The notes below the pieces were generated by a model. The model saw only the letters and a program-made list of their open reading frames with translations. It was not told the origin of the DNA and ran no database searches. A DNA stretch of 64,000 nucleotides from Pseudobutyrivibrio sp. (GTDB lineage Bacteria > Bacillota > Clostridia > Lachnospirales > Lachnospiraceae). How positions within the stretch are numbered: the first letter of the stretch is position 1; every line of letters starts with the position of its first letter. A program made the position numbers and the translations under genes. The stretch lies in contig NZ_SVEV01000001.1 of assembly GCF_015057185.1 (NCBI RefSeq), forward strand, positions 1 to 64,000, read 5' to 3'. Of this stretch, positions 1-64,000 are shown one piece after another.

Positions 1-2
1 AA

Positions 3-272
3 AAAGAATCTAAAGCAGATGCAGATTCTTGCAAGCAGCAGATTAAGAGGCTAAAGATAATCAATACGATTTTGATTATTATATCTGCAACATTACTTCT
101 TTGTGTTTTAGGAATGTTTTATATCAGTTCAACGATTAATAGCCCTAATATTATGAACTACAAAGAGACTATTACTGACGAGTATTCTCAATGGAAGCAA
201 GAGCTTGAGGAAAAAGAAGCTGAGCTTAAGGAGAGGGAACGAGCTCTTGAAGAAAGAGAGTCAGGTCAGTGA
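3..272 (+). CDS. C-terminal part of a membrane/coiled-coil protein (partial)
   Basis: The reading frame is open from the left window edge with no stop, so this is the 3' end of a longer gene; the TTG at 72 is only an internal codon. What is visible is a basic stretch, one hydrophobic membrane segment at about 57-135 nt, and then a highly charged Glu/Lys/Arg heptad-like tail typical of a short coiled coil. I do not recognise a family. It lies 44 nt upstream of the response regulator and may be cotranscribed with it. Function unknown; the tail could be a cytoplasmic or extracytoplasmic oligomerisation stalk. Confidence 0.55.
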   Translation, partial: KESKADADSCKQQIKRLKIINTILIIISATLLLCVLGMFYISSTINSPNIMNYKETITDEYSQWKQELEEKEAELKERERALEERESGQ

Positions 273-316
273 TATAAATTGCAACTAATAACATATTCAA
301 GGATGGGGTTGGTGTT

Positions 317-1006
317 ATGTCGAAAAACAAAATTCTTGTGGCTGATGATGAGAGCCGAATGAGAAAGCTCATCAAAGACTATTTAGTAAGAGAGGACTAC
401 GAGGTCGTAGAAGCTGAAAATGGAGAACAGGCACTAGATATATTCTATATGGACAGTGACATTTCGCTTATTATATTGGATGTAATGATGCCAAAGGTTG
501 ATGGTTTCGCTGTTTTAAAAGAAATTCGAGAAACATCATCAATTCCTGTATTGATGCTTACTGCTAAGGGCGAAGAGAATGATGTCCTTAATGGCTTTGA
601 GCTTGGAGCGGATGAATATATCAATAAACCATTTTCGCCAAAGATTTTAATGGCTCGTGTTAATGCAGTTCTTAGACGTAGCGTTGATGAGTCATTAGGA
701 AAGAAGGTTGTAGAGGCTGGTGGCATTCAATTAGATGTTGATGCCCATGTAGCTACTAATGATGGAGCACCTGTAGAGCTTTCTGTTAAAGAGTTTGAAT
801 TACTGTACTATTTCATTAATAACGAAGGAATTGCTCTTTCTCGAGAGAAAATCCTTAATCATGTATGGGATTATGATTATTTTGGAGATGCGAGAACAAT
901 CGATACTCATGTAAAGAAACTTCGTAGCAAGCTTGATGACAAGGGCAACTATATCAAGACTATCTGGGGCATGGGGTATAAGTTTGAAGTCGATGCGAAA
1001 GTCTAA
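317..1006 (+). CDS. OmpR/PhoB-family response regulator
   Basis: This is a DNA-binding response regulator of 229 residues, the normal length for the family. An N-terminal receiver domain (about 1-120) shows the acidic pair D10/D11, the phospho-acceptor D55 in a LDVMMP context and the conserved K104 in NKPF. The C-terminal winged-helix domain (about 130-225) carries the THVKKLRSKL recognition region and ends with the GMGYKF wing. The ATG at 317 follows a purine-rich ribosome binding site. Its stop overlaps the start of the histidine kinase, so the two are translationally coupled and form a cognate two-component pair. The signal and regulon are unknown. Confidence 0.95.
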   Translation: MSKNKILVADDESRMRKLIKDYLVREDYEVVEAENGEQALDIFYMDSDISLIILDVMMPKVDGFAVLKEIRETSSIPVLMLTAKGEENDVLNGFELGADEYINKPFSPKILMARVNAVLRRSVDESLGKKVVEAGGIQLDVDAHVATNDGAPVELSVKEFELLYYFINNEGIALSREKILNHVWDYDYFGDARTIDTHVKKLRSKLDDKGNYIKTIWGMGYKFEVDAKV

Positions 1007-2495
1007 TATAATAAATCGCCAAATTGTAGGATTGATAGCAGTGATAATTATTACTGCGGTAGTAGTTATCAGCCTGCTAACTTCCTGCTTTTTAGGCGAT
1101 TATTATTTATATCAAAGAAGAAAAGATATGAGCACGGTTTTTAACCAGCTCTACGAAAAATGTAATAATGGCGCTCTTTATGGAGAGGAAAATGAAAAGG
1201 AGTGCGAGTCTCTATTTGACAGATATTCTGTGTCCGTTGTAATTGTAGGATCTAACGGAGAATGTCTTGTAACATCTGATAATGATTCAAATCTGCTTAT
1301 TGAACAGCTTAATTATTCTATGCTTTCAAAAGACGATTCTGCCAAATTAATAAAACAAACTGATCAGTATGAAATACTAAGTACTAGGTTTCCGCATTTA
1401 GAATCAAAATTTTTGATTCTTATTGGTGTGCTTCCTGATGACAATATTGTTTTCATGAGAGTGCCTTATTCAACTATTGTCAAGCTTACAAGATTAACAA
1501 ATAAGTTTTTCTTTGCTTTGGCATTGTTAGCTGTAGTAGTTTCTATTCTAATAAGCCGTTATGTTGTTTCTAGGTTTACAAAACCGCTGTTTGGAATAAT
1601 TGATTTGACAAAGAGAATCTCTAACTTTGATTTTGAAGCTAAATATTATCCGCAAAAGATATATAACGAAGTGGATGATTTGGGAGAGCATATCAATGAA
1701 ATGTCTACCACATTAAAAAGAGCTATTGAGCAGTTGAAAACTGCCAACGATAGCTTAAAGCATGACCTTGAAGTTCGCGAAGAGACAGAGAACATGCGTA
1801 AGGAATTTGTATCAAACGTTTCTCATGAGCTAAAGACGCCTATAGCGTTGATTCAAGGATACGCCGAAGGTCTACAAGAAGGCATTATGGATGACGAGAA
1901 TAGTAGGCAGATTTATTTGGACATCATTATTGATGAGGCTAACAAAATGAATCGACTAGTTAGAGAAATGCTTATTCTTAACCAGCTTGAGGCTGGACAG
2001 ATGAGCATGGACTTAGTTGATTTCAATGTTACTGACATGATTGATAGTGTAATTGATTCAAATAAAATCAATTTCGAAGCTCAGAATATTTCTTATTCAT
2101 TTATTAATAAGGAAGAGTGTATTGTTCATGCAGATGAATTCCTGGTTGAGCAGGTAATTACTAATTTCGTAAGCAACGCTATTCATTATGTTTTAAATGA
2201 GAATGTTATTACAGTTCGATATGATTTTGTAAAAAAAGGAAAAGTTCGAATTAGTGTATTCAATTCAGGTAACAATATAGGCAAAAAGGATTTGAAGCAT
2301 ATTTGGGAAAAATTCTATAAAGCTGATAAAGCCAGAAGCCGTGAGTATGGCGGAAGCGGTATAGGTCTTTCTGTCGTTAAGGCTATTATGGATTTGTTAC
2401 ATGAAAAATTTGGTGTAGAAAATCTTGAAAATGGTGTTGAATTTTGGTTCGAATTATCTTTAGCAAAAGACACAAAATTCAAACAAAATTCATAG
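993..2495 (+). CDS. Sensor histidine kinase, HAMP-type
   Basis: This is a membrane sensor kinase of about 500 residues. A longer frame opens at 933, but those residues are encoded inside the regulator gene. The ATG at 993, overlapping the regulator stop by 14 nt, puts the first membrane helix near residue 10, as expected. Order: TM1, an extracytoplasmic sensor of about 150 residues, TM2 (about 170-190), HAMP linker, dimerisation/phosphoacceptor domain with SHELKTP (phospho-His at about residue 278), and a HATPase domain with an N box and a GGSGIGL G box. It would phosphorylate the upstream OmpR-type regulator. The ligand is not evident. Confidence 0.93.
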   Translation: MRKSNIINRQIVGLIAVIIITAVVVISLLTSCFLGDYYLYQRRKDMSTVFNQLYEKCNNGALYGEENEKECESLFDRYSVSVVIVGSNGECLVTSDNDSNLLIEQLNYSMLSKDDSAKLIKQTDQYEILSTRFPHLESKFLILIGVLPDDNIVFMRVPYSTIVKLTRLTNKFFFALALLAVVVSILISRYVVSRFTKPLFGIIDLTKRISNFDFEAKYYPQKIYNEVDDLGEHINEMSTTLKRAIEQLKTANDSLKHDLEVREETENMRKEFVSNVSHELKTPIALIQGYAEGLQEGIMDDENSRQIYLDIIIDEANKMNRLVREMLILNQLEAGQMSMDLVDFNVTDMIDSVIDSNKINFEAQNISYSFINKEECIVHADEFLVEQVITNFVSNAIHYVLNENVITVRYDFVKKGKVRISVFNSGNNIGKKDLKHIWEKFYKADKARSREYGGSGIGLSVVKAIMDLLHEKFGVENLENGVEFWFELSLAKDTKFKQNS

Positions 2496-2578
2496 AATTT
2501 TCTGATTTTTCACGTTGAACAATACACATATTAATGCTAATATACCATTAATGATTAGTTTATATCTCAGGAGTTGGC

Positions 2579-3334
2579 ATGAAAATTAAAAGAAATTTGC
2601 TTTTGATTTGTGTGTTTTGTATTTCGATTATGGTGACCGGTTGTGGAGATCCGTTATTCGTTATGACAGCCGAAGAAGAATCCATAATTACTTTGTATGC
2701 CTCAAAAACTGTTTCGAAATTTAATAAAAACCAGAGTACAGGTATTTGTAATGCTAGAGTTAAAACTGGAGAATTAGACGAAGATTACGAAGCAGACGAG
2801 GAAACGGAAGAAGAAGTTCCAGAAAATCCTGAAGAAGAAACTCCATTAGATGAAGAAAATCCAGATATGGAGACTGGCACTATAGATGAAGAAATCCCTG
2901 ATTCTGAGACAGAAGTAGATTCAGAAGAAAGTGGGTATTCATTTACAAATGCAATGGGCATTGATGGTGTAGAGTTTTCTTTTTCTTCATTTGATGTTTC
3001 AGATGTTTTCCAAACAAGTGCTTATGCAACAAACAAAGTTAATGGAAAGAAATATGTAGTTTTACATATTGATGCAGTTAACAATTCTGGTTCATCGGTT
3101 GATTTTTCAACTATTTCAGATAGAACCTACAGCCTTTCTATTGGTGAGGAAAAGGCAGAGGTTGTTTATGTTCCAGTTTCAAATAATTTAGATACTTATG
3201 ATGGCGTCATGAAGTCAGGGGCAGAAAAATCATTTGTTCTTGTATTTTTATTTAGTGAGTCATCATTAGAAAATATGTCATCCCTTGAACTTTTTGTTAC
3301 AAGTGATGGAACAACAAGAGGGACAACAATATAA
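2579..3334 (+). CDS. Secreted lipoprotein with acidic linker and DUF4352-like C-terminal domain
   Basis: The N terminus is a basic region and hydrophobic core followed by a lipobox ending in TGC-G, so the protein should be lipid-anchored outside the membrane. Residues about 65-120 are an acidic Glu/Asp/Pro-rich spacer. The C-terminal 130 residues look like a beta-sandwich resembling DUF4352 domains of clostridial lipoproteins (my inference from pattern, not a search). The ATG follows an AGGAG site. It sits alone 84 nt after the sensor kinase and might be a target or accessory of that system. Function unknown. Confidence 0.7.
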   Translation: MKIKRNLLLICVFCISIMVTGCGDPLFVMTAEEESIITLYASKTVSKFNKNQSTGICNARVKTGELDEDYEADEETEEEVPENPEEETPLDEENPDMETGTIDEEIPDSETEVDSEESGYSFTNAMGIDGVEFSFSSFDVSDVFQTSAYATNKVNGKKYVVLHIDAVNNSGSSVDFSTISDRTYSLSIGEEKAEVVYVPVSNNLDTYDGVMKSGAEKSFVLVFLFSESSLENMSSLELFVTSDGTTRGTTI

Positions 3335-3368
3335 ATCATTTTGATTTATAAATTGAGAGGAGATTTGC

Positions 3369-4292
3369 ATGGATACTAATATTTTATTGGAATCGGGCAC
3401 TAATGAACTTGAAGTCCTCGAGTTCAAAGTTGGCAAGAATTTCTATGGAATTAACGTTGCCAAGATTAGGGAGATTTTGTTGTACCAACAGGTGACTCCA
3501 TTGCCTAATGCTCACCCTTGTATTGAAGGAATCTTCATGCCTAGAGATATTATGATTTCTGTTATTTCTCTTCGCAAATGCTTAAATATTACAGATGAAC
3601 CTGAAAATGATGGCTTATTTATCATTACAAACTTTAATAGTTTGAATACAGCCTTTCATGTGGATGAGGTTCTTGGTATCCATCGTGTTTCCTGGGAAGA
3701 TATTATTAAACCAGATGCAACAATCAGTTCAGATGAATCCGGCGTTTCTACTGGTGTAATTAAATTAGAGGATCGCTTGGTTGTTATTCTTGACTTCGAA
3801 AAAATCGTTACAGATATTAACCCTGAGACTGGTCTTAAGGTTTCAGAAATGGATGATTATGAGTCTCGTGATAGAAGTAAATCACCTATTTTACTTTGCG
3901 AGGATTCGCCACTTCTTTCAAAACTTATTGTGGAGTGCTTGAAGAAGGCTGGTTATACAAATCTTATTGTAAATATGAATGGTCAAGAGGGCTGGGACAA
4001 GCTTGTTGAGCTCCATAAGAAGGGCACTGTTCTTCAAGATGTTCACCTTATCATTACTGATATTGAGATGCCTCTAATGGATGGTCATAGACTTTGTAAG
4101 TTAGTAAAAGAGAATGAGACAATGAAGAACATTCCGCTCATCATTTTCTCTTCACTTATTAATGATGAAATTAGAAGAAAGGGCGAGAGCTTAGGTGCTG
4201 ATGCTCAGCTTACAAAGCCAGAAATTGGTAAATTGATTTCCGTTGTTGATGAACTTGTAGCTAAATACGAGGCCGCTCGTGCCGGTAATTAG
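3369..4292 (+). CDS. cheV: Chemotaxis coupling protein CheV
   Basis: The 307 residues have the CheV architecture. A CheW-like coupling domain (about 10-155) joins chemoreceptors to the kinase CheA. A receiver domain (about 172-300) follows, with D231 in a TDIEMPLMDG context, an upstream acidic pair in LCEDS, and a conserved Lys in LTKPE. Phosphorylation of CheV in known systems adjusts receptor coupling during adaptation. The ribosome binding site is GAGAGGAG. No other chemotaxis genes are adjacent, but the FliD-like gene elsewhere in the window also points to motility. A terminator follows directly. Confidence 0.93.
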   Translation: MDTNILLESGTNELEVLEFKVGKNFYGINVAKIREILLYQQVTPLPNAHPCIEGIFMPRDIMISVISLRKCLNITDEPENDGLFIITNFNSLNTAFHVDEVLGIHRVSWEDIIKPDATISSDESGVSTGVIKLEDRLVVILDFEKIVTDINPETGLKVSEMDDYESRDRSKSPILLCEDSPLLSKLIVECLKKAGYTNLIVNMNGQEGWDKLVELHKKGTVLQDVHLIITDIEMPLMDGHRLCKLVKENETMKNIPLIIFSSLINDEIRRKGESLGADAQLTKPEIGKLISVVDELVAKYEAARAGN

Positions 4293-4307
4293 TAAATTTT
4301 AAACTTT

Positions 4308-4336
4308 AGGGGTATGCTAAGCATGCCCCTTTATTT
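4308..4336 (+). terminator. Intrinsic terminator after cheV
   Basis: A 10-bp stem (AGGGGTATGC/GCATGCCCCT, one G-T pair) with a 3-nt loop is followed by a T-rich run, 16 nt after the cheV stop. Confidence 0.85.
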
Positions 4337-4365
4337 GAATTAAGAGATATAGGGGGAAGCAGGGA

Positions 4366-6231
4366 ATGTCTAGTTCTGAGGACTATCTTGATGGACTACT
4401 TAATTCAATAAATAAAGCTAAGACAGATGCTACTCAAGTAGAGGAAAAGGTTGAGACTGCCCAACAGAAAATCATTGATACTAGAAAAGCAATTTCTCCT
4501 GATGATGATTTTTTTGCTGCTACTGGAATAGACTCAAAATCTGTTAATAGAAAAAGCTCGCATCCTTACCTCAGGAAGGTACTTTCTGAGGAGGATTTTT
4601 TGCGTCGTTTTGAAGAAGAATTGGATATGGACGACCCAGATGTTTTTATTAGCGAGTTTGAACAAGAGATTGATGAAGAAGAGCGCATTTTTCAGGAAAC
4701 TGGTGAGGTGCCACAGTCGGAAAACGTGGTAGATGCGCTTTTGGATAATATAGAAAATGCAGTGGTTGACGCTACTCAAAAGCTAGATGAGGCTCCTAAA
4801 GCAGAACCAAAGGCTACAGCAGAACTTAAACCAGAGCCGATAGCTGAGCCAGAGGCTGATGTATTGCCAGAGGCTACTGAAGAAACTACAGAAGAACCAG
4901 AAACGGCCTCAGAAGGCGGTGAAATGGATTTATCCTCAGATGAGCCATTGTCGCTGCCTGAGGACGATGATATTGATTTATCAGAATTTTTACAAGAAGA
5001 TGATGAAGGTGAAAAAACTGAGCCTCAAGAGGAGACTGCTGATGATGACTTTGGATTCTCTCTTGATGATGCAACAAGTGAAATAGAAGAAGAACCCCTT
5101 GATGATTCATTAAAGGAATTTATGCCGGATGAAATGGATGCATTAGACGAAGTTGAATTCGGTGATGGGGAAGAGCCAAATCTTTCAGGTGAGGATGATT
5201 TAGACTTAGAAAACATTCTCGATGGAGAAGACGAGGATTTACTTGATATACAATCTCTATTAAATGGAGATGAAGAAGGGGCTTCTGAAGGTGCTGATAT
5301 AGACGAATCTGCAGAAGCAAATACAGAGGATGATTCCTCTGATGATGGCGGCAAAAAGGGCAAAAAGAAAAAGGAAAAGAAGAAAAAAGAAAAGGGTGAA
5401 AAGAAGCCAAATCCTTTTGTACAGAAATTATTGCTCCTTATTTTTGGACCTCCAGATGAGGATGAGCTTGCGGAAATGGAGGCTAAAAAGAATCCTCCTG
5501 TTACTTATGATGAAGAAGGAAATCCTATAACACCTGAGGATCCTAAAGAGAAAAAGAAGCGAGAAAAAGAGGAAAAGAAGGCCGCTAAAGAAGCAGCTAA
5601 GAAAGAAAAGGAAGCAGCTAAGAAAGAGAAAGAGGCAGCAAAGAAAGAGAAGCCTAAAAAGCAGCCTAAGCCTAAAAAGCCTAAAAAAGTTAAGGAACCT
5701 GATAATTCTCCTAAAATTCCTATTTCCATTATCCTCACATTTTTGGTATTATCTATATCAATAATTGCTGTTGTTATGGTTGGAATGACTTTTACAGGTC
5801 TAAAGCGTGCCATGTCTCAGGCTCAAGAACTCTATGCAGAGGGCGATTACATTGCAGCATATGAGAAGCTTAATGGATATCCTCTTGAGGATGAGGAAGT
5901 TACTTTAATGAGAAATCAGGCTAGAACTCTTGCTGATTTGCAACAATGTCAGACTGAGTACGAAACCTTTATTCTCTATAAGCAATACAATTACGCATTA
6001 GATTCATTGATAAAAGGTATAGGACGTTACGAAAAATTCAAAGATGATGCTGCAGAATATGGAATTGCAGATCAATATGATTCTTACGGTAACACCCTAA
6101 TCCAAGAACTACAGGATGAGTTTGGTGTCACTCCTGAGCAGGCTCTTGAGATTTATAATCAGCCAAACAGACATTACTATACTATAGAACTTAGAAAGGT
6201 GCTGCGAAGCTTAGGGTTACCAGATTTATGA
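4366..6231 (+). CDS. Large acidic/lysine-rich single-pass membrane protein, unknown function
   Basis: I do not recognise this 621-residue protein. Two similar N-terminal motifs, YLDGLLNSINKAKTDAT and VVDALLDNIENAVVDAT, lie near residues 7 and 124. Between about 140 and 325 it is very rich in Asp and Glu. From about 329 to 445 it turns strongly Lys-rich with near-perfect EAAKKEK repeats. One membrane helix spans about 451-475, and a helical, TPR-like tail of about 140 residues follows. There is no signal peptide, so the long charged region is probably cytoplasmic and the tail outside. It lies just after cheV and overlaps hisH by four bases, so hisH is translated from the same message. The charge segregation suggests a scaffold or tether, but that is a guess. 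Confidence 0.8.
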   Translation: MSSSEDYLDGLLNSINKAKTDATQVEEKVETAQQKIIDTRKAISPDDDFFAATGIDSKSVNRKSSHPYLRKVLSEEDFLRRFEEELDMDDPDVFISEFEQEIDEEERIFQETGEVPQSENVVDALLDNIENAVVDATQKLDEAPKAEPKATAELKPEPIAEPEADVLPEATEETTEEPETASEGGEMDLSSDEPLSLPEDDDIDLSEFLQEDDEGEKTEPQEETADDDFGFSLDDATSEIEEEPLDDSLKEFMPDEMDALDEVEFGDGEEPNLSGEDDLDLENILDGEDEDLLDIQSLLNGDEEGASEGADIDESAEANTEDDSSDDGGKKGKKKKEKKKKEKGEKKPNPFVQKLLLLIFGPPDEDELAEMEAKKNPPVTYDEEGNPITPEDPKEKKKREKEEKKAAKEAAKKEKEAAKKEKEAAKKEKPKKQPKPKKPKKVKEPDNSPKIPISIILTFLVLSISIIAVVMVGMTFTGLKRAMSQAQELYAEGDYIAAYEKLNGYPLEDEEVTLMRNQARTLADLQQCQTEYETFILYKQYNYALDSLIKGIGRYEKFKDDAAEYGIADQYDSYGNTLIQELQDEFGVTPEQALEIYNQPNRHYYTIELRKVLRSLGLPDL

Positions 6232-6833
6232 TTGCAATACTAGATTATGATGCAGGAAATATTAAAAGTGTAGAAAAAGCATTCAAAATCCTTGGTAAGG
6301 AAACTATCCTTACCAGGGATTTTAGTGTAATTGAAAAAGCCGACCATGTGATTTTGCCAGGGGTCGGCTCTTTTGCTGATGCTATGAACCATTTAAAAAA
6401 GTACGAGCTTGACAAGGCCATCAAGGATTATGTTGTTAGTGGACGACCATTTCTTGGCATTTGCCTAGGCTTACAGCTTCTTTTTGATTCTAGTGAAGAA
6501 TCACCAGGGGTCGAGGGGCTTCATATTCTTGATGGAAAAGTTGTTCGTATTCCGGATGGACCAGGGCTAAAGGTCCCACATATTGGATGGAATTCCCTTG
6601 ATTTTCCTGGCAAGGGACGTCTCTTTGATGGAATAGATGAGGGGGCATTTGTTTACTTTGTCCATTCATATTATTTGAAGGCAAAGGAAGAGGCTATTGT
6701 AAAGGCTACAACTGAGTACGGCTGCCATATTCATGCATCAGTGGAAAAGGATAATGTTTTCGCTTGTCAGTTCCATCCAGAAAAATCTTCAACTGTTGGA
6801 TTAAAGATACTTGAAAACTTTGCCAACCTTTAA
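6228..6833 (+). CDS. hisH: Imidazole glycerol phosphate synthase, glutaminase subunit
   Basis: HisH hydrolyses glutamine and channels ammonia to HisF during histidine synthesis. The 201-residue class I amidotransferase shows the nucleophile C79 in GICLG and the His/Glu pair H183/E185 in FHPEKS, with the oxyanion GVGSF strand upstream. Its ATG overlaps the stop of the preceding gene (ATGA), and hisF follows after 44 nt. Only these two his genes are here. The rest of the pathway must lie elsewhere. Confidence 0.97.
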   Translation: MIAILDYDAGNIKSVEKAFKILGKETILTRDFSVIEKADHVILPGVGSFADAMNHLKKYELDKAIKDYVVSGRPFLGICLGLQLLFDSSEESPGVEGLHILDGKVVRIPDGPGLKVPHIGWNSLDFPGKGRLFDGIDEGAFVYFVHSYYLKAKEEAIVKATTEYGCHIHASVEKDNVFACQFHPEKSSTVGLKILENFANL

Positions 6834-6877
6834 TTGGTTTATCGGATTCGTATATACGTATTTTGTAGGAGAGTGTT

Positions 6878-7639
6878 ATGTTTACTAAAAGAATAATCCC
6901 ATGCTTGGATGTTAAGGATGGTAGAGTTGTAAAGGGCGTTAATTTTGTAGATTTAAGAGATGCAGGTGATCCAGTTGAGATTGCTGCGGCCTATGATAAA
7001 GCAGGAGCTGATGAGGTGGTATTCCTAGATATCACAGCTTCTTCAGATCAGAGAAATACTGTTGTTGATATGGTCCGCCGTGTGGCAGAGCAGGTTTTTA
7101 TTCCATTTACTGTTGGTGGCGGTATTCGTACAGTGGATGATTTTAAGGCGTTGCTTCGTGAAGGTGCAGACAAGATTTCTGTTAATTCTGCTGCAATCGA
7201 TAATCCTAGACTTATTTCAGATGCTGCTGACAAGTTTGGTAGTCAATGTGTTGTGGTTGCAATTGATGCAAAAAAGAGAGCTGATGGCGGCGGTTTTAAT
7301 ATCTATAAGCATGGCGGTCGTTTGGATTGTGGCATCGATGCAGTAGAGTGGGCACTTCAAGTCGAAAAGCTTGGTGCAGGAGAAATTCTTCTTACTTCTA
7401 TGGACCAGGATGGCACTAAGGCAGGATTTGATTTAGAGCTTACAAAAGCAATTTCTGAAGCGGTTAATATTCCGGTTATTGCCTCTGGTGGTGCTGGCAC
7501 TATGGAACATTTCAAGGATGCCCTTACTGTTGGCGGAGCTGATGCAGCACTTGCAGCATCATTGTTCCACTATAAGGAATTAGAGATAATAGATTTAAAG
7601 AAATATCTTAGAGATGAAGGTATCCCTGTAAGATTATAA
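6878..7639 (+). CDS. hisF: Imidazole glycerol phosphate synthase, cyclase subunit
   Basis: HisF is the (beta/alpha)8 partner of HisH. It converts PRFAR plus ammonia into imidazole glycerol phosphate and AICAR. The two catalytic aspartates are visible as D11 (PCLDVKDG) and D130 (VVAIDAKK), and the phosphate-binding loops GGGIR and ASGGAG are intact. At 253 residues it is full length. The start follows TAGGAGA. The AICAR released here feeds purine synthesis, whose last two enzymes are encoded about 5 kb downstream. Confidence 0.97.
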
Positions 7640-7657
7640 TTTTGCTATGAATTGAAG

Positions 7658-7687
7658 GCTTGGCGAGCAATCGCCAGGCTTTTTTTA
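7658..7687 (+). terminator. Intrinsic terminator after hisF
   Basis: A GGCTTGGCGA/TCGCCAGGCT stem with one wobble and a 4-nt loop is followed by seven T residues. It ends the his transcript. Confidence 0.88.
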
Positions 7688-7714
7688 TATTAATAACGTT
7701 ATACAAACACAATC

Positions 7715-7741
7715 TTGACTAATTATATATATATATATAAT
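7715..7741 (+). promoter_or_regulatory. Possible promoter with a TA-repeat spacer
   Basis: TTGACT is followed by a run of alternating TA and a TATAAT 15 nt later; other registers of the TA run could serve as the -10. It lies upstream of the zinc-ribbon membrane protein gene. The spacing is shorter than optimal. Confidence 0.45.
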
Positions 7742-7796
7742 TATTTTGCTTTTTACTATGTTTTTTATGAAGTATAAGAAAGATGAGGTGTTATGC

Positions 7797-8327
7797 ATGG
7801 ACGTAGTTAAGTCGATTTTGGGTTATTTTTGGTATATTTTGTGGTACGTAATAGTTGGAAAGTTTTTCTCGGTAATCATTGATTTGGTAATCTTGCTATT
7901 AGCAATTGTTGCTATTGGCTCAACTCCAGAGGAATTTAGAACTGGTAATGGTTGGGTTATGGTTGGTATATCTGCAGCTCTATTATTAGTATTTGCTTTA
8001 TTTACATATTTCAAGCTTGTTAGACCAACTCGGTGCGATAGCTGTTTTTCTTATTTTGCTGTTAAGTGGAATGGAAGAGAGACTATTGGTAGTGAGCAGT
8101 CATTCCAAAATGAGAAGACTACAACATATGTAAATCAGACAGTCAGAAAAAAAGTGGACACTGGTACTGTATTTGGTGCTGTTGAAACTGATGTAGATGT
8201 AAGTGTCCCTGTTACACAGTCACGTGTTGTAGAGTACAATCAAAAGGTTTATAAGGATAAGTATATCTGCAGATTCTGTGGTGCAACTTCTTACAAAACT
8301 TGCAAGGGTTCAAAAAAGAGAGCGTAA
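7797..8327 (+). CDS. Membrane protein with a split zinc-ribbon, unknown
   Basis: The frame opens at 7746, but the ATG at 7797 has a good GAGGTG site six bases upstream and is chosen, giving 176 residues. Two hydrophobic helices occupy about residues 10-40 and 53-75. The soluble C-terminal part holds one Cys pair (RCDSC) soon after the second helix and another (CRFCG) near the end, which together could bind one zinc. Between them is a beta-rich stretch. I do not recognise a family. It is followed by two TPR lipoproteins and could share their transcript. Confidence 0.65.
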   Translation: MDVVKSILGYFWYILWYVIVGKFFSVIIDLVILLLAIVAIGSTPEEFRTGNGWVMVGISAALLLVFALFTYFKLVRPTRCDSCFSYFAVKWNGRETIGSEQSFQNEKTTTYVNQTVRKKVDTGTVFGAVETDVDVSVPVTQSRVVEYNQKVYKDKYICRFCGATSYKTCKGSKKRA

Positions 8328-8376
8328 TGCATAATGTTTAAATCATTTTATTAAATAGTTTTGGAGGAAGAAAAAT

Positions 8377-9468
8377 TTGAGTAAGGGTAAAAGATTAATT
8401 CAAAGGGTATTTGCTCTTTGTTTTGTGCTAGTATTAACTGCTTGTGGTGCTTCTAAATTAGAGAAGCAGCTTGATTTAGGCGCGAAGTACTTAGAGGATT
8501 TGGATTACGACAATGCTATAGCTGCATACACAGCTGCTATTGATGTTGATCCAGCAAGTATTGATGCTTATGTAGGTTTGGCTAAGGCTTACGAGGAAAA
8601 GTCTTTTACTATTGATGACGCAAATGAAAGTCTAGATACATTGCTTTTGGCTTATAATACTGTTAATGATGTATTATCAGATTCAAAGACTGAATATGTT
8701 GGAATTAATGAATCATTAGATTCTGTTAATGAATTAAGAAATGATATCGAGATTTCATTCTTAAATGAATATTTCGAAACAATTAAGGATTTATCTTCTA
8801 ACAAATCACAAGATGAGATAGAAGCATTACAAGAAAAGTATGCTGAATATCTTGATAATTTCAAAGAAGAACCAAAAACTATAGATGAGATAGATATTGA
8901 TGAAGAATCTAAAAAGGTGTTTGAGGGTTTTTTGAATAATGAAACACCGTTTATTTATCATTCAGGTTTAGTTGATGCTTCATCTGGATACAATTTAGAT
9001 GAAGTGTTGGCGAATAATACTTCTTATACTTTTGGTGCTATCCTTAGTTGTTTTGATAATTACGATATTAAGACAAATTTTCATGATATTTCGTTTATTG
9101 ATTGTGGCCTGGATGGCAAATATGAATTGCTGTTAAATATTAATTATAATAAATTTGATGTTTTAAGCTTTGATTATGATAGCTGTGTATTTCACGTTAA
9201 TCAGATTAATTTGGTATTACAGGTTACCGACAATCAGCTTGAAGTTATTTATATAGGCGAATGTGGTAAGACTCATTTTTATGATGAAGAATATGAATCT
9301 GATATGAAGATATACTACAATGGACTTGTATATTGGAACGGTGAAATCGGTGGTTCAGAAATGCCTAGGGATGGATATAGTTTTGGTATTATTGATGCAG
9401 ATGGAGGATTCTCTACTTTGTATGAGTTTGATGAACTCGATTGGTCAGATTCTAACTATGATGAGTAA
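8377..9468 (+). CDS. TPR-containing lipoprotein (paralogue 1)
   Basis: The 363-residue protein starts at TTG 8377 behind a strong GGAGGAAG site. The N terminus has a hydrophobic signal and a lipobox (LTAC-G), so it should be anchored outside the membrane. About residues 28-75 form a TPR repeat with consensus spacing (YDNAIAAYTAAIDVDPASIDAY). The C-terminal half contains a FIDCGLDGKYELLL motif also found in the next gene, resembling Asp/Gly-rich loops of clostridial surface proteins. It is a paralogue of the gene at 9610 and shares 80 identical bases with it. Role unknown; such proteins often act as periplasmic-side adaptors or sensors. Confidence 0.8.
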   Translation: MSKGKRLIQRVFALCFVLVLTACGASKLEKQLDLGAKYLEDLDYDNAIAAYTAAIDVDPASIDAYVGLAKAYEEKSFTIDDANESLDTLLLAYNTVNDVLSDSKTEYVGINESLDSVNELRNDIEISFLNEYFETIKDLSSNKSQDEIEALQEKYAEYLDNFKEEPKTIDEIDIDEESKKVFEGFLNNETPFIYHSGLVDASSGYNLDEVLANNTSYTFGAILSCFDNYDIKTNFHDISFIDCGLDGKYELLLNINYNKFDVLSFDYDSCVFHVNQINLVLQVTDNQLEVIYIGECGKTHFYDEEYESDMKIYYNGLVYWNGEIGGSEMPRDGYSFGIIDADGGFSTLYEFDELDWSDSNYDE

Positions 9469-9488
9469 ATTTTCATAAGGTATATATT

Positions 9489-9526
9489 GGATATGTGAAT
9501 TATTATAAGATTCACATATCCTTTTT
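9489..9526 (+). terminator. Terminator after TPR lipoprotein 1
   Basis: A perfect 11-bp stem GGATATGTGAA/TTCACATATCC is followed by TTTTT. The stem core matches that of the terminator after the second paralogue. Confidence 0.88.
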
Positions 9527-9543
9527 ACGTTAGAAAAATGAGA

Positions 9544-9572
9544 TTGACTGAATTAATTTCTGAGAATATAAT
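9544..9572 (+). promoter_or_regulatory. Sigma-A type promoter for TPR lipoprotein 2
   Basis: TTGACT and TATAAT are separated by 17 nt, 38 nt upstream of the TTG start of the second lipoprotein gene. Confidence 0.7.
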
Positions 9573-9609
9573 GTTTTTACTTTGAGATATGATATATGGA
9601 GGTAGAAAA

Positions 9610-11004
9610 TTGAATAGGGTAAAGAAAAGGGCACATATAGTTATTGCGCTGTGTTTAGTGTTAGTTCTTTGCGCATGCGGTGCTTCAAAGCTAGAGAAGC
9701 AGCTTGATTTAGGTGCAAAGTATTTAGAAGAGTTGGATTACGACAATGCTATAGCTGCATACACAGCTGCTATTGATGTTGATCCAGCAAGTATTGATGC
9801 TTATGTAGGTTTAGCAAAGGCTTATGTTGGTAAAGCTGATTCTTTGGAAGATTATACAGAGAGCCTCGATACAATTCTTTTAGCATATACAACAATCGAT
9901 GACATGCTTAGTGATTCTAAAACGGAATTTGTTGGAACTGAAGAGACTTTGGATTCTGCAAAAGAACTCAGAACTTCCATTGAAGCTACTTTTGCCAGTC
10001 AGTACTTCCAAATTCTATATGATTTAAATACAAATGATGCACATGATGAAATTGAATCATTAAAAGAAAAATATGGCGAAATAGTTGACGAGATTATAGA
10101 TACTGAAGATCCGAAATCCATAGACGAGATTGATATAGATGATGAATCAAAGCAATTATACAAAGATTTTATAGATGGTAAAAATAGTTTTGTTTATAAC
10201 TATAAATCTGACGAATTTGGTAATGGATTTTATGATGTTCTCGATGAATATTTGAATAATAATAGTTCATATACACTTAATGATATTATTGACGCATACA
10301 AGTCAAATGATTCGTTTACTGTTGGTGATTATCGATATAGCTTTATTGATTGCGGTAAAGACGGTAATTACGAATTATTACTTGAACTTGATTATACAAC
10401 TGAGGATGAATATTCTAAAGTTTATTATACTGCTTTTATGGTATTTAGAAATAATGGAGGCAATCTTGAATTAAGCTATATTGACGGAAGTAGTGAGCTG
10501 CATTATATTTCTGCATTTGGTGATCCAGATGAGGTATGGCCAGATTTAATGCATATATATTACAATGGTCTTGTTTATAATTGGGTTGAGTTTGGCTCTG
10601 ATATAACGGGTTATAGATATTCTGTTGGATATATCGATGCTGATGGTAAGTATAATCAGTGGTATAATTTTGAAGAGGAATACACAGATTATAACTATGA
10701 TTTTTCAGAGAATCAAATTACCTTCGCTGATGATGAAGATAATAAGTATTATTATTTAACTAGAGGTTATATAGATATAAAGTCCGATGAATATAATCCA
10801 ATTCAGCTTGCTGATAATGTAACTATAGATTCTTCTATTGAAAATGCTGAAATGTTTTTAGTAGAGTCTGCCTTGTTAGAGAATAGTCATAACCAAATGG
10901 TTTCGCCATCTAATTTCAAATATAATAGTTTTGAAGAGGTTGTGAAATTGATTGAAGATCGACGACAGGATATTGGCTTGACTGACAATATTTATTTTAA
11001 ATAA
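9610..11004 (+). CDS. TPR-containing lipoprotein (paralogue 2)
   Basis: An ATG at 9589 is in frame, but the GGAGG ribosome binding site lies inside that extension. The TTG at 9610 is seven bases downstream of it and matches the arrangement in the paralogue, so it is chosen (464 residues). Signal peptide and lipobox (LCAC-G) are followed by the same TPR as in the first copy, then a FIDCGKDGNYELLL motif, YIDADGKY-type loops and a longer C-terminal extension that the first copy lacks. It has its own promoter and terminator. Function unknown. The two genes appear to be a tandem duplication. Confidence 0.8.
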   Translation: MNRVKKRAHIVIALCLVLVLCACGASKLEKQLDLGAKYLEELDYDNAIAAYTAAIDVDPASIDAYVGLAKAYVGKADSLEDYTESLDTILLAYTTIDDMLSDSKTEFVGTEETLDSAKELRTSIEATFASQYFQILYDLNTNDAHDEIESLKEKYGEIVDEIIDTEDPKSIDEIDIDDESKQLYKDFIDGKNSFVYNYKSDEFGNGFYDVLDEYLNNNSSYTLNDIIDAYKSNDSFTVGDYRYSFIDCGKDGNYELLLELDYTTEDEYSKVYYTAFMVFRNNGGNLELSYIDGSSELHYISAFGDPDEVWPDLMHIYYNGLVYNWVEFGSDITGYRYSVGYIDADGKYNQWYNFEEEYTDYNYDFSENQITFADDEDNKYYYLTRGYIDIKSDEYNPIQLADNVTIDSSIENAEMFLVESALLENSHNQMVSPSNFKYNSFEEVVKLIEDRRQDIGLTDNIYFK

Positions 11005-11013
11005 TTTATTATA

Positions 11014-11057
11014 CAGGGATATGTGATTTAACAAATGCTTCACATATCCCTGTTATT
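11014..11057 (+). terminator. Terminator after TPR lipoprotein 2
   Basis: A perfect 13-bp stem CAGGGATATGTGA/TCACATATCCCTG with a 13-nt loop is followed by a weak T-rich run. The stem core GGATATGTGA is the same as in the terminator at 9489. Confidence 0.75.
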
Positions 11058-11144
11058 ATATTAGTAAGTATAAATATAAGTGTGCATAAGAGGCAAAAAC
11101 AGTGGAACAAGGATGTTCAGGTTATATTCAAAGGAGTGATGTTT

Positions 11145-11921
11145 ATGTCTTTAACTATTAATTCTTTTGGTAATAATTCTATCTATTCTTTATTTGGCGG
11201 GAATTCTGGCAATAGTGTTGGCATGTTTGGCGGCCTTGAGGGTTCCCTTTCAAATTATACCCAGATTAGAAGTGGTTCATTTGGAAAATTAATAAAGTCT
11301 TACTATGACAAGTATGATTCTGATGGCAACCTTAAATCAACTGATGGCACAAAAAAGGTTAAGACTGACACAGGAAATTTAGGCGAAATCAGAAATGATA
11401 CTTCTAAATTAAGCAAGGCTGCTGACAAGCTTTTAGCAAAGGGCAAGGATTCTATCTGGGAGCAAAAAGAAAGCACTGATGCAGATGGTAATGTAACAAA
11501 GGAATACGATAAGGATGCCATTGTAAGTGCAGTAAAAAACTTTGCTAGCGCATATAACAATTTGATTGACAGCGGACAAAAGGCAGAGTCTACCGGCATT
11601 CTAACTCAAGTTGCAAGTATGGCTACAACCTCAGCAAAGGCTGCGCAGACTCTTGGTAAAGCAGGAATTTCTGTAGATAAGGATGCTCATTTAGTTGTAG
11701 ATGAAGATTTCTTAAAAAATAAAGCCAACATGACTTATGTTAAGGATTTATTCAATGGAGTTGGAAGCTATGCATACCAGGTTGCAGGCAAAGCTAACAT
11801 GGCAAATTCCTACGCAAGCACAGACCTTTCAAAAATTACCGGCAGCAAAGCGTATACTAACACGGGTTCTTATAATATTTCCGCAGATGATATCGTAAAG
11901 AAGTTTGATCAGACTACATAA
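11145..11921 (+). CDS. FliD-like (flagellar cap C-terminal-like) protein
   Basis: ATGs at 11082, 11139 and 11145 share the frame. GGAG at 11133 is correctly spaced only for 11145, giving 258 residues. The N terminus is Gly/Asn/Ser-rich. The C-terminal half, with GKAGISVDKDAHLVVDEDFL and a following VKDLFNGVGSYAYQVA, resembles the conserved end of FliD filament caps (a 'GI-x-VD-x-G-x-L-x-V-D' stretch followed by 'V-LF'). It is much shorter than FliD and lacks the N-terminal D0 part, so it is probably a relative rather than the cap itself. No signal peptide is seen. Assignment is by pattern only. Confidence 0.6.
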   Translation: MSLTINSFGNNSIYSLFGGNSGNSVGMFGGLEGSLSNYTQIRSGSFGKLIKSYYDKYDSDGNLKSTDGTKKVKTDTGNLGEIRNDTSKLSKAADKLLAKGKDSIWEQKESTDADGNVTKEYDKDAIVSAVKNFASAYNNLIDSGQKAESTGILTQVASMATTSAKAAQTLGKAGISVDKDAHLVVDEDFLKNKANMTYVKDLFNGVGSYAYQVAGKANMANSYASTDLSKITGSKAYTNTGSYNISADDIVKKFDQTT

Positions 11922-11929
11922 AGGTTACT

Positions 11930-12067
11930 GGCGGCATCGTAAAAGTTGGTAAGCGCGAGTAGGGAAGTATGATGCCGAGCTAGGAGGGAGCCCCGCAGGG
12001 GAAAGTTGCCTAGCGAAGGTATGAGGGGTGCCCTACGGGAGCATGAAAAAATTGGCTGCCGCTTTTA
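11930..12067 (+). ncRNA. Candidate structured RNA, GC-rich intergenic
   Basis: This stretch is clearly richer in G and C than its surroundings and has no convincing frame. Visible pairings: GCTAGG (11979) with CCTAGC (12009) enclosing CCCC-gca-GGGG; a CCC-tac-GGG hairpin near 12031; and two mutually exclusive uses of the first segment. CGGCATC (11932) can pair with GATGCCG (11971), or GCGGCA (11931) with TGCCGC (12057), which is followed by a TTTT run. This could be a small RNA or an attenuator ahead of the IMP cyclohydrolase gene. I match it to no known family. Confidence 0.4.
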
Positions 12068-12077
12068 GAATTTTGTG

Positions 12078-12106
12078 TAGACTTATATCGTGGGTTCAGT
12101 TACAAT
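12078..12106 (+). promoter_or_regulatory. Possible promoter of the IMP cyclohydrolase gene
   Basis: TAGACT and TACAAT are spaced by 17 nt, 32 nt upstream of the start codon at 12139. The -35 match is moderate. Confidence 0.5.
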
Positions 12107-12138
12107 AGGTTGCGGAAAATGTAATTAAGGAGGAACCC

Positions 12139-12852
12139 ATGGTAGTTAAATCTTTAGCAAGAGAATTATCAGAAACAAGTTATCCGGGCAGAGGCATTGT
12201 CATTGGTAGATCATCAGATGGAACCAAGGCTGTCTCTGCTTATTTTATTATGGGGCGTTCTGAGAATTCTAGAAACAGAGTATTCGTTGAGGAAGGTGAG
12301 GGCATTCGCACAGAAGCCTTTGACCCATCGAAGCTTACAGACCCAAGTCTTATTATTTATGCACCGGTTCGTGTGCTTGGCAATGACACCATTGTCACAA
12401 ACGGTGATCAGACTGACACTATTTATGAGTACATGAAGGCAGGAGAGACCTTCGAACAGACACTTCGCAGACGTGAGTTTGAGCCAGATGGTCCAAATTT
12501 CACTCCTCGTATTTCAGGTCTTCTTCATGTTGAGAATGGAGAGTTCTCTTATTTAATGTCTATTCTTAAATCTAACATGGGTGATTCAGATTCTTGTAAC
12601 AGATACACCTTTGATTATTCTAATCCTAAGGCCGGTTCAGGTCGCTTTATTCACACTTATATGAATGATGGAAATCCACTTCCTTCTTTTGAAGGGGAAC
12701 CAACACCAATTGAAATATCTGGCGACATTGATGAGTTTACAAACATGATTTGGACTAACCTTAACGAAGATAATAAGGTTTCATTGTTCGTTCGTTACAT
12801 CGACATAGCAACAGGAAAATATGAAACACGTATCGTAAACAAGAATAAATAA
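12139..12852 (+). CDS. IMP cyclohydrolase, PurO-like stand-alone type
   Basis: The 237-residue protein resembles the stand-alone IMP cyclohydrolase family (PurO-like), which closes FAICAR to IMP in the last step of purine synthesis. The N-terminal YPGRGI and FIMGRSENSRNR segments are typical of the family as I know it. The start follows AAGGAGG. It lies upstream of a gene encoding only the AICAR transformylase half of PurH, so together the two genes replace the usual bifunctional PurH. That pairing strongly supports the assignment. They are separated by 180 nt containing a dispersed hairpin element. Confidence 0.85.
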   Translation: MVVKSLARELSETSYPGRGIVIGRSSDGTKAVSAYFIMGRSENSRNRVFVEEGEGIRTEAFDPSKLTDPSLIIYAPVRVLGNDTIVTNGDQTDTIYEYMKAGETFEQTLRRREFEPDGPNFTPRISGLLHVENGEFSYLMSILKSNMGDSDSCNRYTFDYSNPKAGSGRFIHTYMNDGNPLPSFEGEPTPIEISGDIDEFTNMIWTNLNEDNKVSLFVRYIDIATGKYETRIVNKNK

Positions 12853-12923
12853 CTGAGGTAAGAGCGAAACCCTTTTAATAGTTATTAGTTCATACATTTG
12901 CACGTAAATTATTAGATTGAATA

Positions 12924-13011
12924 ATTCTGTAACTATCAAGCTCTTGGTGTTGCGCAACGAGACGTATCAGGCGAGTGGAGCAATATCCAAGGCTTGAGAG
13001 TGTAACAGAAT
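12924..13011 (+). repeat. Dispersed hairpin element, copy E1
   Basis: An 88-bp imperfect palindrome. Stems from outside in: ATTCTGT/ACAGAAT, CAAGC/GCTTG, CTTGG/CCAAG, TTGC/GCAA. The apical part carries CGAG (12958) and CGAG (12972) separated by 10 nt. It ends 21 nt before the purH start. Three other copies (20241, 39201, and inverted at 37053) share the layout with compensated stem changes. The family is not one I recognise. Confidence 0.85.
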
Positions 13012-13032
13012 TGTGGATTTGGAGGATTTTTT

Positions 13033-14211
13033 ATGAAGGAATTGGAATTAAAGTATGGTTGTAACCCAAATCAGAAGCCTAGTAGAATCTACATGGAAGA
13101 GGGAGAACTTCCAATTGAGGTGCTTTCAGGCAAACCAGGTTATATCAACTTTTTAGATGCATTTAATGGTTGGCAGCTTGTTTCTGAGCTTAAGCGCGCC
13201 ACAGGTCTTGCTGCTGCAACTTCATTTAAGCATGTAAGCCCAGCGGGAGCAGCTGTTGGGCTTCCTCTATCAGACGTAGAACGAAAGATTTATTGGTGTG
13301 ACGATTTAGATATGGAGTTCACTCCACTTGCAAATGCATATGCTAGAGCTCGTGGCGCAGACAGAATGTCTTCTTTTGGCGATTTCATTTCTCTTTCTGA
13401 TGTTTGCGACGTAGCTACTGCAAAGCTTATTAAAAGAGAGGTATCTGATGGTGTTATTGCACCAGGTTATGAGCCAGAAGCCCTTGAGATTCTAAAGGCA
13501 AAGAAGAATGGAAATTATGCAATTATCAAGATTGATCCTGCTTACGTACCAAAGCAGCTTGAGCGTAAAGAAGTATTTGGTATTACATTTGAGCAGGGAA
13601 GAAATGAGCTTGTTATTGATGATGATTTCTTTTCTAACATTGTTACAGAAAATAAAGAACTTACAGAGCAGGCAAAGATTGACCTCACTATCGCAATGAT
13701 TACTCTTAAGTATACTCAGTCAAATTCTGTTTGCTACGTAAAGGACGGACAGGCAATTGGTATTGGCGCTGGTCAGCAGTCTAGAATTCATTGTACACGT
13801 CTTGCTGGTCAGAAAGCAGATAACTGGTGGCTTCGCCAGTCTCCAAAGGTTCTTGCTCTTGATTTTGTAGATGGAATCAAGAGGGCTGATAGAGATAATG
13901 CGATTGATCTTTATATTGGTGATGAATTTGAGGATGTTATTGGTGATGATGTATGGGCCAAGACTTTCAAGACAAGACCTTCTGAGTTTACAAGAGCAGA
14001 AAAGCGCGCTTGGCTTGACAAGATGACTGATGTTTCAGTTGGCTCTGATGCGTTCTTCCCATTTGGAGATAATATCGAAAGAGCTCACAAGTCAGGTGTT
14101 AAATATGTTGCACAGCCAGGTGGCTCAGTAAGAGATGATAATGTTATTGAAACTTGCAATAAATACAATATGGTGATGGCATTTACAGGTCTTAGACTTT
14201 TCCACCACTAG
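13033..14211 (+). CDS. purH: AICAR transformylase, stand-alone (PurH formyltransferase half)
   Basis: The 392 residues correspond to the formyltransferase domain of PurH, transferring a formyl group from 10-formyl-tetrahydrofolate to AICAR. The Lys-His signature is present ([11 protein letters not shown]), as is the IGAGQQSR substrate loop. The MGS-like IMP cyclohydrolase domain of normal PurH (over 500 residues) is absent, and that activity is supplied by the gene at 12139. The ATG follows TTTGGAGG. The 5' untranslated part contains hairpin element E1. Confidence 0.93.
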
Positions 14212-14216
14212 AAATC

Positions 14217-14246
14217 AAGAAAACGGTCCATATGGGCCGCTTTCTT
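14217..14246 (+). terminator. Terminator after purH
   Basis: AAGAAA-a-CGGTCC paired to GGGCCG-c-TTTCTT with a 4-nt loop. The A-rich and T-rich arms make it usable in both directions, toward the convergent PepSY gene as well. Confidence 0.8.
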
Positions 14247-14280
14247 TGTATAGGAGAATATTAATGAAAAGAAAAATTGA

Positions 14281-14610
14281 TTAATTATCTAATTCGTAGC
14301 TAAGGATATTGCCTGTGGCAGCTTCAATTTCATAATTGTATTCTTGATGTCCAACCTGGAATTCTACTTCATAAACTTCTACGCCATCCTCAGTGTCCTT
14401 TTCAACTGAAGAATAAAGCAAGTCATCTTTTACAAATCCTGCATGCTCTAAAGCTGCTAAAAGCGCATAGTCTTCTGATACTTCTGTTGGCTCAGCTACA
14501 GTTGTTTTTGTTGAGACTTCATGTGCAAATGCAAATTGAGGTGTTGATAATGACATAATGAGAAGTGCGGTAATAAGTGTTAATGCTGCTGTAAATAAAC
14601 CTCTAAACAT
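14281..14610 (-). CDS. Secreted PepSY-domain protein
   Basis: The frame extends to 14688, but the ATG at 14610 has a perfect AGGAGG ten bases upstream on the minus strand, giving 109 residues. A signal peptide or N-terminal anchor with a cleavage-like AFAHE site is followed by one PepSY domain with the typical 'YEVEF-(x)-YNYEIEAATGNIL' pattern. PepSY domains are thought to inhibit or chaperone extracytoplasmic enzymes. The gene is convergent with purH and has a promoter with direct TGTGA repeats. Confidence 0.85.
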   Translation of the reverse strand: MFRGLFTAALTLITALLIMSLSTPQFAFAHEVSTKTTVAEPTEVSEDYALLAALEHAGFVKDDLLYSSVEKDTEDGVEVYEVEFQVGHQEYNYEIEAATGNILSYELDN

Positions 14611-14662
14611 AATTAAAACCTCCTGATTTATAAAAAGATGTTTTGTTTGATTTGTTGAGTTC

Positions 14663-14697
14663 ATTATAGTCCGCGGTTTATCACACAAGTGTCACAC
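14663..14697 (-). promoter_or_regulatory. Activator-type promoter of the PepSY gene
   Basis: On the minus strand a consensus TATAAT (14668-14663) has a poor -35 (CACTTG at 14691-14686). Two TGTGA direct repeats 11 bp apart (14696-14692 and 14685-14681) overlap the -35. This layout is typical of promoters activated by a response regulator. Which regulator binds is unknown. Confidence 0.45.
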
Positions 14698-14723
14698 TAC
14701 AGAAAAATGGGTGCATAGAAAAA

Positions 14724-14751
14724 TAAAAAAAGCAGGTTTTTAAGCCTGCTT
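14724..14751 (-). terminator. Terminator of tmcAL
   Basis: On the minus strand AAGCAGG/CCTGCTT is followed by a run of T residues. The hairpin overlaps the last codons and stop of tmcAL. Confidence 0.85.
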
Positions 14752-15933
14752 ATTAGAATTATTTATATTGTTAAGAGTAAATTTTCTTGTGTATTCATTA
14801 GGGAAGCCTGTTCCTGTCTTACTCGTTAATATAGCTTGATATATATTACTTGAGATAATATCAAATTCGCTTACTAGGTCTGCTTTTGGTGAAGTAAGCA
14901 GTGGAACATTATTATTTTCTTTAATAGCTGCTAAAAGTGAACTGCCATTTTTACTAAAACCAAGCATTCTTAAATAATTAATATATCCATTTTCTTTTGC
15001 CTGCTTAAAATCATCAGATGTTATTCCAAGGAGAATATGGCAAAGAACTCTTGAAATACGAGAATATTCTATGTTTTTGGTTTTAAGCTTTTCGCAGAAT
15101 TGTTTGTAATTAACAAAGTCTTTAATATTGTTTTTTATTCTATCGGACAAATCTGAAGAACAATCTAAGTATGAAGCAAAGCTATCTGTTGTGAGCAATT
15201 TATAATGCAACATAGGGGAAACGTCGTTATCGTACATAAAAGTCTCGTTGCTATATATATCAAGAGCCGCTTCAGGTACAGCATCAAAAGAATGTGATAG
15301 TTTATAGTGTTCTCTGATAGAGGAGGCAGAGCTCAATTCTCCGGATAGACTTAAATCATTGTAGCCATTACCTTGTCGCTTCATTATTTCTATATTCATT
15401 TTTAGGTTATTAGAAATGATATATCTACAATATTCGACCCCTAAAATATTATTTGGACTAGATATTATTTCTTCTGGCAAAAATGCTTTAAGGGCCTTGG
15501 CTCTAGCGGTGGCATAGCTTAAACCATTTGAAATGTAATAATTGATTTCACTGTCTAATTGACCTGACTTTTCTAAATCTACTAGCTTTTGCGCGCTTTC
15601 AATGAATAAATCCTTATCATCGCATTCGGCTGAAAATAGAAGAGTGTCCACGACCCCTGTACAAGCAAGGAGCTGTACACCAGCAGAAGAAAATTCTCTG
15701 GCTGATGAGGTGGCAAAAATAGTAGGAATCTCAAAAACAATATCAACGCCATTTACTAATGCAGCTTTTGCTCTTGTGTATTTATCAAAGCAGGCTATTT
15801 CACCACGTTGAGTGAAGGAGCCAGACATAGCTACTAAAACCTGTTTGGCTCCTAGAACAGATTTTGCATAGTCAATTTGAAGTTTATGTCCGTTATGGAA
15901 GGGATTATATTCTGCAACAATTCCTACAACCAT
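14740..15933 (-). CDS. tmcAL: tRNA(Met) cytidine acetate ligase
   Basis: TmcAL (formerly YlbM) uses ATP and acetate to make N4-acetylcytidine at the wobble position of elongator tRNA(Met). The 397 residues begin with the nucleotidyltransferase core: GIVAEYNPFHNGH contains the HxGH-type motif, then SGSFTQRGE and FEIPT strands. The C-terminal helical region is also full length. The ATG at 15933 has a GGAGG site on the minus strand. It is divergent from acetate kinase, whose reaction involves the same substrate, acetate. Confidence 0.93.
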   Translation of the reverse strand: MVVGIVAEYNPFHNGHKLQIDYAKSVLGAKQVLVAMSGSFTQRGEIACFDKYTRAKAALVNGVDIVFEIPTIFATSSAREFSSAGVQLLACTGVVDTLLFSAECDDKDLFIESAQKLVDLEKSGQLDSEINYYISNGLSYATARAKALKAFLPEEIISSPNNILGVEYCRYIISNNLKMNIEIMKRQGNGYNDLSLSGELSSASSIREHYKLSHSFDAVPEAALDIYSNETFMYDNDVSPMLHYKLLTTDSFASYLDCSSDLSDRIKNNIKDFVNYKQFCEKLKTKNIEYSRISRVLCHILLGITSDDFKQAKENGYINYLRMLGFSKNGSSLLAAIKENNNVPLLTSPKADLVSEFDIISSNIYQAILTSKTGTGFPNEYTRKFTLNNINNSNKQA

Positions 15934-15983
15934 TTTTGTTCCTCCGAAAATACTTTTATTCCCTATTATACATTAAAATTTGG

Positions 15984-16011
15984 TTGAGAAGACAAATATT
16001 AATGATATAAT
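15984..16011 (+). promoter_or_regulatory. Promoter of ackA
   Basis: TTGAGA and TATAAT separated by 16 nt, 64 nt upstream of the ackA start. Confidence 0.6.
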
Positions 16012-16075
16012 AATATAGTTGTTTGAATTACAAATTAAAGAAAGATTATAAATAAAGAAAGGAACTCAAACTATT

Positions 16076-17272
16076 ATGAAGATTTTAGTTATCAACTGTG
16101 GTAGTTCATCACTTAAGTATCAGGTAATTGATTCTGAAAGTGAGCAGGTACTTTGCAAGGGCCTTTGCGAGAGAATTGGTATCGACGGACGTATCGTTTA
16201 CCAGAAGGCAGGTCTTGACAAGGAGACTACTGACATTGCAATGCCTACACATAAGGAGGCAGTTGCTGCAGTTATCGATGCAATCACAAATGCAAAGACA
16301 GGCGCTATCGCTTCACTTGATGAAATCGATGCTGTAGGACACAGAGTAGTACATGGTGGTGAGAAGTTTGCTGCTTCTGCACTTATCACAGATGAGATGA
16401 TCAAGGTAGTAGAGGAGTGTAATGATCTTGCACCTCTTCATAATCCAGCTAATATCATCGGTATCAATGCTTGCCGTGATCTTATGCCAGGTAAGCCACA
16501 GGTTGGTGTTTTTGATACTGCATTCCACCAGACAATGCCTAAGGAAGCATATATGTATGCAGTACCTTACAAATATTATGAGCAGTACGGCGTTCGTCGT
16601 TATGGATTCCATGGTACATCACACAGCTATGTTTCAAAGCGTGTAGCTGAGATGGATGGATGTGACCTTAAGAACTCTAAGATTATCGTTTGCCACATCG
16701 GTAACGGTGCATCTTGCTGTGCTGTACTTAACGGTGAGTCAGTAGATACTTCTATGGGACTTTCTCCACTTGAAGGTCTTGTTATGGGTACACGTTCTGG
16801 TGATATCGATCCTTCAGCTGTAGAATTCATGGCTAAAAAGGAAGGTCTTGATTTTGCAGGCGTTATGAATGTTCTTAATAAGGAGTCTGGCGCTCTTGGT
16901 ATTTCTGGAATTTCATCAGATTTCCGTGATCTTATTGCTGCATCTGCAAAGGGCAATGAGAGAGCAAAGCTTGCTATGGATATGATTGCATATCGTATCG
17001 CTAAGTATGTAGGCGCTTACGCAGCAGCTATGAATGGTGTAGATATCATCTGCTTCACAGCTGGTCTTGGCGAGAACAATGCAGGTCTTAGAAAGGCTGT
17101 TTGTGATCACCTTGGATTCATGGGCGTTGAGCTTGATGATGCTAGAAATGATGTAGCAGGCGAGGAGAGACTTGTTTCTTCTGATTCTTCAAAGGTTAAG
17201 GTATATGTTGTACCTACAAACGAAGAGGTTATGATTGCTAGAGATACAGCAGCTATCGTTTCTGGAAAGTAA
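16076..17272 (+). CDS. ackA: Acetate kinase
   Basis: AckA interconverts acetyl phosphate plus ADP and acetate plus ATP, the energy-yielding last step of acetate fermentation. The 398 residues have the ASKHA signature motifs VINCGSSSLKYQ at the N terminus, GHRVVHGG, FDTAFHQ with the catalytic Asp, the RRYGFHGTSH segment and a final TNEEVMIARD helix. Phosphotransacetylase, often the upstream neighbour, is not in the window. Codons are strongly biased toward abundant ones, consistent with high expression. Confidence 0.98.
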   Translation: MKILVINCGSSSLKYQVIDSESEQVLCKGLCERIGIDGRIVYQKAGLDKETTDIAMPTHKEAVAAVIDAITNAKTGAIASLDEIDAVGHRVVHGGEKFAASALITDEMIKVVEECNDLAPLHNPANIIGINACRDLMPGKPQVGVFDTAFHQTMPKEAYMYAVPYKYYEQYGVRRYGFHGTSHSYVSKRVAEMDGCDLKNSKIIVCHIGNGASCCAVLNGESVDTSMGLSPLEGLVMGTRSGDIDPSAVEFMAKKEGLDFAGVMNVLNKESGALGISGISSDFRDLIAASAKGNERAKLAMDMIAYRIAKYVGAYAAAMNGVDIICFTAGLGENNAGLRKAVCDHLGFMGVELDDARNDVAGEERLVSSDSSKVKVYVVPTNEEVMIARDTAAIVSGK

Positions 17273-17307
17273 TCTTTAAATATAGTGTTAATTTTTAAAG
17301 AAAATGT

Positions 17308-17336
17308 TTGACAACTATATTTGAGCTATGTATAAT
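17308..17336 (+). promoter_or_regulatory. Consensus promoter of the yceD-rpmF operon
   Basis: A perfect TTGACA and perfect TATAAT with a 17-nt spacer, 26 nt upstream of the start at 17363. It is the best sigma-A match I found in the window. Confidence 0.85.
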
Positions 17337-17362
17337 TGACAAAGTGTGGATAGGAGATATTT

Positions 17363-17893
17363 ATGAAGATTTCTATAAAAGATATTACTTCATTACCTGA
17401 TCAAAATAAGAAGTTTGCTGGAACTTGTGACATACATGATTTTTCTTATCTTGGCAGTGATTTTTCTATCAATCACGTAGAGCCATTTGAGGTAGTTTTA
17501 TCTATGATTGGCACTGGTAAGCTTCACATTGTTTTTAATACTAATACTAGTATTGTCGGAGCATGTGATAGATGTCTTACAGAGGTCACATTTGAGGTTC
17601 CTATTAATGTTGATGAGACTGTTGAGGTTTCTGAGGGACAGGTAGTAGCTGATGATGATTTAGGTCCTTATTCATTTGTTGATGGTGAGGAAATAGACGT
17701 AGATGAACTTATTTTAAACGAGATCTTAGTGAATTTCCCGGCAAAGATATTGTGCCAGGATGACTGCAAGGGTATTTGCCCAGTTTGCGGCAAGAATCGT
17801 AATTTAAATGATTGTGGCTGCGACGACACAGTCTTAGATCCTAGAATGGCACAATTTTTAGATGTCTTTAATAGCTTTAAGGAGGTGAAATAG
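17363..17893 (+). CDS. YceD/DUF177 family protein
   Basis: DUF177 proteins are nearly always encoded before rpmF, as here, and have been linked to 23S rRNA or ribosome maturation in bacteria and plastids. The 176 residues include a CDRCL motif mid-protein and a C-terminal cluster of cysteines (CQDDCKGICPVCGKN and CGC), a probable zinc site. The start has a GGAGAT site. rpmF begins 2 nt after its stop, so the pair is an operon. Confidence 0.9.
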   Translation: MKISIKDITSLPDQNKKFAGTCDIHDFSYLGSDFSINHVEPFEVVLSMIGTGKLHIVFNTNTSIVGACDRCLTEVTFEVPINVDETVEVSEGQVVADDDLGPYSFVDGEEIDVDELILNEILVNFPAKILCQDDCKGICPVCGKNRNLNDCGCDDTVLDPRMAQFLDVFNSFKEVK

Positions 17894-17894
17894 C

Positions 17895-18074
17895 ATGTCT
17901 ATTTGTCCAAAGAACAAATCTTCTAAGGGAAGAAGAGATAAAAGAAGAGCAAACTGGAAAATGAGCAACCCAACACTCGTTAAGTGCAGCAAGTGCGGCG
18001 AGCTTATGGTACCACATAGAGTTTGCAAGAACTGTGGATCATACAACAAGAAAGAGATCATTACAGTAGAGTAA
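17895..18074 (+). CDS. rpmF: Ribosomal protein bL32
   Basis: Fifty-nine residues starting MSICPKNKSSKGRRDKRRAN, the normal bL32 length. It is the zinc-binding form, with two Cys pairs (CSKCG and CKNCG). The GGAGGTG site lies in the last codons of the preceding gene. It is followed at once by a strong terminator. Confidence 0.97.
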   Translation: MSICPKNKSSKGRRDKRRANWKMSNPTLVKCSKCGELMVPHRVCKNCGSYNKKEIITVE

Positions 18075-18081
18075 TCGATAG

Positions 18082-18110
18082 CCCCTCGCGATATGCGAGG
18101 GGTTGTTTTT
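18082..18110 (+). terminator. Terminator after rpmF
   Basis: A perfect 8-bp stem CCCCTCGC/GCGAGGGG with a 5-nt loop, then TTGTTTTT. Confidence 0.93.
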
Positions 18111-18114
18111 ATAT

Positions 18115-18143
18115 TTGAATTATTCCCTTATATAAAGTATAAT
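18115..18143 (+). promoter_or_regulatory. Promoter of plsX
   Basis: TTGAAT and TATAAT separated by 17 nt, 28 nt upstream of the plsX start. No FapR-like palindrome is obvious. Confidence 0.65.
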
Positions 18144-18171
18144 TTTTGAGTATGTTAGAAAGGGAGATACT

Positions 18172-19194
18172 ATGAGTGAGTATATTGTTGTTGCACTTGA
18201 TGCAATGGGAGGCGACAACGCACCTTCTGAGATGGTAAAGGGCGCTGTTGATGCGATTAATTCTAATAAAGAAGTTAAGGTTGTTCTTGTTGGAAAAGAA
18301 GATGTTATCAATACAGAACTTAGTAACTACACATACAACAAAGAACAGATTTCAATAAAAAATGCTACTGAGGTTATAGAGACAGCAGAGCATCCAGTTA
18401 TGGCTATCAAAAGAAAAAAGGATTCATCTATGGTAGTTGGTCTTCATTTGGTAAAGGATGGAGAGGCTGATGCATTTGTTTCTGCCGGCAATTCAGGTGC
18501 CTTATTAGTAGGAGGACTTGGCATTGTTGGACGAATTAGAGGTATAGAACGTTCTCCTTTTGGAGCACTGATTCCTACTAAGACAGGCGTTGCACTTCTT
18601 GTGGACTCTGGATCTAACGTTGACTGTCGTTCTAGTCATCTTGTTCAGTTCGCAAAAATGGGTAGCATTTACATGGAAAAAGCTCTTGGAATCAAAAATC
18701 CTAGAGTTGCCATTGTTAATAACGGGGCCGAAGAAGAAAAGGGAAACGCTCTTGTAAAAGAGACTATGCCTCTTCTTAAAGAATGTTCAGATATCAACTT
18801 TATTGGCGGTTTAGAGGCTAGAGAAATTCCGGCTGGTGCTGCTGATGTTATTGTTTGTGATGGCTTTGTTGGCAATGCTATTCTTAAGACCTATGAGGGT
18901 GTGGCAAGCACATTACTTTCTGTATTTAAAGAAGGTCTTACATCTAATCTTAAATCTAAAATTGGCGCAGCACTTGCGTTGCCTTCGCTTAAAAATAAGC
19001 TTAAAGCCTTTGATGCCACACAGTACGGTGGAGCTCCACTTCTTGGATTAAATGGCCTTGTTGTCAAGACTCACGGTAGTGCTAAGGCTGGAGAGGTTAA
19101 AAACACAATCTTCCAGTGTGCTACCTTCAAGGAGCAGAGAATTAATGAGCATATTAGAGAAAATATTGTTATAGAAAAGAAGAAGGAGGAATAG
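18172..19194 (+). CDS. plsX: Phosphate acyltransferase PlsX
   Basis: PlsX converts acyl-ACP to acyl-phosphate, the donor used by PlsY for the first acylation of glycerol-3-phosphate. The 340 residues start with the conserved VALDAMGGDNAP and include the SAGNSGA and VCDGFVGN motifs. acpP, encoding its acyl carrier, starts 3 nt after its stop. plsY and gpsA, which complete phosphatidic acid precursor synthesis, lie about 20 kb downstream. Confidence 0.97.
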   Translation: MSEYIVVALDAMGGDNAPSEMVKGAVDAINSNKEVKVVLVGKEDVINTELSNYTYNKEQISIKNATEVIETAEHPVMAIKRKKDSSMVVGLHLVKDGEADAFVSAGNSGALLVGGLGIVGRIRGIERSPFGALIPTKTGVALLVDSGSNVDCRSSHLVQFAKMGSIYMEKALGIKNPRVAIVNNGAEEEKGNALVKETMPLLKECSDINFIGGLEAREIPAGAADVIVCDGFVGNAILKTYEGVASTLLSVFKEGLTSNLKSKIGAALALPSLKNKLKAFDATQYGGAPLLGLNGLVVKTHGSAKAGEVKNTIFQCATFKEQRINEHIRENIVIEKKKEE

Positions 19195-19197
19195 AAA

Positions 19198-19434
19198 ATG
19201 GAATTCGATTTATTGAAGGAGATTATTGCTGAGGTACTCAATGTAGATGCCGCAGAAATCAAAGAGAGCACTACATTTGTTGATGATCTTGGTGCTGATT
19301 CTCTTGATGTATTCCAGATTATCATGGGTGTTGAGGAAAAGCTTAACATCGAGGTAGACACAGATGCAGCTGAGAAGCTTTCTACAGTAGGTGATGCTGT
19401 AGAGCTTATCAAAAAGACAGTTGCAGAGAAATAA
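19198..19434 (+). CDS. acpP: Acyl carrier protein
   Basis: Seventy-eight residues of acidic four-helix acyl carrier protein. The phosphopantetheine attachment site is the Ser in the GADSLDV motif. The AGGAGG site lies at the end of plsX, so the two genes are cotranscribed. It serves fatty acid and phospholipid synthesis. Confidence 0.97.
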   Translation: MEFDLLKEIIAEVLNVDAAEIKESTTFVDDLGADSLDVFQIIMGVEEKLNIEVDTDAAEKLSTVGDAVELIKKTVAEK

Positions 19435-19442
19435 GAATGTAA

Positions 19443-19480
19443 TGCGCATTGACGAATACTAATCGCCAATGCGCAAATTT
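19443..19480 (+). terminator. Strong hairpin between acpP and rnc
   Basis: TGCGCATTG-a-CGA pairs with TCG-c-CAATGCGCA, then a short AATTTT run. A second small stem (ATCCAG/CTGGAT) follows at about 19487. The T-run is weak, so it may be a partial terminator or processing site that lowers rnc expression relative to acpP. Confidence 0.6.
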
Positions 19481-19527
19481 TAAGTATCCAGAGTTCCTGG
19501 ATGCTTCTTTAAACTCAGGAGGAAAAA

Positions 19528-20229
19528 TTGAAGGATTTAAAAGAATTTCAAAAAACTATCGGATATGAGTTTAGAGACGAAAGCTTATTACGTCAGGCAT
19601 TAACCCATAGTTCTTATGCCAACGAGCATCATATGAAAAAGCTTTCAGATAATGAGAGACTTGAGTTTTTAGGTGATGCTGTACTTGAGATTGTATCTAG
19701 TGAGTTTTTGTATCTAAATTATACTGATCTAAACGAAGGCAAGCTTTCTAGACTTAGAGCTAGTATTGTTTGTGAGCCTACACTCGCATATATTTGCAAG
19801 GAGATTAATCTTGGTGATTATGTGCTACTTTCAAAGGGCGAAGATATGACTGGTGGACGCAATAGAAAGTCTATTCTCTCTGATGCCTTTGAAGCTACTA
19901 TTGGAGCTATTTTCCTTGATGGCGGTATGGAACCAGCTTCAGAGTATATTCATCGTTTTGTTTTAAATGATATTGAGCATAAACAGCTGTTTTATGATAG
20001 CAAGACTCGTTTGCAGGAGGTTATCCAGGCAAACTTTAAGGAGCCACTTACATATAATTTGATTTCTGAGAGCGGACCGGACCATGCTAAAGAATTCAAG
20101 GTTGAGGCTGTTGTTGGCGACAAAGTTTTGGGTTATGGAATAGGTCATACAAAAAAGGCAGCTGAGCAAGAGGCTGCATACGAAGGTCTTATGAAACTCC
20201 ATAAAGAGGAGTCTATAAAGATAATTTAA
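19528..20229 (+). CDS. rnc: Ribonuclease III
   Basis: RNase III cuts double-stranded RNA, including rRNA precursors and structured leaders. The 233 residues have the catalytic signature NERLEFLGDAVLE, a second acidic site in DAFEATIGAIFLD and a C-terminal double-stranded RNA-binding domain ending KKAAEQEAA. The start is TTG at 19528, eight bases after AGGAGG. The gene is followed by a long hairpin element (E2) before smc, itself a possible substrate. Confidence 0.96.
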   Translation: MKDLKEFQKTIGYEFRDESLLRQALTHSSYANEHHMKKLSDNERLEFLGDAVLEIVSSEFLYLNYTDLNEGKLSRLRASIVCEPTLAYICKEINLGDYVLLSKGEDMTGGRNRKSILSDAFEATIGAIFLDGGMEPASEYIHRFVLNDIEHKQLFYDSKTRLQEVIQANFKEPLTYNLISESGPDHAKEFKVEAVVGDKVLGYGIGHTKKAAEQEAAYEGLMKLHKEESIKII

Positions 20230-20240
20230 TTTATAAGCTA

Positions 20241-20325
20241 GCTGGTAACTATCAAGCTCTTGGTGTTGCATAGCGAGACATGTAGTCGAGTAATGCAATA
20301 TCCAAGGCTTGAGAGTGTAACCAGC
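20241..20325 (+). repeat. Dispersed hairpin element, copy E2
   Basis: An 85-bp imperfect palindrome between rnc and smc: GCTGGT/ACCAGC, CAAGC/GCTTG, CTTGG/CCAAG, TTGCA/TGCAA. CGAG occurs at 20274 and 20287 (9-nt spacing). It ends 31 nt before the smc start. The segments AACTATCAAGCTCTTGGTGTTGC and GGCTTGAGAGTGTAAC-type flank are nearly identical to E1, whereas the outer stem differs and remains paired. Confidence 0.85.
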
Positions 20326-20356
20326 GGGGAGTATAAAATAAACTTGGGAGAGTAAA

Positions 20357-23300
20357 ATGTATTTAAAGAGTATAGAACTTTATGGATTTAAATCCTTTGC
20401 GCATAAAATGAAGTTTGAGTTCCACAATGGGATTACTGGCATTGTTGGACCAAATGGCTCTGGTAAGAGTAATGTTTCTGATGCGGTGCGTTGGGTTCTT
20501 GGCGAGCAATCTGCCAAGCAGCTTCGTGGTGCTTCAATGCAGGATATTATTTTTGCTGGTACAGAAGCTAGAAAGCCTCTTTCTTACGCTTATGTAGCTC
20601 TTACAATGGATAACTCAGATCATGTTCTTCCTGTAGAATACGAGGAAGTTACAATCGCTAGACGTGTTTATCGTTCTGGTGAAAGTGAGTATCTTTTAAA
20701 TGGTACTCCATGTCGTCTAAAGGATGTGTCTGAGCTTTTCTATGATACAGGTGTCGGTAAGGAAGGCTATTCTATCATTGGACAGGGTCAAATCGAAAAG
20801 ATTTTGTCAGGTAAACCAGAAGACAGAAGAGAGCTTTTTGATGAGGCTGTAGGTATTGTTAAATTTAAAAAGAGAAAAGCTGCATCTGTTAAAAAGCTTG
20901 AGAGCGAAAGAGAAAACCTTGTAAGAGTTAACGATATTCTTTCTGAGCAGGAAAGAAGAATTGGACCTCTCGAGAAACAGTCCGAGGATGCAAAGCAATA
21001 TTTAAAATATAAAGAAGAGCTCAAACGTATAGATGTTAATTCGTTTATGCTTGAAGTGGACAGACTTCAGGGCAATCTTGATGAAGTTGAGAAAAATGCA
21101 GATATTGCTCGTACTCAATTAGAAGAAAGCAAAACTGCCCAGGAGCAGATTCGTGTTAAATACGATACCTTAGAGCAGGAAATCACAGAGCTTGATTCAC
21201 AGATAGAAGAATTAAAAAAGAATCAATCAGATTCGACTCTTTTAAAGGGCAAACTTGAGAATGAAATCGCTTTATTAGAGGAACAGATTCGTTCTGCTAA
21301 TCTTACTGACGAAAATTTCGCTAACCGTCTTGCTGAAATAGAGGAAGATAAGGCTGAGAAAAACAAGCAATTAAATGATTATCAGAATGAAAAAACAGAG
21401 CTTGATAAAACTTTAGAGGAAGCAGTTGAACGTCTTGCTTCTGTAAAAGAAAACTACGGCCAGTTACAGTCGGCAATCATTGCTAACAACGAAAAAATTG
21501 ATGCTGATAACAAGGCTATTATGGAGCTCCTTAATAATAGAGCTTCGATCAAGTCTAAGGAGCAGCGTCTTGAGACAATGCTTGAGCAGACAAACATTCG
21601 TAAGGCAAAGCTTACTCAGAGACTCCTAGAGAGAAAGACTCGCGAAGAAGACCTTGATGTTGCAGTTACATTGGCAGAAGAAGAATTCAAAAATGCGCAG
21701 AATCTTCTTTTGGAGCTTCAAGAAAAGGATAAAGAGCTTTCAGAGAAGGCTGCTGAGTGGAAGTTTAAGAGCTACGAGACATCAAAGGAACTTAGAGCTA
21801 AGAACGATGAATTTACTCGTATTCAAACTAGATTAGAATCTGTTAAAAATATTGCTGAGCGTTACGAGGGATATGGAAATTCTACTCGCAAGGTTATGGA
21901 GCAGAAAGGTAAAATTGATGGTATTGAAGGCGTAGTTTCTGATCTTATTCATGTAGAAAAGAAATACGAAATGGCTATCGAGACTGCTCTTGGTGGTAAT
22001 ATTCAAAATATTGTTACTGCAGATGAGACTTGCGCTAAAAAGCTTATTAATTTCTTGAAAGTAAATAAGCTTGGACGTGCAACATTCCTTCCACTTACAT
22101 CAGTAGATGGAAGAGGAAACTTTAAAAAGACTGAAGTTCTTAATGAAAAGGGCGTTTTAGGCCTTGCTTCAGAGCTTGTTTCTTGCGATAGCAAATTCGA
22201 TGGTGTTATTGCATATCTATTAGGTCGAGTTGTTGTTGCTGATACCATTGATTCAGCTATTGCCTTAGCGAAAAAGAATAATTACAGCATACATATAGTT
22301 ACACTTGAGGGTGAATACTTAGCTCCAGGTGGATCTATGGCTGGTGGTCACTTTAAAAATAAATCTAATCTTTTAGGTAGAAATCGTGAAATTGAGGAGC
22401 TAGAGCAGAAGCTTGATGTGCTTTCAACTGAGATTGATGGTTTGAAAGCTAGAGCATCAGAAATTGAAACTGCTGCATCACTTTTAGATTCTGATAGAGA
22501 AGATAATACAGCCAAACTTAATGAGGCTGCAATTGCTTTAAATACAGCTAAGCTTGGACTTGATAGAGCTAATGAGCAAAAGAAAGAAAGCTTAACTGCA
22601 TATGAGGGCCTTTCTAAGGAAAGTGAAGAGCTTGAGAATCAGTTAAACGAAATTGCTGCTGGCAAGAAAGAAATTGAGTTCGAAAAGAAGGAAAGCGATG
22701 ACAGAGAAGCTGAATTAAAGGCAGAAATTCAAAAGCTTTCTGATGAAGTAGATGAAAAGACATATATGGAGACTTCTGTAAATAGAACAATGTCAGAAGT
22801 CCAGATTGAAGAGGCTAATGCTAGACAGAAGGTTGACTTTGTTCAGCAGAATATTGATCGTGTCCTTTCAGAAATCGAAAAGGATGATGCGGATATTGCT
22901 TCAATCAAAGAAAATGCAGCATCTACAAAAGAAGAGACAGAGTCTAAAAAGAACAGAATTGAGGAAATTAAAGCTACAATTTCTGCTTCTGATGAGTCCT
23001 TCGGCCAGTTAGAATCGCAGATTAAAGAAACAGTTGCAAAGAGGGAAGAGCTTAATAATTCTCACAAAAACTTCTTTGAACAGAGACAGGAAATATCAGA
23101 TAGAATTTCTGAGCTTGATAAGGAAATTTATCGTCTTGATTCTCAGAAAGAGAAAATTAATGATTCCATCACAAGCCAGAATAACTACATGTGGAATGAG
23201 TATGAGCTTACTTACCATTCTGCAGAAGAACTCAAGGATCCAGAGTACAATGATTTGGATCAAATGAAGAAAGATGCTAATAAAATCAAAAATGCTATTA

Positions 23301-23917
23301 GAGCGATGGGTAATGTTAATGTTAACGCTATCGAAGAGTTCAAGGAGCTTTCTGAGAGATATAATTTCTTAAAGGGTCAGCATGACGATTTGGTAGAGGC
23401 GGAAGCATCGCTTGTACGTATTATTGATGAACTTGACGAAGGAATGCGTAGACAGTTCGAATCAGGATTTAAGGATATTCAGGTTCAATTCGACAAAGCC
23501 TTCAAAGAGCTCTTTGGCGGTGGCCATGGTACACTTGAGCTTGTTGATGATTCTGACCTTCTTGAGACAGGAATTATTATCAATGCACAGCCACCAGGAA
23601 AGAAGCTTATCAATATGATGCAGATGTCCGGTGGTGAAAAATCGCTTACAGCTATAGCATTATTATTTGCAATCCAGAACCTTAAGCCTTCTCCATTCTG
23701 TCTATTGGACGAGATTGAGGCTGCTCTTGATGATGCAAACGTAGATAGATTTGCAAATTATTTACACAAGCTTACTAAAAACACACAGTTTATTGTAATT
23801 ACTCACCGTAGAGGTACCATGAATGCTGCAGATAGACTTTTTGGTATCACTATGCAGGAAAAGGGTGTATCAACTCTTGTTTCAGTAAACTTAATCGAAT
23901 CCCAGTTGGATGATTAA
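20357..23917 (+). CDS. smc: Chromosome segregation protein SMC
   Basis: SMC forms the condensin ring with ScpA and ScpB and compacts and segregates the chromosome. The 1186 residues are full length. They comprise an N-terminal ATPase half with the Walker A GPNGSGKSN and the GAGVGKEGYS-type region, long coiled coils, a hinge near residues 505-660 with its Gly-rich faces, a second coiled coil, and a C-terminal head with the MSGGEKSLTA signature and LLDEIEAALDD Walker B. The ATG follows TTGGGAG. ftsY follows after 13 nt, the common Firmicutes order. Confidence 0.98.
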   Translation: MYLKSIELYGFKSFAHKMKFEFHNGITGIVGPNGSGKSNVSDAVRWVLGEQSAKQLRGASMQDIIFAGTEARKPLSYAYVALTMDNSDHVLPVEYEEVTIARRVYRSGESEYLLNGTPCRLKDVSELFYDTGVGKEGYSIIGQGQIEKILSGKPEDRRELFDEAVGIVKFKKRKAASVKKLESERENLVRVNDILSEQERRIGPLEKQSEDAKQYLKYKEELKRIDVNSFMLEVDRLQGNLDEVEKNADIARTQLEESKTAQEQIRVKYDTLEQEITELDSQIEELKKNQSDSTLLKGKLENEIALLEEQIRSANLTDENFANRLAEIEEDKAEKNKQLNDYQNEKTELDKTLEEAVERLASVKENYGQLQSAIIANNEKIDADNKAIMELLNNRASIKSKEQRLETMLEQTNIRKAKLTQRLLERKTREEDLDVAVTLAEEEFKNAQNLLLELQEKDKELSEKAAEWKFKSYETSKELRAKNDEFTRIQTRLESVKNIAERYEGYGNSTRKVMEQKGKIDGIEGVVSDLIHVEKKYEMAIETALGGNIQNIVTADETCAKKLINFLKVNKLGRATFLPLTSVDGRGNFKKTEVLNEKGVLGLASELVSCDSKFDGVIAYLLGRVVVADTIDSAIALAKKNNYSIHIVTLEGEYLAPGGSMAGGHFKNKSNLLGRNREIEELEQKLDVLSTEIDGLKARASEIETAASLLDSDREDNTAKLNEAAIALNTAKLGLDRANEQKKESLTAYEGLSKESEELENQLNEIAAGKKEIEFEKKESDDREAELKAEIQKLSDEVDEKTYMETSVNRTMSEVQIEEANARQKVDFVQQNIDRVLSEIEKDDADIASIKENAASTKEETESKKNRIEEIKATISASDESFGQLESQIKETVAKREELNNSHKNFFEQRQEISDRISELDKEIYRLDSQKEKINDSITSQNNYMWNEYELTYHSAEELKDPEYNDLDQMKKDANKIKNAIRAMGNVNVNAIEEFKELSERYNFLKGQHDDLVEAEASLVRIIDELDEGMRRQFESGFKDIQVQFDKAFKELFGGGHGTLELVDDSDLLETGIIINAQPPGKKLINMMQMSGGEKSLTAIALLFAIQNLKPSPFCLLDEIEAALDDANVDRFANYLHKLTKNTQFIVITHRRGTMNAADRLFGITMQEKGVSTLVSVNLIESQLDD

Positions 23918-23930
23918 TCCTGGAGGCAAT

Positions 23931-24857
23931 ATGGCAGAGAAAACTAATTTTTGGCAGCGCCTAATTAAAGGCCTAACTAAGACTAGAGACAATTTTATTA
24001 AATCCATGGATTATATTTTCAATGGATTTACAAATATTGATGAGGACTTCTATGAAGAGCTTGAAGAAGTCCTCATCATGGGAGATATAGGTGTTCGTAC
24101 AACAGAAACAATCCTTGATGATTTAAAGGATGCAGTTAAAAAGGAACATATTAAAGAGCCATCAGAATGCAAGGCATTTTTGATTAACGAAATCAAAAAG
24201 CAAATGGCATTAGATGAGACTTCTTATGACTTCGAAAAGAAAACTAGCGTTGTGCTTGTTATTGGAGTTAATGGTGTAGGAAAGACTACAACAATTGGTA
24301 AATTAGCTGGTAAATTACAGGCGGCAGGCAAAAAGGTTATGGTTGCTGGTGCAGATACCTTTAGAGCTGCAGCTTCTGATCAGTTAAAAGAATGGGCTGA
24401 TAGAGCAAAGGTTGATTTTGTTGGTGGTCCAGAGGGTTCTGACCCTGCAGCTGTTGTGTTTGATGCAGTACATGCTGCCAAGGCCAGAGGAGTAGATGTA
24501 CTTCTTGTGGATACGGCAGGTAGACTCCACAACAAGAAAAACCTCATGAATGAGTTATCTAAAATTAACAACACTATTTCTAAAGAATTCCCTGAGGCAT
24601 ATAGAGAGACTTTGATTGTGCTTGATGGTACCACAGGTCAAAATGCTCTTGTTCAGGCTAAGGAATTCTCGGAAGTAACAGATATTTCTGGTATTGTTTT
24701 AACAAAACTTGATGGAACAGCCAAAGGTGGTATTGCAATTGCTATACAATCTGAGTTAAAATTACCGGTAAAATATATAGGTGTTGGCGAGACTATTGAT
24801 GACTTAGAGAAGTTTAACCCAGAGGAATTCGTTAACGCTTTATTTTACTCTGAGTAA
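23931..24857 (+). CDS. ftsY: Signal recognition particle receptor FtsY
   Basis: FtsY docks the SRP-ribosome complex at the membrane and co-activates GTP hydrolysis with Ffh. An in-frame ATG at 23910 lies inside smc, but the ATG at 23931 has a well-placed TGGAGG site, giving 308 residues with a short N-terminal region. The G domain shows GVNGVGKTT, DTFRAAA, DTAGR and TKLDG motifs. The ffh gene is 1.6 kb downstream. Confidence 0.97.
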   Translation: MAEKTNFWQRLIKGLTKTRDNFIKSMDYIFNGFTNIDEDFYEELEEVLIMGDIGVRTTETILDDLKDAVKKEHIKEPSECKAFLINEIKKQMALDETSYDFEKKTSVVLVIGVNGVGKTTTIGKLAGKLQAAGKKVMVAGADTFRAAASDQLKEWADRAKVDFVGGPEGSDPAAVVFDAVHAAKARGVDVLLVDTAGRLHNKKNLMNELSKINNTISKEFPEAYRETLIVLDGTTGQNALVQAKEFSEVTDISGIVLTKLDGTAKGGIAIAIQSELKLPVKYIGVGETIDDLEKFNPEEFVNALFYSE

Positions 24858-24875
24858 ACTAGTTGGGAGATTATA

Positions 24876-26087
24876 ATGCTTACATTGGACAAATTTGAGG
24901 AAGCCTCAAAAATCGTTACTGAGGTGACACACGAAACAAAGCTTGTTTACAGCGACTATTTTAGTGAGAAATCTGGCAATATGGTTTACCTTAAGCCTGA
25001 AAATATGCAGCTTACAGGTGCATACAAGCTTAGAGGGGCTTATTACAAAATCAGCACACTCACTGAGGATGAGAGAAAAAAGGGACTTATTACAGCTTCA
25101 GCTGGTAATCATGCCCAGGGTGTTGCTTACGCAGCATCAAAATATGGGGTTAAGGCAACAATTGTTATGCCTACTACAACACCTCTCATTAAAGTTAACC
25201 GTACAAAAAGCTATGGAGCAGAAGTGGTTTTACATGGAGATGTATATGATGAGGCATGCGAGTATGCATATCAGTTAGCAGATGAGCATGGATATACATT
25301 TATTCATCCATTTGATGATTTAGCAGTTGCTACAGGTCAGGGTACTATAGCAATGGAAATCTTCAAAGAGCTTCCACTTGTTGAATATATTTTAGTTCCT
25401 ATCGGTGGTGGCGGACTTGCTACAGGTGTTTCTACACTTGCAAAGCTTCTTAATCCAAAGATTAAGGTTATTGGTGTTGAGCCAAGCGGCGCAGCTTCTT
25501 TAAAAGAATCCTTTGCTAAGGGAGAGGTTTCCACACTTTCTTCAGTAAATACTATCGCAGATGGTACAGCTGTTAAGACTCCTGGAACTCAGATTTTCCC
25601 ATACTTACAGCAAAATATAGATGAGATTATTACAGTAGATGATGATGAGCTTATTGTTGCATTCCTAGATATGGTAGAGAATCACAAGATGATTGTTGAG
25701 AACTCTGGACTTCTTACTGTTGCAGCATTAAATCATCTTGGTTTCAAGGATAAACGGGTAGTATCAGTACTTTCTGGTGGTAATATGGATGTTATTACAA
25801 TGTCATCAGTTGTACAGCAAGGATTGATTTTCAGAGATAGAATCTTTACTGTTTCTGTACTTCTTCCTGATAAGCCTGGTATGCTTGCCAAGGTATCTCA
25901 GCTTATTGCTGATAATCAGGGTAATGTAATCAAACTTGAGCATAATCAGTTTGTAACTACAAATCGTTCTGCAGCTGTTGAACTTCGTATTACTCTAGAG
26001 GCATTTGGCACTGACCATAAGGGGCAGATTATCAAAGCGTTAGATGAGGGCGGTTACAAACCAAAGATTGTAAGAACTTCATTATAA
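24876..26087 (+). CDS. ilvA: Threonine ammonia-lyase (threonine dehydratase)
   Basis: This PLP enzyme deaminates threonine to 2-oxobutanoate. The 403 residues contain the PLP lysine in GAYKLRGAY, the phosphate-binding glycine loop GGGGLA and a C-terminal ACT domain (about 330-403) that could sense amino acids. With a single ACT domain it resembles the shorter clostridial/TdcB-like class rather than the long biosynthetic IlvA. Its place between ftsY and ylxM is an insertion into an otherwise conserved SRP-related block. Confidence 0.92.
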   Translation: MLTLDKFEEASKIVTEVTHETKLVYSDYFSEKSGNMVYLKPENMQLTGAYKLRGAYYKISTLTEDERKKGLITASAGNHAQGVAYAASKYGVKATIVMPTTTPLIKVNRTKSYGAEVVLHGDVYDEACEYAYQLADEHGYTFIHPFDDLAVATGQGTIAMEIFKELPLVEYILVPIGGGGLATGVSTLAKLLNPKIKVIGVEPSGAASLKESFAKGEVSTLSSVNTIADGTAVKTPGTQIFPYLQQNIDEIITVDDDELIVAFLDMVENHKMIVENSGLLTVAALNHLGFKDKRVVSVLSGGNMDVITMSSVVQQGLIFRDRIFTVSVLLPDKPGMLAKVSQLIADNQGNVIKLEHNQFVTTNRSAAVELRITLEAFGTDHKGQIIKALDEGGYKPKIVRTSL

Positions 26088-26093
26088 AATTTT

Positions 26094-26127
26094 GAGTGTC
26101 AAGTATTTTCACTTGACACTCTTTTAT
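26094..26127 (+). terminator. Terminator after ilvA
   Basis: A perfect 11-bp stem GAGTGTCAAGT/ACTTGACACTC with a 6-nt loop, then TTTTATTT. Confidence 0.93.
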
Positions 26128-26165
26128 TTATATAGTATATTAGTCTCCGGTGATAAAGGAGAGTC

Positions 26166-26501
26166 ATGGAAGATAAGATTAAATCAGGATATTTATATGA
26201 TTTCTACGGAGAGCTTCTTACTGAGCATCAGCGTAGTGTATATGAGATGAGTATCGTTGAGGATTTATCTTTATCAGAAATTGCCGATACTTTATCAATC
26301 TCTAGACAGGGTGTTCATGATTTGCTAAAAAGATGTGATCATCAGCTAGAGGATTATGAAGCGAGACTTCACTTGGTTGAGAAGTTTATGAATATTAGAG
26401 CAGATGTCATTCGTATTAATGAATTGACACAGGGGAGCCCTGATGATGCTACTATGTCAGAGATTTCTCGTTTATCCGGTTCGATATTAGAGGAATTATA
26501 A
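26166..26501 (+). CDS. ylxM: YlxM family SRP-associated DNA-binding-like protein
   Basis: The 111-residue helix-turn-helix protein of the YlxM/p13 family is encoded before ffh, as in most Firmicutes. The [24 protein letters not shown] segment is a sigma-70 region 4-like HTH. YlxM has been reported to stimulate SRP GTPase activity in some Gram-positive bacteria. ffh starts 3 nt downstream. Confidence 0.93.
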
Positions 26502-26504
26502 TAT

Positions 26505-27845
26505 ATGGCTTTTGATTCACTTTCAGAAAAGCTTCAGGGGGTTTTTAAAAACCTTAGGAGCAAGGGCCGACTTACAGAGGCTGATGTAAAAGCAGCTCTC
26601 AAGGAAGTTAAAATGGCTCTTCTCGAAGCTGACGTTAATTTCAAAGTAGTAAAGCAATTTACTAATACAGTTACAGAACGCGCCATTGGTTCTGACGTTA
26701 TGAATGGTCTTAACCCAGGGCAGATGGTTATTAAAATTGTTAACGAAGAGCTTGTTAACTTAATGGGCTCTGATGTTACTGATATTACCTACGGTACTGG
26801 CGGAGCCATTACTACAATCATGATGGTTGGTCTTCAGGGTGCAGGTAAAACAACCACGACAGCAAAGCTTGCTGGCAAGGTAAAACAACGTGGTAAGAAA
26901 CCGCTTCTTGTTGCTTGCGATATTTATAGACCAGCCGCTATAGAGCAATTGCAGGTCAATGGTAAAAAACAAGAGGTTGAGGTTTTCTCATTAGGACAGG
27001 AAAAGCCTCTTAAAATAGCCAAAGAAGCTATGGATTATGCTAAGAAGAACGGCTTTGATGTAGTTATTTTTGATACAGCTGGTCGTCTTCATATAGATGA
27101 GGATATGATGAATGAGCTTGAGTCAATCAAGAACAATATTGATATCCTTAATACAATTTTAGTTGTTGATGCCATGACTGGTCAGGATGCGGTCAACGTA
27201 TCACAGACCTTCGATGAAAAGATTGGTATTGACGGTGTTATTATTACAAAGCTTGATGGTGATACTCGAGGTGGTGCAGCTCTTTCTATAAAAGCTGTTA
27301 CAGGTAAGCCTATTTTATACGCAGGTATGGGTGAGAAGCTTTCTGATTTGGAACAGTTCCATCCAGATCGTATGGCTAGCCGAATCCTTGGTATGGGAGA
27401 TGTTTTATCTCTCATTGAAAAGGCAGAGCAGGAAATCGATAAGGATGCTGCTTTAGCGCTTTCTAAAAAGGTCAAAAAAGCTTCATTTGATTTTAATGAT
27501 TATTTAACATCTATGGCTCAAATGAAAAAGCTTGGTGGACTTACATCGATTCTTGGCATGATGCCTGGAATTAATGCTTCTCAGATGGCTCAAATCGAAG
27601 GGGCTGTTGATGACAAGAAGCTTGCGCATATCGAAGCAATCATTCTTTCAATGACACCTGCTGAGCGCGAGAATCCAAAATTACTAAATCCTAGTCGAAA
27701 GCACAGAATTGCTGCTGGAGCTGGTTTAGATATAGCAGAGGTAAATCGTTTCATCAAACAATTTGAACAATCAAAGAAAATGATGAAGCAAATGCCAAAT
27801 ATGATGGGCAAAGGTAGACGCGGAGGAATGCGTTTCCCATTTTAG
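26505..27845 (+). CDS. ffh: Signal recognition particle protein Ffh
   Basis: Ffh binds signal sequences on nascent membrane proteins and the 4.5S/6S RNA. The 446 residues have an N domain, a G domain (GLQGAGKTTTTAKLA, DIYRPAA, DTAGR, TKLDGD) and a C-terminal Met-rich M domain with the SRP RNA-binding helices (about 330-446). The basic tail GKGRRGGMRFPF is typical. The ATG has a GAGGAATT site at the end of ylxM. Confidence 0.98.
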   Translation: MAFDSLSEKLQGVFKNLRSKGRLTEADVKAALKEVKMALLEADVNFKVVKQFTNTVTERAIGSDVMNGLNPGQMVIKIVNEELVNLMGSDVTDITYGTGGAITTIMMVGLQGAGKTTTTAKLAGKVKQRGKKPLLVACDIYRPAAIEQLQVNGKKQEVEVFSLGQEKPLKIAKEAMDYAKKNGFDVVIFDTAGRLHIDEDMMNELESIKNNIDILNTILVVDAMTGQDAVNVSQTFDEKIGIDGVIITKLDGDTRGGAALSIKAVTGKPILYAGMGEKLSDLEQFHPDRMASRILGMGDVLSLIEKAEQEIDKDAALALSKKVKKASFDFNDYLTSMAQMKKLGGLTSILGMMPGINASQMAQIEGAVDDKKLAHIEAIILSMTPAERENPKLLNPSRKHRIAAGAGLDIAEVNRFIKQFEQSKKMMKQMPNMMGKGRRGGMRFPF

Positions 27846-27900
27846 CCTAAAAGCACATTAGTGCAGGTCATTTATTGTTTATTTATAGGAGGAAATTAAA

Positions 27901-28143
27901 ATGGCAGTAAAGATTAGATTAAAGAGAATGGGTCAGAAGAAGAGACCTATCTACAGAATCGTAGTAGCAGACGCTAGAGCACCACGTGATGGTAGAAACA
28001 TCGATGAAATCGGTACATACGATCCAAATCAGGAGCCAGCTGAGGTTACAGTTGACGCTGAGGCAGCTAAGAAGTGGATTGCAAACGGTGCAAAGCCAAC
28101 TGAGACAGTTGCTAGACTTTTCAAGCAGGCTGGTGTTCAGTAA
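27901..28143 (+). CDS. rpsP: Ribosomal protein bS16
   Basis: Eighty residues of small-subunit protein bS16, starting with the conserved [15 protein letters not shown] stretch. A TAGGAGG site precedes the ATG. It begins the conserved rpsP-khpA-rimM-trmD-rplS translation cluster. Confidence 0.98.
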
Positions 28144-28173
28144 TCATTCATAATTGAAAGGTAGAGGAATATA

Positions 28174-28413
28174 GTGATGAAAGAATTAGTTGAAGTAATT
28201 GCTAAGTCACTTGTAGACAATCCTGAAGAGGTTGTTGTTTCCGAGAAAGAAGACGCAAAATCAATTGTTGTTGAGCTTCGCGTCGCACCTTCAGATATGG
28301 GAAAGGTTATTGGAAAACAGGGTAGAATCGCAAAGGCTATACGTGCGGTTGTTAAGGCTGCAGCCTCAAAGATTGACAAGAAAGTTATAGTTGATATTAT
28401 AGATGTTAACTAG
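28174..28413 (+). CDS. khpA: KH-domain RNA-binding protein KhpA
   Basis: A small (79 residues) KH-domain protein with the GKVIGKQGRIAKAIR loop of the GxxG type. KhpA pairs with KhpB in Gram-positive bacteria to bind RNA and affect cell elongation. The start is ambiguous between GTG 28174 and ATG 28177, which are adjacent codons. It follows rpsP in the usual order. Confidence 0.95.
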   Translation: MMKELVEVIAKSLVDNPEEVVVSEKEDAKSIVVELRVAPSDMGKVIGKQGRIAKAIRAVVKAAASKIDKKVIVDIIDVN

Positions 28414-28418
28414 TATTT

Positions 28419-28449
28419 TAGGCCTGATGATTAATCAGGCCTATATTTT
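28419..28449 (+). terminator. Terminator after khpA
   Basis: A perfect 10-bp stem TAGGCCTGAT/ATCAGGCCTA with a 5-nt loop, then TATTTTT. It separates rpsP-khpA from rimM-trmD, so readthrough would set the lower level of the latter. Confidence 0.9.
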
Positions 28450-28465
28450 TGTTTAGGAGAAAAAT

Positions 28466-28984
28466 TTGGAAGAATTATTTCAAGTAGGTTCAATTACACA
28501 GACCCATGGAATCAAGGGAGAGGTTAAGGTTTTTCCTCTCACTGATGATATTTCACGCTTCAAAAATATGAAGCATTTACTTTTAGATTGTGGCAAGGAT
28601 GGCTATAAGGAGCTTGAGGTAGAAAATGTTAGACCGCAGAAAAACCTTGTAATCCTCAAGTTTAAAGGTATTGATAATATTAATGACATTGAAAAATACA
28701 AGGGACAAGGCTTATACGTAACCAAAGAAAATCGCGTTGAACTAAAAAAAGATGAGTACTTTATTGCTGATTTGATGGGTTGCGAAGTATATACAGATGA
28801 TGATCCAGATAATAAATTTGGCGAAATTTCAGATGTGCTAGAAACTGGAGCCAATGATGTTTATGACATTGAGAGGGTTTCGGGTGAGCATGTTTTAGTT
28901 CCTGCTATTAAGGATTGTATTCTTAATGTGGATGTGGATTCTAGAAGAGTAGATATTCATTTATTAAAGGGGCTTATGGATTAA
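28466..28984 (+). CDS. rimM: 16S rRNA processing protein RimM
   Basis: RimM assists assembly of the 30S head near bS19. The 172 residues have an N-terminal RimM barrel (GSITQTHGIKGEVKV) and a C-terminal PRC-barrel domain (DLMGCEVYT to the HLLKGL end). The start is TTG at 28466, with TTAGGAGA upstream. trmD begins 2 nt after the stop. Confidence 0.95.
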   Translation: MEELFQVGSITQTHGIKGEVKVFPLTDDISRFKNMKHLLLDCGKDGYKELEVENVRPQKNLVILKFKGIDNINDIEKYKGQGLYVTKENRVELKKDEYFIADLMGCEVYTDDDPDNKFGEISDVLETGANDVYDIERVSGEHVLVPAIKDCILNVDVDSRRVDIHLLKGLMD

Positions 28985-28986
28985 CT

Positions 28987-29697
28987 ATGAAATATTATAT
29001 ATTAACCCTCTTTCCGGAAATGATAGAAGATGCTTTAAACACAAGTATTTTAGGTAGAGCCAAAAATGCTGGAGCAATATCATTTGAAGCAATAAATATT
29101 AGAGATTACACTTTGGACAAACACAAAAAGGTAGATGATTATCCTTATGGTGGTGGGGCTGGTATGGTTATGCAAGCTCAGCCTATTTATGATGCATACA
29201 AGGCTGTTTGTGAAAAGGCAGGTCATAAGGTGCATTGTATTTATTTGACTCCTCAGGGACAGCTTTTTAAACAGCAGTCCGCTAAGGAGCTTGCACTTAA
29301 AGAGGATATTTGTTTATTGTGTGGTCATTACGAAGGCATTGATGAACGTGTTCTAGAGGAGATAGTTGATGAGTACTATTCTATTGGAGATTATGTGCTT
29401 ACTGGCGGCGAATTGCCATCGCTTGTTATGATAGATGCTATTTCTAGAATGGTACCAGGAGTTCTTACTAATTCAGAATCAGGTGAGGACGAATCATTGG
29501 AGAATAATTTGTTGGAATATCCACAGTATTCACGTCCTGAAACATGGAATGATAGAAAGGTACCAGCTATATTACTATCTGGAGACCATGCAAAGGTTGA
29601 TGCATGGCGCAAAGAACAGTCAATAATTCGTACAAAAGAAAGAAGACCTGATTTGTATGAAAAATACCAGGCTTCTTTAAATGACAATAAGGATTAA
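28987..29697 (+). CDS. trmD: tRNA (guanine-N1)-methyltransferase TrmD
   Basis: TrmD methylates G37 of tRNAs next to the anticodon using SAM. The 236 residues form the SPOUT fold with the deep trefoil knot signatures LCGHYEGIDERV and SIGDYVLTGGELP. The N-terminal YILTLFPEM is typical. The gene is coupled to rimM. Confidence 0.98.
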   Translation: MKYYILTLFPEMIEDALNTSILGRAKNAGAISFEAINIRDYTLDKHKKVDDYPYGGGAGMVMQAQPIYDAYKAVCEKAGHKVHCIYLTPQGQLFKQQSAKELALKEDICLLCGHYEGIDERVLEEIVDEYYSIGDYVLTGGELPSLVMIDAISRMVPGVLTNSESGEDESLENNLLEYPQYSRPETWNDRKVPAILLSGDHAKVDAWRKEQSIIRTKERRPDLYEKYQASLNDNKD

Positions 29698-29822
29698 TGT
29701 GAGAAATTGGTTGAATTATGCCAGTAATCATGTTAATATGTTAAAGTTGCTAAAGAAGAGATGGTCCGCTGATTTGCAATAGGGCATTTCAAGAACGTCG
29801 CGAGAATTTAGGAGGATTTAAA

Positions 29823-30173
29823 ATGAACGCAAACGAGATTATTAGAAACATCGAAGCTGCTGAGCTCAAGTCTGAGATCCCAGAGTTTCAGGTAGGTGAC
29901 ACTGTTAAGGTTTACGGCCGTATCGTTGAGGGTAACCGTACACGTACTCAGGTATTTGAGGGTACAGTTATTAAGAGACAGGGCGGCAGCAACCGTGAGA
30001 CATTCACAGTTCGTAAGTCATCAAATGGTGTTGGCGTTGAGAAAACTTGGCCACTTCACAGCCCTAACGTTGAGAAGATCGAAGTAGTTAGAAAAGGTAA
30101 AGTTCGTAGAGCTAAGCTTTACTACCTCAGAGAGCTCACAGGTAAGAAGGCAAAGGTTAAGGAAAGAATCTAG
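29823..30173 (+). CDS. rplS: Ribosomal protein bL19
   Basis: The 116-residue bL19 protein lies at the 30S-50S interface. It shows the conserved [23 protein letters not shown] and [11 protein letters not shown] segments. The 125-nt gap after trmD could carry a leader, since L19 leaders are known in Firmicutes, but I see no decisive structure. An AGGAGG site precedes the ATG. Confidence 0.98.
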
Positions 30174-30183
30174 TCTCGAAAGG

Positions 30184-30218
30184 GGAACAGTCACATTTGT
30201 GACTGTTCCTTTATTTTT
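30184..30218 (+). terminator. Terminator after rplS
   Basis: A perfect 11-bp stem GGAACAGTCAC/GTGACTGTTCC with a 4-nt loop, then TTTATTTTT. Its position inside a longer upstream frame of the next gene argues for the later lepB start. Confidence 0.93.
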
Positions 30219-30276
30219 ATGGAAATTAAATCCAAAGTGCGGTATATTTATACTAAAGATTAAAAGGGAAAATTGT

Positions 30277-30873
30277 ATGTTTTTATCATTAAATAGATTA
30301 TTAGCTAAAAAATTTTCTAGGAGAAAAGACGGTCTAAATTTTAGACGACGCCGCAAAAAAATTAATTTCGATAAACTAAGATTTGTTCTTATCTATGCAT
30401 TGGAGCTTGTTGCTGTCATAGGACTTGCTTACGGAGTGGTTTTAGCTTTTGGCAAACAGGTGGAATGTTCTAACGCATCTATGGAACCAACCTACCAAAC
30501 TTCCGACAAATTATTAGTAAATACAATAGCTTACAAATTTGATTCACCTGAGAGAGGTGAAGTAATTGCATTTAAACCAAAATCAAATGTTAATGCTAGC
30601 TATAGTGTTAAAAGAGTTATAGGCGTCCCAGGTGATACAATTTATATTAGTAATGGTCGTATCTACATTAATGACGAGCTGTATAAAGAGAATCTAGAAG
30701 TAGAAAGAATTGAAAATCCAGGTATTGCTGCTACACCAATTACATTACTTGATGATCAATATTTTGTACTTGGAGATAATCGCAATTCTTCAGAAGATTC
30801 TAGATACGAAAGTATTGGATTTGTATCCAGCGAAGATATATTAGGAAAAGTATGGATTAAATATCCATTTTAG
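30277..30873 (+). CDS. lepB: Signal peptidase I (copy 1)
   Basis: Signal peptidase I removes signal peptides from exported proteins. The frame opens at 30199, but that is within a terminator; the ATG at 30277 has an AGGGAA site, giving 198 residues. A basic cytoplasmic N terminus and one membrane helix (about 27-48) precede the catalytic Ser in SNASMEPT and the general base Lys in VKRVIGVPGD. The GDNRNSSEDSR box is intact. A second copy lies at 31727, on the other side of rbgA. Confidence 0.95.
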   Translation: MFLSLNRLLAKKFSRRKDGLNFRRRRKKINFDKLRFVLIYALELVAVIGLAYGVVLAFGKQVECSNASMEPTYQTSDKLLVNTIAYKFDSPERGEVIAFKPKSNVNASYSVKRVIGVPGDTIYISNGRIYINDELYKENLEVERIENPGIAATPITLLDDQYFVLGDNRNSSEDSRYESIGFVSSEDILGKVWIKYPF

Positions 30874-30882
30874 AGGTGTTAT

Positions 30883-31725
30883 ATGGAATTTCAATGGTAT
30901 CCAGGGCATATGACCAAAGCAAAGCGTCAGATGCAGGAAGATATTAAACTTATTGATTTGGTTATAGAAGTGATTGATGCTAGATGTCCTGTTTCTAGCC
31001 GAAATCCTGATATAAATGGTCTCGCATCAGGTAAACTTAGACTAGTTCTTCTTAACAAGTCTGATTTAGCCGATAAAAATATTAATAAGCAGTGGGTTGA
31101 ATATTTTAAAGGTCAAGGCTTTTACGTTGTAGAGCTTGATTCGCGAGACCGCAAAAATATGAAGGGTGTACAGGCTACCCTTGACGAGGTTTGTGCTGCA
31201 AAATTTGAGAGAGACAGAAAAAGAGGAATTAAAAATAGACCAGTTAGAGCCATGGTTGTAGGAATACCAAATGTAGGTAAATCTACTTTTATTAATTCAT
31301 TTGCAGGTCGTTCTGTTGCCAAAACAGGAAATAAGCCAGGCGTCACAAAAGGAAAGCAATGGATCAAGCTTAATAAATCTGTTGAACTTTTAGATACACC
31401 AGGTATTTTGTGGCCAAAATTCGAGGATAATACCGTTGGCTTACATTTGGCCTTCATTGGTTCTATTAATGATGCAATCATTGAAACTAGAGAGCTTTCT
31501 TTAGAATTGGCAGATTTTCTAAAGAATGAATATAAAGGCGTTTTAAATAAACGTTATGAGGTAGATGAGAGCCTTGTAAATCATGAGATTATTACTCAGA
31601 TAGCAGAGAAACGTAATTTTGTTAAAAAAGGTTCAGAACTAGATTTTGATAAAGCGGCTGCAGTTTTAATTGATGAGTTTAGAAATGGCAGCTTAGGAAA
31701 TATATCACTTGAAAGGCCACAATAA
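30883..31725 (+). CDS. rbgA: Ribosome biogenesis GTPase RbgA
   Basis: RbgA (YlqF) promotes late 50S assembly. The 280 residues show the circularly permuted GTPase order: NKSD (G4) near residue 59 comes before the G1 loop GIPNVGKST and DTPG (G3). The N-terminal FQWYPGHMTKAKR is diagnostic. It sits between two signal peptidase genes. The lepB-rbgA-rnhB neighbourhood is known in Bacillus. Confidence 0.97.
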   Translation: MEFQWYPGHMTKAKRQMQEDIKLIDLVIEVIDARCPVSSRNPDINGLASGKLRLVLLNKSDLADKNINKQWVEYFKGQGFYVVELDSRDRKNMKGVQATLDEVCAAKFERDRKRGIKNRPVRAMVVGIPNVGKSTFINSFAGRSVAKTGNKPGVTKGKQWIKLNKSVELLDTPGILWPKFEDNTVGLHLAFIGSINDAIIETRELSLELADFLKNEYKGVLNKRYEVDESLVNHEIITQIAEKRNFVKKGSELDFDKAAAVLIDEFRNGSLGNISLERPQ

Positions 31726-31726
31726 C

Positions 31727-32407
31727 ATGAAGGTTATCGACTTTAACGAAGAAGAAATACAAATCAAAAGAGATATTGAAAAAGCTCGAGCAAATGCAAA
31801 GGAAATAGAAGATTTAAGTGATTTTGAATCTAAAAAATCAAAAGATTTAGATGATGTAGAAGAAATCACAAAAAAATCTATAGCAAAGGAAGTAATTAGC
31901 GTTATTATTAATGTTTTAATTTGCTTCGCTGTAGTATTTTTGATTACCCACTTTGTAGGACAACGTACTGTTGTTAGCGGAAAATCAATGGAAGACACCT
32001 TGTCCAATGGAGATAATCTTATCGTAGACAAAATAAGCTATAGGATTCATGACCCAGAAAGATTTGATGTTATAGTGTTCCCTTACAAAGAGGAGGAAGA
32101 CACATATTACATTAAACGAATCATTGGCTTGCCAGGTGAAACAGTTTATATTGATGGTTCAGGAAATATTTATATTAATGGCGAAATCTTAGAGGAAAAT
32201 TATGGTACAGAAACCATATTAAATGCTGGAAATGCAAGCACTGAAATAATCCTTAAGAATGACGAATACTTTGTTCTAGGCGATAATAGAAATAACAGTA
32301 CTGATTCTAGAATGATAGGTTGTATAAAGCATGATGATATTGTTGGAAAAGCTTGGTTAAGGGTTTATCCATTTAATTCATTTGGTTTAGTGGACAATAT
32401 AGAATAA
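31727..32407 (+). CDS. lepB: Signal peptidase I (copy 2, with long N-terminal extension)
   Basis: A TTG at 31709 is in frame inside rbgA, but the ATG at 31727 follows GAAAGG and is preferred, giving 226 residues. Unlike copy 1, it has an acidic, probably coiled N-terminal cytoplasmic region of about 50 residues. One membrane helix then precedes the catalytic Ser (SGKSMEDTL) and Lys (YIKRIIGLPGE). The GDNRNNSTDSR box is present. Multiple type I peptidases with different preferences are common in Firmicutes. Confidence 0.95.
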   Translation: MKVIDFNEEEIQIKRDIEKARANAKEIEDLSDFESKKSKDLDDVEEITKKSIAKEVISVIINVLICFAVVFLITHFVGQRTVVSGKSMEDTLSNGDNLIVDKISYRIHDPERFDVIVFPYKEEEDTYYIKRIIGLPGETVYIDGSGNIYINGEILEENYGTETILNAGNASTEIILKNDEYFVLGDNRNNSTDSRMIGCIKHDDIVGKAWLRVYPFNSFGLVDNIE

Positions 32408-32410
32408 GTT

Positions 32411-33175
32411 ATGAGCGAAAAAAAGATTTCTGATATCCAAAAAGAATACAAAGAGGCCACAATTGATGTATTGCCAGATTTTATTCAGGAGTACATTAGT
32501 GATGGACGCCCAGGAGTTTCTAAGCTAATCGGTCAGGCTCAAAAGCGTATGGAAAAACTCAGAATTGAGAAGGAGCGTATTGAGAAGCTAAAGGAATTCG
32601 AATACAAGTACTGGGAAAAATGTGATTACGTTGGTGGAATTGATGAGGTTGGAAGAGGTCCTCTTGCCGGACCAGTTGTTACAGCCTGTGTAGTTTTACC
32701 AAAAGATTGCGATATATTATATATAAACGATTCTAAAAAGCTATCTGCTTCAAAGCGTGAGGAGCTTTACGAAGAAATAATGGAAAAGGCACTTTCAGTA
32801 TCAATAGGTGTGGTTTCCGAAGCCAGAATCGATGAGATTAATATTCTTCAAGCTACATATGAGGCTATGAGACAGGCTATTAATGATTCAAAGGTACAGC
32901 CTCAGGTTATGCTTAACGATGCAGTTACAATTCCTGGCATAGATATACCTCAGGTGCCTATTATAAAGGGGGATGCTAAATCTATTTCTATTGGTGCAGC
33001 CAGCATTATTGCTAAGGTTACAAGGGATAGAATGATGGTAGAATACGATAGCATTTATCCGGAATATCATTTTGCATCAAATAAAGGATATGGATCAGCA
33101 GAACACATTGAAGCGCTTAAAGAATATGGACCATGTCCAATCCATAGAAGAACTTTTATCGGAAACTTTGTTTAA
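32411..33175 (+). CDS. rnhB: Ribonuclease HII
   Basis: RNase HII removes RNA primers and single ribonucleotides from DNA. After about 75 N-terminal helical residues, as in Bacillus RnhB, the catalytic core starts with GIDEVGRGPLAGP (first acidic pair). Further conserved parts are NDSKKLSASKRE, the Asp in GDAKS and the C-terminal HRRTF. The 254-residue length is normal for Firmicutes. It follows the signal peptidase by 3 nt. Confidence 0.97.
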   Translation: MSEKKISDIQKEYKEATIDVLPDFIQEYISDGRPGVSKLIGQAQKRMEKLRIEKERIEKLKEFEYKYWEKCDYVGGIDEVGRGPLAGPVVTACVVLPKDCDILYINDSKKLSASKREELYEEIMEKALSVSIGVVSEARIDEINILQATYEAMRQAINDSKVQPQVMLNDAVTIPGIDIPQVPIIKGDAKSISIGAASIIAKVTRDRMMVEYDSIYPEYHFASNKGYGSAEHIEALKEYGPCPIHRRTFIGNFV

Positions 33176-33191
33176 TGTGTAGTGGTGAGTC

Positions 33192-35072
33192 ATGAATATT
33201 AATACTGGGTTCAATCCATACAACTCCAATTTTGTTAATAATGCTGACTTGACTAAAATGAGCCAAAGTCAGTCTCTTACAGCCGCGCCTAAGGACAGCT
33301 TAAAGGAGGGAGAGGTATTCGAGGGCTCAGTTAATTCTATTGATAATGGAAAGGTTGTCATAGGGCTGGCTAATGGCCAAACAATGACAGCCCGTCTAGA
33401 TGCAGGGGTTAATTTAACTCCAGGTCAATCAGTTTTCTTTCAGGTTAAGAGTAACGATGGTAGCTTGATTCAGCTCAAACCTGTCTCTTTAGGTTCACTA
33501 GAGGCGAATCCAACTTTGTTAAAAGCATTAGATTTGGCCAATATTGCCGCCAATGACCGTACAATCAATATGGTCAATTCCATGATGCAAAATTCTATGT
33601 CTGTAAATCCAGAGAGCTTGACGGCTATGAATAGGGCTATGATAAATAACCCTGGAGTAGATGTGCAGACATTAGTAACTATGGCAAAGTATGGAATGGA
33701 AATAACACCAGAGAATGTTTCCATGTTTGAAAACTATGCCAATGACAAAGCGGTATTAATTGATAATTTTAAAGTTATATCAGATATGCTACCAGAATTA
33801 ATGACTTCTTCTGATGTTACAGTTGAAGAAGCATTAAATATTAATAATCAGATTAGAGAGATTTTCTTGCCAAATGAACCACAAGCAGCCGGTGAAATAA
33901 CAGGTCAAAATGAGACATTAGTTCAACAAACCAACACTGGACAACCAGAAAATGTGGCTAGCTCCAATGAAAATCCTACTAATGTGCTTAATGATGCAAG
34001 TATTACAAATGGTACTGTTTTAGATAAAGGTGTTACATTTAATCAGTTGGTAAATGCCGATGGTATTCTAGAAAGTATTACTAATCCTCAAGGGACTGTA
34101 AATAATGGCCCTGAGGCTTTAAAACAAGCTGAGACTATTGTTCCTAATGAACAAAATGCTGGGCAGAGCATTCAGGCTCAGAATCAACTGGCTTCAAATG
34201 AGGTAGGAGTTCAACTTCTAAATAATTTTGCAGGGGAAGAGCAAATCAACTCCTTTAATACATTGTTAAACAATCTTCCTGACTTTCCAAAGGATAATAT
34301 GCAAATATTTAGTGAGGATGGTACGCTTAAGGCCGAGGCGCCTATAAAAGAAGTATTTAGAGAAATTAGCGACTTTTTAAATGAGCATCCAGATATTCCA
34401 AAAGCTACATTGAATGATATAATTCGTTCACCTTTATACAAAGGTCTTTTAAAGAATCTTATTTCAGATAGCTTTACCATGGAGCCTAAGGATGTAACAA
34501 AGCCTGGAGAAATTGGCAAGCTTTATGAGCGTGTTTTAAAACAAACAGATGCATTGGAAAAGCTTGTGGCAGCCTTTGGTAATAAGGCCGCTGAAACCAT
34601 AAAAGCTCAGACCAATGAAATTAAGCAAAACGTTAATTTTATGAATTCTGCCAACGAGATGTATAACTTTGTGCAGATACCGCTTAAAATGTACAATCAG
34701 AATACTGACAGTATGTTATATGTTCGTCAGAACAAAAAGAGTAGCTACGAGGCAGGAGAAGAAATAACTGCATTTTTGCATTTTGACATGGAGCATCTAG
34801 GACCTACAGATGTATTTGTCTCATTAAAGGAAGCAAATGTAGGCTGTAAATGGAATTTAGCCGATGAAATGGCTATGAATTTAATTGAACAAAATCTGGA
34901 TATATTAACCCAAAGACTTGAAAGTAAAGGCTTTACTGTAAAGTCGGAAGTGACCTGTAAAGAGCCAAAGGCAAGCTTTGTCGAGGATTTCTTAGGAGCT
35001 TCTCCAATAGAGAATAATAATTCTTCTACAGAAGGAATTATGCACAGGTATAGCTTTGATATGAGGGCATAA
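33192..35072 (+). CDS. FliK-like protein (YlqG-type)
   Basis: This 626-residue protein resembles the YlqG position in the Bacillus ylqF-rnhB-ylqG-ylqH block. An N-terminal beta-rich domain (about 35-105, 'GEVFEGSVNSIDNGKVVIGL') is followed by a long, Asn/Gln-rich, low-complexity middle. The C-terminal region (about 495-600: 'FVQIPLKMYNQ' and 'AFLHFDMEHLGPTDVFVSL') resembles the FliK hook-length-control C-terminal domain. It is followed after 2 nt by an FlhB-tail homologue, the natural partner of FliK. No other type III export genes are near, so its role outside hook-length control is open. Confidence 0.75.
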   Translation: MNINTGFNPYNSNFVNNADLTKMSQSQSLTAAPKDSLKEGEVFEGSVNSIDNGKVVIGLANGQTMTARLDAGVNLTPGQSVFFQVKSNDGSLIQLKPVSLGSLEANPTLLKALDLANIAANDRTINMVNSMMQNSMSVNPESLTAMNRAMINNPGVDVQTLVTMAKYGMEITPENVSMFENYANDKAVLIDNFKVISDMLPELMTSSDVTVEEALNINNQIREIFLPNEPQAAGEITGQNETLVQQTNTGQPENVASSNENPTNVLNDASITNGTVLDKGVTFNQLVNADGILESITNPQGTVNNGPEALKQAETIVPNEQNAGQSIQAQNQLASNEVGVQLLNNFAGEEQINSFNTLLNNLPDFPKDNMQIFSEDGTLKAEAPIKEVFREISDFLNEHPDIPKATLNDIIRSPLYKGLLKNLISDSFTMEPKDVTKPGEIGKLYERVLKQTDALEKLVAAFGNKAAETIKAQTNEIKQNVNFMNSANEMYNFVQIPLKMYNQNTDSMLYVRQNKKSSYEAGEEITAFLHFDMEHLGPTDVFVSLKEANVGCKWNLADEMAMNLIEQNLDILTQRLESKGFTVKSEVTCKEPKASFVEDFLGASPIENNNSSTEGIMHRYSFDMRA

Positions 35073-35074
35073 TT

Positions 35075-35362
35075 ATGGCAGAGGAAAAACAGTTTGATAA
35101 AAATAAAACAGCGGTAGCCCTTTCTTATGAGGCAGGGGATGCTGCGCCTAAAATTCTTGCATCCGGCAAAGGCTATGTGGCTGAGCAGATTATCGAAGAG
35201 GCTAAGAAGGCTGATGTGCCATTTTATCAGGATAATGAATTGGCAGAAACCTTAAGCAAGCTGAATATAGGTGATGCAATTCCGCCAGAGCTGTATGAGG
35301 TAGTTGCAGAGATTTTAGTGTTTGTTAATGATATGGAAAAGCTTAAAGCTAAATTAGGATAG
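35075..35362 (+). CDS. FlhB C-terminal domain homologue (YlqH-type)
   Basis: The 95 residues match the cytosolic C-terminal domain of the export gate protein FlhB: 'AVALSYEAGDAAPKILASGKG' through 'PFYQDNELAETLSKLNIGDAIPPELYEVVAEIL'. There are no membrane helices and the self-cleaving NPTH motif is missing; the Asn-Lys-Thr at that place is not cleavable by the usual mechanism. The gene is coupled to the FliK-like gene, so the two probably interact. A role as competitor or regulator of export substrate switching is inference. Confidence 0.85.
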   Translation: MAEEKQFDKNKTAVALSYEAGDAAPKILASGKGYVAEQIIEEAKKADVPFYQDNELAETLSKLNIGDAIPPELYEVVAEILVFVNDMEKLKAKLG

Positions 35363-35371
35363 AGGTAATTA

Positions 35372-35731
35372 TTGAATAATAGAAAGCAAGGAAATGATTT
35401 TGAAAAGCTAGCAGCTGATTTTCTTGAGAAAAACGGCATGCAGATTATACAAATGAATTTTTATTGTAAAATGGGCGAAGTAGATATTATTGCAAAAGAT
35501 GGTAGCTATTTAGTCTTTGTAGAAGTAAAATATAGAAAGTCTGCTTCAAAAGGAAATGCTGCTTCGGCGGTTACATTTCCCAAAATGCGTAAAATTTCTC
35601 GAGTGGCAGATTATTATATGTATAGCCATAAATATGGTGGCAATACAAGTGTTAGGTTTGATGTTATAGCAATAGAGGAAGGACATCTTACGCATTATAA
35701 AAATGCGTTTGAGTATATACCCGTATGTTAA
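35372..35731 (+). CDS. yraN: YraN/UPF0102 nuclease-fold protein
   Basis: The 119 residues begin at TTG 35372 behind AGAGGTAA. The endonuclease-like core is visible: GNDFEKLAADFLEKNG, then the GEVDIIAKDG and VFVEVKYRKS strands with the Asp/Glu/Lys set of restriction-endonuclease-fold proteins. It commonly lies near rnhB. Its exact substrate is unknown; a role in DNA processing has been suggested. The next gene overlaps it by 7 nt. Confidence 0.93.
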   Translation: MNNRKQGNDFEKLAADFLEKNGMQIIQMNFYCKMGEVDIIAKDGSYLVFVEVKYRKSASKGNAASAVTFPKMRKISRVADYYMYSHKYGGNTSVRFDVIAIEEGHLTHYKNAFEYIPVC

Positions 35732-37044
35732 ATTCTAGTCATAAAATTAAAGAAGTAATGGAAGGCAGCCCGGCTGAAAGGGCAGGGCTAAAACCTGGAG
35801 ATATTATTACAAAAATTAATAATGTAGAGCTTGCGGATATATTTGACTATCATTATTATTCCGACGATGCGGATATTACAGTGGAGTTACTGCATGAAGA
35901 TGGCTCAAATTCTTCAAAATTTGTAGAAAAAGAAGAAGGAGAAGATTTAGGTGTTATTTTTTGTAATGGTTTAATGGATGATTACAAATCCTGCTCCAAT
36001 AAATGTGCCTTTTGCTTTATTGATCAAATGCCACCAGGCATGAGAGAAACCCTTTATTTCAAGGATGATGATACACGTCTTTCATTTTTACAAGGCAATT
36101 ATGTAACATTGACAAATATGAAGATGGCAGATTTGGATCGTATCATTGCATATAAGCTTGGACCAATTAATATTTCTGTTCATGCTACAAATCCTGAGCT
36201 TAGAATGAAGCTTTTACATAATAGATTTGCTGGTGATATTTTAGACAAAATCCGAAAGCTTTACGAGGCGGAGATTCCAATGAATGCTCAGGTTGTTTCT
36301 TGCCCAGGACTTAATGATGGTCCAGAGTTAGATAGAACAATCGGTGATTTGTTAGAATTTGCTCCAGTGATGAGCTCGATGTCTGTAGTACCTGTTGGAG
36401 TTACCAAATTTAGAGATGGCCTGTTTCCGCTTCGAACTTATACAGCTGAAGAGGCAGGCAGGGTAATTGACCAGATAGAGCATTGGCAAGATATTTCCAT
36501 GGAAAAAATAGGCAATCACTTTGTTCAGGCCAGTGATGAATGGTATATTTTGGCAGGAAGACCGCTGCCAGAAGCTTCTAGATATGATGGTTTTATACAA
36601 TTGGAAAATGGCGTTGGAATGCTTCGTCTTCTAAAAGAAGAAGTACTAGATGCCTTGGAGGATATTAAAAAGCCTCTATTTATGAAAAAGCGCAAGGTTA
36701 CAATTGCAACCGGCAAACTGGCAGCTCCATTTATGGCAGAATTAGGGCAGCTTATTACAGAAAAATTTAACAGGGTAACAGTAGAAGTTATTCCTATTAC
36801 TAACAACTTTTTTGGTGAACAAATTACTGTATCAGGCTTGATTACTGGTCAGGATTTGATTGCTCAATTAAAAGATAAGAACCTAGGTGATAGCTTATTA
36901 CTTAGCTGTACCATGTTAAGAGCTCAGGAAGAGGTTTTCCTTGATGATATAACCCTTCAGGAGCTTGAGGAAACTTTACAAGTTCGCACCCGTATTGTAC
37001 AATCAGACGGTCGCGATTTAGTTTATGCAATAATTGGACGCTAG
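35725..37044 (+). CDS. DUF512 family protein with PDZ and radical-SAM-like Cys motif
   Basis: The 439 residues begin with a PDZ-like domain (about 8-60, GSPAERAGLKPGD), then a cysteine cluster CSNKCAFCFID of the CxxxCxxC type expected to hold a 4Fe-4S cluster, and a TIM-barrel-like middle. The C-terminal DUF512 region follows (about 280-430). This fusion is conserved in clostridia and often precedes der, as here. Its reaction is unknown; radical SAM chemistry is inferred from the Cys spacing. The start overlaps yraN. Confidence 0.9.
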   Translation: MLNSSHKIKEVMEGSPAERAGLKPGDIITKINNVELADIFDYHYYSDDADITVELLHEDGSNSSKFVEKEEGEDLGVIFCNGLMDDYKSCSNKCAFCFIDQMPPGMRETLYFKDDDTRLSFLQGNYVTLTNMKMADLDRIIAYKLGPINISVHATNPELRMKLLHNRFAGDILDKIRKLYEAEIPMNAQVVSCPGLNDGPELDRTIGDLLEFAPVMSSMSVVPVGVTKFRDGLFPLRTYTAEEAGRVIDQIEHWQDISMEKIGNHFVQASDEWYILAGRPLPEASRYDGFIQLENGVGMLRLLKEEVLDALEDIKKPLFMKKRKVTIATGKLAAPFMAELGQLITEKFNRVTVEVIPITNNFFGEQITVSGLITGQDLIAQLKDKNLGDSLLLSCTMLRAQEEVFLDDITLQELEETLQVRTRIVQSDGRDLVYAIIGR

Positions 37045-37052
37045 GTTGTGTT

Positions 37053-37141
37053 AAAAATCTTACGTCCACAATAATTAGATATTCTCCGCTCGACTGAAAC
37101 GTCTCGCTTGAGAACACTAATACATTGTGAACTAGATTTTT
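37053..37141 (-). repeat. Dispersed hairpin element, copy E4 (inverted)
   Basis: Read on the minus strand, the layout is the same as in E1-E3: outer stem AAAAATCT/AGATTTTT, then CACAAT/ATTGTG, TTAG/CTAA and TTCTC/GAGAA. The apical segment has CGAG-N10-CGAG, and the loop AAGCGAGACGT is shared with E1/E3. It is antisense to the flanking genes and ends 59 nt before der. A TATAAT lies at 37153 between it and der. Confidence 0.8.
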
Positions 37142-37200
37142 ATTGAACTATATATAATTGATAAATAAATCGTCTTCACGATTTTGGAAAGAGGTAATTT

Positions 37201-38526
37201 ATGGCAAGACCAGTTGTGGCTATAGTTGGACGTCCTAATGTTGGTAAGTCCACATTATTTAATGCTCTTGCAGGAGAGCGAATTTCTATTGTAAAAGACA
37301 CTCCAGGTGTTACAAGAGATAGAATATATGCTGACGTTAGTTGGCTAAATTACGATTTTACAATGATTGATACAGGCGGTATTGAGCCTGATACAAAGGA
37401 TATTATTTTATCTCAGATGCGTGAGCAGGCTCAAATTGCTATCGATACAGCTGATGTAATCATTTTTCTTGTAGACGTTAAACAGGGCTTACAGGATAGT
37501 GATTCAAAGGTTGCTGATATGCTTCGTAGAAGCCATAAGCCGGTTGTTCTTGTTGTAAACAAGGTTGACAGCTTTGAGCGTGATATGGCTGATGTATACG
37601 AATTCTATAATTTAGGTATTGGTGACCCAATCCCTGTTTCTGCATCATCTAGATTAGGTTTTGGTGATATGCTTGATAAGGTTACTGAATATTTCCCAGA
37701 GCCATCAGAAAACGAGGAAGAAGACGACACACCAAGGATTGCAGTTATTGGTAAACCAAACGTTGGTAAATCATCATTGATTAATAAGCTTTGCGGTGAG
37801 GAGCGAGTTATTGTTTCTGATATTGCAGGAACTACACGTGATGCTGTAGATACTAGAGTTCGTTATAATCACAAGGACTATATTTTCATTGATACAGCAG
37901 GCCTTCGTAGAAAGAGCAAAATCAAAGAAGATTTAGAGCGTTATTCAATTGTTAGAGCAGTTGCTTCTGTTGAAAAGGCTGATGTTGTCATTATCATGAT
38001 TGATGCAACAGAAGGTGTAACTGAGCAGGATGCTAAAATCGCAGGTATTGCTCATGAACGTGGAAAGGGTATAATTATTTGTGTAAACAAATGGGATGCC
38101 ATTGAAAAGAATGACAAGACTATGAAAGAGCATGAGACAAAGATACGTCAGATTCTTTCGTTTATGCCTTATGCATCAATTCTTTTCATTTCAGTTAAAA
38201 GCGGACAGCGTCTCGGCAAAATTTACGAGACAATTGATGCAGTAATTGAAAACAATTCAATGCGTATTGCAACAGGTGTACTTAACGAAATTGTTTCTGA
38301 GGCTGTTGCTCTTCAGCAGCCACCTACAGATAAGGGTAAGAGGCTCAAAATCTTTTACACTACACAGGTTGCTGTTAAGCCACCAACATTCGTTATATTC
38401 GTAAACGAAAAGTACCTGATGCACTTTTCTTATGTAAGATATCTTGAGAATCGAATCAGAGATGCTTTCGGTTTTGAAGGAACATCTTTGAAATTTATAA
38501 TTAGAGAGAGAAAGGAAAACGAATAA
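37201..38526 (+). CDS. der: GTPase Der (EngA)
   Basis: Der is an essential 50S assembly GTPase. The 441 residues contain two tandem G domains, [12 protein letters not shown] near residue 10 and [12 protein letters not shown] near 184, each with its DTGG/DTAGL and NKVD/NKWD motifs, and a C-terminal KH-like domain. The ATG follows a GAAAGAGG site. plsY overlaps the stop codon. Confidence 0.98.
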
Positions 38527-39185
38527 TGAGCATTGTGGGGAGAATACTGGCTATATTAATCGGTTATTGTTTTGGAATGGTTTTAATGGGCTACCTAATT
38601 GGAAAGTCAAAGAACATCGACTTAACAAAGGTTGGTAGCGGTAATGTTGGTTCTACAAATACAATGAGAAATCTTGGCGTTACAGCTGGATTAATTACAC
38701 TGGCTTGGGACTGCTTAAAGTGCGTTGTTGCTTGCTTCTTTGTATGGTTAATATTTGGTATTTTTGTAGAAAACGTTAATATTTATATGGTATATGCTGG
38801 ATTGGGCGTTGTATTAGGTCACGACTTCCCTTGCTACATGCATTTCAAAGGTGGAAAGGGTGTAGCATCTACTCTTGGATTCATTATTGCCTTGTTCCCA
38901 ATGGGACTTCCTATTCCTGCAGGAATTTTCATTGCCCTTGTAGCATTAACTAGATATGTATCACTTGGCTCAATTATTGGTGAGTTATCTTTTGCAATAG
39001 AGATAATTGTGGCAGCAGCCCTTGGACTTTTATCAGAAAAATACCCAGGTGGTCAGCTCAAAGAAGTTGTGATTATTTGCTGCTTAGTTTCAGCTTTATC
39101 AATTGCACTTCATCATGCAAATATTAAGCGTCTTCTTTCTGGAACAGAAAACAAGTTTTCATTTCACCCAGAAACTAGAGCGTAA
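38526..39185 (+). CDS. plsY: Glycerol-3-phosphate acyltransferase PlsY
   Basis: PlsY is a polytopic membrane enzyme that moves the acyl group from acyl-phosphate (made by PlsX) to glycerol-3-phosphate. The 219 residues have about six membrane helices and the loop motifs GSGNVGSTNTMRNLG, HDFPCYMHFKGGKGVA and GSIIGE-like segment. The ATG overlaps the last base of der (TAATG). gpsA, which makes its glycerol-3-phosphate substrate, follows after hairpin element E3. Confidence 0.97.
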   Translation: MSIVGRILAILIGYCFGMVLMGYLIGKSKNIDLTKVGSGNVGSTNTMRNLGVTAGLITLAWDCLKCVVACFFVWLIFGIFVENVNIYMVYAGLGVVLGHDFPCYMHFKGGKGVASTLGFIIALFPMGLPIPAGIFIALVALTRYVSLGSIIGELSFAIEIIVAAALGLLSEKYPGGQLKEVVIICCLVSALSIALHHANIKRLLSGTENKFSFHPETRA

Positions 39186-39200
39186 ATACTAGTAAACTAA

Positions 39201-39285
39201 GCTGGTAGGCATCAAGCTCTTAGATTTCTCAAGCGAATCGTATTAGATGAGCGGAGAAATTCTAAGGCTTGTAGCTGTGACCAGC
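39201..39285 (+). repeat. Dispersed hairpin element, copy E3
   Basis: An 85-bp imperfect palindrome: GCTGGT/ACCAGC, CAAGC/GCTTG, CTTAG/CTAAG, ATTTCTC/GAGAAAT. Relative to E2, CTTGG/CCAAG has become CTTAG/CTAAG and the inner stem is replaced by an unrelated but still perfect one, which is compensatory change. The core is CGAA-N10-TGAG instead of CGAG-N10-CGAG. It ends 29 nt before gpsA. Confidence 0.85.
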
Positions 39286-39314
39286 GTAAATTTTATAAAG
39301 ACTAGAGGTATTTA

Positions 39315-40322
39315 ATGGCGAGAATTAGTGTTTTAGGAGCAGGCAGCTGGGGCATTGCCCTGGCTGTTATGCTTAATAAGAATGGTCATGATGTAAAGGT
39401 ATGGTCACATCGACAGTCTCAAGTAGACCAGATGAATGATACCCATACTAGTGACAAAATAAAGGGAGTTAAGCTTCCAGAGTCAATGCTCTTTACAGCG
39501 GATATTGAGGATGCGGCTAAATCAGCAGATGTTGTTATGTTGGCTGTTCCATCAAAGGCCACTAGAGAAACAGCAGAGAAAATCAAACCTTTTGTTAATG
39601 AAAATCAGATTTTTATTACTGTTACAAAAGGTATTGAAGAAGAAACCTTATTTACTCAGACTGAAATTCTAGAAGATGTATTAGGAGATGATAAGCGCAT
39701 ATGCGTTTTATCTGGTCCTAGTCATGCGGAAGAGGTTGTTGTTTTCAAGCCTACACTTGTTGTAGCTGGATCTACAGACAGACAGACTTCACTTTTCGTG
39801 CAGAATCTTTTCATGAATAAATATTTCAGAGTTTATTCTTCCCCAGATGTTAAAGGAATTGAAGTAGGAGCAGCTCTTAAAAATGTTATTGCACTTGCTG
39901 CAGGTATGTCTGATGGGCTTGGATTTGGTGACAATGCCAAGGCTGCTTTAATTACTAGAGGAATCAAAGAAATTTCTGCTTTGGCGGTTGCTATGGGCGG
40001 TCAGTCTGAGACACTTGCTGGTCTTACTGGCGTAGGCGACTTGATTGTTACTTGCTCATCTATGCATTCAAGAAATAGAATGGCTGGATTTTATATTGGG
40101 CAAGGCATGAGCAAGGATGAGGCAATGGAAAAGGTTGCTATGGTTGTAGAAGGTGTATATTCTGCAAAAGCAGCTAAAAAGCTTGCTGAAAAATATGGTA
40201 TTGAGATGCCTATAGTAGATGTTGTAAATGCAGTTTTATTTGATGGCATGGCAGCAAAAGATGCGGTTTATGAGCTTATGACACGTTCTAAAAAGGATGA
40301 GACATCTGATTTAGAATGGTAA
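39315..40322 (+). CDS. gpsA: Glycerol-3-phosphate dehydrogenase [NAD(P)+]
   Basis: GpsA reduces dihydroxyacetone phosphate to sn-glycerol-3-phosphate for phospholipids. The 335 residues begin with a Rossmann loop GAGSWGIALA and carry the substrate-binding VGAALKNVIALAAG segment with the catalytic Lys and the later GLTGVGDLIVTC motif. A TAGAGGT site precedes the ATG. With plsX and plsY, three enzymes of early glycerolipid synthesis are encoded in this window. Confidence 0.98.
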   Translation: MARISVLGAGSWGIALAVMLNKNGHDVKVWSHRQSQVDQMNDTHTSDKIKGVKLPESMLFTADIEDAAKSADVVMLAVPSKATRETAEKIKPFVNENQIFITVTKGIEEETLFTQTEILEDVLGDDKRICVLSGPSHAEEVVVFKPTLVVAGSTDRQTSLFVQNLFMNKYFRVYSSPDVKGIEVGAALKNVIALAAGMSDGLGFGDNAKAALITRGIKEISALAVAMGGQSETLAGLTGVGDLIVTCSSMHSRNRMAGFYIGQGMSKDEAMEKVAMVVEGVYSAKAAKKLAEKYGIEMPIVDVVNAVLFDGMAAKDAVYELMTRSKKDETSDLEW

Positions 40323-40370
40323 AATATGACTGAATTGTGAAACTTTATTTTGTGGCACTTATGTCTATTG

Positions 40371-40452
40371 ACTACTAGATAATGTGGTGGTAGTATAATT
40401 CTATCAACACAATATCTAGTAGTTTTTTATTTCAAGCAACTAGATATTGACT
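40371..40452 (+). promoter_or_regulatory. Cluster of three NrdR-like boxes, two forming a terminator-like hairpin
   Basis: Three 16-bp sites share the core ATATCTAGT: 40371-40386 (reverse), 40407-40422 (ACACAATATCTAGTAG, forward) and 40437-40452 (reverse). They resemble the NrdR consensus acaCwAtATaTwGtgt known upstream of ribonucleotide reductase genes. Boxes 2 and 3 are 30 bp apart centre to centre, about three helical turns. Boxes 1 and 2 are inverted and form an 11-bp perfect stem (extended with mismatches) followed by TTTTTT, which may also end the gpsA transcript. A TATAAT at 40394 lies between them. Confidence 0.7.
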
Positions 40453-40513
40453 GAATATTATATACAATATAGGTTTTTGATTTTTATCAGATATATAAAA
40501 CCCGGAGGTTGAG

Positions 40514-42637
40514 ATGGATAGATTTGTAATTAAAAAGGATGGTGCTCTAGAGCGTTTTGATGTTCAAAAGGTTGTAGAGGCCGTTGGTAAATCAGCTACA
40601 CGTGTGCTTGTTAAATTTACTTCTGAGCAGGAGAAATTTATATGTCAGTTTGTTGAGGAAAGAGTGGAGGAACTTGGCCTTGAGAAAATTGAGATTGCAC
40701 AAATGCATAATATTGTTGAGGGTGCTTTGGAGCGCGTTAATCCAATGGTGGCAAAGAGCTACAGAGATTATCGAAACTACAAGCAGGATTTCGTACAGAT
40801 GTTGGATGATGTTTATAAGAAGTCTCAGAACATTATGTACATCGGTGACAAGGAGAATTCAAATACAGATTCAGCGCTGGTATCTACAAAGCGTTCGTTA
40901 ATTTTTAATGAGCTTAACCGCGAATTATACAAGAAATTCTTCCTTACAACAGAAGAAGTACAGGCTATCAGAGATGGATATATTTATATTCATGATATGA
41001 ACGCTCGTCGTGATACTATGAATTGCTGCCTCTTTGATGTTAAATCTGTTCTTGAAGGCGGCTTTGAAATGGGAAATATTTTCTATAACGAGCCAAAGAG
41101 TCTTGATGTAGCCTTTGATGTTATTGGTGATATTGTCCTTTCAGCTGCCAGCCAGCAGTATGGTGGATTTACAATCCCTCAGGCAGATCAGATTTTAGAG
41201 AAATATGCTCAAAAATCATATGATAAATATTTCTCTAAATACGTTGATTTAGGCATTGATAAAGAGAAAGCTCATGAAGTATCAATGAAAGAAGTTGAGC
41301 GTGAAATGGAGCAGGGCTTCCAGGGCTGGGAGTACAAATTCAATACGGTAGCTTCATCTCGAGGAGATTATCCATTTATCACAGTTACAATCGGACTTGG
41401 AACATCTGTATTTGCAAAGATGGCATCAAAAGCATGCTTAAAGGTTCGTTCAATTGGACAGGGAAAACCTGGCTTTAAAAAGCCTGTTTTATTCCCAAAG
41501 ATTGTATTCTTGTATGATGAGAATCTTCACGGACCGGGCGGAGAACTTGAGGATGTTTTTGAGGCAGGAATTGATTGCTCTAGAAAAACGATGTATCCTG
41601 ATTGGTTGTCACTTACTGGAGAGGGTTACATTGCAAGCATGTACAAAAAATACGGCAAGGTAATTTCTCCAATGGGATGTAGAGCCTTCCTTTCACCATG
41701 GTATGAAAGGGGCGGCATGAATCCAGCAGATGATAAGGATGAGCCAGTATTTATTGGTAGATTCAATATTGGTGCTGTTTCACTTCATCTTCCAATGATT
41801 CTTGCAAAATCACGTCAGGAATCTAGAGACTTTTACGAGGTTCTCGATTACTATTTGGAGATGATTAGAAAGCTTCACATTCGTACATATGCATATCTTG
41901 GAGAAATGCGTGCATCTACAAATCCACTTGCATATTGTGAAGGCGGCTTCTATGGCGGACACCTTGGCTTCCACGACAAAATTAAGCCATTATTAAAGGC
42001 TGCAACAGCTTCATTTGGTATTACAGCATTTAATGAGCTTCAAGAGCTTTACAATGGTAAATCACTTGTAGAGGATGGCGAGTTTGCCCTTGAAGTTTTA
42101 AGACATATTAACGAAAAGGTTAATCAGTTCAAGGAGGAAGATGGCAACCTATATGCTATTTACGGTACTCCAGCTGAGAACCTTTGCGGCTTACAGGTAA
42201 AACAATTTAGAAATAAGTATGGCATTATTGAGAATGTATCTGATCGTGAGTACGTTTCTAATTCATTCCATTGCCATGTTACAGAAGATATTACACCAAT
42301 CGAAAAGCAGGATAAGGAAGGACGTTTCTGGGAACTTTCTAATGGTGGCAAAATCCAGTATGTACGTTATCCAATTAATTACAACCGCGATGCTGTAAAG
42401 ACACTTGTCCGTCGCGCTATGGACAAGGGATTTTACGAGGGCGTTAACCTTTCTTTATCATATTGTGATGATTGTGGTCACGAGGAGCTGGAGATGGATG
42501 TTTGCCCAGTTTGCGGCAGCAAGAACCTTACAAAAATTGACCGCATGAATGGTTATTTATCTTATTCTCGTGTAAAAGGCGATACCAGACTTAACGAGGC
42601 TAAAATGGCGGAAATCGCAGATAGGAAGAGTATGTAA
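40514..42637 (+). CDS. nrdD: Anaerobic ribonucleoside-triphosphate reductase
   Basis: NrdD is the oxygen-sensitive class III reductase that makes dNTPs using a glycyl radical. The 707 residues have an N-terminal ATP-cone (about 1-90) for allosteric control, the ten-stranded barrel, a zinc site with CDDC and CPVC pairs near 655-675, and a C-terminal glycyl radical region (RMNGYLSYSR). The start follows CCGGAGG. Upstream NrdR-like boxes suggest repression when dATP is plentiful. The activase gene nrdG starts at the next base after the stop. Confidence 0.96.
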   Translation: MDRFVIKKDGALERFDVQKVVEAVGKSATRVLVKFTSEQEKFICQFVEERVEELGLEKIEIAQMHNIVEGALERVNPMVAKSYRDYRNYKQDFVQMLDDVYKKSQNIMYIGDKENSNTDSALVSTKRSLIFNELNRELYKKFFLTTEEVQAIRDGYIYIHDMNARRDTMNCCLFDVKSVLEGGFEMGNIFYNEPKSLDVAFDVIGDIVLSAASQQYGGFTIPQADQILEKYAQKSYDKYFSKYVDLGIDKEKAHEVSMKEVEREMEQGFQGWEYKFNTVASSRGDYPFITVTIGLGTSVFAKMASKACLKVRSIGQGKPGFKKPVLFPKIVFLYDENLHGPGGELEDVFEAGIDCSRKTMYPDWLSLTGEGYIASMYKKYGKVISPMGCRAFLSPWYERGGMNPADDKDEPVFIGRFNIGAVSLHLPMILAKSRQESRDFYEVLDYYLEMIRKLHIRTYAYLGEMRASTNPLAYCEGGFYGGHLGFHDKIKPLLKAATASFGITAFNELQELYNGKSLVEDGEFALEVLRHINEKVNQFKEEDGNLYAIYGTPAENLCGLQVKQFRNKYGIIENVSDREYVSNSFHCHVTEDITPIEKQDKEGRFWELSNGGKIQYVRYPINYNRDAVKTLVRRAMDKGFYEGVNLSLSYCDDCGHEELEMDVCPVCGSKNLTKIDRMNGYLSYSRVKGDTRLNEAKMAEIADRKSM

Positions 42638-43129
42638 ATGAATTATCATAATATAACAAAGGATGATATGCTTAACGGCGATGGCTTACGAGTTGTGTTA
42701 TGGGTGGCAGGTTGTGACCATCATTGCAAGGAATGTCAGAATCCAATAACTTGGGATCCTGATGGTGGCTTGAAATTTGATCAGGCTGCAAAGGATGAAT
42801 TATTTGAAATATTAGCTAGAGATTATATTTCAGGAATAACTTTTAGTGGAGGTGACCCATTGTTTCCTGGAAATCGTGGTGAAGTGACGGAGCTTGCCCG
42901 GGAAATTAGGGAGAGGTTTCCCGGCAAGACCGTCTGGCTCTATACAGGATTCACCTATGAAGAGGTTAAATCTCTAGAAATTATGGAATATGTTGACGTT
43001 TTAGTTGACGGAGAATTTGAAATTGATAAGATAGATTTACAGGCAAAATGGAGAGGCAGCATCAATCAGCGGGTAATAGATGTTCCTCAGACAAGAAAGC
43101 TTAATCAAATCGTTTTGCATGTAGATTAA
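42638..43129 (+). CDS. nrdG: Anaerobic ribonucleotide reductase activating protein
   Basis: NrdG is the radical SAM activase that installs the glycyl radical in NrdD. The 163 residues contain the 4Fe-4S motif CDHHCKEC (CxxxCxxC) and the SAM-binding SGGDP strand. The ATG is immediately after the nrdD stop, so translation is coupled. dut follows after 19 nt, giving a deoxynucleotide operon. Confidence 0.97.
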   Translation: MNYHNITKDDMLNGDGLRVVLWVAGCDHHCKECQNPITWDPDGGLKFDQAAKDELFEILARDYISGITFSGGDPLFPGNRGEVTELAREIRERFPGKTVWLYTGFTYEEVKSLEIMEYVDVLVDGEFEIDKIDLQAKWRGSINQRVIDVPQTRKLNQIVLHVD

Positions 43130-43148
43130 TCAAGGAGAGAATAGTTAG

Positions 43149-43586
43149 ATGAATATAAATATTACAAAACTTACTGACTCTGCGAAGCTTCCAGAGAGAG
43201 GCTCAGCTTTTGCGGCAGGTTATGATTTATTTGCTGATTTATCAGAGGAAGTAAGAATTGCACCACATGAGACTATTATGATTGGAACAGGTCTCGCGAT
43301 GGAGATTCCTGAGGGATATTTTGGAGGAGTGTTTGCTCGCTCAGGTTTATCTGCTAAGGAAGGTCTTAGACCAGCAAATTGTGTCGGAGTTGTTGATTCT
43401 GATTACAGGGGAGAAGTTAAGGTTGCACTTCACAATGATTGTGAAATCGAAAGAATTGTTACACCAGCTGAAAAGATTGCACAGCTTGTTGTAGTTCCAT
43501 TTCTTTCAGTTGAGTTTTCTGAAGTATCTGAGCTCTCAGATACAGCCCGTGGAGAGGGCGGATTTGGTTCCACAGGAAAACATTAG
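43149..43586 (+). CDS. dut: dUTP diphosphatase
   Basis: Dut hydrolyses dUTP to dUMP, keeping uracil out of DNA and supplying thymidylate synthesis. The 145 residues show the trimeric dUTPase motifs: AGYDLFAD, ARSGLSAKEG, GVVDSDYRGEVKV with the catalytic Asp, and the C-terminal RGEGGFGSTG arm. The AAGGAGAG site is close to the nrdG stop. Confidence 0.97.
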   Translation: MNINITKLTDSAKLPERGSAFAAGYDLFADLSEEVRIAPHETIMIGTGLAMEIPEGYFGGVFARSGLSAKEGLRPANCVGVVDSDYRGEVKVALHNDCEIERIVTPAEKIAQLVVVPFLSVEFSEVSELSDTARGEGGFGSTGKH

Positions 43587-43597
43587 AATTGAATTTT

Positions 43598-43626
43598 TGG
43601 CGCCTGGTTTTCCCAGACGCCATTTC
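43598..43626 (+). terminator. Hairpin after dut, probable terminator
   Basis: TGGCGCCTGG pairs with CCAGACGCCA (one mismatch), with a 5-nt loop, followed only by TTTCG. The short T-run makes termination efficiency uncertain. Confidence 0.6.
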
Positions 43627-43663
43627 GCATGTTTTAATACTATTTTTGAAAGAGAGTAATTTT

Positions 43664-45589
43664 ATGGCAAAAAAGGTAAACTATGATGCCAGCTCCATTT
43701 CTGTTTTAGAGGGGCTTGAGGCAGTTAGAAAACGTCCTGGAATGTACATAGGTTCAACCTCAAGAAAGGGACTAAATCATCTTATTTATGAGATAGTAGA
43801 TAACTCAGTTGATGAACATTTAGCAGGCGAATGTGACACTATTCACGTCACTTTAGAGAAAGATGGCAGCTGTACTGTAGAGGATAACGGAAGAGGTATT
43901 CCTGTAGGAATGCATGCTAAGGGCGTTTCTGCTGCACGTTTGGTATTTTCTACACTTCATGCAGGTGGTAAATTTGATGATAGTGTTTACAAAACCTCCG
44001 GAGGTCTACATGGTGTCGGTTCTTCCGTAGTTAACGCACTTTCTGAATATATGGTAGTAGATATTTCCAGAGAAGGATATGTGCACCACGATAGATATGA
44101 GCGCGGTGTGCCTACAGAGAAATTGGTAGATGGACTTTTACCAAAGATTTCCAAAACAACAAAGCATGGTACTAAAATCAATTTCCTTCCTGACCCAGAA
44201 ATCTTTGAGAAAACATATTTTAAAGAAGATGAGGTAAAGTCTAGACTTCATGAGACAGCTTACCTCAACCCAGGTCTTACTATTAACTATGCTGACTTAC
44301 GAGGAGAGCAGCCTGAGTATCTTACTTTCCACGAGCCAGAAGGAATTAAGGGCTTTGTAAAAGAAATAAACAAAACTGCAGAGACTCTTCATGATGTAGT
44401 TTATTTCAAGGGTGAGGCTGACGGCATTGAAGTAGAGATTGCCTTCCAGTATTGCAATGAATTCAAAGAAAATATACTTGGATTCTGTAACAATATTTAC
44501 AATTCTGAGGGCGGCACACATATTACTGGATTCAAAACAGTTTTGACTACTGTAATCAATAATTACGCTAGAGAATTAGGAATTTTAAAGGAAAAGGATG
44601 CAAACTTTACAGGCGCTGATGTTAGAAACGGTATTACAGCAATTGTTTCAATAAAGCATCCAGATCCTAGATTCGAAGGACAGACAAAAACAAAGCTTGA
44701 TAACCCTGATGCTTCAAAGGCAACTCAAAAGGTTTGCCAAGATGAGTTCGTTTTATTCTTCGACAGAAACTTAGATACATTAAAGGCTATTATTGCTTGC
44801 GCTGAAAAGAGTGCCAAGATTAGAAAATCAGAAGAAAAGGCAAAAACAAATCTTCTTACAAAGCAAAAGTTTTCTTTTGATCAAAATGGTAAATTGGCGA
44901 ACTGTGAATCTAGAGATTCAGAGAAATGTGAAATATTTATCGTAGAGGGAGATTCTGCCGGCGGTTCAGCCAAAAAGGCGAGAAACCGTATGTATCAGGC
45001 TATTATGCCTATCAGAGGTAAAATCCTCAATGTTGAAAAGGCATCAATGGACAAGGTTCTTGCTAATGCAGAAATCAAAACCTTAATAAATGCATTTGGA
45101 TGTGGCTTTTCAGAAGGCTATGGAAATGATTTTGATATTTCAAAGCTACGATATGACAAAATTGTTATTATGGCCGATGCCGACGTGGATGGTGCTCATA
45201 TCAGCACACTTTTGTTAACCTTCTTTTATAGATTTATGCCAGAACTTATTAGAGAAGGTCACGTATATATTGCTATGCCACCTCTCTACAAGGCAATTCC
45301 TTCAAAGGGAGAGGAAGAATACTTATATGATGATGTAGCTCTGGAAAAGTATCGTAAAAAGATGAATGGCAAAACATTTACTCTTCAAAGATACAAAGGT
45401 TTAGGAGAGATGGATGCAGAGCAGCTTTGGGAAACAACACTTGACCCAGAGCGCAGAAAGCTTAAACTAGTTGAAATTGAAGACGCTCTTATGGCATCTG
45501 AGGTTACAGAGCTTTTAATGGGTTCTGATGTTGCACCTCGTAAGGAATTTATCTATAAGCATGCAAGGGAGGCTGAAATTGATATTTAA
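43664..45589 (+). CDS. parE: DNA topoisomerase IV subunit B (ParE; GyrB-like)
   Basis: The type IIA topoisomerase ATPase subunit. The frame opens at 43589, but the ATG at 43664 has GAAAGAGAG upstream and the family-typical start, giving 641 residues. GHKL ATPase motifs are EIVDNSVDE and DNGRGIPVG with GGLHGVGSSVVNA. The TOPRIM domain has EGDSAGGSAKKAR and the DADVDGAH metal site. The C-terminal YKGLGEMDAEQLWETT is present. It is called ParE rather than GyrB because its partner lacks the GyrA box and no dnaA/recF genes are near; this choice is moderately certain. Confidence 0.85.
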   Translation: MAKKVNYDASSISVLEGLEAVRKRPGMYIGSTSRKGLNHLIYEIVDNSVDEHLAGECDTIHVTLEKDGSCTVEDNGRGIPVGMHAKGVSAARLVFSTLHAGGKFDDSVYKTSGGLHGVGSSVVNALSEYMVVDISREGYVHHDRYERGVPTEKLVDGLLPKISKTTKHGTKINFLPDPEIFEKTYFKEDEVKSRLHETAYLNPGLTINYADLRGEQPEYLTFHEPEGIKGFVKEINKTAETLHDVVYFKGEADGIEVEIAFQYCNEFKENILGFCNNIYNSEGGTHITGFKTVLTTVINNYARELGILKEKDANFTGADVRNGITAIVSIKHPDPRFEGQTKTKLDNPDASKATQKVCQDEFVLFFDRNLDTLKAIIACAEKSAKIRKSEEKAKTNLLTKQKFSFDQNGKLANCESRDSEKCEIFIVEGDSAGGSAKKARNRMYQAIMPIRGKILNVEKASMDKVLANAEIKTLINAFGCGFSEGYGNDFDISKLRYDKIVIMADADVDGAHISTLLLTFFYRFMPELIREGHVYIAMPPLYKAIPSKGEEEYLYDDVALEKYRKKMNGKTFTLQRYKGLGEMDAEQLWETTLDPERRKLKLVEIEDALMASEVTELLMGSDVAPRKEFIYKHAREAEIDI

Positions 45590-45604
45590 TCAATTTAGTC
45601 TTCT

Positions 45605-45648
45605 AAAACACGCCTTTTAAATGCCAATTACAAATGGCGTGTTTTCCC
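45605..45648 (+). terminator. Hairpin between parE and parC
   Basis: AAAACACGCC pairs perfectly with GGCGTGTTTT across a 21-nt loop, and the T-run is part of the stem. It could attenuate parC or terminate. Confidence 0.65.
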
Positions 45649-45678
45649 ATATAGTTTCTAGAAAGGGCAATTTATTTT

Positions 45679-47919
45679 ATGGCACAAGAAATAATTAGAA
45701 CAGAATATTCGGAAATAATGCAAAAATCCTTCATAGACTATTCTATGTCAGTAATTCTTGCACGTGCAGTGCCTGATGTTAGAGATGGTCTAAAGCCTGT
45801 ACAGCGTCGTACATTGTACGATATGTATGAGTTGAAGGTTGATTATAATAAACCATATAAGAAATCTGCTCGTATAGTTGGTGATACCATGGGTAAATAT
45901 CATCCACATGGTGACAGCTCTATTTACGAAGCACTTGTTGTAATGAGTCAGGATTTCAAAAAATCACTTCCTCTTGTAGATGGTCATGGTAACTTTGGTT
46001 CTATCGAAGGAGATGGCGCTGCTGCAATGCGTTACACCGAGGCGCGTTTAGCAAAGGTTGCTCAGGAGGTTTATCTTGGAGACCTTGACAAAAATGTAGT
46101 AGATTTCGTACCAAACTATGATGAGACAGAAAAGGAGCCAGAGGTTCTTCCTGTAAGAGTTCCTAACATTCTTATTAATGGCTCAGATGGTATCGCTGTA
46201 GGTATGGTTACATCTATTCCACAGCACAACCTTGGCGAGGTTGTTGATGGCGTTATTGCCTACATGAAAAACCCTGATATCAATACAAAGGAAATGCTTG
46301 AGATAATTCCAGGACCAGATTTTCCAACAGGTGGAATTGTTACTAATAAGGACGATTTACTTGAGATATATTCTACTGGTATTGGAAAAATCAAGATTCG
46401 TGGTAAGGCAGAGATTGAAAAGATTAAGGGTGGCAAGGAACAAATTGTAATTAGCGAGATTCCTTATCCAATGATTGGTGCTAATATTGGTAAATTCCTT
46501 AATGATATTTACAACCTTGTTGAGACTAAAAAGACTAACGATATTACCGATATTTCAAATCAGTCTAAGGGCGAGCAGATGAAAATCGTTGTTGAACTGA
46601 GAAAAGGTGCTGATGCTCAAAATGTTCTTAATCTGTTATATAAGAAAACAAGACTCGAGGATACTTTCGGCGTTAACATGCTAGCTGTTGCTGATGGAAA
46701 GCCTGAAACACTTGGAATAGTTCCGATTATCAGACATCATGTTAATTTCCAATATGAGCTTTGCACTCGTAAGTACACACACCTTCTTGATAAAGAAAAC
46801 GACAAAAAAGAAATCCAAGAAGGTTTAATAAAGGCCTGTGATGTTATTGATTTGATTATTGAAATCCTTCGAGGTTCAAAGGATGTTAAACAAGCAAAGG
46901 CTTGTTTGGTTGATGGTATTACAGCTGGTATCAAATTCAAATCAGAGCAATCTAAGAGAGATGCAGAACAGCTTAGATTTACAGATCGTCAGGCTCAGGC
47001 AATCCTTGATATGAGACTTCATAGATTGATTGGCTTGGAAATCGAGGCACTTCGTGCAGATTATGATGAGACTTTGAAAAAGATTGCCCAGTACACCAAA
47101 ATACTTGGTTCTCGTGGTGAAATGGCAAAGGTTATCATTAAGGATCTTCAGGCAATTAAAAAGGAATATGCTAGAGAGCGTCGCACATTAATTGATAATG
47201 TAGAAGAAGCTGTTGTTGAGGAAAAACCAATTGAGGTTATTGATGTAGCTGTTCTTATTGACAGATTTGCATATGCAAGAGTAGTTGATATGCCTACATT
47301 CGAGAGAAATAAAGAGGCTGCAGAGCAAGAATCTAAAAAGATTATTTTCTGTAAAAATATTGATAAAATATGTCTTTTCACTGAAAAGGGAGATATGCAT
47401 ACCATTAAGGTGCTGAGCCTTCCATTTGGTAAATTTAGAGACAAAGGGCAACCAATTGATACTGCTGAAAAGGGATCAAAAATCGATCTTACAAAGGAAA
47501 ACCTTCTTCTAGCAGATTCTATGTCAAACATCATTACTAAAAAGCTTTTATTTGGTACAAAGCAGGCAATGATAAAAGTTGTAGATGGTAGCGAGTTTGA
47601 TGTATCTAGAAAGCTTATTGCAGCAACAAAGCTTGCAGACAAGGATGAGGTTATTTGTGTTAAAATCCTAAATGAAACTGATACTGTTGTTATGCAGTCT
47701 TCAAAAGACATGTTCTTAAGAATTGAAGCAGCTTCTATTCCAGAGAAAAAGAAGACAGCAGTTGGTGTTCGCGGAATGAAGCTTTCATCTGGGGATGAGC
47801 TTATAGATATTCATGTTCTTACAGATGGAGAAGCAAAGGACGTTAAAGTAAAAGGCAAAGCAGTTGCTTTAAATCGACTTCACGTTGGTTCTCGTGACAC
47901 TAAAGGAGTTAAGAAATAA
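45679..47919 (+). CDS. parC: DNA topoisomerase IV subunit A (ParC; GyrA-like)
   Basis: The 746-residue breakage-reunion subunit. The catalytic tyrosine is in AAMRYTEARL, and the N-terminal winged helix has the quinolone region GKYHPHGDSSIYEA. The C-terminal domain has beta-pinwheel-like repeats but no clear GyrA box (QRRGGKG), which favours a decatenating topoisomerase IV over gyrase. It follows parE after 89 nt. Type II topoisomerase subunits in clostridia are hard to name by eye, so the gyrase alternative remains. Confidence 0.85.
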   Translation: MAQEIIRTEYSEIMQKSFIDYSMSVILARAVPDVRDGLKPVQRRTLYDMYELKVDYNKPYKKSARIVGDTMGKYHPHGDSSIYEALVVMSQDFKKSLPLVDGHGNFGSIEGDGAAAMRYTEARLAKVAQEVYLGDLDKNVVDFVPNYDETEKEPEVLPVRVPNILINGSDGIAVGMVTSIPQHNLGEVVDGVIAYMKNPDINTKEMLEIIPGPDFPTGGIVTNKDDLLEIYSTGIGKIKIRGKAEIEKIKGGKEQIVISEIPYPMIGANIGKFLNDIYNLVETKKTNDITDISNQSKGEQMKIVVELRKGADAQNVLNLLYKKTRLEDTFGVNMLAVADGKPETLGIVPIIRHHVNFQYELCTRKYTHLLDKENDKKEIQEGLIKACDVIDLIIEILRGSKDVKQAKACLVDGITAGIKFKSEQSKRDAEQLRFTDRQAQAILDMRLHRLIGLEIEALRADYDETLKKIAQYTKILGSRGEMAKVIIKDLQAIKKEYARERRTLIDNVEEAVVEEKPIEVIDVAVLIDRFAYARVVDMPTFERNKEAAEQESKKIIFCKNIDKICLFTEKGDMHTIKVLSLPFGKFRDKGQPIDTAEKGSKIDLTKENLLLADSMSNIITKKLLFGTKQAMIKVVDGSEFDVSRKLIAATKLADKDEVICVKILNETDTVVMQSSKDMFLRIEAASIPEKKKTAVGVRGMKLSSGDELIDIHVLTDGEAKDVKVKGKAVALNRLHVGSRDTKGVKK

Positions 47920-47921
47920 AA

Positions 47922-48569
47922 TTGAAGCCCATTAAATTCAATCATGTACTTCAAATTCTATATCCGATAATTGTTTATCTGGTAGTGTATCAAATGGGAT
48001 ATGGTGTTATATTTTCGCTAATAGGTGGGAAATATGGCTCACTTGCCTGCTTATTAATTGCAGCAATTATATGCTTGATCCCTATTACCATTATTTATCG
48101 TGCTGTACCACACTTGATACCAAATCCAGAGATTACTAAGAAAGACATAATCAAATATGTTTGCTGGATTGTTGGAATTGTAATTCTTGGACTTTTAGTG
48201 AACATTGTTTTGACACATAGTGGCCTGGTAAATACGTCTAATGGGTTTAAAAGAGCTTCAAATACTCTAACGGATGGTACTTTTGTTATAAAGATTATGT
48301 GCAATGTTGTAGCTGTTCCACTTTTAGAGGAAATACTTGTAAGGGGGATTATTGCTGGGCAATTAGCAATATGGCAAAATCCCCTTTTTGCTGTAGCTAT
48401 TTCTTCGATTTTTTTTGGAATTTTACACAATAATATAGTACAATTCATTTATGCATTAATTATTGGTATTGCACTTGGATTTATGTATATTAATACTAAA
48501 AGACTATCTCTTTGTATTATTGCCCATGCTCTTATCAATTTTTTTGTTATTATTATTACTAATCTTTAA
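47922..48569 (+). CDS. CPBP family intramembrane metalloprotease
   Basis: The 215-residue membrane protein starts at TTG 47922, with AAGGAG inside the end of parC. About seven hydrophobic helices are predicted. The CPBP/Abi motifs are present: motif 1 EEILVRG (EExxxR), motif 2 FGILHN with a His, and motif 3 AHALINFF. These glutamic proteases include CAAX-processing homologues and bacteriocin-immunity proteins. The substrate is unknown. Confidence 0.9.
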   Translation: MKPIKFNHVLQILYPIIVYLVVYQMGYGVIFSLIGGKYGSLACLLIAAIICLIPITIIYRAVPHLIPNPEITKKDIIKYVCWIVGIVILGLLVNIVLTHSGLVNTSNGFKRASNTLTDGTFVIKIMCNVVAVPLLEEILVRGIIAGQLAIWQNPLFAVAISSIFFGILHNNIVQFIYALIIGIALGFMYINTKRLSLCIIAHALINFFVIIITNL

Positions 48570-48583
48570 TTGGGAGGAATATA

Positions 48584-49051
48584 ATGGAAGAGAAGATTAC
48601 ACTTACTATTGGGAAGCAGAAAAACATTGCGCTTATTGCTCATGATGGCAAAAAGCCAACTTTAATTCAGTGGTGCGAGGATAATAAAGAAATTCTTAAA
48701 AAACATTTTCTTTGTGGAACTGGTACTACAGCTAGGATGATTTCTGATAAAACAGGTCTTCCTGTTAGAGGATACAATTCAGGTCCACTTGGCGGAGACC
48801 AGCAAATTGGCGCAAAGGTTGTTGAAGGCAGAATTGATTTGATAATTTTCTTTTCTGATCCACTTACAGCTCAGCCACATGATCCAGATGTAAAAGCACT
48901 TACAAGAATAGCTCAGGTATACGATATTCCAATTGCTCTTAATAAGGCATCTGCAGATTTCATGATTAAGTCTGAGTTTATGAATGAGTCATATGATCAT
49001 GATGTAATAAATTTCCAAAAAAATATAGCGGATAGAGCAAATACTCTTTAA
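48584..49051 (+). CDS. mgsA: Methylglyoxal synthase
   Basis: MgsA converts dihydroxyacetone phosphate to methylglyoxal and phosphate, a bypass of lower glycolysis when phosphate is limiting or sugar phosphates build up. The 155 residues include the phosphate-binding GTGTTARMI, the SGPLGGDQQIGA loop with the catalytic Asp, and IIFFSDPLTAQPHDPD with a conserved Asp and His. The GGGAGG site is well placed. It is probably cotranscribed with the CPBP gene. Confidence 0.96.
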   Translation: MEEKITLTIGKQKNIALIAHDGKKPTLIQWCEDNKEILKKHFLCGTGTTARMISDKTGLPVRGYNSGPLGGDQQIGAKVVEGRIDLIIFFSDPLTAQPHDPDVKALTRIAQVYDIPIALNKASADFMIKSEFMNESYDHDVINFQKNIADRANTL

Positions 49052-49066
49052 ACTAGGAGGATTTAT

Positions 49067-49804
49067 ATGTCTAAAAAAAGTGAAGAGATTAAAAATTCAA
49101 AAGCTGGCATAGTAGCACATATTATTGGTTCAATTGCCTATATTGCTATTGGCGTTTGCCTTTTGACTTTGGATGTAAGTTTAATTTCAAGGCTTGCATA
49201 TTCTTGTTCAGTATTAGCTGGTGGCATTTTATTTATATGCTTCGGTGCATATTATATGCTCAAATATTTCTTTAATCATGAATACACAAGAGTATCTAAC
49301 TATGGTTTTACCATGGGTGTAATACTTGTAATTATTGGTTCAGCATTTATTTTTAAGGCTAACTACATTTCAGGATTTATAGACGTTATAGTTTGTATTA
49401 TAGGCGGCTTATTTGGAGCTATTATGCTTCAACAGACATTTGCTTTATTTCACATGCAAAGAGGAACTTGGATAATCACTCTTTTGTTTGGAGCTGCAAC
49501 AATAGCTGCTAGTGTATACATGCTTTTGAATAATGCGAAATTCTTCAACGGTGTATTTTTAAATACTGTTTATATGATTGCTGTTGGAGGAGTTTCACTA
49601 TTTTCTTTACTTCTTATGGTTATTGGATTAAGAGACCATAACAAGGATTTGAAGGAAAAACCAAATAAAAAGAAAGCCTCTGTAAACGAAAAAGAAGATA
49701 CACTTGATGATTCTATTTTTGAGGATGAGCCTGTGGTACAAGTTATCGATCTTCCAGATGATGAAGTTCCACCAGTAGGTTCAGATGCCTTTTTTGAGGA
49801 ATAG
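49067..49804 (+). CDS. DUF308/HdeD-like membrane protein with acidic tail
   Basis: Residues about 15-195 hold six hydrophobic helices in pairs, the pattern of DUF308 (HdeD-like) proteins. A cytoplasmic tail of about 45 residues is very acidic (DDSIFEDEPVV, DLPDDEVPP). The assignment rests on the hydrophobicity pattern only. HdeD has been tied to acid resistance in enteric bacteria, but nothing supports that role here. An AGGAGG site precedes the ATG. It sits in a run with mgsA and the lipase-like gene. Confidence 0.65.
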   Translation: MSKKSEEIKNSKAGIVAHIIGSIAYIAIGVCLLTLDVSLISRLAYSCSVLAGGILFICFGAYYMLKYFFNHEYTRVSNYGFTMGVILVIIGSAFIFKANYISGFIDVIVCIIGGLFGAIMLQQTFALFHMQRGTWIITLLFGAATIAASVYMLLNNAKFFNGVFLNTVYMIAVGGVSLFSLLLMVIGLRDHNKDLKEKPNKKKASVNEKEDTLDDSIFEDEPVVQVIDLPDDEVPPVGSDAFFEE

Positions 49805-49810
49805 TTATTT

Positions 49811-50962
49811 ATGGCAAATATTGAAGATTATTTAACTTGGAGAGCGGATGTTCCATTTTCAGTGGACCCATTTAATGAAGTGGATGCACTAATTTTGTGT
49901 GAGCTTGTTTATTCTCCATTTGATGGTATCGTTCCGGGACCAGGACACAAGGTTAAATTATCAATAGAAGAAGTTTGCCAGTCATTTTTTGAAAAATATA
50001 ACGAGGAGGAACTCTTGAGTACAACTGCGTCTACGAGAGTTGCTCCTTTTTTGATGCGAAAAATGATAAATACAAATCGATTTGGTGGAACAAAGCTCAC
50101 TGGCTTTGTAAATGACATTGATATTGAACGTCAGAGTCAATTTTCTTGCTGTTGCTTTTATTTAAAGGATGGAACAGTTTTTGTAGCTTTTAGAGGCACT
50201 GATGACACTTTAGTTGGATGGAAAGAAGACTTTAACTTATGTTTTTCTAGTGGTACAGGTGGACAATTAAAAGCGGTAGAGTATTTGAACAATTATCTGG
50301 CTCGAACAATGCGTCCTATTAGGGTAGGAGGCCATTCAAAAGGTGGTAATTTTGCTGTATACAGCTGTGCTTTTTCGAAACCACATATCAAGGATAATCT
50401 TATAGAGATATTTAATTTTGACGGGCCAGGCTTTATAGAGGAAATTCTTGAGGAGCCTAAATATAAATCAATTATTAAAAGAACACATAAATTTATTCCA
50501 AAGGAATCCATAATTGGTATGCTAATGCATTCCAAAGCCAAAACTAAAATTGTTAGTTCTGAAGAAAAGGGAATATATCAACATAATATAATGAATTGGA
50601 AGGTTGAGCGAAATCATTTGATTTACGAAGATAGTCTTTCTACTAATTCTGTAACAATTGATAAAACAATAAAAAAGTGGGCCGGACAGTTTGACTATGA
50701 GACTAGAGAGCTATTTGGAGAAGTGTTTTTTGCTTCGTTGCTTACTTCATCAGGTGCATCTAATTTATCCGAGCTTTCCAGCAAAAAAATTAAATCTATT
50801 GCATCGTTAACAAAAGAAGTTCAATCCCTTGATGAACAGAATCAGGTCTTGATTATGGATGTAATAAAAGGGCTTGCATTAGCAGGGGGAGAAAGCTTTA
50901 AAAATTCTATCATTTCTAAGTTTACTAAAAATGAAAAAGTGAGAAAAGAAGAGAAAAAGTGA
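49811..50962 (+). CDS. Mbeg1-like (DUF2974) alpha/beta-hydrolase
   Basis: The 383-residue protein has an alpha/beta-hydrolase core with a nucleophile elbow GHSKGG, where the Ser is flanked as in Mbeg1-like family members, and the strand VFVAFRGTDD before it, as in class 3 lipases. The N-terminal part (about 1-60) is typical of DUF2974 proteins of clostridia. There is no signal peptide, so it acts in the cytosol. Substrate unknown. It is 6 nt from the preceding gene. Confidence 0.85.
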   Translation: MANIEDYLTWRADVPFSVDPFNEVDALILCELVYSPFDGIVPGPGHKVKLSIEEVCQSFFEKYNEEELLSTTASTRVAPFLMRKMINTNRFGGTKLTGFVNDIDIERQSQFSCCCFYLKDGTVFVAFRGTDDTLVGWKEDFNLCFSSGTGGQLKAVEYLNNYLARTMRPIRVGGHSKGGNFAVYSCAFSKPHIKDNLIEIFNFDGPGFIEEILEEPKYKSIIKRTHKFIPKESIIGMLMHSKAKTKIVSSEEKGIYQHNIMNWKVERNHLIYEDSLSTNSVTIDKTIKKWAGQFDYETRELFGEVFFASLLTSSGASNLSELSSKKIKSIASLTKEVQSLDEQNQVLIMDVIKGLALAGGESFKNSIISKFTKNEKVRKEEKK

Positions 50963-50979
50963 GAAATAAAGAGTATTAA

Positions 50980-51040
50980 ATAGGATTGTGTAGAAATACG
51001 ATAACGGGCTTTGTTTGCAAGTATTTCAATACAATCCTAT
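50980..51040 (+). terminator. Long hairpin before the groES promoter region
   Basis: ATAGGATTGT-gta-GAAATAC pairs with GTATTTC-aat-ACAATCCTAT, giving 17 pairs with a symmetric internal loop and a 21-nt terminal loop. It is followed by TATACTTTTTG. It may end the lipase-like transcript; TATACT at 51041 could be a -10 for groESL. Confidence 0.5.
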
Positions 51041-51054
51041 TATACTTTTTGTGG

Positions 51055-51081
51055 TTAGCACTCGATGATGATGAGTGCTAA
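51055..51081 (+). promoter_or_regulatory. CIRCE operator (HrcA site)
   Basis: TTAGCACTC-N9-GAGTGCTAA, a perfect match to the CIRCE inverted repeat, 39 nt upstream of groES. HrcA repression of groESL, relieved by heat, follows from established knowledge of this operator. hrcA is not in this window. Confidence 0.97.
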
Positions 51082-51120
51082 TAAATAAAATTGATAATAT
51101 AATTTAGGAGGTAATATAAA

Positions 51121-51405
51121 ATGAAATTAGTTCCATTAACTGACAGAGTTGTATTAAAACAGTGTGAAGCAGAAGAGACTACAAAGTCTGGTATTATTTT
51201 AGCTTCAGCTGCACAGGAGAAACCACAGGAGGCTATGGTAATCGCAGTTGGTCCTGGCGGGGTTGTAGATGGTAAAGAAATTACAATGCAGGTAAAAGAA
51301 GGCCAGAAGGTTATTTATTCTAAATATGCTGGTACAGAAGTAAAGCTTGAAGGCGAAGAATATATCATTGTTCGTCAGAACGATATTCTTGCAGTAGTAG
51401 AATAA
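51121..51405 (+). CDS. groES: Co-chaperonin GroES
   Basis: The 94-residue lid of the chaperonin. It starts with KLVPLTDRVVLK and has the mobile-loop region TTKSGIILASAAQEKP that contacts GroEL. The ATG follows TAGGAGG. It is controlled through the CIRCE operator with groEL. Confidence 0.98.
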   Translation: MKLVPLTDRVVLKQCEAEETTKSGIILASAAQEKPQEAMVIAVGPGGVVDGKEITMQVKEGQKVIYSKYAGTEVKLEGEEYIIVRQNDILAVVE

Positions 51406-51422
51406 TTTTTGATTAATCTTGA

Positions 51423-53087
<1,665 letters not shown>

Positions 53088-53111
53088 TTTTTCCATAAAT
53101 CGGTTCACATT

Positions 53112-53151
53112 CACCGCTGGTTATGGTAATATAATCAGCGGTGTTTTTTTT
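53112..53151 (+). terminator. Terminator after groEL
   Basis: CACCGCTG pairs with CAGCGGTG over a 16-nt loop, followed by a long T-run. Confidence 0.9.
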
Positions 53152-53180
53152 ATTTTAAACCTATTATTTTGAGGTGATTT

Positions 53181-54053
53181 ATGAGCAAAGTTGCGATACT
53201 TACAGATAGTAATAGTGGCATTACACAGGCAGAGTCAAAGAAACTTGGTATTTTTGTTGAACCAATGCCATTCTATATTGATGGACAACTTTATTATGAG
53301 GATATAGATCTTACTCAGGAGGAGTTTTACAAGAAGCTTACTGAGGGTGGAGAGATTACTACTTCGATGCCAATTACTGGCAATCTTATGGATTCTTGGG
53401 AAGGCCTTCTCAAGGATTATGATGAAGTTGTATACATTCCTATGTCATCAGGGCTTTCTTCTTCATGTGCTACAGCTAAAATGCTTGCAGAAGATTATGA
53501 AGGTCGTGTTGTTGTTGTAGATAATCAGCGTATTTCTGTTACACAGAAGCTTTCTGCATTAGAGGCAAAGAAATTAGCTGATTTAGGAAAGAGTGCACAG
53601 GAAATTTGCGATGCACTTATGAGCAATAAATCAGAGTCTACTATTTATATTACAGTGGACACATTGGAATATCTTAAAAAGGGTGGACGTTTAACTCCAG
53701 CTGTTGCTGCTATAGGTTCATTACTTAAGATTAAACCAGTTCTTTCAATCTATGGTGAAAAGCTTGATAAATATAGTATGGCTCGTACCATGAAGGCTGC
53801 AAAGCAAACAATGATAGAAGCCTTGAAAAAGGATATGAAAGAAAGATTACATACAGACAACTTTGATGATGTCATTATTTCGGTTGCTCATACCCAGAAT
53901 CAGGAGGCAGCAGAGGCATTCAGAACTGAGCTTCTTAAGGAATTCCCGGTTAAAGAAATATGGATTGATCCGTTATCGCTTTCAGTTTCATGTCATATCG
54001 GTCCAGGCGCATTAGCTTGCACTGTGACAAAGAAATTGATTGATATAGATTAA
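53181..54053 (+). CDS. DegV family fatty-acid-binding protein
   Basis: The 290 residues have the two-domain DegV fold: ILTDSNSGITQ at the N terminus, the TSMPITGNLMDSWE segment with the Ser/Thr that contacts the lipid carboxylate, and VDTLEYLKKGGRLTPAVAAIGSLL in the second domain. DegV proteins (FakB-like) present fatty acids to the FakA kinase. Whether this copy is a true FakB cannot be told here. The start follows TTGAGGTG. Confidence 0.93.
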   Translation: MSKVAILTDSNSGITQAESKKLGIFVEPMPFYIDGQLYYEDIDLTQEEFYKKLTEGGEITTSMPITGNLMDSWEGLLKDYDEVVYIPMSSGLSSSCATAKMLAEDYEGRVVVVDNQRISVTQKLSALEAKKLADLGKSAQEICDALMSNKSESTIYITVDTLEYLKKGGRLTPAVAAIGSLLKIKPVLSIYGEKLDKYSMARTMKAAKQTMIEALKKDMKERLHTDNFDDVIISVAHTQNQEAAEAFRTELLKEFPVKEIWIDPLSLSVSCHIGPGALACTVTKKLIDID

Positions 54054-54094
54054 TGATTTATTAAATAAATCAGATGCTTTCTAGGAGGATAATT

Positions 54095-55369
54095 ATGGTA
54101 AAAGCGGTTGTTGGAGCCAATTGGGGCGATGAAGGAAAAGGTAAAATCACAGACATGATGGCTGCTGATGCAGACATTATTGTGAGATTCCAAGGAGGAG
54201 CAAATGCAGGACATACCATTGTAAACAATTACGGAAAATTTGCACTTCATACTTTACCTTCAGGTGTATTCTATAATCACACCACAAGCATTATTGGAAA
54301 TGGTGTTGCTCTTAATATCCCTGTACTTATGAAGGAGATTAAGTCAATTGAGGAAAAAGGCGTTCCTGCACCACACATCTTGGTTTCAGATAGAGCTCAG
54401 ATTGTAATGCCTTACCATATTCTTTTTGATCAGTACGAAGAGGAGAGATTAGGAAAAGCTTCCTTCGGATCTACAAAGAGCGGAATTGCTCCTTTCTATT
54501 CAGATAAATATGCAAAGGTTGGTTATCAGGTACAGGAACTCTTTGACGATGAGTTACTCAAGGAAAAGGTTCAGCGTACATGTGACCAAAAGAATGTTTT
54601 ACTTGAACATTTATATCACAAGCCACTTATTAATCCTGATGAGTTACTTAATACACTTCATGAATATAGAGATATGATTGCTCCTTATGTTTGTGATACA
54701 TCTGCATACCTTTGGAATGCACTCAAGGAAAATAAAACTATCCTTCTTGAAGGTCAGTTAGGTACATTAAAGGATCCTGATCACGGAATTTACCCAATGG
54801 TAACTTCATCATCTACACTTGCAGCTTACGGTTGCGTTGGTGCTGGTATTCCTGCTCAGGAATTGAAGCAGGTTGTTACAGTATGCAAGGCTTATTCTTC
54901 AGCTGTTGGAGCTGGTGCTTTTGTCTCTGAGATTTTTGGAGATGAGGCAGATGAGCTTAGACGTCGCGGCGGTGATGGTGGTGAGTTCGGTGCTACTACA
55001 GGTCGTCCTCGCCGTATGGGTTGGTTCGATTGCGTTGCATCTAAGTATGGCTGTAGAATGCAGGGTACAACTGATGTTGCCTTTACAGTAGTTGATGTAC
55101 TTGGATATCTTGATGAAATTCCAGTTTGTGTTGGCTATGAAATCGACGGAGAAGTTACAACAGATTTCCCTGTTACAAGCAAATTGGAGAAGGCAAAACC
55201 AGTGCTCAAGACTCTTCCAGGATGGAAATGCGATATTCGCGGTATTAAGAAATACGAGGATCTTCCTGAAAATTGCAGAAATTATATTGAATTTATCGAA
55301 AAGGAAATTGGATTCCCTATCACAATGGTTTCTAATGGACCTGGACGAGATGATATTATCTATAGATAA
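54095..55369 (+). CDS. purA: Adenylosuccinate synthetase
   Basis: PurA condenses IMP with aspartate using GTP, the first step from IMP to AMP. An in-frame ATG at 54074 exists, but AGGAGG lies after it, so the ATG at 54095 is used (424 residues). Signature motifs are GANWGDEGKGK (P-loop-like), GGANAGHT with the catalytic His, and GSTKSGIAP. The IMP substrate comes from the enzymes encoded at 12-14 kb. Confidence 0.98.
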   Translation: MVKAVVGANWGDEGKGKITDMMAADADIIVRFQGGANAGHTIVNNYGKFALHTLPSGVFYNHTTSIIGNGVALNIPVLMKEIKSIEEKGVPAPHILVSDRAQIVMPYHILFDQYEEERLGKASFGSTKSGIAPFYSDKYAKVGYQVQELFDDELLKEKVQRTCDQKNVLLEHLYHKPLINPDELLNTLHEYRDMIAPYVCDTSAYLWNALKENKTILLEGQLGTLKDPDHGIYPMVTSSSTLAAYGCVGAGIPAQELKQVVTVCKAYSSAVGAGAFVSEIFGDEADELRRRGGDGGEFGATTGRPRRMGWFDCVASKYGCRMQGTTDVAFTVVDVLGYLDEIPVCVGYEIDGEVTTDFPVTSKLEKAKPVLKTLPGWKCDIRGIKKYEDLPENCRNYIEFIEKEIGFPITMVSNGPGRDDIIYR

Positions 55370-55376
55370 AGAAATT

Positions 55377-55414
55377 AAAATGCTTTACAATATTTATTGT
55401 AAAGCATTTTTTTT
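55377..55414 (+). terminator. Terminator after purA
   Basis: A perfect stem AAAATGCTTTACAATA/TATTGTAAAGCATTTT running into eight T residues. The A-rich and T-rich arms could act in both directions. Confidence 0.93.
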
Positions 55415-55431
55415 ACATTAGTGGGGTGAAT

Positions 55432-56079
55432 ATGAAAAATTTATTTAAAAATAAGCTTTATTTAATCGCATCATTTCTAGTGGTTTTAATTCTAATTCTT
55501 GTAATTGTATTTAGCTTTATCAAAACGAATAATCCAAGCAACATTCAAAATGCAAAAAAACAATCAAATGCTACGGCTGATTTGCCACAAGCAGACGAAG
55601 AGGAGGATTCTGGTGAGCCTAGTCATGCAGAAACATTAGATGCAGCTAGCGAAACCGAAGATGAAGGACAACAAATCTTTTTTATTGAGAAATCTGATGT
55701 TCAAAAATTTTCTTTGACCGATGCAAATGGAATACTTCTTGAGTTTCAACGAGATGGTGATCAATGGATTTGCACTGATGAAGAATCCTTGGATTTAAAT
55801 GAGGAAAGAGTAGATAAGATTTTAAATTACATATGTGATGTTAGGTTTGTAGAATCATATATTTCTGAAGATGGAAGCGAATATGGTCTAACAGCTGATT
55901 CTGATATTTTTGTGGTTGAGGACTCTGGTGGCAATGATGTATATGTTTGTTTAGGGGATGTAGATGAAAGCGATGGCGGTATATATTTTGCGCTAAACTA
56001 TGACTATACACAAGTGTTTAAAAACAGCGGCAAGCTATCAAATGTTTGCAAATATTATATTGAAGAATTGATTGAGTAA
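55432..56079 (+). CDS. Membrane-anchored protein with DUF4340-like domain
   Basis: A GTG at 55426 is in frame, but the ATG at 55432 with GTGGGGTG upstream is preferred, giving 215 residues. A basic start and one membrane helix (about 9-31) anchor the protein, and an acidic Ser/Glu-rich spacer follows. The outside domain (about 85-215, with EKSDVQKFSLTDANG and 'WICTDEESLDLNEERVDKIL') resembles DUF4340 domains, which are found with ABC-type gliding-type exporters. There is no such exporter here. Function unknown. Confidence 0.7.
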   Translation: MKNLFKNKLYLIASFLVVLILILVIVFSFIKTNNPSNIQNAKKQSNATADLPQADEEEDSGEPSHAETLDAASETEDEGQQIFFIEKSDVQKFSLTDANGILLEFQRDGDQWICTDEESLDLNEERVDKILNYICDVRFVESYISEDGSEYGLTADSDIFVVEDSGGNDVYVCLGDVDESDGGIYFALNYDYTQVFKNSGKLSNVCKYYIEELIE

Positions 56080-56118
56080 TGGACATTTATGAAAAAATTG
56101 TGAAACATTTTCAATTCA

Positions 56119-56147
56119 TTGTACCGAAAAAACAGATAGAGTATAAT
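56119..56147 (+). promoter_or_regulatory. Promoter of the partner-switch unit
   Basis: TTGTAC and a perfect TATAAT spaced by 17 nt, 40 nt upstream of the start at 56188. This looks like a housekeeping sigma promoter. Confidence 0.75.
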
Positions 56148-56187
56148 AATTAATAAGATTTCAAACAATTAAATAGGGGGTAAACAG

Positions 56188-56718
56188 ATGGAATCTGAGC
56201 ATGTTTTGATTGGTAACATCAAAGATAACTTCGATAGAGTAGAAGATATTCTAGATAATTATCTTTTCAGAATCGGCATCACTGGAAAAAACGATCTTAG
56301 ATTTACGCTTTTATCGGAAGAGGCACTTAGACTCGCACGCTCCATTGTGGAGGATGACAGCGGAATAGAAATTTGGTTTGAAGGTGATGACAAGGTTTCT
56401 CATATTTATTTGAGAATAAAAGGTACATTCGATGCTAATAAAGAAGAAGAATTTGTATCCATTTCATCATCAGGAACTAATAGTTCTGATAAAACATTTT
56501 TTGATGAGTTGAAGCGATTCTTTGTTAAGCCACAAAAGGCTACATGGTCATTGGCGGAATATACAAGGGAACTCAATGAGAAGAAGCAGCAGGACAAATA
56601 TGCCCAGGATTCATGGGATAACTTAGAACGTTCCGTTATTGCTAATTTGGCAAATGATATTGTAGTTCAAGTAAAAGATGGAATTGTAGTTATGGATATA
56701 ACTAAAAAACTTGATTAA
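56188..56718 (+). CDS. ATPase-like (degenerate HATPase?) protein of partner-switch unit
   Basis: I do not recognise this 176-residue soluble protein with confidence. The segment RFTLLSEEALRLARSIVEDD resembles the N-box helix of RsbW-type GHKL ATPases, but with the usual Asn missing. The later part (about 85-130) is polar, and the C terminus (NLANDIVVQVKDGIVVMDITKK) is beta-rich. It is the first gene after a strong promoter. The next gene encodes a STAS protein, so it may be a regulator or scaffold for that pair. Start: ATG with AGGGGG upstream. Confidence 0.6.
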   Translation: MESEHVLIGNIKDNFDRVEDILDNYLFRIGITGKNDLRFTLLSEEALRLARSIVEDDSGIEIWFEGDDKVSHIYLRIKGTFDANKEEEFVSISSSGTNSSDKTFFDELKRFFVKPQKATWSLAEYTRELNEKKQQDKYAQDSWDNLERSVIANLANDIVVQVKDGIVVMDITKKLD

Positions 56719-56739
56719 TTTTAGGAGGAGGATGCAATT

Positions 56740-57039
56740 ATGCTAAACATTACAAATGCTAAGGATGGGGACAAATTGATTGTAGAATTGGAAGGAAGAC
56801 TTGATACTACCACATCTCCTCAATTAGAAGAAAATATGAGTGAGCAATTAGGAGGTGTTACACAGCTTACATTTGATTTGGCTAAGCTGGAGTACATTTC
56901 AAGTGCAGGACTTAGAGTTCTATTATCATCTCAAAAAACTATGAATAAGCAGGGCGAAATGATTGTAAAGAATGTTTCTGAAGAGGTTCAGGAAATTTTT
57001 GAGGTTACTGGTTTCTCTGACATTTTTACTATTCAATAA
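56740..57039 (+). CDS. STAS-domain anti-sigma factor antagonist
   Basis: The 99-residue STAS protein is similar to SpoIIAA/RsbV. The phospho-acceptor site is S54/S55 in EYISSAGLRVL. In known systems such proteins, when unphosphorylated, bind the anti-sigma kinase and free its partner. The kinase candidate is encoded immediately downstream. The AGGAGG site is strong. No sigma factor gene is linked, so the pair may control something other than a sigma factor. Confidence 0.93.
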   Translation: MLNITNAKDGDKLIVELEGRLDTTTSPQLEENMSEQLGGVTQLTFDLAKLEYISSAGLRVLLSSQKTMNKQGEMIVKNVSEEVQEIFEVTGFSDIFTIQ

Positions 57040-57051
57040 AAGTAAAATATA

Positions 57052-57085
57052 AAGGGGGCGGAATGTTACCGCTCCCTTGTTCTTT
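57052..57085 (+). terminator. Terminator between STAS and kinase genes
   Basis: AAGGGGGCGG pairs with CCGCTCCCTT (one G-T) with a 7-nt loop, then GTTCTTTATTT. It should make the kinase less abundant than the STAS protein, unless there is another promoter. Confidence 0.75.
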
Positions 57086-57109
57086 ATTTAAGGAAGAGAG
57101 GAATATTCT

Positions 57110-57520
57110 TTGGATAAATTGATAGTAGAGAGTACGAAAGATAATCTCAACAAAGTGCTTTCATTTATTGACGCCAAATTAGAAGCTATTCAATGCCCTA
57201 TGAAAGCTCAAATGAAAATTGATGTGGCTGTAGAAGAAATTTTCATTAACATTGCAAGCTATGCATATGGAAATGAAGTTGGAAATGCTGAAATTATTTT
57301 AGATATCAATGATTCTAATACTAAGGCTACTATTACCTTTGTTGATGAAGGAATTCCATATAATCCTTTAGAAAAAGATGATCCTGATACAACCCTTTCT
57401 GCAGATGAAAGACAAATTGGTGGGTTGGGAATTTTTATCGTAAAGAAAAGTATGGATTCCGTAGAATATAAAAACCAAGAGGGCAAAAATATTTTAACTA
57501 TTTCTTATTGTTGGAGTTAA
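57110..57520 (+). CDS. RsbW/SpoIIAB-type serine kinase (anti-sigma-like)
   Basis: The 136-residue GHKL ATPase starts at TTG 57110 with GGAAGAGAGG upstream. The N box has VAVEEIFINIASYAYG (E43, N47), the G1 box FVDEGIPYNP and the G2 box IGGLGIFIVKKSMD. In known members this fold phosphorylates the STAS antagonist and sequesters a sigma factor or other partner. Paired with the STAS gene, it makes a partner-switch module. The target is not encoded next to it. Confidence 0.92.
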   Translation: MDKLIVESTKDNLNKVLSFIDAKLEAIQCPMKAQMKIDVAVEEIFINIASYAYGNEVGNAEIILDINDSNTKATITFVDEGIPYNPLEKDDPDTTLSADERQIGGLGIFIVKKSMDSVEYKNQEGKNILTISYCWS

Positions 57521-57542
57521 TAGTGGGAGTTAATAGTGGGAG
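57513..57542 (+). repeat. 13-bp tandem repeat spanning a stop codon and RBS
   Basis: GGAGTTAATAGTG occurs twice in a row (57513-57525, 57526-57538), followed by a third partial GGAG. It covers the kinase stop codon and repeats the ribosome binding site of the next gene. Probably a local slippage duplication. Confidence 0.8.
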
Positions 57543-57551
57543 TGTTTCTAT

Positions 57552-58439
57552 ATGGCTAATTTCACTAACAGGCAGTTTGATAATTATATAGCTGAGGAAA
57601 TTGAAAAATATTCTGGTATAGCGATGCCGTTAAAGGCAGGCCTTTTAAATCGGATGCTGATAAGAAAGGAAACCTGTACAAAATTACATCCTAATCCAGA
57701 AGACGAGTTTTCAATACCTTCTGTAGGACCTAGTTATCGTATCATCTCAGAATATGAACAGAAATTCATAAGGAATATACGTACTAATCAGGATTATTTT
57801 AAGGGTGAGGAGCCTATTATCGTTGAAAAAATGCACCCTGATGGCTATATGATTTTGAATGGTCATCATAGATGGGCAGCGGCTCTAATGCTTGGATATT
57901 CTAAGATACCAATTCAAATAGTTAATGTTACCCATAAAACAGATATTAAAGAAATTCTTAGAAATTCTAAACATAATCGTCGAGTTACTTTTGATTTAGA
58001 TGAAGTTATATTCTGTGATGATTTGCAAAAGGCAGAGAAAGCCTTGACATTTCCTTTTGATAAATTCTACAAAGAGAGATTGCGCCTTGGAGTGCCAGCT
58101 TTATTTAGGGCATTAGAGAAGTGCGGATATGATGTTTGGCTTTATAGTGCAAAGTATTACTCTATTGATTACATTAAGGCATTATTTAAAAAGTACCATG
58201 TAGATATAACTGGTATTGTTACTGGTACAGGGAAAAAGAATAATAAAGAAGACCGAAAAGCTATTGAAGAGCTCATTTCAGCGAGATATTTGTACACCTT
58301 ACATATTGATAATGATATGGTGGTGAATATTAATACTTCGACTAAAGAGTTTGATGAATACGAAATTTCTGATGCTTCTACATGGTCTAAAGATGTTATT
58401 GAAATAATTAGGGAGATTAATAGGGATGAAGAGCCATGA
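57552..58439 (+). CDS. ParB/sulfiredoxin-like domain fused to HAD-like domain
   Basis: The 295 residues contain an N-terminal ParB/Srx-superfamily domain (about 60-130). Its core motif ILNGHHRWAAALMLGY (G104, R107) corresponds to the GxxRxxA nucleotide/phosphate loop of ParB and sulfiredoxin. A C-terminal HAD-like domain (about 142-290) has the DxD-type nucleophile site FDLDEV (D148, D150). The next gene is a HAD-only paralogue. Domain assignments are by motif. Some ParB/Srx-fold enzymes are ATP- or ADP-dependent kinases, so a kinase-phosphatase pairing is conceivable, but the substrate is unknown. Confidence 0.75.
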   Translation: MANFTNRQFDNYIAEEIEKYSGIAMPLKAGLLNRMLIRKETCTKLHPNPEDEFSIPSVGPSYRIISEYEQKFIRNIRTNQDYFKGEEPIIVEKMHPDGYMILNGHHRWAAALMLGYSKIPIQIVNVTHKTDIKEILRNSKHNRRVTFDLDEVIFCDDLQKAEKALTFPFDKFYKERLRLGVPALFRALEKCGYDVWLYSAKYYSIDYIKALFKKYHVDITGIVTGTGKKNNKEDRKAIEELISARYLYTLHIDNDMVVNINTSTKEFDEYEISDASTWSKDVIEIIREINRDEEP

Positions 58440-58923
58440 GACCACGGAAAAAATGCGGGTTTCTTTTGATTTAGATGAAGTTTTGTTTGTATCACCAGAT
58501 ACCCATAAAACAGAGAAGCCATTAATATTTCCTTTAAATAAAATATTTAAAGAACGGCTTAGACTAGGGACTACTGAGCTTATAAATGAACTTCAAAATC
58601 TTGGTTATGAGGTGTGGGTGTACACTTCTTCCTTTAGAACTGAAAAATATATAAAGTGGCTATTTAGATTTTATCACGTGCGATTTGATGGAATTGTAAA
58701 CGCTCAAAGGCATTTGAAGGAAGTTCAGGGAAACAATAAAACAATATTGCCTCAGAAATTGCCTAGCAGATATAGAATTTCACTACATATAGATGATGAG
58801 AATATTGTTTGCTCCCTTGGCAAGCAATATGGATATAATACATATCAGCTGGATGCACAGGATGATGATTGGAAAGAAAAAATAGTGAAGAGGGCTGAAC
58901 AAATCAAAAATAATTGCTTGTAA
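58426..58923 (+). CDS. HAD-like protein, paralogue of the preceding HAD domain
   Basis: The 165-residue protein overlaps the previous gene by 14 nt; an internal ATG at 58453 is a possible alternative start. The region with SFDLDEVLFV, 'FKERLRLG' and 'GYEVWVYTSS' matches the C-terminal domain of the upstream protein nearly segment for segment, so the two arose by tandem duplication. The DxD site is kept. There is no ParB-like part. The pair probably acts together. Substrate unknown. Confidence 0.8.
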   Translation: MKSHETTEKMRVSFDLDEVLFVSPDTHKTEKPLIFPLNKIFKERLRLGTTELINELQNLGYEVWVYTSSFRTEKYIKWLFRFYHVRFDGIVNAQRHLKEVQGNNKTILPQKLPSRYRISLHIDDENIVCSLGKQYGYNTYQLDAQDDDWKEKIVKRAEQIKNNCL

Positions 58924-58995
58924 CAATATTTTAGGTAATAGTCTGATAATATATGAAATATCTGTTTAAATTGTGTGAATAGCACATCGGTAGTA

Positions 58996-59024
58996 TTGCT
59001 TACTGATTATTGTAATAATATAAT
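58996..59024 (+). promoter_or_regulatory. Promoter of the cyclic-nucleotide unit
   Basis: TTGCTT and a perfect TATAAT spaced by 17 nt, 50 nt upstream of the start at 59075. It begins a second transcription unit within the signalling region. Confidence 0.65.
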
Positions 59025-59074
59025 CATGTTAATTAGTTTAAAGGTTAGCTTAGACAGAAAGGCGGGGGGATTTT

Positions 59075-60043
59075 ATGAGCTTACAGGAATTTAAAACAAA
59101 TGAAGTGATTTTTAAAGAGGGCGCTCCAGGTGAGAGTATGTTTATTATATCAGAGGGAACTGTTGGTATTTACTTAAAGTATGGGGAGCCTGATGAGCAA
59201 AAGATAAAAACACTTCATGAAAATCAGATTTTCGGAGAAATGGCAGTTATAGAGTATTATCCTCGTAGTGCTACCGCTATTGCTCTTAGTGATACAAAAT
59301 TAATTGAGGTTAAATCTGGTCAGATGAGTGACTATTTCAAGTCTCATCCTGATAGAATCATTCAGGTTATGCAGCAATTAAGCATGAGAATTAGAGAGCT
59401 CACATTAGATTATGATGAGGTTACTAAGCTTGTGGCTCAATTGAAAGAGGCCTCAAATGAAGGAAAGAAAAATCCTTCGTTACTAGAAAAATTAAAGGGC
59501 TTTATTAAGTCTGCCGACAAGAAGAAAAATGGTGAAATTTCCAGCGTTGAATCAATGCGTCAGGTAGGTGCAGTTTCTCATTCTTCTGGTTTTACTTTAA
59601 ATGTTGAATCTTATCCTAAGGGAACAGTTATATTTAAAGAAGGAGATCCAGGAAAATGTATGTATGATATCCATTATGGTAAGATCGGTATCTACAAGAA
59701 TTACGGTAAGGCTGATGAATTGCTTTTGACTACACTTTCAGAAAATAAATTCTTTGGTGAAATGGCCATGCTAGATGATGACAAGCGTAGTGCAACTGCT
59801 GTGGTTATCTCAGATGAGCCCGCTACAGTTGAATGCATAACAACTGGCGATTTAATAGATTTATTTGAAAATAATCCACCAAAGGTAGAGATGATTCTTG
59901 CTCATATGTCTTCTAGACTTCGTAAGCTTACAAATGAATACCTTAAAGCTTGCGATTTATTCTATGAATTCTATACAGCAGAAACTTGGGACGCTACTTT
60001 ACAGAAAAAGGCTGAATCATTTAATGTAGAATATTATGATTAA
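59075..60043 (+). CDS. Tandem cyclic-nucleotide-binding domain protein
   Basis: The 322 residues contain two cNMP-binding (CRP-type) domains, about 1-115 and 172-290, joined by a charged linker. Each keeps the phosphate-binding cassette: FGEMAVIEYYPRSATA (E55, R64) and FGEMAMLDDDKRSATA (E229, R238). There is no helix-turn-helix, so it is not a direct transcription factor; a C-terminal helical tail of about 30 residues may bind a partner. A class III cyclase gene lies 0.8 kb downstream in the same direction, making it the likely sensor of that product. A GGGGGG-rich site precedes the ATG. Confidence 0.9.
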   Translation: MSLQEFKTNEVIFKEGAPGESMFIISEGTVGIYLKYGEPDEQKIKTLHENQIFGEMAVIEYYPRSATAIALSDTKLIEVKSGQMSDYFKSHPDRIIQVMQQLSMRIRELTLDYDEVTKLVAQLKEASNEGKKNPSLLEKLKGFIKSADKKKNGEISSVESMRQVGAVSHSSGFTLNVESYPKGTVIFKEGDPGKCMYDIHYGKIGIYKNYGKADELLLTTLSENKFFGEMAMLDDDKRSATAVVISDEPATVECITTGDLIDLFENNPPKVEMILAHMSSRLRKLTNEYLKACDLFYEFYTAETWDATLQKKAESFNVEYYD

Positions 60044-60833
60044 TAATATGGATAAAATAACAAAGAACCATACTCTTTTTCAAATACAGCCAACTTTTAA
60101 TGCTCGAAATGAGTATGAAAAGCTTGCGGATGAGGAAGGGTTATTATACGAATTAATTGAATTGTCAACGCCTCCCGCTCTCAATGAGAGCGGGTTTTTT
60201 TCTAATGCTTTGGAATGGTACAAAAGTACAGGACGAGTAAATTCTTTTCACGGTGTATTTATAGATATAAATCCGGCATCTGGGGATAAGCTTTTAAAGG
60301 GATTATCAAGGAAACGCATGAAGGAAAGCTGTGTCACAGCGTTAGCTTTGGGAGCGAAAAATATAGTTTTTCACTGCAGCTGCTTCCCGTTTTTGAGAGG
60401 TGGATATTTAGACAATTGGGTGAAGGAATCTGCAGAATTCTACTTGGAACTACTTGATGAATATAAGTTAAATATTTATGTTGAAAATAGCTTTGATGTG
60501 GACGCAACTCCTCTTAAGGAATTAATGAAAGCCATTAATAACAATCATGTGAGAGTTTGCCTGGACTTTGGGCATGCTAATTACAGCAGGCTTCCACTGG
60601 AACAGTGGTTTGAAAGCCTTGGAGAATATATAGGATATTTACATATTTCAAATAATATGGGAGATTTTGACGACCATTTGCCTGTTTTGGATGGCAATAT
60701 TGATTGGGAAAAGGTAAACAAGCTTTGTGGGGAATTAGATAAAAACACTCCGATAACCCTAGAAGTTAACACAATAGACAATATCAGGAGTGCATTAGAT
60801 TTCTTCAAAGAAAATCATCTATTCGGAATGTAA
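60036..60833 (+). CDS. TIM-barrel sugar isomerase/epimerase-like protein
   Basis: The 265 residues fit the xylose-isomerase-like/AP endonuclease 2 TIM barrel. Expected metal ligands are visible on successive strands: Glu in YVENS, Asp/His in CLDFGHAN, His in LHISNN, DDHLP and a final Glu in LEVN. Start options are ATG 60036 (overlapping the previous stop) and ATG 60048; neither has a strong ribosome binding site, suggesting coupling. A perfect intrinsic terminator lies inside the frame at 60174. It sits between the cyclic-nucleotide sensor and the cyclase. Its metabolic role is unknown. Confidence 0.85.
   Translation: MINNMDKITKNHTLFQIQPTFNARNEYEKLADEEGLLYELIELSTPPALNESGFFSNALEWYKSTGRVNSFHGVFIDINPASGDKLLKGLSRKRMKESCVTALALGAKNIVFHCSCFPFLRGGYLDNWVKESAEFYLELLDEYKLNIYVENSFDVDATPLKELMKAINNNHVRVCLDFGHANYSRLPLEQWFESLGEYIGYLHISNNMGDFDDHLPVLDGNIDWEKVNKLCGELDKNTPITLEVNTIDNIRSALDFFKENHLFGM
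60174..60201 (+). terminator. Intragenic intrinsic terminator inside the TIM-barrel gene
   Basis: A perfect 9-bp GC-rich stem CCCGCTCTC/GAGAGCGGG, a 3-nt loop and seven T residues, 131 nt after the cNMP-binding protein stop and within the next reading frame (encoding PALNESGFF). It looks fully functional. Translation across it would be needed for transcription to reach the cyclase. Confidence 0.85.
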
Positions 60834-60848
60834 TTATCGGGGGACATT

Positions 60849-62246
60849 ATGGAACAGCTGCATTCATTATTTCTTGAAAATATATTAAAAAATATGTCTG
60901 AAGGTATCATGGTTATTGGATTTGATGGAGTCATTAAATTTGCTAATCAGGCTGCCTTTTCAATACTTGGTTTAAAAGAAGAAAACACGATTGGTAATAA
61001 GTTTGCTAGTTTATTCTTTGAAGATGAAAAAAATGATGATTTTTCCCAAAATGTATTGGATTCTATCTACGATAGAAATAAGGAGCATCAAACTTTAATA
61101 AAATACTATATTGATGACAAAATTCTACATCTTAGGGTGCTTTCTTCTTTTTTAACGGAAAACCAAGAGAAGATTGGAGTAATCATAGTATTTAGCGATT
61201 TAAGTGAATTAATTGATTTGAAAGATGCTGTTAAATCAATGGAAAAGATTAAAGCTCTTAATAATCAATTAGAAATCAGAAATAAACTTATAAGCGATAC
61301 CTTTGGACGATTTTTGTCGGATGATATTGTTAAACAAATATTAGATACTCCTGAAGGTCTCAAGCTTGGTGGCAACAAGCATGAAATAACCATTTTAATG
61401 AGCGATTTACGTGGGTTCACGGCGATGAGCGAAAGAATGGATGCCAGTGATTTGATAGAAATGCTAAATCATTATCTAGGTGAGATGACCGATGCTATTC
61501 AAAAATATCATGGATCTATAATTGAATTTATAGGAGATGGAATATTTGCAATTTTTGGGGCACCCCTGGCCTCTGAAAATCACGCTGCGCAAGCAGTGGC
61601 TGCGGCCCTTGAAATGCAAAAACGAATGGACGGAATTAATGCATGGAACAAAAATCGTGGTTTTCCAAATTTGGAAATGGGTATTGGAATAAATACTGGA
61701 GATGTAATTCTTGGTAATATAGGCTCTGAAAAAAGGACAAAATATGGTGTGGTGGGAAAGCATGTAAATTTATGTGGAAGAATTGAAAGCTACACTGTAG
61801 GTGGACAAGTTTTAATTTCCCCATATACGAAAGCTTTGATTACACAGGAATTAGAAATTGCAAAGAAAATGGTTGTTTACCCTAAGGGGGCTAATGGTGA
61901 ACTAGAGCTTAGCCAGGTTACTGGAATCGGTGAACCTTATAATGTGCATGTCGATTTATCAGATAGTGTGCTTAGGCAATTGGAACACCCTATAGCAATA
62001 AGCTTTCACAAGATTGATGGAAAGCATGAGGATTCAAAAACTTTATATGGTGGCTTGATTGCAGTAGCAAGAGATGGAGCTCTTATGGAGAGTGATGTAG
62101 CACTTGAGGTTTATGGAAATATACTGATAAATGCTGGGGGAAAGCTGTTTTGCAAAGTAATAGATAAACAGGATGATAGATATGTGTTACAATATACTTC
62201 AATTCCTACTGGTTATGCGGCTTGGTTAAAGAATACAAATATATAG
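60849..62246 (+). CDS. PAS-class III nucleotide cyclase with C-terminal PilZ-like extension
   Basis: The 465-residue soluble protein has a PAS domain (about 5-118), a short coiled linker and a class III cyclase homology domain (about 178-335). Metal ligands D186 (SDLRGF) and D230 (IGDG) and transition-state residues N307 and R311 are present, so it should be active. The base-selecting positions are E226, where adenylate cyclases have Lys and guanylate cyclases Glu, and G300, instead of Asp/Thr or Cys. A C-terminal domain (about 375-465) has a PilZ-like beta pattern without an RxxxR motif. The ATG has a GGGGGAC-type site. The product may be cGMP (inference). Confidence 0.9.
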   Translation: MEQLHSLFLENILKNMSEGIMVIGFDGVIKFANQAAFSILGLKEENTIGNKFASLFFEDEKNDDFSQNVLDSIYDRNKEHQTLIKYYIDDKILHLRVLSSFLTENQEKIGVIIVFSDLSELIDLKDAVKSMEKIKALNNQLEIRNKLISDTFGRFLSDDIVKQILDTPEGLKLGGNKHEITILMSDLRGFTAMSERMDASDLIEMLNHYLGEMTDAIQKYHGSIIEFIGDGIFAIFGAPLASENHAAQAVAAALEMQKRMDGINAWNKNRGFPNLEMGIGINTGDVILGNIGSEKRTKYGVVGKHVNLCGRIESYTVGGQVLISPYTKALITQELEIAKKMVVYPKGANGELELSQVTGIGEPYNVHVDLSDSVLRQLEHPIAISFHKIDGKHEDSKTLYGGLIAVARDGALMESDVALEVYGNILINAGGKLFCKVIDKQDDRYVLQYTSIPTGYAAWLKNTNI

Positions 62247-62274
62247 AAAAAGTGTGAAACAATCAATTACTTTA

Positions 62275-62303
62275 TTTACAATAAATTTATACTGTGATAT
62301 CAT
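62275..62303 (+). promoter_or_regulatory. Promoter of rpsO
   Basis: TTTACA and TATCAT separated by 17 nt. The 5' leader of about 80 nt to rpsO contains a small hairpin, AGGTC/GACCT. Confidence 0.5.
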
Positions 62304-62392
62304 ATTTCAGGTATTTATTTTACTGTAACTCAGGTCTTGGACACTCCGACCTTTACCTTAGTTGCAGCTTATTCAAAAAAGGAGGAATCAAA

Positions 62393-62659
62393 ATGATTAC
62401 AAAAGAGAAGAAGCAGGCTATTATCAATGAGTACGCTAGAACAGCTGGTGACACAGGTTCTCCAGAGGTTCAGGTTGCAGTTCTTACAGCTCGTATTTCA
62501 GAGCTTACAGAGCACCTTAAGGCAAACCCAGGTGATCATCATTCACGTAGAGGTATGATGAAGATGGTTGGTAAGAGAAGAAACCTTCTTGCTTACCTTA
62601 AGAACACAGACATTGAGAGATATCGTTCAATTATTGAGCGTCTTGGCTTAAGAAAGTAA
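62393..62659 (+). CDS. rpsO: Ribosomal protein uS15
   Basis: The 88-residue uS15. The frame opens at 62294, but the ATG at 62393 has a perfect AGGAGG site. The conserved [17 protein letters not shown] and [16 protein letters not shown] segments bind 16S rRNA. It precedes pnp, the classical order. Confidence 0.98.
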
Positions 62660-62666
62660 TCTATAG

Positions 62667-62694
62667 GAGCGGAGTGTATTCTCCGCTCATTTTT
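62667..62694 (+). terminator. Terminator after rpsO
   Basis: A perfect 8-bp stem GAGCGGAG/CTCCGCTC with a 6-nt loop, then ATTTTTC. Confidence 0.9.
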
Positions 62695-62710
62695 CTATTA
62701 ATTAGTTTTC

Positions 62711-62804
62711 AAGCTCAATCCGAAGCCACTGAATTTGTTAGCGAAAGGCTTCTATGGCTGGTTTTGATGTTCGCTTCATTTTCAGTAGTTTCGGGTTAGT
62801 GCTT
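62711..62804 (+). promoter_or_regulatory. Long imperfect hairpin in the pnp leader
   Basis: Nested stems AAGC/GCTT, CCGAA (62720)/TTCGG (62790), ACTGAA (62728)/TTCAGT (62781) and AGCGAA (62740)/TTCGCT (62770) form one long arm ending 28 nt before pnp. In enteric bacteria a similar leader arm is cut by RNase III to start PNPase autoregulation. Whether the same happens here is inference. It lacks the CGAG core of the E elements. Confidence 0.65.
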
Positions 62805-62832
62805 AAATATATAAAATATTAAGGAGAAAACC

Positions 62833-64000
62833 ATGAAGACATTTACAATGGATTTAGCTGGTAGAACACTCCGTGTTGATATCGGCAGGGTTGCAGCTCA
62901 GGCTAATGGGGCAGCATTTATTCAGTATGGTGATACAACAGTTCTTTCAACTGCTACAGCATCTGATAAGCCACGTGATGGAATCGATTTCTTCCCACTT
63001 TCAGTTGAATTTGAGGAGAAGACTTATGCAGTAGGTAAGATTCCTGGTGGATTTAATAAGAGAGAGGGTAAGGCATCAGAGAATTCTGTACTTACTTCGC
63101 GTGTTATCGATAGACCTATGCGTCCACTTTTTCCAAAGGATTATCGTAACGACGTAACACTTAACAATATGGTAATGGCAGTAGATCCACAGTGCCGTCC
63201 AGAGCTTGTTGCTATGCTCGGTGCAGCTATTGCTACTTGCATTTCAGATATTCCTTTTGATGGCCCATGTGCTATGACACAGATGGGTATGATTGATGGT
63301 GAGTTTATTGTTAACCCATCACAGGAGCAGTGGGACAAGGGCGACCTTAAGCTTACTGTTGCATCTACAAAAGAAAAGGTTATCATGATTGAGGCTGGCG
63401 CTAATATCATCCCTGAGGACAAGATGATTGAAGCTATCTACAAGTGTCATGATGTTAACCAGACAGTTATCGCTTTTATCGAGCAGATGGTTGCTGAGTG
63501 CGGTAAACCAAAGCATGAATATACATCATGCGCTATTCCTGAGGAGCTCTTCGCAAAGATGAAGGAAATCGTTACTCCTGAGGAGATGGAAGGTGCTGTA
63601 TTTACTGATGAAAAGCAGGTTCGTGAAGAGAACATTCGTCAGATTACAGAGCGTCTCGAAGAAGCATTTGCTGATAACGAAGAATGGCTTGCAGTTTTAG
63701 GTGAGGCTATTTATCAGTATGAGAAGAAAACAGTTCGTAAGATGATTCTTAAGGATCACAAGCGTCCAGATGGTCGTGAGATTACACAGATTCGTCCACT
63801 TGCAGCTGAGGTTGATATTATTCCTAGAGTTCATGGTTCATCTATGTTTACTCGTGGACAAACACAGATTTGTGATGTAGTTACACTTGCACCTCTTTCA
63901 GAGGCTCAGAAGATTGATGGTCTTGATCCATTTGTAACTGAGAAGAGATATATGCACCACTATAATTTCCCTGCATATTCTGTAGGTGAGACAAAGCCTT
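62833..64000 (+). CDS. pnp: Polyribonucleotide nucleotidyltransferase (partial, 5' end)
   Basis: PNPase degrades RNA from the 3' end with phosphate. The window holds the first 389 codons with no stop. The first RNase PH-like domain is complete (GDTTVLSTATAS, FFPLSVEFEEKTYAVGKIPGGF, TSRVIDRPMRPLFP), the helical linker follows, and the second core starts with KRPDGREITQIRPL and MFTRGQTQ. The ATG at 62833 follows AAGGAGA. The KH and S1 domains lie beyond the edge. Confidence 0.97.
   Translation, partial: MKTFTMDLAGRTLRVDIGRVAAQANGAAFIQYGDTTVLSTATASDKPRDGIDFFPLSVEFEEKTYAVGKIPGGFNKREGKASENSVLTSRVIDRPMRPLFPKDYRNDVTLNNMVMAVDPQCRPELVAMLGAAIATCISDIPFDGPCAMTQMGMIDGEFIVNPSQEQWDKGDLKLTVASTKEKVIMIEAGANIIPEDKMIEAIYKCHDVNQTVIAFIEQMVAECGKPKHEYTSCAIPEELFAKMKEIVTPEEMEGAVFTDEKQVREENIRQITERLEEAFADNEEWLAVLGEAIYQYEKKTVRKMILKDHKRPDGREITQIRPLAAEVDIIPRVHGSSMFTRGQTQICDVVTLAPLSEAQKIDGLDPFVTEKRYMHHYNFPAYSVGETKP

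Follow-up and report, generated by a model that had tools for sequence, protein, structure and literature searches.

Four hairpin elements and their family

The window (the whole stretch of 64,000 nucleotides analysed here) contains four complete hairpin elements of a single family, set beside unrelated housekeeping genes. E1 (12922..13012, + strand) has an IMP-cyclohydrolase-like gene on one side and a PRK07106-type AICAR formyltransferase gene on the other, E2 (20238..20327, + strand) lies between rnc and smc, and E3 (39198..39287, + strand) between plsY and gpsA. E4 (37053..37142, − strand) is antisense to both of its neighbours, a TIGR03279-like radical SAM gene and der; the extents of all four are model-based. 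In E1, the sequence and the RNAalifold structure place the arms of the outer stem, TTCTGT and ACAGAA, at 12925..12930 and 13005..13010 (+ strand), with an unpaired GTA (13002-13004, + strand) just before the 3' arm.

All four elements were found where the initial annotation had placed them, and their RNA folding energies of -38 to -45 kcal/mol (z -5.2 to -8.9) were not equalled by any of 200 shuffles of each element. E4 folds at -38.2 kcal/mol on the element strand versus -23.7 kcal/mol on the opposite strand. The compensatory changes claimed for the stems are also borne out, since RNAalifold of E1-E4 yields 29 pairs with changes on both sides in 18 of them.

A covariance model built from these four copies scores them at 91.6-101 bits and everything else in the window at 14.8 bits or less. 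Across the 3.25-Mb genome it returns at least 109 matches at E<=1, spanning the full length of the model, a lower bound from the scoring of 150 of 983 first-look candidates; the copies are ~90 nt long, scattered through the genome and apparently intergenic. The proposal of a four-member family was thus correct in recognising a family and understated its size. Further copies occur in relatives, with 23 of 25 genomes of the rumen genus Pseudobutyrivibrio carrying the hairpin and one (G002) holding at least 140 matches; copy numbers compared across genomes are lower bounds, obtained with stricter filters and 106 and 14 candidates per genome. The family was not found in 16 and a further 297 genomes outside the genus (strict filters for the 297), and the exact element pattern retrieved 0 stretches from viral contigs. 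Rfam 15 gave no match in the whole window at the gathering threshold, and relaxed searches gave none on the elements, either in 12800-39400 (E<=5) or in 13 further loci (E<=0.5), in keeping with the earlier view that no known family could be recognised. No description of this hairpin family was found in the parts of the open-access literature that were searched.

A fold constrained on one strand

Each element consists of a variable outer stem, usually of 7 bp and up to 22, and a core of ~75 nt which spans GTAR to GTAAC. Within the core, an A faces GTA, one T is bulged out, a tandem G.A loop interrupts the stem and the apical loop reads C-RTKYYA-G. Among 107 copies (two contig-cut repeats, left out of these counts, are kept among the 109 rows used for covariation), the GTAR that opens the core on its 5' side has G in 100, T in 105 and A in 107, followed by G in 85 or A in 20; its first two letters are paired, G8 with C158 and T9 with A157. 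The unpaired letters are also conserved, with the A opposite GTA kept in all 107 copies, the G, T and A of GTA in 106, 107 and 103, respectively, and the bulged T in 104. The CGAG...CGAG motif, described initially as a conserved core, is indeed present and corresponds to the tandem G.A internal loop, but its conservation was overstated, as some copies (e.g., L102, L107) have Watson-Crick pairs there instead. Alignment A3 of the family, which is without two of the 109 copies (L106, L132), was drawn from 100 of the 105 loci retrieved from the window's genome.

Across 109 distinct rows, pairing holds in 97.6% of stem cells, and changes on both sides are seen at 26 of the 29 pairs. None of 500 shuffles matched this covariation by any of five measures, in an alignment that was itself fitted to the model, so that the family displays the covariation beyond chance that is asked of a functional RNA. 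Slid controls, shifted by 1-3 columns, were paired in 24-39% of cells. The larger alignment therefore exceeds both kinds of control by far, and supports the original suggestion of selection on a folded RNA or a palindromic DNA element. The outer arms, despite varying most between sites, are paired in 99.7% of cells. Furthermore, when similar orthologues at one site are compared, stem changes are mostly compensated (196 both-side, 42 one-side and 59 broken, the pairs being non-independent).

The stems contain 98 G.T wobbles versus 10 A.C mismatches, and therefore one strand is constrained. This constraint on folding acts on the same strand whatever direction the neighbouring genes have: the 18 copies that are antisense to both neighbours contain 15 G.T and no A.C, and are 98.3% paired.

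Gene context, terminator-like stems and inheritance

Neighbour contexts were taken from mechanical ORFs within 3-kb loci. By this measure, 59 to 65 of the 107 copies lie between genes that run in the same direction as the element, where its 3' end precedes the next mechanical start by a median of 19 nt. A rule asking for 10 or more pairs in the outer stem and a 3' flank rich in T was passed by 16 of the 107 copies of the window's genome, 13 of them among the 17 copies at convergent gene pairs versus 3 among the 90 in other contexts (Fisher p 6.5e-11). Judging from these sequence features, some copies likely form the loops of intrinsic terminators. One cluster of 26 kb, assigned to polysaccharide genes from Pfam matches of six proteins, holds 11 copies, 10 of which share an orientation.

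A single site can be bare in one sister species and filled in another. At thrC, a GAGCCC stem is bare in G012 and G016 and surrounds the core in G000, and a GAGCCCCTA stem is bare in G017 and surrounds the core in G013. Locus L216 holds ACACCT(18 nt)AGGTGT followed by a T tract, and nearly the same arms enclose a core in L242 and L224. For the majority of the bare terminators seen at filled sites, the stem is a different one.

The element is present in 13 of 28 genus loci at the rnc-smc site and in 14 of 28 at the plsY-gpsA site. Neither this patchiness at orthologous sites nor the nesting of part of the family in terminator-like stems had been part of the initial annotation. At plsY-gpsA, sister species retain the outer arms around cores that are unrelated: two genomes have flanks that are 93.8% identical, the same outer arms and a core identity of 0.49; pairs of this kind (flanks >=80%, identical outer arms, core below 0.75) number 5 of 39, all at that site. 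Taking one mean for each of 33 site groups, same-site cores are 0.72 identical compared to 0.62 for random pairs, and outer arms 0.60 compared to 0.42; cores are therefore mostly inherited with their site. The pooled core identity (0.64 versus 0.62 at random) is close to random because three sites supply 157 of the 210 pairs. A general rule whereby the core moves freely and the stem stays is not borne out by the per-site means, being clear at one site only.

The comparison of filled and empty sites yielded no cleanly empty one showing a target duplication, the closest pairs differing in their flanks as well. GCGTAA flanks E3 on both sides and is single at two empty sites (L164, L173), with no clean pattern at other sites, and the tree of genomes does not separate gain of the element from loss. 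Precise excision was rejected, as the sole core-less form (thrC site, G009) flanks a run of N on either side and is probably an assembly artefact. Target-primed reverse transcription, of which truncated copies would be a sign, was likewise discarded: orphan 5' halves are as rare as orphan 3' halves (4 and 5, in a half-model scan of loci mostly chosen for holding an element), and short end relics barely exceed reversed sequence (19 versus 18 and 10 versus 7, in 105 loci of the window's genome, with copies in five of these left unmasked). Replication strand was also considered as a cause of orientation. Among the 56 copies listed for G011 (71 matches in total), 49 lie on the strand of positive GC skew, an excess confounded by gene direction; skew at fourfold sites tracks coding direction and did not discriminate at convergent sites (21 of 41).

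Competing readings and known systems

Our preferred reading, to which we assign a probability of roughly 0.4, is that of a mobile hairpin, genus-specific and non-autonomous, which has to fold on one strand. Such an element would move as one folded single strand, either ssDNA or RNA, could enter existing stem-loops, and would be recognised by its mover through its unpaired letters; at one site, the core has clearly been replaced by that of another subfamily with the outer stem kept. A narrower version appears rather doubtful, namely that the core is a mobile unit without ends of its own, which inserts itself into the apical loops of stem-loops that are already there, chiefly those of intrinsic terminators, and is later exchangeable for another core at the same stem, so that the host stem is the lasting acceptor. 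If true, the hairpin cargo would lengthen a terminator without breaking it.

A host-serving RNA module is quite possible, if not our first choice. Here, a genus-specific protein would bind the hairpin and set the stability, processing or termination of ~100 transcripts, the element having spread and been kept through its usefulness in place. The co-directional copies placed shortly before the next start, the compensated changes between same-site orthologues, the scarcity of truncated copies in the scanned loci, the terminator-like forms at convergent sites and the 11 copies that punctuate the polysaccharide cluster all fit such a role. Because the per-site means show that cores are mostly inherited, we have weighted the mobile reading and its narrower version down and the RNA module up. 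Nevertheless, a module of this kind sits poorly with the doubly antisense copies, in which that strand is still the folded one and G.T is again in excess, with the patchy presence at the two sites surveyed, and with the unrelated functions of the genes beside the window copies.

As to what might move the hairpin, neither a Y1 transposase nor a reverse transcriptase nor an integron integrase follows the distribution of the family across genomes. It is unlikely that these are unusual REP/REPIN sequences mobilised in trans by a RAYT-type (Y1, HUH) transposase that acts on folded ssDNA. There are likenesses: REPs are described as high-copy, extragenic, strand-specific hairpins with a GTAG-like 5' tag, an irregular stem and patchy presence among species, the irregular stem and strand specificity being those of E. 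coli REPs (PMC8266576), and here GTAR marks the base of the core hairpin on its 5' side. However, REPs are palindromes of 20-40 bp with an unpaired terminal GTAG (PMC3733652), whereas this family is ~90 nt long, pairs the G and T of its tag, has a site-specific outer stem and is partly nested in terminator-like stems. In addition, Y1_Tnp (PF01797) is found in 10 of 29 genomes and missing from 19, including the high-copy G011, G012 and G016, and the 12 Y1 loci searched held no element.

Mutation alone is very unlikely to account for the fold. Long inverted repeats are known substrates for template switching, and hairpin-templated repair (quasipalindrome correction) could keep arms complementary without selection, which would suit the near-complete pairing of the highly variable outer arms. 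Such repair should, however, erase the kept mismatches (the A opposite GTA and the bulged T), predicts equal numbers of G.T and A.C, and leaves dispersal unexplained.

The family presents a very clean, strand-specific structural constraint over more than 100 genomic copies, together with bare and filled versions of a site in sister species, and it therefore opens to test the old question of whether hairpin repeats in bacteria act selfishly or serve their host. It also hints at an unrecognised way of distinguishing stem-loops from other DNA or RNA, and terminator and operon annotation in Pseudobutyrivibrio should allow for the element.

Regarding other known systems, attC sites are folded ssDNA substrates whose structure is kept while their sequence varies and of which one strand is used. 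The family shares these traits, including bulges, and nearly all copies of the polysaccharide cluster share one orientation; yet an integron or orphan attC cluster is scarcely credible, as integron integrase (TIGR02249) exceeds the cut-off in 0 of 29 genomes, the hits below it are tyrosine recombinases also hit in 14 of 14 control genomes, the cluster carries polysaccharide genes and most copies are dispersed. Group IIC introns insert beside terminator hairpins, but the element is far shorter; spread driven by reverse transcriptase was rejected, this gene being present in 15 of the 29 genomes and lacking in 14, with none found in several that are rich in copies (e.g., G011, G013, G016). MITEs have fixed, shared terminal inverted repeats, whereas the outer arms here change with the site. 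The bcr1-bcr18 repeats of the Bacillus cereus group, some MITE-like and some with conserved RNA structure, are similarly described as group-specific, intergenic and from Firmicutes; neither an outer stem that varies nor nesting in terminators is mentioned in the part of that account consulted (PMC3446304). Finally, the copies that satisfy the stem-and-T rule resemble intrinsic (Rho-independent) terminators in sequence, although 91 of the 107 copies fail that rule and the loop of the element holds a structured core of ~75 nt.

Fold, covariation and spread of the family

The four elements of the initial annotation, E1 (12922-13012, + strand), E2 (20238-20327, +), E3 (39198-39287, +) and E4 (37053-37142, -), were all confirmed in position, each folding as RNA into one long nested hairpin of -38 to -45 kcal/mol (z-scores of -5.2 to -8.9, with none of 200 shuffles equalling any). 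E4 reaches -38.2 kcal/mol, as compared to -23.7 kcal/mol for the opposite strand, a first sign that the constraint is carried by one strand. The compensatory base changes reported with these elements hold up: RNAalifold finds 29 pairs across E1-E4, 18 of them with changes on both sides, and in an alignment of 109 distinct rows, which is biased toward the structure of the covariance model to which it was fitted, such changes occur at 26 of the 29. In these rows, 97.6% of cells are paired, pairing falls to 24-39% when the partner is slid by 1-3 columns, and none of 500 shuffles attained any of five covariation measures.

Letter counts were made on 107 complete copies (two contig-cut repeats were removed, two of the 109 copies being absent from the alignment), whose mean pairwise identity is 63%. 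G.T cells number 98 versus 10 A.C cells, all 107 copies keep the unpaired A10 and 104 keep a bulged T, the GTA facing A10 is conserved (G in 106, T in 107, A in 103), and the apical loop has the consensus C-RTKYYA-G. The previously described CGAG...CGAG core is a tandem G.A loop, which is common, although normal pairs stand in for it in some copies.

The original finding stands, and its extent exceeds what was first reported. A covariance model made from E1-E4 gave 109 matches (E<=1) in the 3.25-Mb genome, every one spanning model positions 1-90; with 150 of 983 candidates scored this is a lower bound, and the supposed four-member family is real but comprises at least 109 copies there. A model from a larger alignment gave 140, 50 and 71 matches in genomes G002, G009 and G011, respectively. 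Within the genus, 23 of 25 genomes carry the family, as against none of 16 genomes from other families; a Lachnospiraceae-wide scan, scoring just 14 candidates per genome, was positive in 2 of 299 genomes, both of this genus. An exact DNA pattern of the element, which would overlook divergent members in other taxa, occurs in at least 108 stretches of the named collection (all Pseudobutyrivibrio among the 80 titles listed) and has zero matches in viral contigs. Rfam 15 returned no match on the copies searched, in keeping with the earlier failure to recognise a matching riboswitch or repeat family.

Genomic context

The copies look intergenic: any mechanical ORF that they overlap either has fewer than 90 codons or is longer and touched on its start side. 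Among the 107 copies, 59 are co-directional with the two flanking genes and 16 antisense to them, 19 lie between convergent and 5 between divergent genes, and 8 have one unclear neighbour; a stricter gene rule gives 65, 18, 17, 4 and 3. Under the latter, the median distance from the 3' end to the next gene edge is 19 nt for co-directional, 11.5 nt for antisense and 17 nt for convergent copies. The 18 antisense copies are 98.3% paired, with 15 G.T and no A.C cells; since their pairing is as good and the G.T excess persists, the constraint cannot be put down simply to the mRNA of neighbouring genes. PurH looks split at 12139-14211, where E1 lies between an IMP-cyclohydrolase-like gene (PurO-type, match below cut-off) and a PRK07106-type AICAR formyltransferase gene.

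Copies are unevenly distributed. Contig C25 of the same genome holds 13, of which 11 fall inside 26 kb (15602-41526; 10 of 11 in the same orientation; loci L079, L106, L019, L129, L126, L098, L066 and L119), a count that random placement attained in none of 2000 trials. As the six proteins tested there are an epimerase, an aminotransferase, two glycosyltransferases, a sugar transferase and a glycosyl hydrolase 25, the stretch looks like a surface-polysaccharide cluster; its copies are interspersed among glycosyltransferase and sugar-modifying genes, and may mark the cluster or help to shuffle it. On contig C1 of G011, the folding strand is the positive-GC-skew strand in 49 of the 56 copies listed, gene direction being confounded with this.

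Inheritance, replacement and possible entry of cores

The main alternative to a mobile hairpin, whose core may enter stem-loops, is an RNA module serving the host in place. Element occupancy is 13 of 28 loci at rnc-smc and 14 of 28 at plsY-gpsA. Over all same-site pairs, variable outer pairs are 0.70 identical (0.42 at random) and cores 0.64 (0.62 at random), which first suggested core exchange at fixed stems as a general rule; that comparison is dominated by three sites (157 of 210 distinct pairs), and per-site means do not bear the rule out. With one mean per site in 33 groups, the outer arms average 0.60 identity and the cores 0.72, exceeding random in 25 and 26 groups, respectively, so cores are mostly inherited along with their site. 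At flanks of >=85% identity, core identity is >=0.82 in 12 of 14 pairs. Among orthologues that remain similar, stem changes are mostly compensated (196 both-side, 42 one-side and 59 broken, summed over non-independent pairs). Core replacement is clear at plsY-gpsA, where G022 and G009 share flanks of 93.8% identity and identical outer arms around cores of 0.49 identity; replacement-type pairs with flanks >=80% number 5 of 39, every one at this site. At gpsA sites, L168 2539-2633 (G043) and L171 2534-2629 (G013) hold members of a divergent subfamily, whose GAGAGTATAG-type apex and long additional stem lie behind an outer stem of the usual kind. L277 (~3781-3990) has a different insert, not listed by the model, between the same genes where L072 has an element.

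The outer stem varies in sequence among copies, yet 99.7% of its cells still pair, and it reaches >=10 pairs in 59 of 269 distinct copies. In the window's genome, such a stem with a T-rich flank occurs at 13 of 17 convergent sites versus 3 of 90 others. Downstream of thrC, compared in 27 genomes, the core lies within the stem in six (G000, the window's own, G004, G013, G015, G021 and G022), a bare terminator was called by script in 14 (excluding a weak call in G002 and a gap in G009), bare hairpins were seen by eye in G011 and G017, different long hairpins occupy G010 and G043, and a clear hairpin was not found in G002 or G014. G012 and G016, which adjoin G000 in a four-protein tree shown without support values, carry GAGCCC-TTA-GGGCTC, and in G000 the core at this position is enclosed by GAGCCCCGG...CCGGGGCT; G017 (bare) and G013 (core-filled) form a second matching-stem pair. 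The long hairpins, L346 (G043) and L355 (G010), stand unmatched by the model at the terminator position and are perhaps additional hairpin families. In L356, the thrC locus of G009, a hairpin without core borders a stretch of N at either end; elements of this kind seem to cause breaks or errors in assemblies.

Elsewhere, L216 shows ACACCT(18 nt)AGGTGT with a T tract; at this position L242 and L224 hold a core between arms nearly identical to those of L216, which agrees with L242 at 91% across 350 nt of right flank. The convergent site by the neighbour gene of recN is bare in G003 and G006 (script) and G009 (by eye), and holds a core in G004 and G042; in G002 the core is reversed behind the same GCTGG/CCAGC arms, and elements flanked by such inverted arms could invert by recombination. 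At filled sites, the majority of bare terminators have other stems, so at most a few sites demonstrate that a core entered an existing loop. Its capacity to enter stem-loops is the bold part of the mobile reading; it has support from a few sites, and most are not decisive.

Truncated remains are rare in the fetched loci: half-models at 12 bits gave 387 and 395 hits, with 4 and 5 distinct ones lacking the other half, and short end relics barely exceed the reversed-sequence control. In L014, two more GTRACCAGCGG ends stand in tandem 3' of a complete element, possibly relics of former occupants.

Candidate movers and known repeats

A Y1 transposase is present in 10 of 29 genomes, a reverse transcriptase in 15, and an integron integrase above cut-off in none; many-copy genomes, G011 and G016 among them, have neither a Y1 transposase nor a reverse transcriptase, and no element was found at the 12 Y1 loci examined. 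The mover would be either a novel protein or some host pathway, for instance recombination between copies. A description of the family was not found in those parts of the open-access literature that were searched. Its general kind is already known, as REP and bcr repeats are likewise dispersed intergenic hairpins.
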